From assembly GCF_000003815.2 (NCBI RefSeq), contig NC_049985.1, forward strand, positions 356,327 to 420,326: 64,000 nt of DNA, in the 5' to 3' direction. Source of the stretch: Branchiostoma floridae. Its lineage: Eukaryota > Chordata > Leptocardii > Amphioxiformes > Branchiostomatidae. A model generated the notes under the pieces. That model was given only the letters and a program-made list of their open reading frames with translations, made no database searches and was not told the origin of the DNA. The position numbers and the translations under genes were made by a program. This document shows, one piece after another, positions 1 to 64,000 of this stretch (its first letter is position 1; each line of letters opens with the position of its first letter).

Positions 1-590
1 AGAGCAGACGCTCTGGTCAAGTCTCTAGTGTCCAGAGTTTCTGTTCCTCTTTTCAGGTACACGTCACCGAGGCTTTTCATCGCTTCTGTTTCTAACATGC
101 TATTGTCCTTTACAATTCCCTCTACCAACAACTGTGCGTATCCAACCAGCACAGAGTCTGTGTTACCACCGGCAGCCCATTTCTTGTCCAGGTCTTGAAA
201 CTTTGCTGCCACCTTTGCAGGTGTAGTCGTCTCATTGTCTTTTGTTGGCTGTTCTTTACCCTGTGACCCCTTTGACAACACCCTTTGTAAAAGTTTCTCC
301 GCGTATTCGTATCGGTGTTCTATACCTTCTCCCTGATCCCGATGGTCACACCGGACCACAGCAGCTATGTAAAGCGCCAAAGCCCTGTTGAACTTCCCTA
401 CGTCCTTCCCGAGTCTTCCCTTCTCCAAGTTCACGTCGCCCAGACTTTTGAGCAGCTCCACTTCCGCCAGCCTGTCCATGTCAGCCATGGCGTCCACCAG
501 GGCACGGAGGTAGCCTGTCTCCGCACGGGCTAGTCCGTACCTCCTGCCCTTCGCGTCCGCCTCACGGAGTTTCTCACAGACCCTCAACAT
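1..590 (-). CDS. TPR-repeat protein, N-terminal part, cut by window edge
   Basis: An open minus-strand frame starts at ATG 588-590 and runs without a stop off the left edge, about 196 codons. Two copies of a helical repeat are visible, with cores LLKSLGDVNLEKGR and AMKSLGDVYLKRGT, spaced like tetratricopeptide units. TPR repeats are protein-interaction scaffolds. The style resembles the large TPR family expanded in amphioxus, but I cannot name an orthologue. The frame is open upstream of this ATG to a TAA at 645-647, and the intervening codons read like protein, so the exon may begin further upstream after a splice acceptor. The start is therefore uncertain and the reading frame is solid. The next gene on the same strand is a TRIM-NHL copy. 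Confidence 0.7.
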   Translation of the reverse strand, partial: MLRVCEKLREADAKGRRYGLARAETGYLRALVDAMADMDRLAEVELLKSLGDVNLEKGRLGKDVGKFNRALALYIAAVVRCDHRDQGEGIEHRYEYAEKLLQRVLSKGSQGKEQPTKDNETTTPAKVAAKFQDLDKKWAAGGNTDSVLVGYAQLLVEGIVKDNSMLETEAMKSLGDVYLKRGTETLDTRDLTRASA

Positions 591-825
591 GGCGAACCGC
601 TGAGAGAACACTTGTAAAACTGGCAATCTGTACTGGTCTCCTTGTTAGCTTTGTGCTCGTGGCATAAACAAACACAGGTCTGGACAAACATCTCACTGGC
701 ACTGCTGGTTTCAACATTACATCATCCGTCCGTCGATAACAAGGTTCAAAAGTTTAGCATGGCATACCTTTGGACTTCGTGATAGACAGGCCTAGCTAAT
801 ACTCATAACCACGACAGGTAGTGTA

Positions 826-1403
826 CGAGGGGCGTGCAATAAGTAATGGTCCTGACCCACTTCCAGTTGTCTGATCTAAATGAAATTTTGTATGTGTAAT
901 AATTCATATCTCTATGGGTTATGTTGCAAAAGACAGCTCTGAACTAATTGTGGTTTCTGATCTACTGGTGTTTGAACTTAGTCAGGTGCGAAATGGACCA
1001 GGTGTGAAATGGAACCAGTTGAGTGTCGCGCAGTGATCCGGTTTTTGTATTTGAAAGGACGCACACCAAAGAAGACTTTTGATGAAATAAATGAAACTTA
1101 TGGTGATGATGCCCCATAATATGACCTTGTAAAACGCTGGCATCCTGAATTCAAACGTGGCTGGAAGTCTGTGGAAACAGCTCCCAGACCTGGTCGTCCC
1201 TCTTGTGCCATTGATGAGGCATCAGTTGGAGGACCAACCTGGGGTGTCCTACAAAATCGGTGTCCAGAGGTGCATCAAACGATGAGAGAAATGCATAACT
1301 CTGGGTGATTCCTATGAAGAGAAAGACTAATAACTGTGCCAAGTTTCATTAATCTCCTGCTATGGGAAATGGGTCAGGACCATTACTAATTGCACGCCCC
1401 TCG
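826..1403 (+). mobile_element. mariner-type transposon, internally deleted
   Basis: Terminal inverted repeats of 34 bp at 826-859 and 1370-1403 differ at one position. The element is flanked by TA on both sides (824-825 and 1404-1405), the target duplication of Tc1/mariner elements. Inside is the start of a mariner-like transposase with a nonsense codon. At 578 bp it lacks the catalytic DDD domain and cannot be autonomous. The close match of the termini suggests fairly recent mobilisation in trans, which is inference. Confidence 0.9.
1009..1230 (+). pseudogene. mariner transposase N-terminal fragment, with stop
   Basis: From ATG 1009 the frame reads as the N-terminal helix-turn-helix part of a mariner transposase, including AVIRFLYLKGRTPKKTFDEI and later FKRGWKSVETAPRPGRPS. 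An in-frame TAA lies at 1117-1119, where the family usually has a serine codon. The sequence loses similarity after about 1230, followed by a short 3' tail and the right inverted repeat. Only the DNA-binding part remains, so the product is non-functional. Confidence 0.85.
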
Positions 1404-1405
1404 TA

Positions 1406-2366
1406 CATCTATTTTTCATGTCAGGTCTCAAATTTAAGGGCTTCTCATAGTCGTTATAAGTCGATACAACGAGTCTACGACAGCAGACTGGGGGCATTCT
1501 TGCGGACAATCGTACAAAACTCAGCTGTCTTGTGACAGAAGTAGCCTGTCGCAGATCCCTGTCGACGGTGCAGTTTTCCGTTTCATAAACGGTCCTTTCC
1601 ATATAACTAACCAGTTTCACCGGTATCGTAGCGTTTCATGACTTTTTGCAACAAGAAGAAAATAAAAGTCTGAATATGGACCAACTTTTTAATCACAAAT
1701 ATACGGCAGTATTGTGTGGATGGTTAAAAAAAGTATTGAAAAGGGAAGTACATCACTTTGGGTTAAAACTTCAAAATCAAAGAGCTCGAGTCTAAACCCA
1801 AATCTTTAATCGAGTACAATTTGGATTACATAGAATTGCTAATTGCTACAATTGCTAGATATACTTATTGGAACGGAGCGGTCATTATTTTAACATACCA
1901 GCAGTAATGATAATATATGCCAATGAACCATAGATGAATTAAGCATAGCTAGAAAGGCGTTAGTTGCAAGTAATACGGGATGTTTACCGTCACATGGTCT
2001 AGCCAAACACACCACCGCTCTGTTTATTCTAACACAAACACAGGCACATACATTGTGACCAGCATCTCCAGCTCTGTCCTACAACTTGCTACATTATGTG
2101 ATCCCACCACCACGGGGTGTATGGGTTTGTATCTAGATATAGTCAACACTAGTATTCCAGTTGTCCCTTTGTATAACAATATTTATCACAGTTCATTATT
2201 GATGATATTCATCACAGTTCATTGTTACATTCATATTCCCTATCTTGTTTGTACCAAGTACTGGCAATTAGCCTACGGGCATGAACTTGCAAATAAAACT
2301 TTCCTTGTATTCACAACTTCTACAATCTTATCCAGGAGATTACATCTGATGAACACTGAAAGAAGC
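1406..2366. other. gene-free stretch, nothing recognised
   Basis: AT-rich sequence between the mariner element and the TRIM-NHL pseudogene. No coding frame with recognisable protein content, no RNA gene and no clear repeat structure is seen. A plus-strand open frame from 1980 runs into the antisense of the pseudogene and has no protein-like composition. Confidence 0.5.
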
Positions 2367-3400
2367 TCATTTCATAATCAAAACCTTCAAATGGCTGTTG
2401 GAAAAAGAAAATTCAGAAACGACCAAATGCTCGTCGAGAGTCAGCGCCAGTCCCGTTGGACTGAACAGTCCGTGATCTTCGTGTGTCAGCACGTGCCTGA
2501 TAAACATGCCGTCCCGACTGAACACGGAAACGCGATCGTTCCAATAGTCAGCCACGATGATGTTGTCTTCGCCGTCCGTGATGACGGAACAGGGGTAATG
2601 CAGCTGACCAGGTCCGTAGCCACGTGACCCGCACGTGAACAGATGACGGCCGGCCATGTCAAATATCTTCACGTTGTGGTTGTCAAAGTCACTGACGATG
2701 ATTTGGTCGCTGCTGTTCACGGTCACACGGAGGAAGGAACCAAACTTTTGCTAACCTTGACCTTTGTCCCCGAACTTCATAATGACGTCACCACTGGAAC
2801 TGAGTACGCAAACTTGGTGCCCAATAGTGACGATGATGCGTCCCAAACCGTCAACAGCGACGCCTTTCGTAGTTTTACGTTTCTTTGCAGCCCCTGTCAC
2901 CTGGATGACACGTAACTCCTTCCCTTCTTTGTCCAGTACGTGAATCCTGTGTTCGTCTCCTGTCACCAACAGCTCACCGTTTGTCAGTGCCGCCACACAT
3001 TTTGGCTTGAACTCCAGATCGACTTTCCCCTTGAAAGACCCATCTTTGTCCAGAAATTGCAGACGTCACGGTCAGCAACAACAATGTCTCCCTCCGCGGT
3101 GACGGCAAGCGAAGTCGGAACCTTGAACTGTCCATCTCCACTGCCCCACTTCCCGACCGTTTTGACCAGTTTGAAACTGCCATCGCCATTCCCGATCACC
3201 GCGTTCGGTCGCACCTGCGTGGAAGCTCGGTTGAATTGCAGGTCTTGAATTTTGTGGGGCTTGGTCGCTTTCAACCGACGGTGGATGTAATAACATGCCT
3301 GACAGAGACATTCGGTGCAGTCCTCACAGTAAAACTCGGCCAAGTTCATATCCTTACAAACCGTACAAGGGACTCCATCCTTTACTTGGAAATACTTCAA
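2367..3400 (-). pseudogene. TRIM-NHL copy 2, broken (no RING, frameshift, stop)
   Basis: Reading right to left, the copy starts directly at a B-box zinc finger (DGVPCTVCKDMNLAEFYCED) and continues into NHL beta-propeller repeats closely resembling the neighbouring copy at 3397-4783. It has no RING domain. A 7-base deletion relative to the neighbour near 3060-3066 shifts the frame. A TAG at 2751-2753 replaces a CAG of the other copy. After it the frame continues with NHL repeats (IIVSDFDNHNVKIFDMAGRH, IIVADYWNDRVSVFSRDG) to a stop at 2367. It looks like a partial tandem duplicate that has lost function. An unrecognised spliced form could rescue one lesion but hardly all of them. Confidence 0.82.
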
Positions 3401-4783
3401 CTGGCCAGTATAAAAAGAAGATTCAGAAACGACCAGGTATAAAAAGAAGATTCAGAAACGACCAGACGCCCGTCGTGAGTCATCGCCAGTCCTTGTGGAC
3501 GGTTCAGTCCGTGTTCCTCCCGTGTCAGCGCGTGCCCAATAAACGTGCCGTCCTTATTAAACACGGAAACACGATCGTTCCAACTGTCAGCCACGATGAT
3601 GTTGTCCTCGCTGTCCGTGATGACGGAACAGGGGTAGTGCAGCTGGCCAGGTCCCGAGCCATGTGACCCGAGCGTGTAGAGACGACGACCGATGACGTCA
3701 AATATCTCAATCTTGTGATTTCCCCAATCAAGGACGATGATTTCCTTGCTGCTGTTGACGGTCACGTAGAGAAAGGGACCCAGCTGTTGCTGACCTTGAC
3801 CTTTGTCCCCGAACTTCAGAAAGACGTCACCACTGGGACTGAGTACGAAAACCTGGTGCCCGATTGTGACAATGATACCCCCCCAAACCATCAGCAGCGA
3901 CTCCCTTAGTAGTTTCACTTGTCTCTGCAGCCCCTGTCACCTGGATGATACGTGACTCCCTCCCCTGTTTGTCTAGTACGTGAATCCTGTGTCTGTCTCC
4001 TGTCACCAACGGCTCACCGTTTGTCAGTGCCGCCACGCACCACGGCCTGAACCCCAGATCGACCTTCTTCTTGAAGGAGCCATCTTTGTCCAGAAATTGC
4101 AGGCTATTGCTGTCATGGTCAGTCACTATGATTTCTCCCTCCGCGGTGACAGCCAGCAAGGCTGGAGCATTGAATGTTCCGTAGACGTCTCCATCGCCCC
4201 CTTCCCCAACGGCTTTGACGGGTATTAGACTTGCTCCACCAAGCAGTACTTCCGGTCGTACCTGCGTGATTTGAGGTGAGCGCAAATATGTTCTCACCTG
4301 GCCGTCGTCCGTAGCAACTTGTCTGGATTGCAGGTCTTGAATTGATACAACTTTGTGTGCCGTAGTTGCTTTGAATTGACAGTGAACATCGTTACACGTC
4401 TGACACATGTATTCGGTACATTCCGTACAGTAAAACTGAGCCAAGTTGCCGAATCCACAAACCGTACAGGGAACTCCGTCCTCTCTTGCATCAGCATTTT
4501 GCCCTTGCAGCTGTTGTTGTGGCTGTTGTTCCAGAATGTTGCCTCTTTCCCCAACGATAAAGTTGGACTCCAGCCCATCAACGCCATTTTCTGGGAGGGG
4601 CACGTCATGTCGGCATGTTGGACAGTCCAGTTTCCCTGCCGGCTCTGTGGCCAGGAGCTTCTCCAGACACGGCTGGCAGAAGGTGTGAAGACACGGCAGC
4701 ATTTTAGGCTGTTTGAAGTCCTCCAAACACACCTGGCAGACGTGAGATTTGTCGGTTACCTGGCTAACTGCGTTGGACGCCAT
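3397..4783 (-). pseudogene. TRIM-NHL E3 ligase-like gene with one-base frameshift
   Basis: The true ATG is at 4781-4783 (MASNAVSQVTDK). A C3HC4 RING follows (CQVCLEDF, CLHTFCQPCLEKLL, CPTCRHDV), then a Gln-rich linker, a B-box (CTVCGFGNLAQFYCTECTEY) and NHL repeats, the architecture of TRIM2/3/32/71-type ubiquitin ligases. RING domains recruit E2 enzymes; NHL propellers bind protein or RNA. The frame breaks in a run of seven C at 3878-3884, where six would keep the NHL frame open; beyond it the protein continues (IIVTIGHQVFVLSPSGD). A 29-bp tandem duplication at 3408-3465 replaces the last codons. It appears intronless. An assembly or sequencing error in the homopolymer would make this a working gene; otherwise it is a recent pseudogene. 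Confidence 0.8.
3408..3465. repeat. perfect 29-bp tandem duplication at TRIM-NHL 3' end
   Basis: Two identical 29-bp units occupy 3408-3436 and 3437-3465. Since 29 is not a multiple of three, the second unit is read in another frame and gives a short novel C-terminus after VVSESS. Copy 2 carries a single version of this segment near 2400. Confidence 0.92.
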
Positions 4784-4865
4784 TTTTACCAAGTACTAAA
4801 TGAGGACTTTGACACTTCCTCTGACACTTCGGGGGCGGTAACAGTGAAAAGCTTTGATTGCTTTT

Positions 4866-5447
4866 TTATTACTATCAATTTTCTTTGAACAATGACTGTT
4901 TATTAAAGGTAGAGAACGTACCTCCAAATTTTCGAAGTCTGTCAGTACATCTTGGACGCGGAGAATGGTCTAGTCTCAATCTCGTGAGAGAATACGAGAC
5001 TAGACCAGGCTTGATTAGATCATCTGCCCCCTCCCCCCGCCTCCTTGCGGAGAAGAGGTAGGTAGGACTTGGGAAGCTCCCAACCCTCGTTGCGGTTAAG
5101 TTTTGCTCCCTCCAGCTGGATGTGGATAGCCTCCTTGATCTTTCTGTGGGCCTTGCGTGCCTCAAGGTCAATGATTTCAATATTGTCCGAGATTGGCTTG
5201 GTAGTAACTAAGTGACGTGACTGCAGGTGGTGTTGGCTTAACGCGGATTTACTATCCAGACAGTCTAAGGACTTTTGGTGTTCCATGTTCCGTTCCCCCA
5301 AAGACCTTTCCGTTTCACCTACATACACCTCACCACACTCCTCACACGCATTGTCAAAACAGTCATTGTTCGAAGAAAATTGATAGTAACTTAAACATAC
5401 GTGACTGATGAACCTCTTCAACGCTTTTTTATTAATATTTACCATGT
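4866..5447 (-). mobile_element. Penelope-like retroelement fragment
   Basis: A 33-bp inverted repeat pair, 4869-4901 and 5357-5389, with one mismatch encloses a GIY-YIG nuclease fragment on the minus strand. A 12-bp-stem hairpin (4966-4977 with 4996-5007) lies beyond the coding part. Penelope-like elements combine a reverse transcriptase with a C-terminal GIY-YIG endonuclease and often have rearranged, inverted terminal copies. No reverse transcriptase is present, so this is a dead 3' fragment. The exact ends are not certain. Confidence 0.72.
5020..5358 (-). pseudogene. GIY-YIG endonuclease domain of Penelope-like element
   Basis: The minus-strand frame carries CEECGEVYVGETERSLGER, with the CxxC pair, the YVG variant of the GIY-YIG core and the following Arg, then a His pair (SQHHLQSRH) and a conserved Glu region (LEARKAHRKIKEAIHIQLEG) before AKLNRNEGWELPKSYLPLLR. 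This spacing is typical of the endonuclease at the end of Penelope-like polyproteins. Upstream of it the frame joins the inverted repeat, so the reverse transcriptase is missing. Confidence 0.8.
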
Positions 5448-5449
5448 CA

Positions 5450-6250
5450 CGTTTACAACAGCCGACTCTGTAGGACTGATATCAATTAGGTTTTTGTCAT
5501 GGTCAGTACTAGTATTGACCGAAGGAGGCCGTATACACGAGGTCGATCCATTTTGGGTATTCGGAGGGGTGCAGACCTATTGTTGATAGGATGTGAAGGG
5601 GTAGGACACAATGATATGACGACTTTGAAATTCGACGAGCATCTGGCGATCAAGAAATTCAGGCGAACGCACAACCAAACTCTCCCATCGGTACAGGGGA
5701 GATTCTACGGGCAACTGTTGGCACCGCAGCCGCCTAGATATTCGGCATACCCCGCTGATTACCCTGCATAGGACTAGCTCGAACTGTTGCCCAAGTTTAG
5801 TTATTTTTAGTTTACTGATCATATTTACCTTCACAGAAAGTAAACTTACAACTGTTTTCTCCGTTCCGTCTTTTGGTTCTTCTTCCTCTTTTCCCCTTTT
5901 TTGTTTTGTTCTTCTTTCTCCTTTTCTTTTTGTTCTTAGCTTCTTCCTCTTTTTTTCTTTCCCTTTGTTCCTCTTCCTCTTTTTCCCTTACCGAGACCAG
6001 ACGGCTGCTGTCACCATGGTTACTGGAGGTGTAACAGACACGCTGTGGTGACCTATCAAGTAGGAAGTGGCAGGACAGAGCTGGTCAGCTCTTGCGTTAT
6101 TGTGCTGTTTCTTGTTGGAAAGGCAAGGCCAGCTGCGTTCGAAAGCAACCACTCCTGTCACACCACTCCCACTCACAAAGGGCAAATTCGCAGTCCTCTT
6201 TAGAAACAAAACAAACACACGAGGCTTTTAAAGAGACGAGGAGGCTATAC
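5450..6250. repeat. gene-free stretch with pyrimidine-rich tract
   Basis: The segment 5866-5992 is almost pure C/T on the plus strand (CTTCTTCCTCTTTTC-like units), a simple-sequence tract. The rest, between the Penelope fragment and the 3' end of the speriolin gene, shows no supported gene. Confidence 0.6.
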
Positions 6251-6256
6251 TTTATT
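6251..6256 (-). promoter_or_regulatory. polyadenylation signal of the speriolin-like gene
   Basis: AATAAA on the minus strand, about 220 bases after the TGA stop at 6475-6477. It is the first canonical hexamer after the stop, so it probably ends the transcript near 6235. Confidence 0.5.
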
Positions 6257-6304
6257 TTGCATACTTTCGATTTTAAGGTCGACTCATAAGAGCATGACCA
6301 CAGA

Positions 6305-6475
6305 ATGCTTGAGGAAACATGGTTGCTGTTGGTTTCTGTCTACTACAGCGGCTATTGTAATTGCTGCTGTTGTTGTCACCAGGGGAATATAGAGCAGCCG
6401 TCCTCTCGCGCCATGGCCAATTGCTGTTGCTGTTGTTGTTATTGTTGTTATGTTTGTTATTGCTGTTGTTGTTAT
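6305..6475. repeat. 3'UTR duplication of last codons plus CAA-rich tract
   Basis: The last 14 codons of the speriolin-like gene and the following bases recur, diverged, at about 6370-6415, in transcript order after the real stop. Around them are AAC/ACA-rich triplet tracts (GTTGTT on the plus strand). On the minus strand the duplicated codons would read LAMARED-like sequence, but they lie after the stop. Confidence 0.75.
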
Positions 6476-6611
6476 CACCAGAGGAAAATGGAGCAGCCGT
6501 CCTCCCGCGCCATTGCCAGCAGACAGTCCAGCACCACCAGCATGTCGTACCGGAAGGGCTCGGGCACCAGACGGCCCACCGCCTCCCGGAGCAGCTCCGG
6601 GTCATGGTAAC
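6475..6611 (-). CDS. speriolin-like gene exon 4 with stop
   Basis: The CCCCAG acceptor joins in phase (G plus GT gives Gly) and the frame reads YHDPELLREAVGRLVPEP to EDGCSIFLW and TGA at 6475-6477. The terminal Trp fits the speriolin family. Partial copies of both exon ends lie on either side. Confidence 0.8.
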
Positions 6612-9600
6612 CTGGGGACAGAACACGGGTTACTATGGTAACCTGGGGGCAGAACACGGGTAACTATGGTAACCTGGGGGCAGAACACGGGTAACTATGG
6701 TAACGGGAACCAGACGGCCCACCGTCTCACGAAGCAGCTCTGGGTCATGGTAACCTGGGGACAGAACATTGGTAACTATGGTAACCTGGGGACAGAACAT
6801 TGGTAACTATGGTAACGGGCACCAGACGGCGGGTAACTATCATGGTAACCTGTGAGCAGAACACGGTTTACTATGGTAACCTGGGGACAGAACACTTGTA
6901 ACTATGGTAACGGGAACCAGACGCCCCACGGTCTCACGTAGTAGCTCCGGGTCATGGTAACCTAAGGACAAAGCACGGGTTACTTTTTTTTTTTTTACTC
7001 AATGGTCAGCACGTAACAAGACCTGAAGGCCACTCAAATTACTATGGTAACTTGGGGACAGAACACGGGTAACTATGGTAACGGGAAACAAACGGGCCAC
7101 CGTGTCACGGAGCAGCTCCGGGTCATGGTAACCTGGGGACAGAACACGGGTAACTATGGTAACCTGGGGGCAGAACACGGGTAACCATGGTAACCTGGGG
7201 ACAGAACACGGGTTACTATGGTGGCCTGGGGACAGAACACGGGTAGCTATGGCAACCTGGGGATAGAACACGGGTTTCTATGGTCACCTGGGGACAGAAC
7301 ACGGGTAACCATGGTACGTTAGGGACATAACACGGGTAACTATGGTAACCTGGGAGACATACGACAAACAGTTATGGTAGCTTAGCAACATTGGTAACAA
7401 CGGAACACAACAGCTGTAGTAACCTAGGAGACGGAATACAAGTAACTATGTTAACCTGGGCGACAGAACACGGGTACTTTGGTAACCTTGGAGATAGAAC
7501 GCATGGGGCCCTGGTAACCTTGTAGACAGAACACAACAGCTGTATCTTGTAACATTGGAGATGAAACACATGTTACTATGGCAACCTGGGGCCACTGTGG
7601 CCGCCGTTTGCTGATTCCTTAGATCACAGTCGCATCGAACCAATATATTGGTAATATGTTATTTGCAATGCGAACGGTGACCTATGTTATGCTTTCTGTC
7701 TTGCCCATTGAGCGCGTACCGTACACAGTCACGGCTATAAGTACCTTTCTGATGTACGAAGTTGTACTTGTCCCAGTCGGTGGGGAACTTGCCGAAGCGC
7801 AGCATGACGTCAGTCATGAAGAACGGGTGTCTCTGGAAGTCGAACCCGTACAGCCGCAAGGTGGCCGTGACGCGCCCCAGCTTCCGGGTCAGGAACTCTT
7901 TCTCATCCGGGTCACGCTCCAGACGCACCAGGTCGCCGATGGTGCGCAGGCTGAAGCTTTGGGCGGGAAAAGGAACGAGTGAATAAGTAAATGGGTGAAC
8001 GAATGAATGATGACGGCTACGTTACATTGGAAAGAAAGAATTTCGATTATAATGTATGTAACATGAAATCTAACCAATGTTGATAACATGGAGAACTTTT
8101 AAAGTGTGTTCCAACAAGAAAGATGCTGCATCGAATTTGTGACTGCCCGTGTGCAATCTTCATCAGGAGCGACTGACCAGTTCCTTAGGTCACGTGACCT
8201 TGCGGGGCCTCAGTGGATTACAGGTTACCAGTGTTGATTGATTTATCATGATGACCTAAAATGATTGATTGATTGTTTGTTACCTGGAAGGATCGATCTT
8301 TTGTCTCGGAAAGACGGACACCAACACGCGCTGTTCCAACTGGTGGCACACCTCCCCCAGTAGCCGGGCTTCTCTGACGTCATGGGTTTCGGACGTCCTT
8401 CGTGCTTTGCTATCCATCTTCTGTTCTCCCCCTGGAAAAGTTGCCCTCTCAGAAAAGCTCCCTCCAAGACCAGAGTCGTTGGGTTGAGCTGCCTCCTTTT
8501 TCTCAAACTGGACAGCAGTACCAGGGTGTTCCGCATGGGGGCGCGAGGTGTACAGTGCTGAAACGCCTTCCCCTAAGCCGGCAGCACCTTGTTGCTCCGC
8601 ATGGGGGCGTGGGATGTACAGTCTGGGTGCTGAAACGCCTTCATTTGAGCCGGGTGCGGGAAGAGCCAGCGTTCCTTGCCTTCTCACGTCGCGCCACAGA
8701 CACTGGTGGTCGCGAACCGTCGAGTCCAGGTCGATCAGAGTTCGCTCCAGGTGGTGCAGAACCCGCTTGATCTCGCGCACCGAGCTCTCCAACCAGACGG
8801 GGTCGGGGCCTGATGCGTCCTGGGCCCGACGACGTGTCAACGAGTCTCTCGATAACCGTACCGAGATGTCTTCCAAGACGGGATCGGGGAGTGTCTCCTT
8901 CCGTTCCCGACGGCGCGTGCCGGCTTCTCTCGCTGATCGGACCGAGCTCTCCAACGAGACGGCATCGGGGTCTGAAGCCTCCCGTGCCCGACGGTGTGTC
9001 TCTGCGTCTCTCGGTGATCGTTCCGAGCTCTCCTGCGAGACGGACTCGGGACCTGACGCCTCCCGCTCACGACGGCGCGTTGCTGCGTCCCGCGGTGGAC
9101 GGAGGGAGGCAAGTTCCTGCAGGCACCTGCTCAGTCTCCGTCCCGACACCACCGAGGCGCCGCCGCTGCCGTCCTCGGAAGAGAGCTGCGACAGCTCCGA
9201 GAGGGACTCGCACTCGTCCGCGGAGATAAGGCCCTGGTGCCAGGCGATCACAAGGCTGATGAGGGATATCTGTAATAGAAAACAGGCTTTCTCAGTCACT
9301 GCTGGAAGACAGTGACTAATACCTGAAAAATCTACCCACTTGCTTAAGCTTCATTCGAAATATAACGCTGATATCACCTTTATTCGCGGGTTATTCTATA
9401 TCCGGTGTTCTTCAAAACTGGGAATTTAGGGACGGACGGTGGTATGTTTTGAAAATGATTGCAATATTTTAAAAATTAAACCCCGTCCATTGATTTGATA
9501 TCTCTAAATACCCTGTGTTCAGAAACAACGGAAATAGGTTCCCCCAGCTTTTACTGAAATTTTCCCTGAAGCAGTGTATATGAAGTACCAACACAACTCA

Positions 9601-11443
9601 GACTTAACAAAAAGTCTACAAGATGGTATTTCAGATAAAGATTTCAGAAATTTCAATGCAGGGACTACAAAGAAAATGGTCGAAGACAAAGATGACAACT
9701 ATGCAGAAGATATGTGCCAAATTTGGTGATTTCAGACAAATCTATCTAATTTTCCAGCTATGCCGCTTGGATTATAACAAAATAAATAGAAAAATAAAAT
9801 AAACCAAGTCTGACCTGTTTGAGCTCAGCGTTGCGCCTGAACAGTTTCAGCTGTTTCCGGAGAAGATCGTTCTCGTTGCACATCCGTTCGTTCATGTTCG
9901 TCAGCCTTCGGAGGATTTCGGAGTCGTCCGGCAATCCCGACGACGACTCGGCTCCGCTCGGGCCTGACCCTTGCGTCATCGCGGTTGCCTTGTGCCTGAC
10001 CCCACCTAGCAACGATGACGATTCCCGTGTTGAAGTCTTCGACGTTGATCTTGGAGATCCCAAGGCTTCTGCTGAGCTTTCGTGACTCCTTCTGGGGCTC
10101 AAGACTGGGGTAGTTCCGACACTTGGTTCCTGAACTGTCTGCAGACTCGAAGTAGTGCTTTCTTGCGACGGCGCCGAAAACAACTTAGTTGTGGACCCAA
10201 ACGACGTTTTGTTGCTAAGAGACGTGTCCATATCACTAGATTTTTCCTGAGAGGTCAACTCGGATGGCCCTGAAGAAACCCTTGCTAGAGGAGTATTAGC
10301 ATCGTGCGATTGGTGAGAAGACTGGGACTGTAACGACGGCATCGAAGGGAAATCTCTCGCGAAGGTGTCTCGGCTACGCTCGGCCGAGCCTGCGAACATT
10401 CTGGAAGACGCCGGAGTGGATTCCCTTGTCAAGACGTCGCCCTTTTCTTGAGATTTCTGTGGAGACAGTAGACCGGAGGACGAGGATGTGAGGTAGCCTC
10501 TTGGTAGGGAGTCCCAGGCTTCAAGGTCGTTGGTACAGAGAGTGGAGGGGTAGCGGTCGGACAGCGTGCTGCTGTCACGACGTAGCTGGTCACTTTGAGT
10601 CGACATGGTTCTGCTGTCCCGCCGTAGCTGAGCCAGCATACTGCTATCCCGACGGAGCTGTCCAGACAGCACACTGCTATCCCTGTGGACCTGGTCGGAC
10701 AGCAAGCTGCTGTCCCGGCGGAGCTGACCCCGGTCGGACTGCATGCTGTCATTCCGGTGGAGCTGATCGGACAGCACACTGCTATCCCTCCGGGGCTGAT
10801 CGTTGTCGGACAGCACACTGCTGTCCCGGCGGGGCTGATCGCTTTGGGCTGACATGATACTGCTGTCGCGATGGGGCTGGTCGGACAGCACGTTGCTGTC
10901 TCGGCGTAGCTGTCCGTTTTCGTTCGACAAGGCACTGCTATCTGCGCGGTTTGATAGCACACTGCTGTCCCGTCGGAGCTGATCGCGGTCGGACAGCACA
11001 CTACTATTACGGCGTAGCTGATCACTTTGAGTCGACAGGTTACTGCTATCCCGACGAAGCTGACCGGATAGTACACTGCTGTCCCGCCGTACCTGATCAC
11101 TTTGGGTCGACAAATTACTGCTATCCCGACGGTCGGACAGCACACCGCTGTCCCGGTGGAGCTGTTCACGGTCGGATATGGTGCTGTTATTTCGGCGGAG
11201 CTGGTCGATGTCGGACAGCATACTGCCACTACTGTCCCGGCGAAGCTGTTCGCTGCTTGCTCCCCGCGACCTCTCGCTCTTCGGCGTGGACGTGAACATG
11301 ACCTTGGAAGGTCTCCGACTGGCGGAGTCTTCCCCGCTTTCTGTTAAACGCGAGGACTGTCGGCTGACCGAGGGCGTCACCTGGGGCGTGCCCGAGGGCG
11401 AGATGGTAGACAGGGAGGACCCGGGCTCGAGAGGGCTCGCCAT
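6475..11443 (-). CDS. speriolin-like protein (SPATC1/SPATC1L family), 4 exons
   Basis: Exons are 9815-11443, 8284-9269, 7745-7950 and 6475-6611. All junctions are GT/AG and phases agree, giving 985 residues. Residues about 1-500 are Ser/Asp/Arg repeats (unit like RRDSSVLSDQL). About 505-543 is a short coiled coil (LRRLTNMNERMCNENDLLRK) like the speriolin N-terminal motif. Exon 2 adds a second Arg/Ser/Glu repeat. The C-terminus aligns with the speriolin C-terminal domain: GEVCHQLEQRVLVSVFP, RLYGFDFQRHPFFMTDVMLR, LREAVGRLVP and the terminal EDGCSIFLW, compared with human endings such as EDGKPLFAW. Mammalian speriolin is a testis and centrosome protein that binds CDC20; a role here is inference. 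The N-terminal expansion is far longer than in mammals. Identification is from remembered family sequence, not a search. Confidence 0.8.
6612..7600. repeat. intron minisatellite carrying copies of exon 4 start
   Basis: The last intron of the speriolin-like gene is largely a degenerate minisatellite of about 31 bp (core GGTAACCTGGGGACAGAACA). Embedded at about 6705-6755, 6910-6960 and 7080-7135 are extra copies of the first 15 or so codons of exon 4 (YHDPELLRETVGRL), each preceded in transcript sense by CCCCAG or a variant. These are decoy acceptors. The unit itself comprises the polypyrimidine/AG region of the acceptor. Confidence 0.85.
7745..7950 (-). CDS. speriolin-like gene exon 3
   Basis: The acceptor is AAAGCTTCAG before CCTGCGC; the phase-2 AG from exon 2 plus C gives Ser. 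It encodes LRTIGDLVRLERDPDEKEFL through FGKFPTDWDKYNFVHQK and ends one base into a Gly codon at an AAAG/GTACTT donor. Confidence 0.8.
8284..9269 (-). CDS. speriolin-like gene exon 2 (Arg/Ser/Glu repeats)
   Basis: It begins ISLISLVIAWHQ after a TTCTATTACAG acceptor and ends in phase 2 at a CCAG/GTAAC donor. It contains about four repeats of some 30 residues (core RREREASGPESVSQESS). The speriolin C-terminal domain begins near its end (GEVCHQLEQRVLVSVFP). Confidence 0.8.
9815..11443 (-). CDS. speriolin-like gene exon 1 (start, Ser-rich repeats, coiled coil)
   Basis: ATG at 11441-11443 in good context (AACCATGG). It has exactly 543 codons and ends ELKQ at a CAG/GTCAGA donor. From about 10560 to 11230 it consists of imperfect repeats of 11-13 residues with core RRDSS, possible phosphorylation sites for basophilic kinases by composition only. 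Confidence 0.82.
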
Positions 11444-11703
11444 GGTTACAACACTTCCAGTGAAGCTTGGGTTACAACGCCTTTCGTGAACGGTGTGCTA
11501 CAACGCTTTCCGTGAAGTCGCGTCACACCACCCTCCGCGAAGCCTGTTACAACACTTTTCCTGAAGCCAGTAGTGTGCTGAAAGACTTTTCGTGAAATAT
11601 TTTACAACAATTTTCGTCAGGCCTGCTTTACAACACTCACCATGAAGGCTGTTTAACAACTTTTGTGAAGCCTGTGTAACAACAGCTTTCGTGAAGCGCT
11701 CAC
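11444..11703. repeat. degenerate ~34-bp tandem repeat upstream of speriolin-like ATG
   Basis: Units resemble ACAACGCTTTCGTGAAGCCTG on the plus strand. A CAG/GTGAGC donor on the minus strand at 11704/11703 could end a 5' UTR exon, which would put this array in a 5' UTR intron. No clear acceptor next to the ATG was identified. Confidence 0.55.
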
Positions 11704-14700
11704 CTGCGTCTTGTTAGGTAGACGTTAGAAGATTTGTTGTGCGCGTTGCTATCTGATATTGTTACGTCACAATAGCTGTTCTCGAACACAACGAAATTAT
11801 TGATACGAGACTTGCTCTTAAAGCTTCCGTCATTCTCTCGTATCTTATAAAAATTGTTGGAAAGGATAGCGTTTGCGCGTTACGGTCACAAGGTAAGCTT
11901 TTTGTTAAACCGAAATCCGAAGCCCTGCATTGAAATCTACGTTTGAAATGACGTAAAGAAAACGCGTCATTGTGGATCGTCACCTACCAACTGTGCTTTT
12001 ACGTTCTGGAACGTCTATCAAATATCACTTGCAGTGCTTGCGGATGGAACATAGTGCACTGCATTTCAAGACAGATATGAGTCGCCATAATCTGTGAAAA
12101 CATATTGCTTTCGCTGGTGTGTTCATATTTCTGTCAACAGCCAATTATCAAAGCTTAGAACTGCGTTAGGATATTAACTGTATGTTATAAATATGAGCAT
12201 TTTTCCCTCGAACTCAATACTATAGGGCGAGCCTGACGTTATAGTATATAGAAGGGAGCATTTCTATCTGACTAGCCTAGCTTGTCGTAATCATCAGGGA
12301 ACACACAGCAAATCTGACTACATAACACGACGAGGGTGATTATCAAGTATGCAGAATGTATCAAGAATTGAACAATTTAAACAAAACCTCCAAGAACTAT
12401 GTTTTTTGTCAATGTCCAAACAACCACAAGAAAAAGAGGAAGTACAAAACGTCTTCAGAAAAGTATGTACATCTTTTATTCTTTACATACTGTCCCAACT
12501 TTCTATCACTATTAACCTTATCTATCACGATATATTTTTTACATTTTTCACTCCATTTTTCTTCTGGATGAAAACCTCCCAAGTCCATATAACATTTCGC
12601 TATGGAAGAAGAACCAATAGACTTTTGAGACAAAGATTGGGATTTTGGGACACAGAAAATTTTACATATAGTGAGGGTCAGTTTCCCGTGCTAGCTCGCA
12701 CAGATGTTGTGTCAACAAACGGTTGGTGAAAGAGATCATTTACTTGATCAGCGACCAGGATTACTTTAAGCATAATATAGCAAGGTCCTAGTGTAATCTT
12801 GGGGTATCCCAACTGCAAGAAATTTATATACTAGTAGTGTTTGGGGTAACCTACTAAGCTCCATAAATCCACCAAAGTTGGAGGTGGTAGAGAAGTTTTA
12901 TGGTGAAGGGTCATGGCATGTTTTAGAACAAAGTCCCTCTCAGGACTTGCGATTGCATGGATTGGATGGTAGATTGGATGGTAAGAGGAGGGGGAGGGGT
13001 GTTGGTGGGTGGATTTTCCAAAAAGTGGGAAAGACTTACACAGGATGCTAAAGAATCAACAACAGAAAATGAAGGAGTGACAGTAGGAAATAAGGCCGAG
13101 AAATCCTTCAAACTTTTTCCTGGAGCACTCTAGACCGATATCTGATGTATGTAATATAATGTATGAAAATATACTGTATGTTTGACCAGTGAAAAATTCA
13201 CCCCCGACATTTGTCTAATATGTACATGGGTCATGATGGGATGTGATGGAAAAGTTGACCATGGAATAAATTTATCTTTCCACAAATGCATGCTGAAAAT
13301 TTTGTTGTTATCAGCAAGAAGAAACCTCAACAACAGGTTCTGACATTTGCACAACTTCTGATATACATTCTTTAGATACAGTATAGATACAGTTGGGGGC
13401 ATTTGATGTCGTTATATTTAAAGGGAAGCAAAATTGAAAAGCCTACGGTTCTGTGTTATTATAATATACTCCAAAGCAAAGTTCTTTTTGTTTTACTCCC
13501 ACAATACTGACGGTTACTCCACAGACGGATTGAATATGACTGTAACTTGAAAACGCCTGCTAACTATCTGATTTCCCTCTAATTTGCCAGAAAATTCCTC
13601 AAAGGCCATTTTCCCAAATTCCATAACTGATTGGACGTGAGAGTCAAATAGTGAGAGTCCTAAACTATAATCTGTAAAACGAGTGAGAACTTGACTTTGG
13701 CGTACATTTAGCATATTTTGTAGTACAGAAGGCTTCTCAATTTCAAGCTTTGTTGTCCTCTAAGCATCTGTAGAATGCACCCGAGGTACAGGAACATTGG
13801 AACAGGAGCTGCTTCAAAACTGGCCTACAATCGGCAAAGAACAATCTCCCCACAGGTGGTTGGACTGGGTTTCCAACAAGAAGAAATCCCTAATTTGACA
13901 TGTTTTGGCAAAATTCTTCCAGTCAACTGGTTTAGGATTTACGGGTAAAACTGGGGGCTGTACATATTCCGAGGAAAACATGTCTTCATGCCATGATTCA
14001 TAAGAACACTATTATATGCCAAAAAGCAGTTACTCAAGCAACTGGATATGATTTTAGAAACAGACATTTCAACTAGCATCCATCAGTTTTCGTCAGTGAC
14101 ACTTAAGTTTTCGTCAGTGACATTGTGTCTGACCGTTTAAAAAATCACATCCAGTTGCCAGAGCAACTGCTTTAGGGCATATCTTATTACCTGGATGTCT
14201 AACCTTCATCAACGAACACTATCATACTTGTAACCTAGCATCTTTTATGTCAAAACCCCAAAACCCATACAGTCTAGTATTTGGCAACCTTAGGGTCAAA
14301 CACATCTGTTGTTGACAGACAAAATGTTATACAATTTCTTACAACAACGTTTATATATATATATATATAATATATCTATTTCTTCTTCTTCAAAAAAGTT
14401 CACTTTGTATTTCATGGCAGAATAGGAAAATTGTTGATTTTTGCATAGAAAATCTACTATTTCATTTCATAACAGACTCAGTTGAGAAAGATCAGTTGGG
14501 TACAAAAGTCTATTTCCTAACTATATGTTCATACAGGTAACTATTGGCCTAACATCTTACATTAGGACTGTCCAGTTTCTTCAAAGCATGCAAGAAGTCT
14601 TCAATGAGAGTTTCCCTCCATAGTTTCACAGTCAGGACTTTCTTTGTTACAAAGATACCAAATGTACAGTTCATACTTCTATGGACAACCCCGATGCAAA

Positions 14701-15107
14701 TAGCCATCTTTGTAAACTCTATAAGTCTTACAAGATTTGGACCTGAAGTCTTCTGGCAACGCAAGAGTTACATGAGCTTAAAACAGCTCATGATGTAACA
14801 GATTCAACAGTACGTTGTTTTCAAAGACTGCATTGGCATTACAGTATCTTATACTATAGAAATTTATACAACAGTTCTATAGGTTGAGCACCGAATGGGC
14901 ATGATGCCTGCAGTACCGCACCTTACCACTAGGGGTCATCGCAGTATACATCTAGTGATTAGGTCATTGTCTGACACAGCCAAAGGGCAGAGATATACAT
15001 CCACAAGGCCGGTAATACTAAGCAGGTGTCCTGAGATTGGCAGAAATGATTTGTTGTCTCCAGGGAAGTTCATGTAAACTGGCTTGTCACCACATCAGCG
15101 CTGGCCA
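11704..15107. other. intergenic stretch, nothing recognised
   Basis: AT-rich DNA between the speriolin-like 5' end and the putative 3' end of ubinuclein. It holds a short TA microsatellite (14351-14375) and several small open frames without recognisable protein features. No RNA gene or transposon with clear ends was seen. Part of it probably holds the ubinuclein 3' UTR. Confidence 0.5.
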
Positions 15108-15352
15108 GCCAATCACAATCTCCCTCCTACTGTTGGAGGGAAAGGTACCAGCCAATCAGGTCGCGGCCTACAGTCAAGAGGCAGCGTGATTGGCTGGTGG
15201 AAATCCTGGTGTCTTTTCCATCCAGCAACAACTGAGTAACTGATTGGCAAGCAAAGGCACCAGCCAATGGCGTTGCAGCCTACAGCCAAGAGGCAAGGTG
15301 ATTGGCTGGTAGCTTTGGCTCCAGCGACAACAGAGTATCTGATTGGCTGACA
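15108..15352. repeat. tandem duplicates with seven CCAAT/ATTGG motifs
   Basis: Two diverged copies of about 115 bp (sharing CAGCCTACAGCCAAGAGGCA-like sequence) and flanks contain seven AGCCAATC/GATTGGCT motifs on alternating strands. NF-Y binds CCAAT in promoters. Whether this is regulatory or only a repeat with a CCAAT-containing unit cannot be told from sequence. Confidence 0.6.
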
Positions 15353-15519
15353 AAAGCAAGCACTGATGCAGTGAGAAGGACAAATTGTGGGCCTGGGTTG
15401 TTGACTGACATGTACATGTACAAGTGCCGGGCCTATCCTACGGGATGTTTGTGACTGTCAGTTTGAAGAGTTGAGTGTTGGTGTGCCTCCGTGCTTTGGT
15501 TTGCTGCTGTCCTGTGGTA

Positions 15520-15581
15520 CTACTGGATCTGCCTGTGTGGGGAGGTGGAGTTGTTGCTGCTGTGACTCTGGTTCTTCGCTT
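15520..15581 (-). CDS. UBN: ubinuclein putative last exon with stop
   Basis: Acceptor TTGTTTCAG; with the phase-1 G from exon 21 it reads [20 protein letters not shown] and stops at TAG 15520-15522. Support is phase and composition only. An alternative exon starting at 17206 (acceptor GCTCCGCAG, reading [17 protein letters not shown]) is also in phase. Confidence 0.5.
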
Positions 15582-18500
15582 CTGAAACAAGAGTCGGAAC
15601 AGGAAACATTTAACAATCATCACGCAACACTGTCCCCTTGGGATGTCTTCCATTGCTGTTGTTCTCCAGTATTAGTTCTTGACTTGACTTTATTCAGATC
15701 CACTTTTAGCTATTACAACAATGTCAAACATTAGTTCTCACTCCAGCTTTACAAGCTTTCTTTCCCACTCATTGTTCGCAAGCCCATGTTGTTAAATTTT
15801 TGTCGATAAATCTCATTCTAAGCATAGGAAAATCACACTCGTGTCATGAAGTTCATATTGTTTGGAAAGAAAGATGTGAAGTTTTTTCCAATCCTGTTTT
15901 TTTTTTTTTCATTTCCGTCCCACTCACTTTTTGGAAGGCCATGTGTTGATTTTCACGATAGCTAAATCTTGTTTTAAGCAATGTGAAATTATGTTCGGAT
16001 TGTTTGGAAAGAAACAATTTTTCCCCCCGGGTAAACAAATTTCCGTCCTGAAATGAAGAGATGGGTAGTAAAGCCAGCGCCAAGCTTGGGGTCCATCCAA
16101 TTCTAGCTTCTGCTTTTTTGATAGTTTCAATGTAGAATAGTCTTGCACCACATTGTAATAGAGAAACATTTGACATTTGACGGGGGTACGAGGTTGACAG
16201 AAACATGGCTAGAAAGCAGCGTGGTTGTAAGGGTTTGCAAGAAACAACATTGTACACACCCTCTGGAACAACTTCAACACAGGAGAGCCTTTAAAAAAAG
16301 CCTTCCATCATAAATGTTGCATACAGCAATGGCATAAGCACGTCATCCTACTACAACAGAAACTACAACATCTTTGCTGACATCATCATAGAATGCTACC
16401 AAAGTTGGCAACCCTTCACAAGGGCTGCACCTGTGCGGTCTATACTAATAAAAAGTTGTCTTGATTTCACAAGACATTCTGTGAGAACTTGGCAGAAGAA
16501 ATAAGACATCTGCAAGTGCAAGTGAACAGAGTGCATGGCAGTGACTTGGTAGTACTGTACTCAGGCAAAGGCATGCATACAAGGAGTCACAGGCGAACAT
16601 GCAATAAGTACAGCACAAAAGCTGCTCAATTTCTTAGAATTTTCTTCAAAACCACAGCAAGTAAATCTTATGGATGCCAGACTTCAAATCGAATGGGAGA
16701 GCGCAAAGAAAGTATGACAGGCAAAATTTCAAAATAGATTTAAATTTTGTTTAAAAAATTGGATCAAAACTTTCAAAATTGATTCAGACTTGAGATTTAA
16801 AGTTTCAAAATAGTCAATAAAAAGGGTATTACAGCTGAAGAGTCTTTTATTCTTATATCCAAGAAGTGCAGAAAGTGACTCAAGTGTGGCAGCCTAGACT
16901 ATAACTTCAATGAAGGCTATCAAACTAATATGACTTCTACAACTGCACTTCCAGAAGGGAACAGAAATTCCATGTTTGGTTTTTGTTTTTAGGCAAATAT
17001 TGATGCACGAGCTGAAGTCATCCACAAAATGTACTTGCTGCGGCCTCAAAAGTTCGCCAAGCATCCCCAGTGTAGCAAGAGGGGGCTGCGTGAGTAGTAG
17101 AGGAGGTGCAGTGCAGTGCAGTGATAGGAGGAGGAGGAGAGATGAGCCACCTTTGGGCAGACCGCCACCCGAGCCGGGCCGACTCAGACATGCCATGATA
17201 TCTGCGGAGCACAAACACCAGTGAAAACAAGGGAGGACATGAGGGTGCTCTGAAGGCCACTCCTAGTCTATATTATGTTGGTTCTCGGATTTGAATAAAG
17301 AACAACAATGCTCAGGGTTTTCACCAGCAGGGCTCAAAATACTTTTTTCTGCATACCTGCACTGGTGCAAGTAACATTGAAAATTACCTGCACCAGACAA
17401 ATTTTACCTGCACCAGCCTGAATCTAGGAAGCACGAATCATACTAAAATTGTTCAAGAACCATTGCTATTTTTGTACCTTTTGTACACACACTTTCAATA
17501 TAAATTTCAATGCATTCATTTACTTTTGCTTGGAAGTTAGAATCTGTGGTAGAATTTGGAAAAGGGGTTTCTACTGTGTTTTAAGTTCGCAACTGAAACA
17601 ATTCTGTGGTAGACATTGGAAATGCATGGTCAGAATATCATGTGACAGTGACGAGATTACCACAAAAACAATACCAGTAACCACTGTGAATGTTTCAATA
17701 TTTCCAATTGTCAGATTCCAGTTTTCCTCACAGCTCTTTGCTTTCATCTTGACTTTCTGATGAGTTTTTCTTAATACATTTATGCAGTGTACAAAATACT
17801 TTTCTGAGCCAGGTTGCACAGTGTGCAACCTGGGGCAAAAATAAGGTTGCACAACTAAATTTCAAGTTGCACCACCTACAATTCACTAATTTCTGGAAAA
17901 AGAAAAAGGTACAATACAAACATGATTGGCTGATAAGAAACGGAGCTGCCTCGGCCCATTTATTTCTTCCAAGTAAATTAAGAACAAAATCAAGTTCTGA
18001 GGCTCAAAATCTAAGTTGCACCCTGAGTTTAGAAGTAAGTTGCACAAAAGCAAAAAGTGGTTGCAATGTGCAAGTGTGCAAGTGGTATTTTGCACGCTGA
18101 TTTATGTAAACTAACCGAGAACCAATGAACTTAAAGAGAGTGGCCCGAGCACCGTGCATGTCTGGTGTACTCTGTAGCAAGCATGCACCGAGAACACAGT
18201 CTGGAAAAGTTAAGAAGTGATTATGGAACAACAGAAAACTTTCACACTGCAGAAACTGACATGAGCAAAATAAAAGGACTCTAATACAGTAATGGATACT
18301 GCGATTTCACAGAAACATCAAATAGCTAGTTTACTACTGACATTAAGTCTCAAACTTAAAATGAAAACAGCAGTGGTTTCTATTAGCAAAGCATGCAGTA
18401 TATCCACACCATACATTATACTGTGAACAATTGACTTACACAAAATGAGACAAACTTTTCTATTTCATTTTGGTAAACTATTCCAAGTTTAGCTATATTT

Positions 18501-21500
18501 GTTAATGCTTAAAATGTGTGTCTGAAGCATTATAACGGTATGGCAAAGCTTTCAACAAAACAAGTACAACACAGACCAAGACATTTCTGCAAAATTCTAG
18601 TGCTCAAGGTTTTACATGTAAGATCAAAGTTCAGGTTGGTAGGTACATTACTCATTGACTATATGATTGGTAGACAGTCAGACATTTCAGACTGCATCCG
18701 CTATTTTTTGTCAGTGACAAAACCAGAATCTGGCATTCAACAAGTATTTTAAGCCACTGGACATAGAAGTCCCATTTGTAGAAGTTCTAGAACACGAACA
18801 CGAACATGGCTTCAGCTTCAGCAAGGAACAACATTGCATCATGCAGTTTTAGGGGGAATGAAGACAATAAGGAACAAAGCAAAGGTGGAAAAATGCAAGC
18901 GCATGCAGCAAGCAATAATTAGGCCTTGGAAATTAATGTTGTATTTCTGATTAGACTGCCCTAAAAATAATCAGGGTCGTTACTCGTAAGCAAGGATGCT
19001 CTCTTTTTAAATGTCAGCTCAAGTCATCCGAAAGATACATTTACATGCATGTACACTGTACTTGACTTTGGTGGGCTGGTTTATATATAACTTTATCTTT
19101 TGCAACAGAAATACGGAAAACATTTTGGAAAATAAATCCTAAACAAAATTTCATCACTCAGATCGAAATCTAATGTTCCTTGTCAGCAAAAGGCTATATA
19201 TTATGGAAGGTTTGTGTACAAACCCCATAATCGAAAACATTTTCATCACTCTGATGTCAGATCAAAATTTTTTATGTCCCTCGTCAGCAGTCAACCCTCA
19301 CAAGGCTAGGGATGCCAGATTTTTGTAGAATAGTCCAAAATATTTTCATCACACAGAGCAAAATTCTATGTTCAAAACCAGCAGTCTAACTCCCCACCCC
19401 CAAAGGCTATGGTCAGAAGGATTCTTCAGAATATTCCAAAACATTTTAATCAGTTACACTCAGATTGAAAATTTTATGTCCCTTGAGAGCAGTCAACCCC
19501 CACAAAAAGGCTAGGGGGAAGGTTTTTGCTAGCCTTGGTCGTGTAAGTTACCAGAAACACAACTTTTTCCCCTAAGCAAGCAAGCAAGCAAGCAGGCAGG
19601 CAGGGCGGCAGGCAGGGCAGCAAAGTCAACAGGAAAAAAAGTCTAACCGTGGTGCCTCCCACTACCAAGGCTTTCAGGGACTGAAACATCAAATTTAATG
19701 CATGAATGACAAACACATAAACATCAATGTAAAAACACTCATCACACGGCAAAAACGTTCGTAATAAAAATCACTAACACATATTCCTGCCATACAGCAT
19801 TAAAACATTGCAATGGGTGCAAAAAGTAGCTGTTAGTTTTGCTCTATTATCAGCTTAACACTGCAAAAAGTATCTAGTTAAAGTACAGTCAAACCTGCCT
19901 AAAAAGATCACTCAGGGGACTGATAAAATCTGGTTAGGATACTTATGCTTGTGCTATTATGGAAAATTCATGTAACGGACCACCAAATGGCGGTCACCAT
20001 TGGCCTTGTGGTCCTTATGTTAAGGTACATTGCACATGGCAATATCAATCATTTTCGGTAGATTTGACTTTGGCAATGTTACTTGGTGAGAAAGGTTAGC
20101 AGGTGCTGAAAACATGTGTAATAACTTATTGCTCGTGGTCAACTGATCAACCTTTTCTCTATAGAGGCCACCTGTACAGAGTGGCCACATTTCTCCAGTC
20201 CCTTCAGTGACCGCTATAGACAGGTTTGACTGTAGTTGAGAATGTAAACGTTGGCCACTCTGAGTCTGAGAGGTAAAACAGACGAAGAAGAGATGGCGCT
20301 TACCGGAGAAAGCTTGTGAGAACTGGTTGCCTGGATACTGTTGCCGGGTGGGGCTGCTACGGAGGGTTCCGAATGGGGGCAGAGAGCCGCCTGCTGAGGG
20401 AACTGGGGGAAAATTAAGCATTTTCTGATGACTGTGAAAATGTTGTCGCTCGATTGTTGTTTATTTGAATTAAGACCCATGACATCCAGTTAGGGCCCGG
20501 TCATGTGTTGTACAGCCACAAACTGAGGGCACTCTATTCTCTAGCCATGCATTTGTTCATAAAATCTAGCTGTTTTCTTGAAAATTCTGCAGTATCAAAG
20601 TCACACAATAACCTACGATGAATGTGACTGTGCCATAAGGTAAAATAAAGAGCACACTTTTAGCTTCAGTTGTAACATGAGGGTGCCCTAGCCTGGGTAG
20701 CATCCGGATAGTAGTTTGCTCCGACTTTTATCATTATCACTATAAACATGTACAATCCCTTCTCGCTCCGACTTTTATCATACACCATATACAGTCGTTT
20801 CTGTGCAAATCCATCTAGGAAACTTGACATCTCTAATCGTCCAAATTTTGGCCGAGCGCACTGTTTGGTCCCTACACATGAGCAAATTAAGGAATGGGTT
20901 CAAGCACCCGTTCGATCAGGCGTTCCAACACCCGAAACACCCTCCGTTCACTTGTGGGAGGACCTGTTGTTATCGAAAGCGCACTCTAGAACCTATTCCT
21001 TAATTCGCTCAATAACTGATGCTACCACTAAGACTAAGGTCTGAATGTGCAGGTCTCCAGACAAGTAACAGAAGCGAACATAGGAGCAAACTATAGTATT
21101 ACCCGGATGGTACCCAGGCTAATAGTGCCTTGAGCATGATATAGACATAATCAATAACAATAAGCAAGCAGCACATGCAGGTTTGCTTCTATTGGTGATA
21201 ATGAATACACAGCAAGGTGTCATATTTCACCTTGGAAGGTCACTGTAGGTGGTTGACCTTTAACCTTGGAACTTGGACCCCTTCCTGCATCAGCAGGGTG
21301 GGTGGAACAGGGGTCATACAAGGTCAAGGTCAGATAAGATATCTACAACATACAGCACTACTAGATGCACACATTCAGCTTTTTTTTTCAAGACCTTTTT
21401 AAGAATTTTCAAGACCTTTTTAAGAATTTTTATGTCAAAAACTTCAGGCACTTTTGCATCATTCATGCATGGTCACAAAATCTTCATTTTACTTGCTGGG

Positions 21501-24500
21501 GTGGAAAAAAATTCACCACTATGTCTATTAAATAAACAGCTGAAACTTGATGTCTGAGTACATTGACAGATCTAACAATGAAAATTAACATGGGGATTGA
21601 AGGACGAAAAAATTGAGACAGGAGACAACCTCTAATGACTTTTACCAACACAGATAAACTTTAAGTTAAGCCCCATACCTGGTCCGAAGGCCTGCACATG
21701 GTTGAAGGTACCGGGTGCCGGGCCTGTGATGATCGCGTCAGACATCGCCACTCTCTGTCCGCCCGCCGGCGACGACTGGTCTCTTCTGGGGTCCGCCAGT
21801 CCCATCTGGTACACGGGCAGGGCCTGGGTCGTGGGGTGGGTCAGCTGGGCCTGGGACAGGCTGGGTCGGCCCGACCCGCGCTGGGGCTGGGGTAAGGAGG
21901 TCAGCCCGGGCAGCTGGAAGCTGCTGAGGTCGGGGGCGATGCCGCCCATGGAAGCCAGACTGGAGGTGAACTTGGGGCTGCTTGTGCTGTAACCCGTGGG
22001 TTTCTGGTGGGACAGGGGCGACGTGGGTGTGTAGCCCGCGGGTTTCTGGTGGGAGAGGGGTGATGTGGGTGTGTAGCCCGCTGGTTTCTGGTGGGATAGT
22101 GGGGACGTGGGGTTGTAACCCTGTCCGTGGGGGCTCAGGTTGGGTGAGCTATGCGACAGTCCACTCTGTCGGGCCTGGTTGCCATGGGTTAGGCTGACCT
22201 GGTTGCCATGGGACTGGTTACCGTGGGATAGACTGCTCTGGTTGCCATGGGGTAGACTTGACTGGCTACCATGGGTTAGACTAGCCTGGTTACTGTGGGT
22301 TAGGATTGACTGGTTACCATGGGTTAGGCTGGACTGGTTGCCATGGGTTAGGCTAGACTGGTTACCGTGGGTGAGGCTAGACTGGCTACCATGGGTTAGA
22401 CTAGCCTGGTTACTGTGGGTTAGGCTAGACTGACTGCCATGGGTTAGGCTGACCTGTTTGCCATGGGTTAGGCTAGACTGGTTGACGTGGGCTAGGTTAG
22501 ACTGGTTACCGTGGGTCAGGCTGGACTGGTTGCCATGGGTTAGGCTCATGCCAGTCTTGGGGCTTCCTTGCGTTGTTCGCTCAAACGGTGAGGTCTGGCC
22601 CTGAGAGGGGAACGGCTGCCCTTTGCTGGAGAACATGGGTGCCTGAGCAGCAGTCTGGGGCTGGCCTTTGCTGGAGTAAAGGGGTGCCTGAGGCGAAGTC
22701 TGAGACTGCCCTTTGCTGGAGTACAAAGATGCCTGAGGAGAGGTTTGAGGCTGGCTTTTGCTGGAGAACAAGGGTGCCTGAGGAGATGTCTGTGGGGGTT
22801 GGCTTTTGCTAGAGAACATGGGTGCCTGAGACAAAGTCTGGGGCTGGCTTTTGCTAGAGTACATGGATGCCTGAGTAGAGGTCTGAAACTGTGGTTTGGT
22901 GTAGGACTGAGGTTTGGCTTTGGGCTGCGAGCTCTGGATCTGAGTCTGGAACTGGGCATACGGAGAGGTAGTGGTCGGCAGGTTCTGTGGGCCAGAGGCC
23001 GAGGGTTGTTGCCGTGCGGGCTGGGAGCTTGCCCCCTCACCCTGCTTGGGTAGAGAGAAGGCCTGCTGGATGGACTGTTCAAACAGTGCCTGGAACGACT
23101 TCCCAAACTGAGACCTGTAGAAAAAAAAAGAGATTTCAAAAAATCAATAAGCGACCAATTAAGGCCATCAACAGAGAAGGCACATGCTGGATCAAGAAGG
23201 CTGTCTGGATCAGTTAATGTACACGAATCATGAAGAGACAGACACTTTTTACCTTTGTTACGAAACAATCGGAAAGTCCCCTTCGCTCGTTGAAACACAG
23301 CGTAAAGGCCCTTATCACAAAGTAGGGGATTCAAATCACAGTGTAGGGGCCCCTTATGCTCAAAAGGCCAGACGAGAACACTAAAACTGTAAATGTGGTT
23401 TTGTGTTGAACTTCGCAGTTTTCGCAGTGAACTTAGAACCACCACGAACAATTTTCCATGGCAGTAAGAGACTACAGTGCATGGCGCTACTACAAACTTA
23501 AAACCGCTGCAAACAGTCCTTTTTCTTGCTACCTGCTTCTTGAACTTAAATTCCCGCAAAATTAAATGCGTTTACGGTATTAGATTAAAATCTGATTTTC
23601 GAAGTACCTGGTGTCCGATGGTGGTCTCTGCTGTTGCGGCTGTGACGATACACTGGGAGGACTCTTCATAGTTGGCCGAACAACGTCACTTGCGGGTTTC
23701 TTTGCGGCGATTTGCGGAGGGCTCGCTTTAACCACAGCCGTTAAGTCCTGTGCGGGCTGCGAGTGCGACCGCGCCTGTCTCACCACCGCGTCGATCGCGT
23801 TCCCGATGGAGTTATCCGTGGGCGAGTCTTTAAGGTGCGAGGAGGAAGAAGGGGGTGAGAACTCCTTGGGTTTCGTCTTGGATCCGTCCAGGTCTGCATA
23901 GTCCAGTAGGGTGGGGATGAAAGAGGCGATGGAGGACGTCAGGGCGGGGGCGTTGGGGAGAGACGTCGACGATGTGGCGATGTGCTGCTTTTCCGCGGTC
24001 ACGCACGACGCGAAGAGCGACATCGACTGGAGAGCGGACGGCGATGACGACGCTGGCGTCGACGTTGTCATGGCAACGGGTTTGGGGAACGTCTGGCTCG
24101 GCGGGGTGGAGTTGTTGGCGCCGACGATTCCGGAAGGGATCCCCCCTGGCGATGGTGCCTTGCGCTCCTGCTGTAAGGGGAGTGAACACAAACGTAAGCG
24201 CCACCTAGCGATTAACACGCATACTGCACAAGGTTCATGCGCTCTGCTGTAAGGGGAGTGAACACAAACACGTAAGCGCCACCTAGTGATTCATAGGAGT
24301 ACTGCACAAGGTTCATGCGCTCCTGCTGTAAGGGGAGTGAACACAAACGTAAGCGCCACCTAGCGATTCACAGGAGTACTGCACAAGGTTCATGCTGTAA
24401 GGGGAGTGAACACAAACGTAAGCGCCATCTAGCGATTCACAACAGTACTGCACAAGGTTCATGCGCTCCTGCTGTGAGGGGAGTGAACACAAACGTAAGC

Positions 24501-27500
24501 GCCACCTAGCGATTAACACGCATACTGCACAAGGTTCATGCGCTCCTGCTGTAAGGGGAGTGAACACAAATGTAAGCGCCACCTAGTGATTCACAGGAGT
24601 ACTGTACAAGGTTCATGCTCTCAAGCTGTATGGGGAGCAACGACAGGCATAAGCGCCATCTAGTGACTTACAGCAGTACTGCACAAGGTACATGCACCAA
24701 ACGAGGTCCAACCAGTGAGGTATACAATCTGCTCATTTTGCTTTAAAACATCTGAGAAATCGAACTATCTTTTCTGAAATATGGGTTAAATAAGACAGAG
24801 CCTGTGTTCTCATAGCTTTCCAAGTTGAAAGCTGTTCATAAATGTTTGCTGCAAACTTAAAAGTTGCCGGGGAAATTAAGTTTGTCGAGTTTGTACGGAA
24901 AACTCTGACTACATTGTATGCTCTGTGACTGGACCTCCAGCATGCAATCAAATAAGAATTTTTTTTTCAATTTCACAGAAGAGATACGGACTGATGCATC
25001 GCAACAACTACATGTTGGGCAACCTGCAGTGAACTGGAAGATAGGTCAAGAAAAATTCCGAATTCATAAAAAAAGTAAAACTTGCTGAAACTAAAATGTT
25101 AGCCATTTGGAGACCAACAGACCAGCACACTTCAGTTGGATGTGGGGATGTGTACATGTACCAAGTATTGTTTAGGTACAGGTCCAAAATACCAAAATAT
25201 CAAGATACCGTACAATGTACAATGTACACATCCCTATTGTAAAGCCTCTGAAAATGAAAGCATATCCAACACATTTTTTCCAAATTCCTAGAATCATGAC
25301 AAGGTAAGATCCTAACAGCAAGGGCTCACACCAACCCTTGAGACTGCAGGATCCCAGGGTTCCGTTTGGCCTACCTGCTGGCTCCACCCCCACACATGGG
25401 GTGGATGGTCCAGCCCAAACTGGAAAATACAATGGAAAACACCCACAGTGAGGGAGAACCCATTACGTTTCTGGGGGTGACGCTCTAAAATATGATTAAA
25501 AATACCCCACACAAAAACACAATCATTGCCTAAAAAAAAATTGGACTGCTGCAACCCTGGAAAAAATACATTCTCATGTACAATGTATAATGAATGGGAT
25601 ATTCTGACGGCACTTAAGTTCACATGTACGTATGACATGCGCCAAGCAAGTTTAAAAAATGTACTCCATAAAAATATATTTATTTCTTTTTTCTGTAGAG
25701 ACAAAGTGAATAGCACATACATGTAGATATCTGTCAAGTATAGCCGGACAAGTGAATGCTCCGACGTACATATTTCAAGACTTTTAATTAATTTCATTCA
25801 GACTTAAGCTAAGAAAACATTAGCTAAACACAAACCTTGACAATTGCTGCTTTCTTTGGCGCAGGATTCACTTGTACTGTGGAGAAATGATCAAGACGTT
25901 TTGTAGATGAAATAAAATAAGACAGTAAAAATTTTCTGTGTGAACAACAGTTGCACAAATGACGGATGAAAACAGTGGATAAATAAAGAATAGTTCAACT
26001 TACTCTTTTTCTGCTTTGGCCTGAAAGATACAGAGAAAACAGAATTTTATTATGATACTGATAGGTCAGAGATATTTAAGGAAGAAAATCAAGATGGCAA
26101 TAGTAGTCTACATGTGGCCAGATATTGGATAACAGTTTGATTAAAAGTTCCAGATGGAAATTTTGCAGTTTTGGCTATCCTACTAAAGGGTTACTGGTGT
26201 CCAAGATGTTGGTTAGCAAGTCCGCTTTCATTTTCATGAATTCAAAAACTGACAAATGAAATTGGTGTGGCATAAACTGAAGACCAACTCACGGCTGTGC
26301 AGTTATACAGTTGTGGATACATCTACTCTCCTTAAACAGCATCCTGCAATACAGTAGAAGACATAATTCACACTGTGAAACATACAATTTACAATCATAT
26401 TGGCTACACAGATACAGATACTGAAGCTGGTGTTATGCCTAAGGACAGTTACATCGGCTGTACTGATATAGATATATGTATACAGATCAGGGTTGTAGCC
26501 AGCCAGAAATCATTTTCTGTCCCCTCGATTTTGAATGGCTTTGGCGCAGCGTTCCTAGGGGGTCCGGGGGCATGCTCCCAAGGAAAATTTTGAAATCTAG
26601 ACCCTCTGAAACGCTATTTTCTGCATTTTGAGGGTTAAATTTTGCTCAAAGAGGACAGAATGGGCAAATTTTTTTTCCGTCCCCAGCTGCAAAATTCCGT
26701 TAAAGGACGGAAGGACGGGTGCTGGCTACAACCCTGATACAGATGATGGTGTTTTCCACCGAAGGGTGGTTAACATGCTCGCTAAACATATACTGTCAAT
26801 TGAGGGATATAAAAGGAAAAGTTGCACTATCTAACCCCCCACCTGGCCTGCATCCAGCCCTTGGGCCAGCAGTTCTTGACCTCCTGCTCCAGGTAAGTCT
26901 TAAGGTACTCCTCGGCAGACTGGGAGCGAGACTTGTCGTAGTGCTGCACCTTGATCCGCACTACCTCGTACAGAAGTTTCCTGCGATCAAAACATTGGAA
27001 CAACAAAGCTGTTTCCTACATCTTAGTATCATTTGAGATTGGATCGGAGTTTCTCCTAGGAAAAATCCTGATCGCCATCTGTACTAGTAGAAACGGCGAT
27101 TGTACTAGTACAGATTGCGATCGAGATTTCTCCTAGGAGAAACTCCGATCGTGACCTCTCCTAGGAGAATTGGCGATTCTACTGGATCGTGATCTCTACT
27201 GTGACATATACATTGTATATAGCAGGCCTTTTCCTTGTTCTCTACAAGAACTGGGACAGAGACTTGTCGTAGTGCTGCACCTTAATCCGCACTACCTCGT
27301 ACAGCAGTTTCCTGGGATCAAAACATTGGAAAAACAAAGCTTTTTGAAACGTTATTCCCAGTGTACCTTGATCCGCACTACTTCGTACAGAAGTTTCCTG
27401 GGACAGGGACGTAGGAAAGGTTTTGAGCAACAACTTTCTCTCTGTAAAATTGCTTTTGCAAATTTGTTCCTTGTTTCACAGCATTTTAGTTACATTCACT

Positions 27501-30500
27501 ATTCCAAGATTTTGACTGCAATCTATAACCACGTACAGCAGTTTCCTGCAGGGACCAGGGTGTAGAAAAGGGTTTGACGAACAAGTTTCTCTCTGTAAAA
27601 TTGCTTTTGTCACTTGATTCACAGCATATTAGTTTTTTTTCACTATTCCAAGATCTTGTCTGTAAAGTAAAATCACGTGGGAATAGGAAATGTGACTGTA
27701 GCATTGAAGTCTTGTTTTCCATCAGCTACACAGACAGGACATACATTATGCCCCCATTTTACCCTCTGAACCTTTCCTCATCGTTTAACACTGGTGACTA
27801 CCTGTGTGTAGGTTTTGTCTGTCAAAACGTATACAAGAAGAGAAAGTAACAACTCGATAAGCTGTGAACTGACCAGATGTCAGAGCTCCACTCAAACTAA
27901 TGAACTTGAAACCAGAAATTTTAGATTCGAAAACCCCAACCAAAAGACTATTTGTGTTGGTGTTTTTTTTTTTGGTTTCTCCTGTCGATTGGACAGATGA
28001 GGAGGCAGACAGGCTATTTGCCTGTTTGCCTGACCTGCACATGACTTTTTATGGTGAAGGAGGGGTGTGCAATTCTTTCTCCACCCTCTCGTCTACTGGA
28101 GCACTAAGTTTCACAGGGGCAACTGTATGCAACGTGTGAGGCGGCTCCAGCAGATGCAGCTTTGTTGTTCGGAGTATCCGTCTCCTAGGATGACTTCCAA
28201 CCAAGGATGTAGGGGGTTCCTCCTACCCCCGACTCGTGTGCCATGGCGGGTGCCGCTTATGCCCGAACATGCCCCTTAAAGGCCTGTCTCGGCCACATAG
28301 CCCCACCAAGCCTCAGATACTCATTTACACCTGAGTTAAGTGTCTGAGGAAAGTCGTGTAAAGTGAGACAGCCTTTCCCAAGGGCACAAGATCGGTGACA
28401 CAGCAGCTGGATTCGAACCCGCAACCTCTCGGTCTCGAGCCGAACATGCTGCCACTGTGCCACGCGGTCCCACCGTTAGCACAGTAAAACCAGCTAAACC
28501 ATCAATAACAGAGTCTGACCTGATCTCGTCTGTCCACTCAAACTTCCTCCGGGGCATGCTGGACCGTTTGATCTTGATGTTGTCCAGACTGTTCTTGGTT
28601 CCTTCTTCATCCTCATCTGAGGTGGACCCTGCTGGGTTCTCCTGTTCCCCGTCCTTGTGCAGGCTCTGTTGACTCTCCTGTATCCTAGAGACAGACAAAC
28701 AAACAAACAAATAAACAACCAAACAACAAGCACCAAAGGTTGATTTTTGCATCTGTAAGCTAGAGAGTCTGAGGTGGACCCTGGGTTCTCCTGTTCCCCG
28801 TCTTTGTGCAGGCTCTGTTGACTCTCCTGTATCCTAGAGACAGACAAACAAACAAACAAATAAACAACCAAACAACAAGCACCAAAGGTTGATTTTTGCA
28901 TCTGTAAGCTAGAGAGTCTGAGGTGGACCCTGGGTTCTCCTGTTCCCCGTCCTTGTGCAGGCTCTGCTGGCTCTCCTGTATCCTAGAGACAGACAAACAA
29001 ACAAACAAATAAACAACCAAACAGTAAGCACCAAAGTTTGATTTTTGCATCTGTAAGTTAGAGAGTCTGAGGTGGACCCTGGGTTCTCCTGTTCCCCGTC
29101 CTTGTGCAGGCTCTGTTGACTCTCCTGTATCCTAGAGACAAACAAACAAACAAACAAACAAATAAACAACCAAAACAACCAAACAGCAAGCACCAAAGGT
29201 TGATTTTTGCATCTGTAAGTTAGAGAGTCTGAGGTGGACCCTGCTGGGTTCTCCTGTTCCCCATCCTTGTGCAGGCTATGTTGGCTCTCTTGCATCCTGG
29301 AAACAAACAAACAAACAAACAAACAAACAGTAAGCACCGCTAGTTAACTCCTGTAACTGTAAGCTAGAGAGTCAGACATGGACCCTGGTTTCTCCTGCTC
29401 CCGTCCTGGCCATGGGAACCTGTTGTTATCAAATACAGTACATGAACGTAACTCTTTTAATTCAGATAACTTAAAACAGTAGTCAGAGTTACACAATATA
29501 AATATGAATGGTTTAGGTGTGACTGGTCATTCTGTATGTAACATAGCTAGCTGCAACCAGTTGTAATGAAGTCTTGTCGTTAGCTTGTCTTGTTACAGAA
29601 AATGCTGTGACAGTCTTAGATCCTTAGCTACTAACAGTTGCAAACTGCTAGAAAATCCTACGAGTATGGTACAAAACTGATGACCTCTGACGAGTACAAT
29701 AAGAATAGTATACAAATGTGGGAAACTGACTGTTCTATCTTGTGTAAGAAGACTAAGATAAGAGACTGACTGTTCAATCTTTTGTAAGAAGACTAAGATA
29801 AGAGACTGACTATTCTATCTTGTGTAAGAAGACTAAGATAAGAGACATACTGTTCTATCTTGGCCTGTGTGGCGATCTTGCACTCCTCCTGGTGGCGCCG
29901 GATCTGTTCTGGCATCACCTTTCCGATCGCCTCCCGTAACCGGAACAGCGGCTCGCGCAGCTGGCTGTCCTGGGGACGTAGGAAGTCGAGAGAAGATTCA
30001 GATTTCTCGCATAAAAAACGCTTTCCAATCAGATGATTTCTTCTCGAGATATTCTTCCTTGTTTGCATTCGTGGCCTAACCGCTAGCCTTAACTGTAGGG
30101 TGATTCCGTCATGTTGCGTGGAAACACTAGTACGTCTAGTAGAGCAGGAAATGAGTTGGAAAGGTGAAAGTTACACTTAGTAGTTCATTTTTTCAAATGT
30201 CCTTTTTTTCTGGACTTTTTGAGACATCTCTAACTTAAGATTGTCCTCTTAATTTTGCATCATGTCTTTGCAGTGTCTTTTTTAAGGAGGACTTGCCATT
30301 TGTCTAGCTTTAGAAATATAGAAATATAAAATGCTGTGAGTGTGAATACAAATGCTCATACATGTACATTAAAACAATAGAGAACTGGTTACTTACAAGT
30401 TCACTATGTCTGAGTTTCTTGGCCCTCTTGAGGAGCGTGTCCTTTGTGCAGGGGAGGTGGGCAGCCAGATGGGCAAACACTCCCTGTCAATACAACATCA

Positions 30501-30950
30501 ACATGAGACATGGGCTGAGCACACACACACTCACACACATACAAACGCGAACACACGCACGCACGCACGCACACACACACACAAACACACACACACACAA
30601 ACACACACACTCCCTGTCAATACAACATCAACATGAGACGTGGGCAGCACGCACGCACAAACACACACACACACACGCACACACTCCCTGTAAATACAAC
30701 ATCATGGTGAGACATGGGCTGAGCACACTCACACTCACACACATACAAACGTGCACACACGCACACACACACGCACACACACTCACACACACACTCACAC
30801 ACGCATGCACACACACACACACACGCACAAACACACACACACACAGGGGAGGTGGACAGCTAGGTGGGCAAACACTCCCTGTAAACACAACATCAACATG
30901 AGACATGGGCAGCATACACACACTCACACACATACAAACGCGCACAAACG

Positions 30951-30990
<40 letters not shown>

Positions 30991-33900
30991 CACAAACGCA
31001 CTAACACACACGCGCACACACACACACACCAAACACACACACACACACAGAAACGCACTAACACACACGCGCAGCCACACACAACAAAAGGGGGAGGTGG
31101 GCCGCCCAAGTAAACAAACCCTCCCTGTCCTAAACAACATCAAGGGGAGACACCTCCCCTGCCCCTCAAAGGATGTAGACCTCCCCACTCGGTGGCTAAC
31201 GCCCTCCGCAAAAAGGAACAGAAACCTGCCGTCCAGCCCACATTGTTTTCTCACATGCCNNNNNNNNNNNNNNNNNNNNNNNNNNNNNNNNNNNNNNNNN
31301 NNNNNNNNNNNNNNNNNNNNNNNNNNNNNNNNNNNNNNNNNNNNNNNNNNNNNNNNNNNNNNNNNNNNNNNNNNNNNNNNNNNNNNNNNNNNNNNNNNNN
31401 NNNNNNNNNNNNNNNNNNNNNNNNNNNNNNNNNNNNNNNNNNNNNNNNNNNNNNNNNNNNNNNNNNNNNNNNNNNNNNNNNNNNNNNNNNNNNNNNNNNN
31501 NNNNNNNNNNNNNNNNNNNNNNNNNNNNNNNNNNNNNNNNNNNNNNNNNNNNNNNNNNNNNNNNNNNNNNNNNNNNNNNNNNNNNNNNNNNNNNAGCAAA
31601 TTGATGTACTCAACAATATATGCAAAGAGTCATCACCAACACTGCACCATTGTAGAGCCTTATTTTACAATATTATTTCTTTTACCAAGTTTTCATTTAG
31701 CTTGAGATCTGCAGCTGGAGAAAACACTGTTGCATCAAACATTGAGTCTAAAACTTATCAAACATGATAGAAAACCAGCCCAACTCACTCCAACAGCATG
31801 CTGTTGACCGAGGGGGTGAAGAACTTGCACTTTCCGTCTGAAGACATCTCGGCAGCCTGGGAAGGAAAGGAGGTCAAGGTCAAGGTCAAGAAAAAGGTAG
31901 AATGTTTAGATCGTTGTTGTTTCCAAATACAACATACATGTTGACAAGTTGGACACAAACATAATTTATTTATGTTTCATTGTACTTATAGTGAATACAG
32001 ATGGAGATTTTGTCTGGACCCATCCCTGCCATACAATATTGCAGATGTGACACAAATTCAGATGTGAACTTGTGTTAGCCTGGTATCCAACCGCATTATA
32101 GCGTCAGAGTCTCTTCTGTCCCCTCTGCAGACAGAAGAGAGTTGGGAGCTCTAATACCAGGATACCAGGCTAAACCTGTGTAGTGAAAATGCTGATCCCA
32201 GAGAAGGAAGACGAAAAAACACACAAGACAGGATCTATTCACACAGAGTGATTAGTTTCAGGAAAAGTTCAAGAACCCCTCAAAAATGACTGTAATTGCC
32301 TTAAGCAGACAGTATTGTGCATGTTAACAGTTTGCAAGACTTGTTACAAGGGTTGGTTTTCGATTCCTGAGTTAAAAATAGCGCACTCCTATCCACTTCT
32401 CACTGGTCATGTAACCGTTACTGGTGATTAAGAGTGTCCAATTATAATCTTTAAATAGCTCCAACATACAATGTAGCTGCCCCTTACCTATGTGTGTAGA
32501 TACAGAAGGCAATTATGAAGACTTCCTGTTGGATCATCATCAAAACAGAGTTCGATCTATATACATTAAAGTTTGTAAGGCTGTTGTTCAGCATACAATA
32601 CGAAATAGTTTCAATTCGCAGCCTGAAATATTGGTGATAAGTGAATTGGCTATTTGTGGCTCCATCTTGCCACAGTTTTATGAATCTGTTCTTGGTGACA
32701 TCTTTTATGGTTTTAGGATCTTAGTATCTGCATTTAGCCTTGTACAGTTATCTCCTGTAAGACATTTCCTCTAGTGATTTTAACAACATACCTGTCTAGC
32801 AGTCTTTCTCTAGAATTCTTGAATGAGGTTCAATTTTTCCAGTACTACAGAAATAACAGTGCTAGAGAACTATTTCATTTCTGAGCCAAGTTTTAACCTC
32901 CTGATACAATCGACCAATCCTTGACATCGTCAAGGTCATGTGACCTATTAGGTTACATCCTAAAGGTCATGTGACTTATTAGGCAACTGGTCATTCTAAC
33001 ATGATGAAGGCTGCAGCACATACAGCCTTAAGTTAAACTCATGAGACATTTTGGAGTTGTAACACAGTTGATCTAAGTTTATTTCATCACAAAAACACAA
33101 TGCAGCTCTCATGAGTCGACACGTCACAACTAACGAGATTTGACCGTAACCAAGACGACGCCACTGACCTTGAGCGGCTGGGCGGAGGCGGACAGTGGGG
33201 GAAAACGTCCCAACTGTCCCACAGACAGCACGTTCTATAGCAAGGTAATTTGGCAGGACATGAGCAAAACAAGGGTCTGGGGGAGAACCAGGGCTCTAGC
33301 CAGCGTCCGTTTTTCCGTCAATTGACGGAAATTTGCTGCTTGTGACGGAAAAATTTTAAAACCAAGGTTGACGGACAAAAATCCTTGGTGGAAGCTACAG
33401 GCGGCTTGGGGATGCCGTCCACGGCCGTAAAAGCCACACACTGTTTTTTTTGCTATTGTAATTATTGTTGACGATGTGTGTCGGCGCCCTTTTCGCATAC
33501 CATAATCTCATTAAAAAACAGTTTTTCAAGGTCTCGGTTCAGTCTTTCTAACTCCTGGAATAGTGTTTTCTCGGTTTTCGCGACAATGGGAATTGGCTGA
33601 CGGAAAAAAAATTCGAGCTGGCTAGAGCCCTTGGTAGAACCATGGGAGTACACATTCTACAGCACAGTGCAGAACAACAAAAACTTCAACCATTTCTAAA
33701 AATCTTCCTGCTTTTGAAGTTTGGAAGGTAAATAAGGAATAGGGAATTCTAATTATCAATTTATCGTATGATACAGTGAGGAATACTACTTGGTTTTGCA
33801 TTGTGCTGTTAATGAAGAATAGCATTGAAAGTTAGAACAGCCGAAAGGTATTAATGTTTGGGTAATTTGATGCAGACATGACAAAGAACTTTATAATGAG

Positions 33901-36900
33901 TCTATAACGTTTAAAGAGTGTCGTCTTCACCACTTTACAGAGACGTTATGAGAAACAACCACAACATGGAACGCTCTGGGTAGTCTCACATGTTCACATG
34001 TTGTTTGTAAGAACCTAGTTGTTCTAAGAACTAAGGATAGTAAGGGTAGCAAGAAGAATTTAAGTGGTCCTTTAAAAAGAAATACTTTAAAGTGTGAAAC
34101 ACCACACATAGTACTAACAGTATTCCCATAGTGATCTGTGTTCATAATGTATGAAGATACAAATTGTGGCAAAACCCACTCTGCTTGTAACTCAGAACTA
34201 AGATTAAGTCCAAGATCCGACAAAATTTGAGTGTGACAAAAGTTGTCTTAATTTAAGACTCCAAACCTATGACAGACAGCCAATACCAAACACGGATCTT
34301 GGGGACTTAGATCTGATAAGTTCAAGGAATTAATCTTTTGTCCCTTTAACTTTAGTTTAAGCAATTCTTGACTCCAGTATCTGGTATTATGTGTGAAGGT
34401 TCACAGTTCGGTAACGAAAAGAGGAAATAACATCAGAATCATTGTTTTTGCTTGTCATATCTAAACCCATTGTGAACTTGTGAGACCATCCTGTAGAAAG
34501 TGTGTACCACGGACACCAGACGATGGGTCACGGGATGGGGAACCTCACCATGTTTCACTCACCAAGACATATTGCCTAGCAACTAGCCACAGATTGTAAC
34601 TAGCAATACATAATTTGTAGCAAGTAACACCTAACATAGTAACAACTAGCAACACCTAGCTAGTAATGCCTAGCAAACAGTGACTAGCAAAGCCTAATAA
34701 CTAGCCATACATAGCAACTAGAAACACCAAACTAGCCACAACAAGCTATGATTAACATCCTATCACTATTGAATAACTAACCATAGCTTAGCAGCTAGCA
34801 TTGCATAGCAACATTTAGCACAAACTATCCTTAATGTGGAAGATGGAAAAAAATGGGAGAAATATTCTGCATGTCCTCACCTCTTTCAGCTTGACGATGG
34901 TAGTCTGCAGGTCAGAGGGCAGCCCGGTGGGAAGGTTGGGGGGTTTCTCGGGGTTGATGCCGTCTCCCGCGCCCTGGCTAACATCGGTGAGACCGGACAG
35001 GATGCTGCTGGTCAGGAGGGAGGAGCCAGCGTCGCCACCTGCTGACAACGGGGAGAAGTGCATCCGCGAATGGTTTCATCAGGTTGGTACATCACTGAAT
35101 GAAGAGACTCTTTTTAGACAACCAATGCTTTATTCTCACCGACGTTTCTGTCACCTCCTTCAGGGCAATTCTGATTGGTTGTGTAAAAAGCATTGATCGT
35201 GTAAAAAGAGTTTCTTTATTCAGAGGGTAGTGCAGGTGTCAGGCTTACTAGAGATGAACGCTTTACTACGTAGCATGTACAAGTATTGGTGCAATGGCGG
35301 AGTGGGTAGAGTGTTCGCCATGAAGTTGCATTCCACAGGTCGTGAGTTCGATCCCCGGCAGAGTCATACCAAAGACTCTAAAAATGGTACATGCTGCTTT
35401 CTCTGCTTAGGACTCAGCACTAAAACTAGTAAAAGGGAAGAGTATGGGAGTTAAACAGGTATGTTATATTTTATCTAACCCGTATACCTTCCTCATGACG
35501 TCAATGAAAGCAGCCTGCCGATTCTCACGAATAACTAAAGGCTCAAACGAACAAACACACCCTACCTAATGTCCCGAACCCAGCGGAAGCGAGCAGGTTT
35601 GATGGCGACATGTTGCTGTTGTGTATCGGGAGGCCTGCTGAGGGTGGGGAGGTGCTGTTGGAGGTAGTTCGGTACAAACAAACAAACAAACAAACAAACA
35701 CACCCTACCTAGTGTCCCGAAGCCGGCAGAAGCGAGCAGGTTTGATGGCGACATGTTGCTGTTGTGTATCGGGAGGCCTGCTGAGGGTGGGGAGGTGCTG
35801 TTGGAGGTAGTTAGGGGGTTCTGGCCGGGCTGGTGTAACTGTTGCTGTCTCTGTAGCAGCTCCGCCACAGTAGGGGTGCTCTTCTTACGGGGCTTGGTCG
35901 TGCTGCAGGTGAGGAAGATGAAAAATGGCAACAAATTTCCTTGCTTTGTTTTTTTTTTGTGCAAATTTGATCAGGCCACATGGACCACTTCTGGGCACTG
36001 AACTAACACACTTTCTGTAGCACTGACCACACAGCATCTCTCCATAAAAGAGAATGATGGAGTAACTTTTATTCAAAAACCATCAATCTTTTTCCAAATT
36101 ATGATTTTTCCAAAATTTAATTATGATATTTTAGATTATTTTTAATGTTCGTTTCAGCTTTCTTAGGCTATTCATTGTTTTATGTTTTGCCTACATACTT
36201 ATGGGTGGTAGAACAGTAAAATCTGCCTACAACCTACTTTTTTAAAATACATATGTACATGTATTAGTGTATTAGTAATTGTAATAAATCAAATCAATTA
36301 AATCGTTGCATCTTTGGGAATTCTAAAGTAAGGAATTAAGAAAGAGTCAGACTTTATTTCTCATTTCAAATTATGTTTTTTTAGACAAAAATAAACCATA
36401 TATTATTAAGATGCAGGGCTTGAAATACTTTTTTCTGCATACCTGCGCTGGTGCAGGTAACATTGAAGATTACCTGCACCGGACAAATTTTACCTGCACC
36501 ACTCTGAATTTAGGAAGAATACTAAAATTGTTTAGGAAACATTGCTATTTTTTGTTTCATACTTAATAGGTGGTAACAGTCGATGCAGCTAATAACAATC
36601 CACATACACCTACATCATTGGACATTTATGTATAAAACCCAGTACATGGACCAGTGCAGGTTAGGTGCAGGTAGACACCAGAAATACCAGCACAGCACCA
36701 ATTTTACCTGCACTAACCTGCATATGCAGGTGGCATTTCGAGCCCTGAGATGCAATCTTGAGTGTACATTGCCTTAAGGATACTCTGAACAATCCCTACC
36801 CGTCTCCTTTCTCCCGAGGTTTCCGTGGCTTCTTGGGTTTGTTGGGGTCCAGCGGGTCCTTTAATCTCTTCCGTTTTCTCACCCCGTCCTTCTCTACACC

Positions 36901-39900
36901 GTCTTTGGAAGGTTTTCTCATTTTCTGAAGTAACAAGAAAAACAGACATATTTTATAGGAATCTAACTTTCAGCATACAGCAGGGCTCGAAATTCATTTT
37001 TGGGATTAGGTGCACTGGTGCACCCAGCTTAAAAAATTGGGTGCACCAAAACATTTTTGGGTGCACTACTTAAATTTAAGTAGAATGTCAGAAAAACCTA
37101 ATTTCAAAACTTAGTTACATGTTATCAAATTCTTAAACAAGTTCCATGATAGACATTTTTATTATCTCTCTAACACTTGGATGTCAAGTATGTGTATGCA
37201 CCCAGTATTTCGAGCCCTGGCATAGAACAATGTAGGGTCTAATCATTCATGCAATATTAATGCACTTGTAATCAAATAGTTATTTAATATATTGAGACAA
37301 AGCTTTAGTCTTGTTGGTCAAGACTGTTAAAATTAGATGTAAAGAAATGAATATTATCTGTGTTTTACAGCAATAAGAAATAAACAAGTCAATCAGAGCT
37401 AGTCAGAAAAAACACAGAGAATCCCAAACCAATACATCACTCCCTTGGGGAGAAGTAATAATAAATGAAATTAGGGCTCAAAGTTAAGTCTTAGGTGGTC
37501 AAGATTTCCATGCAGCCCAGGAACTCAAGGGGTATGTGATACACATACATAAAGGTTACATATCCAGGCAATTACAATACACACATTGCTCAATACATAC
37601 AACTAGATACATTTGTGAATCGTGAAAATGGTCAGATGTTTCAGATAGCACCCTCTTATGTTTCGTCCATGATGATAATCATAGCCACTAACCTTGGGAG
37701 TGGATACGGTAATACTTGCTCATGGTAAGCTTTGATCTATTTTCCACTAAGCTCTAATATTACATGACTCTAAAAACCACAGTTTTCCCTGTTTTGTTGC
37801 CTGCCCCTTTGCTGTAAACTATCTGAAACATCTAACCATGTACAATCCATCATCAATCCAATTGCTTGAGCAACCCTTGTTCTGTGCTTTTCCAAACATT
37901 TCAGAAGTTGTAGTTCCAGATGTCAACATTCAACTAAGTCAAGCCAGGAACTTCCTTTGTGTAGGTATGTAAATGTTAAACTGCATCAAACATGTAAACA
38001 AAAAAAATGAAGAAATAGAAGCAGCAGGAATCCTGCACCAGTTTCCTTACTCTCTTTTTCTTGGTGGCGTCCTTGAAGTCCCCTCCGGAATCCTCAGAGT
38101 CAGACAAAATCTGAGAAGGGGGTCCGAGTTAGACTTACAACAATATGCAAAAAAACACATGGAGTTGTGCAAAAATCTTTTCTAGTACTTTGACACTTTT
38201 CAGGCAAAAAAGTGTTAGGTCTAACTTCTTTGCCCACTTAATCCCATAGCAGAGAAAAATTCCTATTATCAGTGTACTGAACAACAGTTGAATGTTTTTT
38301 CAAACAGTTATTTACTAAATGGTCTACTAAGTAGTTACTAAGCTATTCCTATCAGTTATTGTACAGTATCATACTGTGACTGTGTAAATTTAGTAAATTT
38401 GTTTTCAATTCTAGAGTTTTTTAGTTTCAACATCTGCAAACTGGTGAATTCTCTTCCTTCCAAGTATTATCTATGTAACATGCATCATCTATTTCTACTA
38501 ATAACACTACTGAAGTGACCAAGTACATGCACATGTGCACCAGTGGTACATGTAGTTACAATCAGAACATAAAAAATTTTGAGAACCTTAAAGGATTCCT
38601 TCATGCTTTCCCTTCTGCCAAGACATTTGCTCACCTTTGGAGTTTTCCTTTTCACACCTGGTGCCTTGAAGTTCCCCTCGGAATCTGAGTCGGAGACATC
38701 TCGGAACTCTAGCACGCCGGAGTTGATGTAGAAGCCCCCAAGTTTGGTGGTGATGTCGGCAGGCACTAACTCATCATACTGGAAATGAAATGTTGTTGTT
38801 TCAAACGTTTATAAAATCTAAGACAGCCAGTACCTACTGTACTTGGTGATAACAAGTTCCACTATAGTAACTCAAAATGAGCACAAACAACTGTCACAAA
38901 CAACTGATAACAATGATTTGCAAGTCTGAGTTCTACTGCAAGTCTGATGACTTTTACTAAACTTGTGGCATGTAGTTTATCATTCCAAGCTTTGTACCTC
39001 ACCTGTAATTAATCTCCAAGCAGATCTTGCGGTGGTTTNNNNNNNNNNNNNNNNNNNNNNNNNNNNNNNNNNNNNNNNNNNNNNNNNNNNNNNNNNNNNN
39101 NNNNNNNNNNNNNNNNNNNNNNNNNNNNNNNNNNNNNNCAGGTCCTGCAATGGTCACAAGGAAATCAATCACTGTCATAAGCGCCCTCTGGCATAACATA
39201 CAGATACTGCATTGCAGATCATCATCAGATAAACATGCACTAAAACAGACAAGCCTAAAACAATTCTCTTGAGGTCTCATTCCTGTATTACTCCGAGTGC
39301 AGAGTCACAAAGAGTCCGTGCCCAAAACATGATTGGGTGTCAAAAGCTTGTGTGTAGGTGGATGATAAATTCCCTTTCATCGCCCCCACTTGATATCAGA
39401 AGGATTTTAGATAAAAGCTTGTATATTTCTGCTATCATCGTGCCGGAAAGTTTCATAATCCCATTGATTTGCGGACGTGTACGTTCCTTTGTTTTGAGTG
39501 CTGCGGCCAGGCCTTTCTCTGCTCAAAAGGCCCTCGGGCGGCTATCGGGTACTCGCAGTTTGAAATCCGATAACTCTAGTTGAGTGGGCTAGATTTGGGT
39601 GTCATTTTTTTATTGCCTAACGAACTAGTGCACTTGCAATAGAAAGCAAAACATCTCCAGAAATACTGGTTTTTAATTGGATTTGCGGGCATAGAAGTTG
39701 TGTGATTTAAGCTGTATTCCTATGGGACGGCGAAATTGTGGAATGAGACCTTGACTCTGGAAAGGGTCATTGCAATATCACACACACAGATACAAGCTCT
39801 GTCTTCCGACACAGTGCCATAGACAAACTGGACAACAATTCACAGCCTCTATGTCCTCAAAGAAAGGTCACAACATTGTGACCTTGACCTTTATACACAC

Positions 39901-42900
39901 CACAGGTGTTTACTGACCTGTATTCTGTCCCTTCTTTTGCCCTTGGCTGACTTGCTGACTGTAGACGGACCCTGAGAAAACAAGGTCAACATGTTATTTA
40001 CATAATTATCTATTGCAAATATTGTTGTTAATGATGTGATGTTATATACTCCATTATAGTTGACATGTATGTCATCCTACACCATGTATATATAAATGTT
40101 CTCTTTTTGTTTTCATTCCTATCATTTATGAACTTAGAAAATTGTTATTGATAAGTATCCTGTCCAAATCCATATGTATCTTCTCTGTGTTTGTCAGCAG
40201 GGCTAGCCCTTTGCAATAGCCATAGGCTAGTTGGGCAGCCCTAGCTGTGTGTTCTGAACAGCCAAACCAATAAATAAATAAATAAATAATTATTTACATA
40301 AATTTTGACATGTATGATGTAAGTACAGTTACTAACTAGGACTAAGAACTCAGAAGTCAACATTTGTATGAAAATATTTTTTAAGAATTTGTTAATGAAG
40401 ATTAGACATCCAGGTAATCCGATACACCATTTACTCCACTATGTTACTTGTAACATCTGACTGTATACAGAATTTGGGGTAACGCTAGTTCACTTTTATC
40501 CGTGGGGCGACCTTTATCCGTTGTCTTTAAAAACAGCACATTTGGCAGTATCAAGTCTGTGGACTGTGCTTTCAAATTTACAATATTTTTTAAATGTTCC
40601 TATTTGAAACCACCGTCCATCTACTTCATATACGTTTTTTTTTTACATACAACGGATATAGGATACCCTCGGTTAAAGGTGAACCAGCGTTAAGTTCCAA
40701 TCATCTTTAGTGTTGGTTAGGTAACTTAGACTTAGACTTACTATTTAGGTAAAGTTAAGTTTTCCATAGAATACAAAATCTATTCAATTGTAACTTTTGT
40801 GTGATGTAACATTAGTTTGTTACAAAAAATGTCGATGAGGCTCACGTATTTCTCTTCGAAGTGCCTGGCGATCCTCTCCACATCCGCTATCTCTTTAGCA
40901 TCTGCTGCAGCGAAGGGGTCATCGGAGTCAATGACCTCGGCGTCCTTATTTGGAGTTGGCCTACTGTCCTTGTCTTTACACTGTAGAAAAGGGAGGGACA
41001 GAACATGTGAACAATGATTCAACGAGGTTTGTGATTAATTCATGGTTCAAACTATTTTACAGTATGATTTCCAGTACTTTGGCATACTGTGAATGCATTT
41101 CAGTTGGCAGGTATTTAATTTTGCGGTAGCTCAAAAAAGGTCTTTTGGCGGTGGTTTTAAGTGCGGTCAAGTGGTCACCGCAAAAACCGCGAACATTAAT
41201 CCACCGCAAACATTTCTGTATTTACAGTATTGTGACTTCTATTCTAAGGCACTGGGAAATATTTCAGTTTTAAATACCAAAACAAGGCATTCACTGATTC
41301 ATAGATATGCCAGGTAGCAGACTTCACTTCTTTCACATACATGTAGGTCTCAAAGTAAGAAGATGCAAGGTCACTTGGCAGCTGTGAACGATTGATAAAT
41401 TAGTCACTGAACTGGAGTAAAATGTGTCCAAATGAAATGGTGAGTTTCATTTCATAGCAAATTTTACTTGAAGTATTTCCCTTTGTGGCTTTTGTTTTAC
41501 TAACAGATTATAAAAATGAACCAAACAATGAAACACAGACTTATCACTATTAGTATTAACAGCCATAAGTTGTTCTCAACTGTGACACACATCATCATCC
41601 CGGGCTGCTTGCCCGGACAAGTCCACCTTCTCCTTCCAGACGCCTCTGTCCCCCATAGCGTTCTTTAGGTCTTCGACCCGAAGCCCCACATCACGGGCAA
41701 GCTGGTCTATGTAGGTTACACACAAATGTTCCTCAAATGCTGTGGTATGTCACTTAAAAAACTCTGTAAATATCATGTCTACACGTGTTTCAAGAGAAGA
41801 GGGAAGAAACTGTGTACTTAGTATGTAGATATAGATAGAAAAAAGCATAACCTCGACATTTTATTTCATCTATTCAACTCAATGCATTTACCCCATGTTG
41901 GGCATGGATACGCAATAAAAACCATTGTCATCAGGGCTTGAAATACTGGGTGCATGTCCACCTTGGTGCATCCGGGTTTTTTCTGTGGGTGCACCAGTGC
42001 ACACAAATATTTTGTAGGGTTATGTATATAAAGATATCAAAGTATATTGGTATACACCATTGTCTTGACATCTTAGTGTTAGACAGAGAATAGAATGTCT
42101 GTCATAGTACTTGTACTTGTTTAAGAATTTGATTTTGAAGTTGAAGAAGTTGATGAAGAAGTTGAAGTAAATTGAAATTAGTCTTTTTTCTGACGTTCTA
42201 CTTTATCTTATGTGGTGCATCAGTGCACCAACTCCAAAAAATGAATTTCAAGCCCTGGTCATTAAATTTACTGTATTTTACACAAGTGTGACCTGACGTC
42301 AATATCACAGCTATAGTTACATGTGATGTTAACAGAGTGCCAACTTTTAATTCTACATTTTCGAAATGACCCCCTTCCACACCAATCTCCTTGTCACAAA
42401 CTTTTAGAGTAGGGGGCTAATATATGAAAGTAGCAGGCAAGGCACGTAGCGGCTTGCGGCGAGCCACGAAGTGGCGAGCGGGGGGTAGGTACGGGAGGGG
42501 GGTGTCCCCCCGTCCCGTAGGGGGGGTCTGGGGGGCCTCCCCCTGGGAAAATTTTTAAATGTAGACCCCTAGATATTGTTTGGGGGTGTATTTTTGGTAA
42601 CTTTTATTGTTATCTTTAAACTTTGAATTGACAAATAAATCCTGAATTTCAAAAAAATTCGGCATAGGTTCCCCGCTATGACCCCTAACCGGGGGCCAAC
42701 TATCAGAAAACTGCCAGAGCTTTATCAAAACAAATTGCTGGGGGATTTTGTAACAGGGAGCACTGGACTTTTTTTAAACTTTTATTTTTCGAAATTCTAC
42801 CCCAAAGTAGCCGGCTGGAAAAATGTAAGTAGGCGGCTAAAATCGCCGCCTGCCGCCTTGTTTTGACAAGGCTGTCCTGATTGGTCGCTTCACTTCAATG

Positions 42901-45900
42901 CCATTCCCACTACGCTAAAATAAAATCCTGGCTAGAACCCTGTACTACCAGTACATCTGTCCAATATTGCAGTGCAGCTTTTACTATCAGTTTATGTGTG
43001 CTGGGCAATGGTAGGAACGTCATAGGCTGGCACATGAATATCATGGTGCTGGTCAACTGCAATTTCAACAGACGTGTACCTGTAAGATTTCTTTAGTTTA
43101 AATTTAACAGGTTTGTTCAAAGCATGACCATTTAACCACTTCTAGGCAATGAACTAAGTTATTGGATGGTAAAAATCATTATGCATTGAGAGTTTGAGAC
43201 AGTAGTGAACACAGGTTTTGGAGGCTTGAAGATAAAGACTTAGAATTTTACAGTTGTACAAACTGGATGGTAGCTTAATGTTTGTTACTCAAATAGTCGA
43301 CAAATTTTACATGCGCTATTTTTCCAAATCATTTATACTATTTCAAATTATTAAGTTAGAATGTGTATAGTGGTGTTATTGAAACTAACAACTTCAAAAT
43401 GAACACATTCTTCAGATGAATTTCAAAGATAATACAGGAATAATACACAATTGTAATAAGCTGAATGTACATTCTTAATGCTCACAAAAGTTAATGTACT
43501 TATTCAATAACATTTACATTATTGCAAGCAGCAGAGTCACATTTATTTTAATGCATGCCATTTATATCATATGATAACATACTAGTTAAGTTATTATGTA
43601 CATACATGTATATCAGGGGCATCTGTACGCATGTACATGAATGTGTAACAAGACACCATTCACACCTGTCTTCTAAATTTCCATATAGCCCGAGGAAATG
43701 ACATATACTGTCAGTCAGTACATAATATCTAGATAGAAGAGCTGATACAAAAAGATAGTAGACATGGGCAATCTTTACACTATTCAGGGCTCGAAATACC
43801 ACCTGCATATGCACGGTAAAATTGGAGCTGTGCAGGTATTTCTGGTGTCTACCTGCACCTAACCTGCATTGGTCCATGTAAAGTTTATACATAAATGTCC
43901 TATAATGGTATGGTATATACAAATGTAGATTGTCATTAGCTGCATTGACTGTTACTACCTATAAAGTATAAAAGAAAAAATAGCAATGGTTCCTGAACTA
44001 TTTTAGTATGATCTAAAATTCCTAAATTAGGATTGGTGCAGGTTAAATTTGTCTGGTGCAGGTAATTTTCAATGTTACCTGCACCAGTGCAGGTATGTAG
44101 AAAAAAGTATTTCGAGCCCTGCTATTAGTATTGCAGTACAAGCAGACGTATCAATTATCAATTATAATGTATGCCATTCATAATCAGAATAGCACTAGTC
44201 TACATTCATGTAATAAATGTATGATTGTACATAAACATATATGAATTAGTAACAAGATCCAAATTACATGCATCTTCTAAATTTCCATACGCCATGACAA
44301 TATTATGAGTAAAGCTACCAAAATTACAAATGTATCCGCATGTACCAAACCATCCAACGTTGAAATGATTTTTTACTTCAACAAACTGCACTATTTCCTA
44401 CATTGTAAATATTGCATAGCCAGCTCGGCACTGCGATACATAAATGTGCAGCACATAATGTAGACAGATGGCTGTGACCACACACATCACATTACACCGC
44501 AGGGAACTGTAGATCGCCTCTCAACTCCTGTCTTTTGACCAGGTTAGCTATTTTTTGGCCCATTTTCATCTCCAATTCCAGCACAAATCCAACAAAAAAA
44601 TCACTGTTGTTTCCCATAAATTGTAATTTCAGAGCTAGAGATCTGCAGGAATGGTCTGCAGTCAAGGTAGGTGGTGAATATATAAGTAATACATTGTTAC
44701 AGTTGGTCCTGAAAGATTCCCAGTGGCCTTATTTTTGTACTGTGACCTCCCCATTGCAAATTCAATGGCCCCATGCAATGTATCTGCCTTGTAATTTTGT
44801 ATGACAACGGAATTACAAAATTGTTTAAACACAAACCTAAAATGCCGCAAAAACCTTCCTTTCCCTCTAATAGCACACACACAAAAAAAAAACACACACG
44901 AAAGGACATGACAGCACTCAGTCTCTACTTCCTTTAAGCAACATTATAATATGTGTATTCGATCAGAATTAATAGATTTACAGCACATGTCAATATGGGC
45001 TGCAATTTGCCTCATATATCAGTAGACTGAGTAGTGAAACATGTGTACTAGTAGTATGTTTTACCTGTCTAGAATATGACGTTCCTGAATGTACATACAG
45101 TTGACTTGTGCAAACGCAAAGACGACTTATGAACAGTCAGCAGGGCTCGAAATACTGGGTGCATGTGCACCCAGGTGCACCCAAAATTGGAGCTGTGCAT
45201 CCAATTACTTTCTGTGGGTGCACAGGGTGCACCCAATATTTTCATAGGCTTATGTATGTAAAGATATCAAAGTATAGTAGTATAGAAATATAACAAAAAT
45301 GCCTGTCATGGTACTTGATGAAAACATAACTAAGTTTTGTTATCAGGTTTTTCTGACATTCTACTTAAATTTAAGTGGTGCACCCAAAAATGTTTTGGTG
45401 CACCCAATTTTTTAAGCTGGGTGCACCAGTGCACCTAATCCCAAAAATGAATTTCGAGCCCTGGTCAGTCACTCAGTGGGCAAGATTGTTAACGAGTATG
45501 CAACACTTTGTGCTGCCACTTTAGCTGTCTTATTCTTAACTTTTATTGTTGAATGCCCAATATCAATCAAGGCAAAATGACTGTACTAGTGTACAAGAAT
45601 TTGGAACAAGTTGGACAGTAGTACAATGGATTTCATGACAAAAATAAATGTTTTCTGCAGGGAGTGTAAAGTTGATATTTCAATTACCAATTTTGTGGCT
45701 ATTCCAAGGAGGTTTTAAAAACCTCATTGGTAATACATTATACAGAATCAGCAAAATCTGAACAAAACCATGACAATTATGCACCTTTCCAACAGCTCAT
45801 CAATATGCAAATATGTAAATTACAGCCCCATTAATTAGCTTTACTTTCCAATCATAACAAATGAACATGATCTGCTAAAAAAATTCTGCACACAAAAAAA

Positions 45901-47812
45901 TCACGCCCAGTACGTGATACAGCAAATGGCATTGAATCGGCCCTAATTAGTATGCATGTATGTAAATTGACCCAATTAATCTGCTTGTCACAGGTGTGTA
46001 AAATCACACGATCTACTTCAAATCAAAGTCCTCAATGTGACAACCGCAATTCTAATGTCACCACATCCGCATGTCCGGTGCTACCTCCGAAGCGCTAATT
46101 AATATGCACGTATGTAAATGAGGCAATCAGCGAACGCTACTCATTACCAATAAAACATTTACCGACGCGCCCTAAATACTCGACGGCGCTTCAGGTATGT
46201 TTCCCTCTGCCAAAACTCCTGCAAACATGCACACTCGAACAGCGAACTTGCGCCCTCATTTAATATCCACAGTGCTTCCGTCTCATTTGCATTTTTCACA
46301 AAACAGATTTCCCCAGAATAGGCGAATGCCGTGGAAACCACCCAAAACGTCGCCGCACTTGCCCGCGAGGTTTCCCCACGAGCGCCGCACGTGCGGCCCC
46401 GGGCCTCCCTCCCCCTCCCTCCCGCCGCTGCCCCGGTTCGCACCCGCTCACGGCCTGATCACTTTCATCAACCTGCCATTAATCGCCTCATTATGCATTC
46501 AACCCCCCAAGACGCCCGAGAAAAATAAAAGAAACCACAAAATATAATATTTTCTGCTCGGTTTAAAGACTTGAAGTTGATCAGACCGCGTTCGCGGGGA
46601 ATTTTACCACGCGATCCGCTCACAAAGGCGACGTGCGCCGAGAAGCATTCCACGCTTCCATGCCCTGATGCAAAGGTTATTTTCATGACCCCAAACAAGA
46701 GCAAAATCTGTCAAACCATCCAAAAATCCTGCCAGCAAAATTCTTCCCAAAACATTCTGGAAAAAAAACCTACACTATAACACTTTCCCCTTTTCCCTAC
46801 AACACGAGTAGTGCAAAAGTGTCCGATGTTTGTAACAACTTCAGTCTCCCTTCACGGCGACAAGAACGCCGAGCACATATTTTGCCTGAAAGTCCAACAT
46901 GGCTGCCGAACTGTTTCCCCCACCCTTCGTCAAGAAAAGCTGGACAGATTTTGTAAATGACAGACTTGTAGGCTGCCAGTGGTGTGGGTTTGAAGCCTGG
47001 CAGGCGTTTTTACAGTTCCAGATTCTCGGACTGCAAAATCAGGCAGCGAGCTTCGTAGCAAGTCGCTACAACACAAACGGGACGAAACGTACTCGGGTCA
47101 ACATGATGGCGCTGGGAAAGGAAGGCAGTTCGCCTTCTCCCCTGCTCTGTGGCGTGTTTTTCGATCGGGTTTGGGCTGTGTAATTTGTCACGTCGGGAAC
47201 AGACATGTCGGCCTTTGTCTGGACCAGGATTTCGGCCGTTTTTACCCTCTCGATTCCCGGCAAAACGCCGTCAAACCCGCACCATGCGCGAACCATCCCC
47301 ACCGCAAAAATGTCCAGGGAAACATGTAGGATTTGAGTCGCTCATTTTCAAGCTTCTCGTCGCCCCAAAACGAACGACATGAACACAAGAAGGAAGGGAA
47401 GACTGTTGTTGGGTGATAAATAACCCCAGCATTTTCAGCTCGTTAAAAATTCGAGCTCAAAAGTCGAACATTTCCAGGTTGTTTTGTAAGGTACACAGGC
47501 CCCTCCTGTTCCGGGCTACCCCCCGTACTACGCCCGAGTTCTCGCCCTAGCAAACCCCGACAGCTGTCAGGTTTTCAGCCAAGGGAGAGGAGACAGTAAT
47601 GGCGAAGAATAAAATAGAAAAAGGCTCACCATGGCATTTTTAACGAGGTCGACATAGGAGATCTCGGGACAGGTTTTATCCGTGCTCGGTGTGAGGTTGA
47701 GGGCGAACCGAAGGGTCGGAGCACGAGGAGGCGTCGATTTCTCCTTCTTCTCCTTGTTCAACGGCTTCATTCCCTTCAGAGGAATCGGCACAATCCGCTT
47801 GGCTTCCGCCAT
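15520..47812 (-). CDS. UBN: ubinuclein (UBN1/UBN2 orthologue), HIRA-complex subunit, ~22 exons
   Basis: Ubinuclein acts in the nuclear HIRA histone chaperone complex that deposits H3.3. Exons: 47630-47812, 40846-40980, 39918-39971, one starting at 39144 and lost in a gap, 38635-38778, 38051-38110, 36800-36924, 35709-35902, 34881-35038, 31789-31856, one lost in the gap at 31260-31594, 30397-30483, 29851-29969, 28520-28684, 26843-26980, 26293-26343, 26004-26020, 25836-25876, 23608-24170, 21679-23114, 20304-20402, 15520-15581. All visible splice sites are GT/AG and phases agree. Landmarks: N-terminal HIRA-binding motif ([12 protein letters not shown]), Hpc2-related domain (DL then [20 protein letters not shown]), middle domain ([60 protein letters not shown]), then a Ser/Gln-rich tail. 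About 1300 residues are visible. The last exon is the least certain. Confidence 0.88.
17328..17475 (+). mobile_element. truncated copy of CAGGGCTCGAAAT element
   Basis: Resembles the left half of the element at 36414-36747 (CTGCATACCTGCACTGGTGC and following), but the right terminus is absent. Confidence 0.7.
19574..19622. repeat. AAGC/AGGC microsatellite
   Basis: Short tract of AAGC followed by AGGC tetranucleotides in an intron. Confidence 0.85.
19886..20232. mobile_element. pogo/Tigger-like MITE, TA-flanked
   Basis: Ends CAGTCAAACCTG and CAGGTTTGACTG, flanked by TA (19884-19885 and 20233-20234). Same termini as 56519-57003. Non-coding. It lies 70 bp past the donor of ubinuclein exon 21. 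Confidence 0.82.
20304..20402 (-). CDS. UBN: ubinuclein exon 21
   Basis: Reads [20 protein letters not shown] then [12 protein letters not shown]. Acceptor TTCCCCCAG, donor CCG/GTAAGC; phases fit exons 20 and 22. Confidence 0.75.
20699..21121. mobile_element. MITE with TAGCCTGGGTAC termini
   Basis: Inverted ends TAGCCTGGGTAGCATCCGG (20699-) and CCGGATGGTACCCAGGCTA (-21121). Shorter relatives occur at 32075-32173, 52913-53080 and 54342-54451. Superfamily not assigned. Confidence 0.75.
21679..23114 (-). CDS. UBN: ubinuclein exon 20 (repeat-rich tail)
   Basis: It begins [20 protein letters not shown] and holds three coding repeats: [14 protein letters not shown]-like units (22620-22865), the octapeptide SLTHGNQS about 17 times (22160-22555), and [14 protein letters not shown]-like units (21985-22140). 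Ends in phase 1 at GTATGG. Confidence 0.85.
22148..22555. repeat. 24-bp coding minisatellite (SLTHGNQS)n
   Basis: About 17 imperfect 24-base units (GGTTGCCATGGGTTAGGCT on the plus strand) inside ubinuclein exon 20, all in frame. Confidence 0.9.
23387..23577. mobile_element. MITE with CTGTAAATG-type termini
   Basis: Related to copies at 41087-41227 and 63449-63639: shared GTAGTCTCTTACTGCCATGG (here reverse-oriented) and ends resembling ACTGTAAATGC. The ends are diverged here. Confidence 0.6.
23608..24170 (-). CDS. UBN: ubinuclein exon 19 (Ser/Pro-rich)
   Basis: Opens [17 protein letters not shown] after a CCCTTACAG acceptor and ends at ACCAG/GTACTT. Ser/Thr/Pro-rich with little conservation expected. 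Confidence 0.8.
24171..24690. repeat. ~76-bp tandem array spanning exon 19 acceptor, 7 copies
   Basis: GTAAGGGGAGTGAACACAAA recurs near 24173, 24249, 24329, 24397, 24474, 24550 and, diverged, 24628. Most units carry the acceptor CCCTTACAG and the first four codons of exon 19 (CAGGAGCGC) on the minus strand. Confidence 0.92.
25836..25876 (-). CDS. UBN: ubinuclein exon 18
   Basis: 41 bases, reading [14 protein letters not shown], with acceptor CTCCACAG and donor AAG/GTTTGT. Basic composition fits the adjacent protein. Confidence 0.6.
26004..26020 (-). CDS. UBN: ubinuclein 17-nt microexon (exon 17)
   Basis: A 17-base exon between CTTTCAG and GTAAGT. It reads PKQKK and joins in phase with exons 16 and 18. 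Supported only by splice sites and phase. Confidence 0.6.
26293..26343 (-). CDS. UBN: ubinuclein exon 16
   Basis: Acceptor TATTGCAG; reads [16 protein letters not shown] after completing Arg, matching human QARTLFKESR across the junction. Donor CC/GTGAGT. Confidence 0.8.
26488..26736 (+). mobile_element. hAT-like non-autonomous element with 8-bp duplication
   Basis: Ends CAGGGTTGTAGCCAGC and GCTGGCTACAACCCTG are inverted repeats. The flanks are identical 8-mers, ATACAGAT (26480-26487 and 26737-26744). 249 bp, no coding capacity. Confidence 0.92.
26843..26980 (-). CDS. UBN: ubinuclein exon 15
   Basis: Reads [20 protein letters not shown] to [13 protein letters not shown] (human [14 protein letters not shown]). 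Phase 2 at both ends. Confidence 0.92.
27242..27560. repeat. partial copies of exon 15 acceptor region
   Basis: Diverged copies of the first part of exon 15 with its acceptor lie at about 27252-27330, 27364-27402 and 27530-27552 (shared CGTACAGAAGTTTCCTG). In transcript sense they precede the real exon and act as decoy acceptors. Confidence 0.8.
28310..28471 (-). mobile_element. tRNA-derived SINE
   Basis: On the minus strand a tRNA-like head (GCGTGGCACAGTGGCAGCAT) is followed by a perfect B box, GGTTCGAATCC (28409-28419), then a tail shared with a second copy near 59900-60070 (CCTTGGGAAAGGC, ACTTAACTCAGGTGTAAAT). No intact tRNA fold was found, so it is a SINE rather than a tRNA gene. Confidence 0.75.
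28520..28684 (-). CDS. UBN: ubinuclein exon 14
   Basis: Reads [20 protein letters not shown], an acidic stretch, then [15 protein letters not shown] (human GPRKKFQWNDEIR). The acceptor and first ~17 codons are the functional member of a tandem array upstream. Confidence 0.9.
28622..29340. repeat. ~148-bp tandem array spanning exon 14 acceptor, 5 copies
   Basis: Copies start (GTATCCTAGAGACAGAC) near 28679, 28828, 28977, 29126 and 29292. Each holds intron with AAAC repeats, the acceptor (CTAG/GATACAGG on the minus strand) and the first 45-60 bases of exon 14. The outermost two keep the exon-like extra codon (CCTGCTGGG) to different degrees. Confidence 0.9.
29851..29969 (-). CDS. UBN: ubinuclein exon 13
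   Basis: [20 protein letters not shown], then [19 protein letters not shown], corresponding to human REAIGRAMPEQMAKYQDECQ. Donor GTATGT in phase 2. Confidence 0.9.
30397..30483 (-). CDS. UBN: ubinuclein exon 12
   Basis: 29 codons: [20 protein letters not shown] then AKKLRHSEL, corresponding to human [20 protein letters not shown]. Donor CTT/GTAAGT. Confidence 0.92.
30465..31145. repeat. CA-repeat array with copies of exon 12 acceptor
   Basis: Segments like GGGCAAACACTCCCTGTCAA followed by TACAACATCAACATGAGAC recur near 30611, 30681, 30845-30905 and, diverged, 31090-31150, separated by CA/CGCA microsatellite. Each copy includes the exon 12 acceptor (GTATTGACAG on the minus strand); the outermost two also include the first exon codons. 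Confidence 0.85.
31260..31594. other. assembly gap (335 N)
   Basis: Run of N between ubinuclein exons 10 and 12. The expected exon (human equivalent DIELQTRELSSQVRS) is missing and must start in phase 2 and end in phase 0. Confidence 0.99.
31789..31856 (-). CDS. UBN: ubinuclein exon 10
   Basis: Reads [22 protein letters not shown], matching human AEGESRQKFFTQDINGILL. Phase 2 at the donor GGA/GTGAGT; the next exon must lie in the adjacent gap. Confidence 0.87.
32075..32173. mobile_element. short MITE with TTAGCCTGGTATCC termini
   Basis: Perfect 14-bp inverted ends at 32075-32088 and 32160-32173, 99 bp in all, in a ubinuclein intron. Terminal sequence related to 20699-21121. Confidence 0.8.
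32932..32992. repeat. 31-bp tandem duplication with two GTCATGTGAC motifs
   Basis: GTCATGTGAC occurs at 32935-32944 and 32966-32975 in two tandem units. The motif resembles the MiT/TFE E-box, but position deep in an intron argues for chance. Confidence 0.6.
33289..33632 (+). mobile_element. hAT-like element, CAGGGCTCTAGCCAG family, copy 1
   Basis: Starts CAGGGCTCTAGCCAGCGTCC and ends GAGCTGGCTAGAGCCCTT. Flanking 8-mers GGGAGAAC (33281-33288) and GGTAGAAC (33633-33640) differ once. Related in opposite orientation to 54539-54881. Confidence 0.87.
34881..35038 (-). CDS. UBN: ubinuclein exon 9
   Basis: Reads [20 protein letters not shown] to [14 protein letters not shown] and ends in phase 0 at GTGAGG. 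Corresponds to the human stretch leading to EKRVKELAQ. Confidence 0.85.
35287..35455 (+). mobile_element. tRNA-derived SINE, second family
   Basis: A-box-like GGAGTGGGTAGAG and B box GAGTTCGATCC (35344-35354), spaced as in a tRNA promoter, followed by a tail ending GGGAGTTAAAC. The tail differs from the SINE at 28310. Confidence 0.72.
35553..35710. repeat. 142-bp duplication of exon 8 end and donor
   Basis: The last ~95 bases of ubinuclein exon 8 with its donor (TTAG/GTAGGG on the minus strand) recur at about 35567-35669, followed by a CAAA tract. The copy has no acceptor of its own. Confidence 0.88.
35709..35902 (-). CDS. UBN: ubinuclein exon 8
   Basis: The CTGCAG acceptor completes a Gly codon; the frame reads [20 protein letters not shown] to [12 protein letters not shown]. 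The 3' half and donor are duplicated about 142 bp downstream in transcript sense (near 35567-35669). Confidence 0.85.
36414..36747 (+). mobile_element. CAGGGCTCGAAAT-type DNA element, 5-bp duplication
   Basis: Begins CAGGGCTTGAAATAC and ends GCATTTCGAGCCCTG; AGATG repeats at 36409-36413 and 36748-36752. 334 bp, no coding capacity. Confidence 0.9.
36800..36924 (-). CDS. UBN: ubinuclein exon 7 (lysine-rich)
   Basis: Frame [20 protein letters not shown] continuing to [11 protein letters not shown], basic and nuclear-type. It ends in phase 2. Confidence 0.82.
36978..37219 (+). mobile_element. CAGGGCTCGAAAT-type DNA element, short
   Basis: Ends CAGGGCTCGAAATTC and TATTTCGAGCCCTG with GCATA at 36973-36977 and 37220-37224. 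242 bp; the left end has an extra CAG. Confidence 0.88.
38051..38110 (-). CDS. UBN: ubinuclein exon 6
   Basis: 20 codons, [20 protein letters not shown], phase 0 on both sides, donor AGA/GTAAGG. An acidic then lysine-rich stretch, as in the family. Confidence 0.75.
38635..38778 (-). CDS. UBN: ubinuclein exon 5 (end of Hpc2-related domain)
   Basis: 48 codons: [20 protein letters not shown], then [17 protein letters not shown]. This is close to the human histone H3.3-binding region. Confidence 0.92.
39039..39138. other. assembly gap (100 N)
   Basis: A run of 100 N, probably a placeholder of unknown true length. It removes most of the exon for the Hpc2-related domain. Confidence 0.99.
39139..39144 (-). 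CDS. UBN: ubinuclein exon 4, only first two codons before gap
   Basis: After the acceptor CCATTGCAG the sequence reads GACCTG (Asp-Leu) and then enters the N run. The family continues DRIQ-DL here, so the rest of the histone-binding Hpc2-related domain exon lies in the gap. Confidence 0.65.
39918..39971 (-). CDS. UBN: ubinuclein exon 3
   Basis: 18 codons in phase 0, [18 protein letters not shown], matching the human KKRRKDRIQ segment that precedes the Hpc2-related domain. Confidence 0.85.
40846..40980 (-). CDS. UBN: ubinuclein exon 2
   Basis: 45 codons in phase 0 between a TTCTACAG acceptor and a TAC/GTGAGC donor. The end, [13 protein letters not shown], corresponds to human VEALARKFEEKYG. 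Confidence 0.88.
41087..41227. mobile_element. MITE with CTGTGAATGCA/TGTATTTACAG ends
   Basis: TA-flanked (41085-41086 and 41228-41229) element with GCGGTGGTTTTAAGT and CCGCAAAAACCGC inside, related to 63449-63639. Confidence 0.75.
41932..42257 (+). mobile_element. CAGGGCTTGAAAT-type DNA element
   Basis: Ends CAGGGCTTGAAATAC and GAATTTCAAGCCCTG with GTCAT at 41927-41931 and 42258-42262. Contains GGTGCACC-rich sub-terminal repeats. Confidence 0.9.
42410..42860. repeat. G-rich interspersed repeat, unclassified
   Basis: Contains GCGGCTTGCGGCGAGCCACG, a C/G run and GGGAAAATTTTTAAATGTAGAC, similar to the interior of the hAT-like element at 26488. No clear termini were found. Confidence 0.5.
43785..44121 (-). 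mobile_element. CAGGGCTCGAAAT-type DNA element, inverted copy
   Basis: Reverse-oriented relative of 36414-36747. Ends CAGGGCTCGAAATACC and TATTTCGAGCCCTG with CTATT at 43780-43784 and 44122-44126. Confidence 0.9.
45141..45463 (+). mobile_element. CAGGGCTCGAAAT-type DNA element
   Basis: Ends CAGGGCTCGAAATAC and AATTTCGAGCCCTG with GTCAG at 45136-45140 and 45464-45468. Interior close to 41932-42257. Confidence 0.9.
47630..47812 (-). CDS. UBN: ubinuclein exon 1 (start, N-terminal HIRA-binding motif)
   Basis: ATG 47810-47812 lies in GCCATGGCGG context; 61 codons end VKNAM at a GTGAGC donor. [20 protein letters not shown] and VDLVKN match the segment of human UBN1 that binds the HIRA WD repeats. 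Confidence 0.9.
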
Positions 47813-47907
47813 GGTTCATCCGAGGGTCGAACGCAGCTCCGAAACACAGCAGAAATACAGATTTGTGAAGAAGTCAACAACTTGAACTTCCAAGTTTAGC
47901 CGCCATT

Positions 47908-47954
47908 GCCGCCATTTTGCTTTCTGTCACTCGAAGCTCAGTCCGCATGCGCAG
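47908..47954. promoter_or_regulatory. ubinuclein promoter motifs (YY1-like, NRF1-like)
   Basis: GCCGCCATTTTG (47908-47919) matches the YY1 consensus and GCATGCGCAG (47945-47954) resembles an NRF1 half-palindrome, 100-140 bp upstream of the ubinuclein ATG. Both are typical of TATA-less housekeeping promoters. Confidence 0.55.
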
Positions 47955-47999
47955 AACGGGATTGTGGGATAGCTGTAGGGGCGTGGCCTGAAGTGTCGT

Positions 48000-48960
48000 C
48001 TGCTAGAGTCGGTCACATGTTGTAAACAATCAACCAGGAAATACTTTCATAGAAAGTTATCGCTCTCTTTTCTATCTCTGTTGGTCACACAAAGCAATAA
48101 CGCTATAAAACTGATACACAAACGGTCACTTCTCGACGTTCTTATAAACAATCAACTAAAAAATACTTCAACAAAGATCTCTCTCTCTCCCTTTCTTCTA
48201 ATAGTTCTATCTCAGTTGGTATCAAAAACTACACAAATGGTCATACTAGTATCTTGTAAACAATCAACTGGAAAATTTACTTTTATAAAGTTCTCCGTCT
48301 ACTAGTATCTCTTTTCTCCTTGCTGTTCAATTAGAGTAATCTAAAAAAAATTACCACTATTTGTAATTTAAAAAATAGGAAATACTTTCATAAAGTTCCC
48401 TCTCTCTCTCCCTCTCTCTCTCTTCTCTGTTGTTCACCAAAACTACGAAAACGGCAACATGTTATAAACAATTACAAATAGAAGATACTTTCTCTCAGCA
48501 ATCCAAACCCACACGAACGGAGACAAGTTGTTAACAATCAATTAAGAAGTTACATTCACTCAGGAATATAAAGATACACAAACGGTAACATGCTGTAAAC
48601 AATCACAAACTAGTAGGAATACATTGCACTTGCACTCAGCAATCCAAAACTACACAAATGGTCACATATGCATGTTGTAAAATATCAATAGAGAGATACG
48701 AAATCATGATCAAACTAGGCAAAAAGCCAAATGTTGTTTTCAAAAATCAACTTTGTTATACTTTTACCCAAGATTAGTAAAATGTGAAACTACACGAACG
48801 TTGACATGTTGTAAACAATCAACTGCGGAATACTTTCACGGCGAAATGTAAAACTAACGTTACAAAAACCGCGACAGTGCTGTAAATAATCAACTAAGAA
48901 ATGCTTTCCTGTTGTTCACTCAGCAATCTAAAACTACACCAAAGAAGACAAGTATATTGT
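48000..48960. repeat. degenerate tandem repeat between UBN and TIMM8
   Basis: A unit containing AAACTACACAAACGG and TGTTGTAAACAATCAACTA recurs about ten times at irregular spacing of 60-130 bp, mixed with CTCTCT tracts. Confidence 0.75.
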
Positions 48961-49691
48961 CGATACAATAAAGTCGGGGTGAGTGGTTTTTATAATGCAA
49001 CTTCAGTTTCAATTATGAATGAAGAAAGTTCTAGTCGGATTCTGATTGATATTTAAATAAGATGCTGTTTTTAATGATGGTTTTCTACATGAAATATCAT
49101 TACTTTATGATTGTGACTTTTTTTGCGAATTCATTGTTCTAGCAATAACAATAGCATACATGTAGTTCAAGCTAAACGAAGTTCGTGAACGTCGATGGAG
49201 GCTATATTAGTATATAGAAGATCGCGTAAGAGTTGCTTTGGTCATGGCGGGATTTTCATTTCCGTTTTGAATAACTGGAGAATCTGTCCTATTGATCATG
49301 GGGAATATGACTAAGCAGTGTTTTTTTTTTTTTATTATCTTTGATAAGCTCAGACTGTTATGATTTGTAACTGTTACATAACATTACACTGTTACATAAC
49401 ATTACATTACATGTTGAAGCTAAGTAGGAAGGTGTATGTCGCATTCGATCCTATTAAAGCCACCACCACCACATACCGATCCCACTACCCGATGATTTCA
49501 ATTTTGTTCTGAAGAAGCCAAGAAAATGTTCCGATTCTGAGCTTGTTTTCTGCACACTTAAAGAAACCGCAGAAAGAGAGGAGGTCATGGTTATGGACGC
49601 TTTCATCTACATCTCTAGTATTCTCTACCAACATAGTCCCTTGACACCCAAACAGACACACAGACACACACACACGCAGACACACACACAG

Positions 49692-49722
<31 letters not shown>

Positions 49723-49738
49723 TACACACACACACACA

Positions 49739-49779
<41 letters not shown>

Positions 49780-49812
49780 ACACACACGCAGACACACACA
49801 CAGACACACAGA

Positions 49813-49845
<33 letters not shown>

Positions 49846-50732
49846 ACACATACTCTCTTTCTCTTCCTCTCTCCCCCCTCACTCTCTCTCTCCCTCTTTC
49901 TGTCTCAGTTTTTCTCTCTCTGTAGCCTTTCGAGCCGTTACTTTTATCCACAGTGAAGTATTGAATCAAATTTATACATTTGCATCATTTGAGTTCGTGG
50001 ATCATAGAATAACCCGCATAGACAAGTGGTAGGTGGCTGTCATTGATTGAGTAAAGTTTCGGATAGATGGTTTCGCTCGTTTGTTTCATTATTTCTTGTT
50101 ATCTTTCCGGGGAATACAAAGGGAGGGAGGGTGATATTTGGCCAAGAATACAAAAGGGAGGGAGGGCGATATTTTGACAAGTTTAACAAAATTTTGGTGA
50201 GGCGGGCCGAGGGCTAGCAAAGGTGTCACCGTACCTGTTCCCTCGCCCCTTTCACTTGAAGTGTGGCATTCTGATATACAAACATCGATGATTTCCGTTT
50301 TGAAACCATCCAGAGAAGAAGAGTTGCATTATCTGCTTACTTTAGTTTGACTAAATCCGGATTTATTTCTAACATTTCTCTGTTGACTTTGTCTACACAT
50401 TCGTCTTGAAGCACCAACAATTTTGAAGCAATTGAGGTCTTAAAATCCTCCTTGATTTAAATAATAACCTGATATTTCCCAAACGGTTGTTTGACACATG
50501 CGTCGTCTGCAACGATTGTACCCAGAAGCCTATTCGCGTGAATCTGGACTAAACTATTTTGAAAATGCACATGCCGTACGACAAATAATCAAATAGTCAT
50601 TTTAGCTGCATAAGAATTAAAAAAAAACATAATCAAATTAAACATTTGGATAATTTTTCTGATAACTGGCGTGTTTTTGTTTAGTTTTGTTGTTTTCTTG
50701 ATGTACAGAACATTTTAGATCCTCCATGAAAA
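48961..50732. repeat. intergenic stretch with CA microsatellite
   Basis: 49651-49853 is a CA/CAGA microsatellite followed by a CT-rich tract to about 49922. The rest shows no gene. It separates divergent ubinuclein and TIMM8. Confidence 0.7.
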
Positions 50733-50831
50733 GTGGTCTCTTCCATTGTCCTCACTGACCTCTTGTCCATCTTGGAAGGTATCGCTGGCTCCAAGTTGAC
50801 GTCGCTGGAAGACGGGATCTCTCCCTCAAAC

Positions 50832-51110
50832 ATGTCTAATTTTGGCGGCAACGACGAGAAAGTAGACCCAGTCCTGCGGCAGATGATTCAAGAGGAACAG
50901 GTAAAGGCGCAGTTCCAGGCTCAGGTCCACAACTTTACCGACAAGTGCTGGGACACGTGCGTGGCGGACTCTCGCCTGGGGAACAAGCTGGACTACAGGA
51001 CAGAGGCGTGCCTGCAGAATTGTGTGGAGAGGTTCCTGGACACAACAATCTCTGTAACCAACAGGTTCACTCAGCTGCTGCAGAGGGGCGCTACAGGCGG
51101 CATGCACTGA
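50832..51110 (+). CDS. TIMM8: TIMM8, mitochondrial intermembrane-space chaperone
   Basis: A 92-residue protein, the usual size for small Tims. It has the twin CX3C motif (C39-WDT-C43 and C60-LQN-C64) with 16 residues between the pairs, and ACLQNCVERFLDT resembles human TIMM8A/B ACFVNCVERFIDT. Tim8 pairs with Tim13 in a hexamer that escorts hydrophobic proteins across the intermembrane space; the cysteines form disulfides through the Mia40 pathway. The frame extends upstream of this ATG, but the family N-terminus and the start (AACATGTCT) favour 50832. It is single-exon here. MTG1 follows on the same strand. Confidence 0.9.
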   Translation: MSNFGGNDEKVDPVLRQMIQEEQVKAQFQAQVHNFTDKCWDTCVADSRLGNKLDYRTEACLQNCVERFLDTTISVTNRFTQLLQRGATGGMH

Positions 51111-51861
51111 GGAAGGGAAGGAGATACAGACACAGATACAGAAGACCGCCCCCTCCCCAACTCTACATACTCAGCATCATATTCCCTTGCCTTGTGTATA
51201 ACAACTTTGTTTACTGAAAAAGTACCACATACCGGGGATACTGCTCAGTAGAACAAAACATGTTTTTCTTCTTCTGCAGTGTACGTTTTTGACATGATTT
51301 TGTTTGAGGACAGCATACACTGAGCTGAGAGACAGAGAGATCGCCCCCCTCCCCACCTCTCTCTCTATCATATATATTAAGCGTTATAAATCCATTGTGA
51401 CTCGTTGAATAACTTCGTATACGTAGGGAAGATCCTCGTACTGTTCGGGTTCGTACAGATAGTGAGGAGTGACGGGGATGGGCTGAGAAAACAGAAAGGT
51501 GGCCCCCCCTCCCCACCTTTGAGTACTGAACAATATAACTCTTGCAACTCTTTGGATAACCTGGTAAACCAAGGTAGAACTCTATATACTGTTTAGTAAT
51601 AGTAGAAAGATTTTGTTTCGTTTTTGCACCATTTGAACAATTGGTTAAACTGAAAAAGCTAAGCAAGATGGCGAGTTCCAGGGCTGCGAACAAGTTTCGC
51701 ACAGCGTTCAAGTAAACTGCTCAGTCTTTGGATCCACCTGGTACACCATATACTGGTCCATGTACTGTTCAGTACTAATAGAAAGATTCTGTTTCATTTT
51801 TGTACAGTGTTGAGGCTCTGAACATTTGGTCGAGGAACTGTGAAAAAGATTTTAAAACAAG
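51111..51861 (+). repeat. diverged tandem repeat of MTG1 5' region
   Basis: Segments with C-rich CGCCCCCTCCCC-like cores near 51150, 51340 and 51505, and AACTCTTTGGATAACCTGGT- and TAGAAAGATT-type blocks (51535-51615 and 51721-51795), recur every 165-195 bp, the last repeat running into MTG1. Confidence 0.7.
51668..51715 (+). pseudogene. truncated duplicate of MTG1 start (15 codons)
   Basis: ATG 51668 begins the first 14 codons of MTG1 unchanged (MASSRAANKFRTAF), then AAG TAA. It is exactly 194 bp upstream of the real ATG. In an mRNA starting upstream it would be a short upstream ORF. Confidence 0.9.
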
Positions 51862-52812
51862 ATGGCGAGTTCCAGGGCTGCGAACAAGTTTCGCACAGCG
51901 TTTAACTACAAAGGGTACGAGGTAGCGCGATGGTTCCCCGGTCACATGGCCAAAGGCTTGGGCAAGATGCGGAGGCAGCTGAAGGGCGTTGACTGCGTCA
52001 TCGAAGTTCACGACGCCAGAATTCCGATCTCCGGTCGGACGCCTCGCTTCCAGGAAACGCTGTCCATACGACCTCACCTGCTGATGCTGAACAAGATTGA
52101 CCTCGCCGACCTTTCCAGGAAAAGGGAAATCGAGGAGAAGCTACGACAGCAGAATGTCGAACACCTGACCTTCGCGAGCTGCACCACCTTCAAGGACAAA
52201 GATGTGAAGCAGATCATGCCCAAGGTCATGGACATCTTGGCCTCTTCTCCGGAATTCTACAAGGGAGAGGACGATGACATCACTCTGATGGTGATCGGGA
52301 TCCCGAACGTTGGGAAATCATCGCTCATCAACGCCTTCCGGAGAATGTACCTGAAGAAGGGGAGAGCCACACCTGTGGGGAAGGACCCGGGGATCACGCG
52401 AAGCGTCCTTACAAAAATCCGCGTCTCGGACAGGCCGTCCGTCTTTCTACTCGACACTCCAGGCGTGCTCTCTCCGAACATTCCCGACGTAGAGACGGGC
52501 TTCAAGCTGGCGCTCGTCGGTGCCATCAAGGATCACCTGGTCGGGGAAGACTTCTTGGCGGACTACTTGCTCTTCCGGCTGAACCGCCAGGAGAACTTTC
52601 GCTACGTGGAGCACTACAAGATGCAGGAGCCGTGCGACCACGTCTTGAAGATGCTGGGACACATCGCCGTGCAGATGGGGAAGTCTCGCAAGATCAAGAT
52701 GGACTCTGGCACGGGCTCCATGATCATTCACCAGCCCAACTTCCAGGCCGCAGCACTGCAGTTCCTTAGGGACTTCCGGCAGGGGGCGCTAGGGCCTGCC
52801 ATGCTGGACTAA
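51862..52812 (+). CDS. MTG1: MTG1, mitochondrial ribosome-associated GTPase
   Basis: A 316-residue circularly permuted GTPase of the YlqF/MTG1 family, which acts in late assembly of the large mitochondrial ribosomal subunit at the inner membrane. G4 (NKID, 77-80) comes before G1 (GIPNVGKS, 146-153), G2 (PGITR, about 176-180) and G3 (DTPG, 198-201), the permuted order. VARWFPGHMAKGL and VIEVHDARIPISGR match the vertebrate protein. It is uninterrupted by introns, suggesting either ancestral lack or retrocopy origin; no poly-A tract is seen. AAGATGGCG at the start fits a YY1-type start-site motif. Vertebrate MTG1 is slightly longer at the C-terminus. Confidence 0.95.
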   Translation: MASSRAANKFRTAFNYKGYEVARWFPGHMAKGLGKMRRQLKGVDCVIEVHDARIPISGRTPRFQETLSIRPHLLMLNKIDLADLSRKREIEEKLRQQNVEHLTFASCTTFKDKDVKQIMPKVMDILASSPEFYKGEDDDITLMVIGIPNVGKSSLINAFRRMYLKKGRATPVGKDPGITRSVLTKIRVSDRPSVFLLDTPGVLSPNIPDVETGFKLALVGAIKDHLVGEDFLADYLLFRLNRQENFRYVEHYKMQEPCDHVLKMLGHIAVQMGKSRKIKMDSGTGSMIIHQPNFQAAALQFLRDFRQGALGPAMLD

Positions 52813-52890
52813 ATAGACAGGGGGCGCTAGGGCCTGCAATGCTGGACTAAATAGACAGGGGGCGCTAAGGGGCGCTAGGGGCCTGCAAGG
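52780..52890 (+). repeat. 38-bp tandem repeat across MTG1 stop codon
   Basis: Units start at 52780, 52818 and 52856 (CAGGGGGCGCTAGGGCCTGC). The first contains the final codons and TAA; the second repeats them after the stop; the third is partial. Confidence 0.92.
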
Positions 52891-52912
52891 TTTGATTGAA
52901 CTAGCAGTAGGA

Positions 52913-53080
52913 GTAGCCTGAGTACCATCCTCCATAGTGCCTGCTGGCTTAATCTTTTTGCTTGCTTAAACCACTAAATTCCAACCGTCGGGGATATACA
53001 TTTAGGTTCAGACTCTGTCTGTGGTTAGCAAGCAAAAGGATTGAGCCAGCGGTCACTACTGAGGAAGGTACTCAGGCTAC
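52913..53080. mobile_element. MITE with GTAGCCTGAGTACC ends
   Basis: Inverted ends GTAGCCTGAGTACCATCCTC and GAGGAAGGTACTCAGGCTAC, with further inner pairing (GCTTGCTTAAACC region). Related to 20699-21121. Confidence 0.78.
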
Positions 53081-54341
53081 AGTAGGTGATGATAGTTTAG
53101 ACTTTGAGTTGGGCTTTAAAGTTTAATAGTTTTATATCATTATTACATATATTAATGTGCTTATTTCTGATGGCATGCTGTTCTATTTGTACATGTACTT
53201 GTTTTAAGAAGACTGGGCATGAGAAACAATGGACATTTGAGGCAGATATGACATTATGAGGCCCAAAATAGGCATCAAACCAGCTTGCTGATAAATCATG
53301 CCTAAGATGATCACACTGATCAGAACCTTTCCAGCCATTCCTGGATAATTGGTGTTTGTTCTACAATAAATCAGAAGCAAGCAGGACTCTTCTTATCTGG
53401 TGCAATGTTGAACTGTCATTTCCAACACCAGAAATTGAACTAACCCACATTTTCTACTGTCCAACTCGAGTCTTCGTTAAGGAATGAACAATCCAATGCT
53501 TCTATGATAGGGAATCAGTGTTGGAAGCTGAGAATGTCTTTTACCAACACGGGAATTTTCAAGTTAGGACTTGTTCTTAAGATACGCTGTGAATGTAACT
53601 GATGGTTTCTAAATCTAATGATGAGAAAGAAGTGTATTGTGTTGACTTCATTGTTATGATGATTTGCAGGCTTAACATTACAAGTATTGTTAAGCAAGGA
53701 TATACCTGAATCTAGGATATTTCACCACGCCATAACCTTGGTATCAGGACTTTCAAACTTGAAAAAAGAATAAAAAATCATCCAAGGTTTGATAATCAAT
53801 CTACTCAGTGGTGTATGATTATGCATTGATTATACCACCAGTCAGTCATTGTAATGCAATGTAAGGTTTCCCCAATTCAAGTGTGTATTCCATTGTTCTA
53901 ATTGTAGCTGCTCTAAGTATAATTGGTATATGCTGGTGTCTACAGTGGCTAATGTAGTAGACATTTGAAATTTGAAATACAAGACTGATTATCTGAATTG
54001 GTGTTTGTGTATTTGGTTTGTTTTATTGCTTGAACGATTCTCGAAAAATGGGTCATAGATATGCCTGGGTGATGTACCACTAGGGTTTTACAGAGTTACA
54101 TTGAATTAATGTAAGGTTTAAGGATTTTCAGGTAGAGGCATTGGGTGATAGCCTAATACGATAGGTCAAGAGCAAGACAAAGTTTTATCTAGACTCCAAA
54201 CGAAAACAATTTTTTGACACCATTTATTATCAAATTAGACCAAGTCTTGGCCTTGTTTATGTTATCCTTAAATTGGAAAAAGGATGTATATCAGAATAAT
54301 AGATAATACATCAACATGATTAGGTTGTAACTATATCCTCC
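53081..54341. other. gene-free stretch between MTG1 and MED7
   Basis: AT-rich. An AATAAA at 53365-53370 could serve MTG1. No gene or delimited repeat was recognised. Confidence 0.5.
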
Positions 54342-54451
54342 TAGCCTGGGTGTCATCTTCCATAACAACCACTGGCTAAATCTTTTTGGTTGCAAATAAA
54401 ATCCATGGTTACATTGAGCCAGTGGTTACAACAGAGGATGACAACAGGCTA
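54342..54451. mobile_element. short MITE with TAGCCTG ends
   Basis: Inverted ends TAGCCTGGGTGTCATC and GATGACAACAGGCTA, with inner pairs around CCACTGGCTAAA and GAGCCAGTGG. Confidence 0.65.
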
Positions 54452-54538
54452 TGGCATTGGTGCAGAACTCAAACATACACTTCCCACTGTATGGTATACT
54501 GTCTATTTTCCTCTGTCTTTGGAGGATTAGATGTGCTT

Positions 54539-54881
54539 CAGGGCTCTAGCCAGCTCAAATTTTTTTTCCGTCAGCCAATTCCCATTGTCAAGAAAATCGC
54601 GAAAACACTCTTCCATGAGTTAGAAAGACTGACCTTGAAAAACGGGTTTTAATGAGATCATCGTATGCTAAAGGACGCCGACACACTTCGTCGACAATAA
54701 TAACAATAGCAAAACAAACTGTGTGTGGCTTTTACGGCTGTTGACGGCGTCCCCAAGCCGCCTGTAGCTTCCACCAAGGATTTTTGTCCGTCAAGGTTGA
54801 CGGATTGGTTTTAAATTTTTTCCGTCACACGCAGCAAATTTCCGTCAATTGACGGAAAAACGGACGCTGGCTAGAGCCCTG
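54539..54881 (-). mobile_element. hAT-like element, CAGGGCTCTAGCCAG family, copy 2
   Basis: Ends CAGGGCTCTAGCCAGC and GCTGGCTAGAGCCCTG, flanked by identical ATGTGCTT (54531-54538 and 54882-54889). Opposite orientation to 33289-33632. Confidence 0.93.
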
Positions 54882-54889
54882 ATGTGCTT

Positions 54890-55558
54890 GCACCTAAGAT
54901 GTCAAAATGATGCTGGCATTATTGATCAACACATTTTTATCAACATTGAGACTGCATGATTATGATCATAGTGAGTCTACTGTTAAGCTATATAAACTGT
55001 CCCTAACATTCATAATAAAAGTCCATTTGTTAGGGTATGAACTGTTTTTACTTAATACTAGTCTAGTACTTTTCAAAAAGGGCTGGGAGAATTTCCCCAT
55101 ACATATCTTTTGTCTTTCCTTTGTGAGCTGATCAGGTGTCACACAACCATACAGACAATATTTGTTTGTCATATACTTAATTGTACACTGGATAAGTATT
55201 ACTCAAGCAACTGGAAAATAAATTTGGGAACAGTCAAATGTTTTAGACAGCACCCGCTGTCTTTTGTTAGTCGCTGGACACAGTAAGTGTAACAATCTAT
55301 CCCCAGAACTGTCAAAATTAGGTTGCTTATCGAATACTTAATGCAAGATACCAGTTCCATCTCTGGTCCTGCTCCGAACACAGAGCAACACAACATCAGT
55401 CCGTCTTAACACTTCTGGAATAAATCAGTATAAAGGCATCTTCTTGCATCCATCTCCAGCTCTCCACAAGAGTTAGACCATCACAAGTACCAGCTAATGT
55501 TCATACAGTAATGTTAATCATGTGGCAACAAAGTTCAGCTATTTATCAATATCTTGAC
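54890..55558. other. gene-free stretch, nothing recognised
   Basis: AT-rich sequence between the hAT-like copy and the repeated MED7 3' end. No supported gene. Confidence 0.5.
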
Positions 55559-55745
55559 TTGATGTTGTCCACTATGCTGCACTTGAGTCTGTTTTTCCTG
55601 TAGTTCAGCTTTTTGTCAAGATTTGAAGTTGTCCACTATGTTGTTCATAATGATTTGATGTTGTCCACTATGCTGTGTTCATCATGACTTGATGTTGTCC
55701 ACTATGCTGTTTATCATGACTTGATGTTGTCCACTATGCTGCACA
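55559..55745. repeat. tandem copies of MED7 last codons and stop
   Basis: TTGATGTTGTCCACTATGCTG or close variants occurs near 55560, 55624, 55654, 55688 and 55719. The last is the real C-terminus (SIVDNIKS, stop); the other four lie in the 3' UTR. Confidence 0.9.
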
Positions 55746-55924
55746 TGAGTCTGTCTTTCCCGTAGTCCTCGTCGCGTTTGCTCTGCGAGATTCCCGCCCG
55801 TCGGTTCAGCTCCTCCAGGTTCGGCTTGACGTCCTCGCTGTCAGAAGCGCCCCCTATGTCCTCGGGCATGGACTGCACGCACTGCTTCAGCATGTCGATG
55901 ACTCGGTCCAGGTGCTGCTGGAAC
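55714..55924 (-). CDS. MED7: MED7 exon 4 with stop
   Basis: Acceptor [28 protein letters not shown] to [10 protein letters not shown] and TGA at 55714-55716. Confidence 0.92.
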
Positions 55925-58900
55925 CTGAAAAAGAAAAGAATCATTGTGTCATGCTGTAGACTGCAGTTATTATCAAATCTGCTAGGTGGCACTACTGTGT
56001 GGTCAGAATGCAGGTGGTGGTGCAGGGATTGTTGCTTCATTTGCAATTTTGCCTTCTTTCTGTACTTGCTGCCATAAACCAGGTGAAACCAATACAAACT
56101 TGGTGCCAAAAGACAACCTTAGCTGACAGACAGTCAAGGACCGATTTTAAGCTACTCTGTACTGTCTATTCAGTGATATATGCTCATCATCTTGCATATT
56201 GACGGCAAACCCCACCCCCACAAAAAATCAGAACAGCTAGTAACAAAAAAATGGACTTGAGAAGAGAAGGACCAGATGACTGGTGAAAATATTGTTGGTA
56301 AGCTCTGTACTTCAGGTGCGGAAAGACAATTTTTTAAACATATCTTGTGTTAATTTCTTGATATACTTTCTTAAAACTTTAATTTTTTGTTTCCACAAAA
56401 GGTTTTTAAATGTGACCCTAGCGCTTCTTACTCTCACCTGTCTGCGGTCTCCAGCCTTTGTCGTTTCTGCACCTGGTGTGTTACACCATGAAGTGGTTTA
56501 TCGGATATGCAGCTTGTACAGTCAAACCTGCCAGAGCGACCACCTCTTCTCAGCGACCACCTGGCCATTTCGACCGCTTTTTCTCGGTCCCGATTTATTT
56601 TCCCATTGACGTAAGCATTAAGCGACCTTTTCTCAACGACCACCTGGCCAACGCGACCGCGACCGGCCCATATTGGGACCCATAACGACCGCATCATTTT
56701 CAAAATTGAGGTTTTCATCGATTTTTTATGATAAATAGCGCGATTTTGTGCCGAAATCGGCCAGTTTGCGTCAGATTTTGGGGTTAAATTTACAGTTTAC
56801 AGTGTGCGTGTTGTATTTGACATTAAAGACCTCACTTCTTTGCGTGCGTGCAGTGTGCTTGCTATTTGCCATTAAACACAGCGGAAACCATTTATACTTT
56901 GCATCGGGCATGTTTTGAGTCGATACTCTTCTCAGAGACCACCTGTCCAAATCGACCGTTTTTTCCCGGTCCCCCGGGTGGTCGCCTTGGGCAGGTTTGA
57001 CTGTAGTTGTACTGTTCAGTACAAACCTGGTGTGTTACTGTTACATCATGAGGCTAGTTCACCTGAACGTATATACAGTACAAATGACACCTGTCCTCAC
57101 CTGTCTGCGGTCTCGAGCCTCTGTCGTTTCTGCACCTGGTGGTTTATCGGATATACAGCTTGTACTCTTCATTACTGTGTTACTGTTACATCATGAGGCT
57201 AGTTCACCTGAACGTATACACAGTACAAACGACACCTGTCCTCACCTGTCTGCGGTCTCCAGCCTCTGTCGTTTCTGCACCTCCATCATGACGCGCAGAG
57301 TCTCCCGCGCCTGGTGCGGCCGGTACTCGTTAATCAGGTGGTGCATGTGGATGAACAGCAGGTTCAGGTCGTCAATCTTCTCCTCCCTGTTGTCATGGTA
57401 ACACAACAAAAAACATGTTTGACAAAATCACCATGAGGTGGTATATCGGATATGCAGCTTGTACTGTTCAGTACATGTGCATGTGGATAAACAGCAGGTT
57501 CCATCTTCTCCGCAACAAAAATATACATGAAAAATGTTTGACAAAAATGCCCCTGCAATGCCACTACTAGAGGCTAGGGGTACTCGTTAATCAGGTGGTG
57601 TATGTGGATGAACAGCAGGTTCAGGTCATCAATCTTCTCTTCCCTTTTATGTGAAAAAACAACAAAAAATACATGTAAATGAGAACAAAAACTTTACAAC
57701 TACGCCTGGTATCCAAACCTATTAAAATTACCAAGTCTCTTCAAAGATCCTCTCGGATTTGTGGTAAAAGGGAAAGGCAAAGATAATGATAGGTAAAGGT
57801 AGTCCCATAGCCTTTTTGAGGTTGTAGGGGCCGTGGGTTGTTATCCACTGTGTGTAGGGCACAGCATTGGGAGGAGGAGCCCAACCCTTTCCTTTCACCC
57901 AGGCTTTTAGCTAGGATTTTATAATAGGGAGTCCAAAGTTATTGGTGAGTCACGGTAAGTGACTATTGCCACCTTCCATGGTTTTTGATGATTTTAAGTT
58001 TAAAAAGTGCATTCTTAGGTTTCCCAAGAGGCAAAAATACTGTTCCAGAGGTCATAGTAGAAGACTGTGACCACAGATGACCTGTTAGCATCCCTGGTCA
58101 ATCAGAATTTCATGCTTGTCTGACGATTTTCTCTGTAGTGAAAGGGCGTCCAGGGGCATCAAATTTCTTGTTATTCTAAGAAAAGTGCGTCCAGATGACG
58201 CGTTGACGCATGCCTGGCTAAAAGCCTGCTTTCACCGCCCCATTAGAAGTCAGGTACATGTTTTTGCTAAGGGTTTGACATTGGTGACTTGATAAGGGAT
58301 TGGAGCTCTTCCCAGCTCTTCTGGGTTCTAATCCCTTAAAGGGACATAATGTAAAATTAAAGTCACTGTTTTCGGTCATTTCTCTACATAATGAGTTGAG
58401 TTTACCTTATTACACTGCACAGCAATATTTACAACGTATGGATACGACTTTGTTGAGCCGTGAGAATGTCTTGAAATATGCGCACTTCCCTCCGCCGCTT
58501 GAGTTGTCCGCCATTTTATTCAACTCGCCGGCGAGCCAAAGTGCGCTTTAGAACGCGTTCGGTGGTTCGCTCGAATCATTACTGAAGTTTGTTGAAAGTC
58601 CCGCTACGCTCCGAAGATCTGCGACAGCAACGGTCGATTCGGAAATCTACGGTCGGCTTACTTCCGGTAGGCTACCCGGAAGTAAGTGAATTTGGTCCCG
58701 GCTTACTTTGACGTTGTTAATTAGCACTAGAAATGTGATAAAATGACACAGATAAGTTAGAAATAAGTTGCAAATGTCAATCTGAATGGAGATTTTCAAG
58801 TTCAGAACATTTGAAATTTTGGCGCCATATTTCTACATTATGTCCCTTTAACAAATCACCAATGTTAAAGCTTCAGCTTCTCTGGGTTCTGGTACAAACA

Positions 58901-61016
58901 CCCTAGTGATCGCAATAAAAAATTTTCCCAGCAACTGTATTGAATTTGGAAAAGGTCAAGACAGTTTTGGTTTGTTCGATCCCAAGAAGAAAATTTCCAT
59001 CTCAGAGCGAGGGTCCTGGAGACAGATACAGAAAACAGTGGTAAGTGTAAGTGTAAGTTAGATTAACTGTCCAGCTTACCTGCATGGGGTGTTGGGAGAC
59101 TTGATGAGAATGTCATCAGGCTTACCTGCGAGGAGTGTTGGGGGACTTGATGAGAATGTCATCAGGCTTACCTGCGAGGAGTGTTGGGAGACTTGATGAG
59201 AATGTCATCAGGCTTACCTGTGTGGGGTGTTGGGGGACTTGATGAGAATGTCATCAGGCTTACCTGCGTGGGGTGTTGGGGGACTTGATGAGGATGTCAT
59301 CAGGCTTACCTGCGAGGAGTGTTGGGGGACTTGATGAGAATGTCATCAGGCTTACCTGCGAGGAGTGTTGGGGGACTTGATGAGAATGTCATCAGGCTTA
59401 CCTGCGAGGAGTGTTTGGAGACTTGATGAGGATGTCATCAGGCTTACCTGCGAGGGGTGTTGGGGGACTTGATGAGAATGTCATCAGGCTTACCTGCGAG
59501 GGGTGTTGGGAGACTTGATGAGGATGTCATCAGGCTTACCTGCGAGGAGTGTTGGGGGACTTGATGAGAATGTCATCAGGCTTACCTGCGAGGGGTGTTG
59601 GGAGACTTGATGAGGATGTCATCAGGCTTACCTGCGAGGAGTGTTGGGGGACTTGATGAGGATGTCCAGCAGGTCCAGGAAGTTGACCAGGATTGAGTGG
59701 TTCAGCTTCTTCAGCTCCAGCTTGTGGTCAAACTTGTCTGGATGGAGGCGACGGATTCCCTGCACAACACACAAAGGCAAGGTTAAAGTTAATTTTGAGC
59801 TGTACTTATTGCACAGAGTCAAATTCTGTACGTTTGAGGAATTACAAACCAAAATGTTGTTTTTTCTCATCAGTCATATTTTGAGTGTGGTGGGTTCTTT
59901 AATGTGCTTGAGGTGTGGCATTCTGCAGCAAGGTACTTATTTACACCTGAGTGAAGTGGGGAAAGTCATGAAGAGTGCCTTTCCCAAGGGCACAAGGGCG
60001 GCGGCATATCTACGGATTTAAACCCCAACCTCTGGGTTACGGTCCCAAAACCCTGCCATTAAGCCCCACTTGATTTCTTTATTTATCCTTGGTAATCCTA
60101 TACAGTTATCAATATCTATACAGCCTATGCTCTTGAGTGCAAACCTGGTGTATATATATAGTATGCCTTAAGGCAACAAGCAAATAAAGAGTAGAGTAGA
60201 GTAGATTCTTCGGTTAGGTAGGAGACTCGCTCCAGTTTAAACCGCTCCTCTTTCTCATCGGTCAGCATACCGTCATTATTGGTTTGTGTGGTTTGTCCAA
60301 GGCTTTATAGTTGAACATGATGGGATGGTCTTCCATGGCCCTATCTAGCCTTGATTTAAAACTGTTGACCGTTGGTGCTGTCACCACTTCTTCTGGCAGT
60401 GCGTTCCACCACGGCACTACTCTGTTGCTGAAAAAGTCATGTCTCTTGTTGGTTTTTGATATTGGCCTTGTTAAGCGTTGGCTGTGACCTCTTATTCTCC
60501 CTTCCCTCTTAACTTCCGGTGTACATGGCTCCGTGTCGTATAGCCCGTGTGTGTATTTGTATGTGATCACCTCTCAGTCTCCTGTAAAGAAGGGTGGGGA
60601 GTTTCAGGGTTCTAAGCCTTTGTTCGTATGAGAGCTCGCTCAAGCCTGGGATTCTTTTTGTTGCACGTCTTTGTATGTTTTCTATGATGTCTACTGACTT
60701 CCAGCTCCCAGGGGACCATATGGGGGCACCATACTCGATGAGAGGACACACTAGGGATTTGAAAAGGATGGTGAAGACCTCAAAAACAAACAAACAAAGC
60801 GAGATCTTTTCTGCCACTGACCTGAGACTCCAGCGGCCGGATGATCTGGTCGTCCACCTGGTAGTCGCTGCCAAACATGGAGTACTGGTCTGTGATTGGT
60901 GGAGGCGGAGGGGGCGCCAGGCCGCGGGAAACATTCTCCGTCGTGTACTGGCTGACAAACTGCATGGGGGGGAGGGGCATGGCACTCACCCCTGCCTCGC
61001 CCTCACCTTCCGCCAT
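55714..61016 (-). CDS. MED7: MED7, Mediator complex subunit 7, 4 exons
   Basis: Exons are 60822-61016, 59632-59759, 57246-57386 and 55714-55924. Splice sites are GT/AG, phases agree, and the product is 224 residues, against 233 in human. Matches include [80 protein letters not shown] and [15 protein letters not shown]7 forms a hinge with MED21 in the Mediator middle module and links activators to RNA polymerase II in the nucleus. Every coding exon has a nearby tandem duplication of one of its edges. Only the last 20 or so residues differ much from vertebrates. Confidence 0.95.
56519..57003. mobile_element. pogo/Tigger-like MITE inserted in exon 3 duplicate
   Basis: Ends CAGTCAAACCTGCC and GGCAGGTTTGACTG, flanked by TA (56517-56518 and 57004-57005). 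Internal AGCGACCACCT-like subrepeats. 485 bp, non-coding. Confidence 0.85.
57246..57386 (-). CDS. MED7: MED7 exon 3
   Basis: Acceptor [28 protein letters not shown] to KRQRLETAD plus a split Arg; donor ACAG/GTGAGG. Confidence 0.95.
57900..58228. mobile_element. hAT-like element nested in another repeat, 8-bp duplication
   Basis: Ends CAGGCTTTTAGC and CTGGCTAAAAGCCTG (inverted), flanked by CTTTCACC at 57892-57899 and 58229-58236. The host repeat (CAGCATTGGGAGGAGGAGCC...) resumes after it as GCCCCATTAGAAG. Confidence 0.88.
58340..58847. mobile_element. TTAA-flanked MITE (Kolobok- or piggyBac-like)
   Basis: Inverted ends AGGGACATAATGTA and TACATTATGTCCCT, flanked by TTAA (58336-58339 and 58848-58851). 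508 bp. The host sequence around it pairs as an outer inverted repeat (GACATTGGTGACTTG with CAAATCACCAATGT). Confidence 0.85.
59075..59672. repeat. 46-bp array spanning MED7 exon 2 donor, 13 copies
   Basis: Units begin CTTACCTGC at 59075 and then every 46 bp exactly to 59627, the functional one. Each unit holds 36-40 bases of the end of exon 2, the donor and five intron bases. Confidence 0.97.
59632..59759 (-). CDS. MED7: MED7 exon 2
   Basis: Acceptor [28 protein letters not shown] to LIKSPNTPR; donor CGCAG/GTAAGC. Its last 36 bases and donor are the first of 13 tandem units. Confidence 0.95.
59900..60070 (-). mobile_element. tRNA-derived SINE, degenerate copy
   Basis: Same tail as 28310-28471 (CCTTGGGAAAGGC, CACTTCACTCAGGTGTAAAT on the minus strand); the B box has decayed to GGTTTAAATCC. 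Confidence 0.7.
60192..60785 (-). mobile_element. 5'-truncated CR1/L2-like LINE, reverse transcriptase C-terminal part
   Basis: Minus-strand frames give [40 protein letters not shown], then after a frameshift near 60566 [10 protein letters not shown] and [18 protein letters not shown] to a stop at 60262. These are typical of the C-terminal end of LINE reverse transcriptases. It ends in a TCTAC repeat (60192-60207), a common LINE 3' tail. Dead copy. Confidence 0.85.
60822..61016 (-). CDS. MED7: MED7 exon 1 (start)
   Basis: 65 codons from ATG 61014-61016 to CAG/GTCAGT. ACTACAG directly before AAGATGG looks like an acceptor (exon from 61019), implying an upstream 5' UTR exon. Confidence 0.92.
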
Positions 61017-61019
61017 CTT

Positions 61020-61866
61020 CTGTAGTACGAAACATTAAAGACGTAAGTAAGTGTACTGGACACTAAAGACGTATAACTAAGTAAGTGTACTGGCTCACGA
61101 ACTGCATGGGGGGCAGGGGCATGGCACTCACCCCCGCCTCACCCTCACCTTCTGCCATCTTCTGTAGTTTTTTAAGAAACATAAAAGACGTAAGTAAGTG
61201 TACTGGACACTAAAGACGTAAGTAAGTGTACTGGCTAAGAAACTGAATCGGGGGGGAAGTGGCATGGCACTCACCCCAGCCTCACCATCACCTTCCGCCA
61301 TCTTCTGTAGTTCTTTAAGAAACATTAAAGACGTAAGTAAGTGTACTGGACACTAAAGACGTAAGTAAGTGTACTGGACACTAAAGACGTAAGTAAGTGT
61401 ACTGGACACTAAAGACGTAAGTAAGTGTACTGGACACTAAAGACGTAAGTAAGTGTACTGGACACTAAAGACGTAAGTAAGTGTACTGGACACTAAAGAC
61501 GTAAGTAAGTGTACTGGACACTAAAGACGTAAGTAAGTGTACTGGACACTAAAGACGTAAGTAAGTGTACTGGACACTAAAGACGTAAGTAAGTGTACTG
61601 GACACTAAAGACGTAAGTAAGTGTACTGGACACTAAAGACGTAAGTAAGTGTACTGGACACTAAAGACGTAAGTAAGTGTACTGGACACTAAAGACGTAA
61701 GTAAGTGTACTGGACACTGAAGACGTAAGTAAGTGTACTGGACACTAAAGACGTAAGTAAGTGTACTGGACACTAAAGACGTAAGTAAGTGTACTGGCTA
61801 AGGAACTGAATCGGGGGAGGGGCATGGCGCTCACCCCCGCCTCACCCTCACCTTCTGCCATCTTCT
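61020..61866. repeat. 28-bp satellite with three extra copies of MED7 start exon
   Basis: About 17 head-to-tail 28-bp units (GTAAGTAAGTGTACTGGACA) fill 61324-61797, with shorter runs before. Extra copies of the first 17-25 MED7 codons, each with ATG and usually a CTACAG or similar acceptor just before it, lie at about 61084-61160, 61222-61305 and 61795-61862. Confidence 0.93.
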
Positions 61867-62069
61867 GTTCTAACAAACATTACAAACAGTAAATCAGACA
61901 TTCTCAAATAAGGCTTTGAAGTTTATCAAGTTGCAAGTGGTAGGGCAGAAGGTACCTTCCAGATAGTAGTTTGCTCCATCGTTTATTATTTGTATACACT
62001 ATATACAGTAGCTTCTCACTGTGGCATTTATCATACTCACACACATATGCACACACACATACTAGTAAC

Positions 62070-63448
<1,379 letters not shown>

Positions 63449-63639
63449 CTCTAAATGCATTTAAGTTTGCAGGGATTTAATTTCACGGTAACGGGAAAAA
63501 GGACTTTTCGCGGTGGTTTTAAGTTCGCAGTAGCACCATGCACTGTAGTCTCTTACTGCCATGGAAAAATGTTCGCGGTGAAGCAGCCACCGCAAAAACC
63601 GCAAACATTAAACCACCACGAAAGTTTCTGCATTTACAG
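63449..63639. mobile_element. MITE with TAAATGCA/TGCATTTACAG ends
   Basis: TA-flanked (63447-63448 and 63640-63641). Shares GTAGTCTCTTACTGCCATGG with 23387-23577 and GCGGTGGTTTTAAGT with 41087-41227. Confidence 0.78.
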
Positions 63640-64000
63640 TAATTCGTATCGAGGTGACCAAATTTGGTGTAAATTTTGATATCTTCTGAATTCAATGTAA
63701 ACATTTCTCCGGAACCCCCATGCAGATTCTCAAGTTTCTGTCTGCCAGTCATGATGATTCATTGAAGCGTATGATTTCTCAGCTCACTTAAGTTGGATCA
63801 TAACAAGTGCAGTAGAAGCCTTTTTCGAATTTGCCAGTGAATTTCGTGCAGTTACCAGGCTGGTGCAATAATGCGAAGTTATCCAGCTGGACTGCACCGG
63901 TTAAGCCCCGTTTACAAATCAAGATTTTAGCTCGGCCGAGTTGTCAGCTGAGCTCTAAATTACGAGGAGGTATGACCCTGATGCCGACGAAGAAACTCTG
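63640..64000. other. window end, nothing recognised
   Basis: No coding frame with recognisable content and no delimited repeat. Confidence 0.5.

Follow-up and report, generated by a model that had tools for sequence, protein, structure and literature searches.

Short tandem arrays lie at exon edges in four genes of a 64-kb stretch of Branchiostoma floridae DNA (hereafter the window), and the spare copies of these edges differ from each other predominantly at third codon positions. Constraint on the spare copies has good support in the sequences analysed. The arrays belong to MED7, MTG1, ubinuclein (UBN) and a speriolin-like gene; profile matches to the Speriolin_C, UBN_AB and Med7 models back three of these identities, and support for MTG1 comes from PDB chains bearing the name mitochondrial ribosome-associated GTPase 1.

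Amphioxus tandem repeats that span exon-intron boundaries have been described before. They were named mirages at Adh3 and have been described in the globins BflGb6 and BflGb9 (PMC3087553) and in PGBD5, TnC being mentioned as well (PMC3902484), so that the precedent at the Adh locus named in the preliminary description of the window was correct. According to these reports, known mirages are minisatellite-like, extend over donors and acceptors, have units of 10–160 bp and leave an apparently normal mRNA (PMC3087553, PMC3902484); the globin paper notes concerted evolution and calls the mechanism of mirage formation unclear (PMC3087553). The arrays described here are further, new mirages of this already known class. 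The repeat unit likewise spans an exon-intron boundary (seven arrays found by TRF in the window), and the unit lengths of 31–149 bp (TRF, window) lie inside the mirage range of tens to about 160 bp. The differences are that earlier reports dealt with single genes or families, whereas here a sample is used to measure the excess over chance, that stop codons are included (two TRF arrays), which extends the term, and that the spare copies bear what appears to be a signature of purifying selection. Among the open-licence matches listed, only PMC3087553 and PMC3902484 treat mirages, and no genome-wide account was found there, nor did the open-licence literature, to which the original Adh paper does not belong, yield a codon-position constraint or an edge-enrichment test for mirages. 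Nine globin exon-2 starts were fetched, one of which (L048) has an array, and its ~156-bp units, which cover the beginning of globin exon 2, fit the published BflGb6 mirage. The statement in the preliminary description that transposons explain none of the arrays was compared with a search for 15 of the units in 358 kb of the genome, in which no other locus turned up.

The assembly behind the window comprises 513 Mb in 431 contigs and represents one assembled haplotype; two runs of N lie inside the window. TRF reported 69 rows in the 64 kb. After filtering (period of at least 20, score of at least 80, non-simple units) and merging, 24 minisatellite-like arrays with a total of 6.4 kb were obtained, a density about three times that of the other 10-kb stretches described below (24 per 64 kb vs 25 per 200 kb). 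In the window, 44 edges were assigned manually on the basis of reading frames, splice signals and domain matches, several of those in UBN being predicted only. An edge or stop codon lies inside nine of the 24 arrays, seven of them lying over splice sites and two including a stop codon only; the array at the UBN acceptor 28684 joined the nine after the exon start had been reset from 28616 to 28684. Self-alignment revealed four further edge duplications which TRF had missed, three at splice edges (the UBN acceptor at 26980 and both the acceptor and the donor of MED7 exon C) and one at a stop codon, the 65-bp copy over the speriolin stop. The "about a dozen" edge arrays of the preliminary description are therefore correct, nine being found by TRF and four by self-alignment; the arrays are real and, as stated there, their unit sequences unrelated. 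Start codons had been named there as well; an array of this kind does exist in MED7, but it is the only one, and its start codon follows an acceptor of the same repeat unit at a distance of 3 bases.

All duplications in the speriolin-like gene, UBN and MED7 are on the minus strand, that in MTG1 on the plus strand. In the speriolin-like gene, a 31-bp array covers the acceptor of the last exon (6604..6704; TRF and sequence), further decayed copies of the 31-bp unit with the exon start can be recognized in the sequence at 6745-7536, and the stop codon is included in the 65-bp duplication (6355..6518; self-match and codon check). UBN carries a 77-bp array of seven copies over the acceptor of the exon that begins at 24170 (24161..24695; TRF), interspersed copies of exon start and acceptor belonging to the exon 26843-26980 (26919..27418; self-match, not TRF), an array of five ~149-bp copies over the acceptor at 28684 (28616..29407; TRF and alignment), a 40-bp array of 3.5 copies over a donor (29725..29862; TRF) and a 143-bp array of two copies over another (35544..35815; TRF and alignment). 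The stop codon of MTG1 lies in a 38-bp array of 2.3 copies (52780..52867) and that of MED7 in a 32-bp array of 3.8 copies (55616..55741), both found by TRF and included in the codon check. At MED7 exon C, copies of the exon end with the donor (56433..57282; self-match and alignment, not TRF) and a copy of the intron end, acceptor and exon start (57322..57669; self-match and alignment) were found. Another MED7 donor is covered by a 46-bp array of 12.9 copies (59074..59666; TRF and alignment), and the acceptor with the start codon by ~143-bp units which are accompanied in the intron by a 28-bp sub-array of 17 copies (60943..61897; TRF and alignment). Taking TRF and self-alignment together, five of the eight MED7 edges are duplicated.

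The gene models use only the exon-proximal copy, which is the first copy for donors and the last for acceptors, the remaining copies falling in intron or 3' UTR. Spliced models built with the exon-proximal copies alone match Med7 with 171.6 bits (profile positions 1-188 of 189), UBN_AB with 123.6 bits (positions 82-207 of 211) and Speriolin_C with 49 bits. Translation continued past the first MED7 donor runs into an in-frame TAA, one copy in a GPR107-like gene of the sample described below ends in a stop, and none of the seven splice-edge array periods in the window is divisible by 3.

The observation of arrays at exon edges holds, and the size of the excess depends on how chance is modelled. 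In a unit-level null, in which each array was collapsed to one ancestral unit and placed at random, 0.78 edge-containing arrays were expected in the window as against the nine of 24 observed, a number reached in 0 of 20,000 permutations. Within the gene spans of the window and without exon-internal arrays, the values were nine of 15 vs 1.67 expected (P 5e-6), and 12 of 22 self-match families contained an edge vs 1.61 expected. Placement of whole arrays gave eight observed vs 3.2 expected for the whole window (P 0.009), eight vs 5.5 for its gene spans (P 0.14), and P 0.075–0.35 when edges instead of arrays were counted. We consider this whole-array null too permissive, since new copies are inserted by duplication and no further edges come to be covered; as a duplication starts from one unit, what matters is whether that unit held an edge. 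The earlier claim that the arrays are tied to exon edges is thus upheld under the unit-level null, both in the window and in other sequence, but is much weaker under the whole-array null. Local self-match was no higher at edges than in the intron at +150 bp (20/264 vs 20/240) and showed no peak in the distance profile, probably because mirage arrays fill the adjoining intron.

Since the window had been picked for showing the pattern, other loci were sampled. One sample consisted of nine chaperonin-family genes with introns (L031-L039). Of 60 listed matches, the 50 inside the sampled stretches were used; the ten left out were outlying exons, a second copy on C19 and copies with long frames that are apparently intronless. 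Exons were called with a small finder for codons and splice signals that was checked against the matches, a few edges being positioned manually. The other sample was drawn from seven contigs at round coordinates and comprised 20 stretches of 10 kb each (L011-L030), some with long runs of N, in which exons were predicted ab initio and arrays cover 6% of the sequence. Under the unit-level null, edges were contained in three of six arrays of the chaperonin genes (0.71 expected, P 0.021) and in three of 25 arrays of the other stretches (0.42 expected, P 0.008); for non-exonic arrays within the gene spans of both samples, the small numbers were six of 11 vs 1.55 expected (P 0.0013). Self-match families gave five of ten vs 1.79 expected (P 0.016) in the chaperonin genes and five of 45 vs 1.08 expected (P 0.004) in the other stretches, and a sweep over six period and score settings, with all edges or splice edges only, kept the independent P at 0.001–0.022. 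In detail, a 68-bp array of six copies covers an acceptor of a CCT6-like gene, a 67-bp array of 14 copies a donor of a CCT2-like gene, a 78-bp array an acceptor of a CCT7-like gene (L035; marginal, its unit including 6 exon bases), an 86-bp array an acceptor of the GPR107-like gene (no Pfam match at 0.001), a 56-bp array a donor of a CENP-O gene and a further array the stop codon of a gene with a PTH2 domain; the CENP-O and PTH2-domain genes are backed by Pfam. The CCT subunit names and the name GPR107 are those which we take these genes to have. The excess at edges is supported in this small sample, the independent test comprising six events of which one, the 78-bp array of L035, is marginal.

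To compare spare copies with the working copy, 50 spare copies belonging to 14 edge duplications (eight from the window, three from the chaperonin genes and three from the other stretches) were aligned with gaps. The UBN 77-bp, UBN 40-bp and L035 78-bp arrays were dropped, having only 6–12 exon bases per unit, and the self-match edges L036 7876 and L027 8614 were left out of the codon counts. Sites varying against the working copy amounted to 15/265, 6/266 and 61/266 at codon positions 1, 2 and 3, to 86/369 in the intron part and to 0/28 for splice-dinucleotide columns. Counted copy by copy, the differences were 26/856, 6/869 and 135/864 at the three positions and 102/1061 in the intron part, with 0/100 splice-dinucleotide bases changed. 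In all 14 duplications, position 3 varied more than the mean of positions 1 and 2, and the odds ratio (OR) for this excess, stratified by base and CpG, was 6.1. The UBN 143-bp donor array sat 2–3 bases off in all of these counts; inspected by eye, this array has an intact GT. A wider, ungapped set of 17 duplications had 54 of 58 dinucleotides scored intact, the four scored losses being two misplaced edges and two units of the L035 78-bp array, in which two of three spare copies are without AG in the ungapped comparison.

The variation among the spare copies themselves is the telling number, since selection on the working copy alone gives some third-position excess. In the eight arrays with two or more spare copies, 6/143, 3/145 and 36/142 sites were variable at positions 1, 2 and 3 (OR 10.5, P 9e-12, sites within an array not being independent; OR 8.8 when stratified by base and CpG), and 68/250 in the intron part. 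There were 33 synonymous and 13 nonsynonymous changes with 11.9 synonymous ones expected, corresponding to a dN/dS-like ratio of 0.14. Where an array has a single spare copy (six arrays), the sum by codon position was 7:3:17, a count that neutral spare copies could by themselves also give, since synonymous changes of the working copy add to position 3. Five indels, three of them multiples of three, were found in 2589 bases of exon parts and 13 in 1061 bases of intron parts. A weak trend towards more nonsynonymous change in distal copies was seen, synonymous and nonsynonymous changes numbering 36/5 in proximal and 56/20 in distal copies (P 0.10). Two later counts were not blind: the four stop-codon duplications pooled gave 2:3:12 (P 0.002), with the MED7 stop-codon copies alone being without bias (2:2:2), and the published BflGb6 mirage (L048) gave 4:1:8 of 32/31/32 (P 0.03). 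In addition, the copies of the CCT2-like gene share variants reticulately, as judged by eye. The preliminary description had proposed either a mechanism or a tolerance tied to exon edges; either may apply, but plain tolerance of dead copies misfits the codon-position pattern.

Of the explanations considered for these mirages we favour, at about even odds, polar growth at the exon end, fed by the working edges of other alleles and accompanied by distal decay, with exons as islands of homology. The spare copies would then not be old dead duplicates. Spares that had arisen once and drifted since would vary about equally at the three positions, so that most of the divergence would have been laid down while the ancestors of the spares were working edges; if the differences were built up in this way, the arrays would turn over quickly. 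Growth would be one-sided, the working edges of other, divergent alleles would serve as templates for new units, and distal copies would decay and then be lost. Exons may be the islands where alleles still match at a polymorphism of about 4%, and units with one end in the exon and one in the intron would therefore be over-represented; duplications inside exons would be purged, those reaching into the intron would survive. The polymorphism of B. floridae has been given as 4% (PMC8994340), and the third-position differences of 135/864 look to be above such an allelic divergence, so alleles alone may not suffice.

Small, unfitted simulations were performed for two modes of exchange. Symmetric unequal exchange in persistent arrays (five rates, population of 200) was rejected as the source of the signature, the simulated spare copies staying near neutral with an omega of 0.73–1.08. 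Polar inter-allelic transfer at 0.1 per generation gave an omega of 0.18–0.27 with about 2.6 of 12 silent sites variable; this rate, about 8 times the unit mutation rate (0.012), was the highest of three tried, and the two lower ones gave 0.45–0.84. The distal half was above the proximal half at each polar setting. The observed ratio of 0.14, the 36/142 variable third positions and the proximal/distal trend resemble the high-rate polar case.

There are however other ways in which such a pattern could arise. Spares might be long resident and subject to indirect selection, nonsynonymous variants being removed since frequent exchange repeatedly carries them to the working edge, an explanation which the codon-position signature fits equally and with which the reticulate variants of the CCT2-like copies agree. 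The capacity of minisatellites for rapid mutation and the large populations of amphioxus point in the same direction. The near-neutral omega left by symmetric exchange at all five simulated rates, albeit in a population of only 200, speaks against this explanation, which we consider unlikely. Mere coincidence, that is ordinary minisatellites falling on edges in a gene-dense and repeat-rich genome, with neutral spares and tolerated edges, is disfavoured and has a low probability: the 6% coverage by arrays in the 20 other stretches makes some overlap certain, the whole-array null expects 5.5 in the gene spans and edges are covered by self-matches to the same degree as nearby intron, but the unit-level null was exceeded in three samples and neutral copies should not yield 6/143, 3/145 and 36/142 by codon position.

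The joining of two divergent haplotypes in tandem during assembly would yield exactly an allelic pattern of differences, and the draft array of BflGb6 was apparently wrongly assembled (PMC3087553); the runs of N in the window may also be counted here. Several arrays nevertheless consist of 3–14 copies of 46–149-bp units and contain at least three different kinds of copy, re-sequencing (PGBD5) and traces served as checks on the published mirages (PMC3087553, PMC3902484), and the BflGb6 array was found again in the present assembly, so that we consider an artefact quite improbable. Least probable of all is that the spare copies are used, alternative or recursive splicing placing them in translated mRNA. 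Codon-specific constraint and mostly intact splice sites would be in line with this, but a later MED7 donor would lead to the in-frame TAA, the GPR107-like copy ends in a stop, no splice-edge period in the window (0/7) is divisible by 3, the rest of the exon is absent from the spares, and RT-PCR of globins was consistent with regular splicing (PMC3087553).

Several known systems share features with the arrays described here or with their proposed mode of growth. Intron gain by tandem duplication is reportedly covered by the Rogers model and the case of the potato RdRp. It shares the duplication over splice signals with the arrays described here, with the difference that the copies here lie at one end of an existing intron; for the globins, it has been proposed as well (PMC3087553). 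Intron gain of this kind should leave sequence in common at the 5' and 3' ends of the new intron; in MED7 intron 2, the one intron inspected by eye, none was seen, and the donor unit and acceptor copies look unrelated. Human minisatellites of the MS32 type undergo polar inter-allelic conversion, and growth at one end with units of other alleles is proposed here by analogy to them. Unused copies are also kept in reading order, as donors to the working gene, in the V pseudogenes of chicken immunoglobulin, a likeness that does not extend to function, as those constitute a diversification system and nothing of this kind is suggested for mirages.

A wider reading, to which we give less credence than to polar growth as such, would be that exon edges in this hyper-polymorphic genome are recombination-active ends at which edge units of other alleles are continually inserted. 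Mirages would then visibly record, and keep renewing, the earlier working alleles of each exon edge in functional form, and the process would be general in the species instead of peculiar to a few genes. If the spare edge copies do bear the mark of selection, they would be tied to the working edge by recombination, and mirages would offer a system in which recombination between very divergent alleles, the choice of a splice site among identical sites and the raw material for new introns may be studied.

None of the seven repeat periods at splice edges within the window is a multiple of three, as judged from the periods reported by TRF: these are 31 bp (6604-6704), 77 bp (24161-24695), 149 bp (28616-29407), 40 bp (29725-29862), 143 bp (35544-35812), 46 bp (59074-59666) and again 143 bp (60943-61377). 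Array density (merged TRF arrays with a period of at least 20 and a score of at least 80, simple units left out) is about three times higher in the window, with 24 arrays in its 64 kb as against 25 in the 200 kb covered by 20 other 10-kb stretches of the genome. One of these, L029, contains a CENP-O gene that adjoins a PTH2-domain gene, and both carry duplications of their edges (3155-3260, 8197-8492 and 9185-9646 in its own numbering).

The motif AGRKGGCRSY, a CTCF-like core, is found in the repeated units of the ubinuclein acceptor array (24161-24695) and the MTG1 stop-codon array (52780-52867), with 7 and 3 matches, respectively; 243 kb of other sequence contained 10 matches.

The 5' intron of MED7 harbors a 28-bp x 17 array (61322-61797), whose TRF unit, GTAAGTAAGTG, is donor-like on the plus strand, i.e. 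opposite to MED7. An open frame at 60262-60985, in the intron downstream of the first MED7 coding exon, is similar to the terminal part of a non-LTR reverse transcriptase and is possibly a retroelement remnant.

TRIM/NHL-like frames lie in several overlapping pieces on the minus strand at 2367-4795, where 3827-4795 gave RING and B-box matches; a 29-bp x 2 repeat is located amid them (3408-3465).

In the speriolin-like gene and ubinuclein, five arrays (8779-9080, 10611-11176, 21988-22886) are situated entirely within coding exons, and the repeats they encode probably fall in disordered protein.
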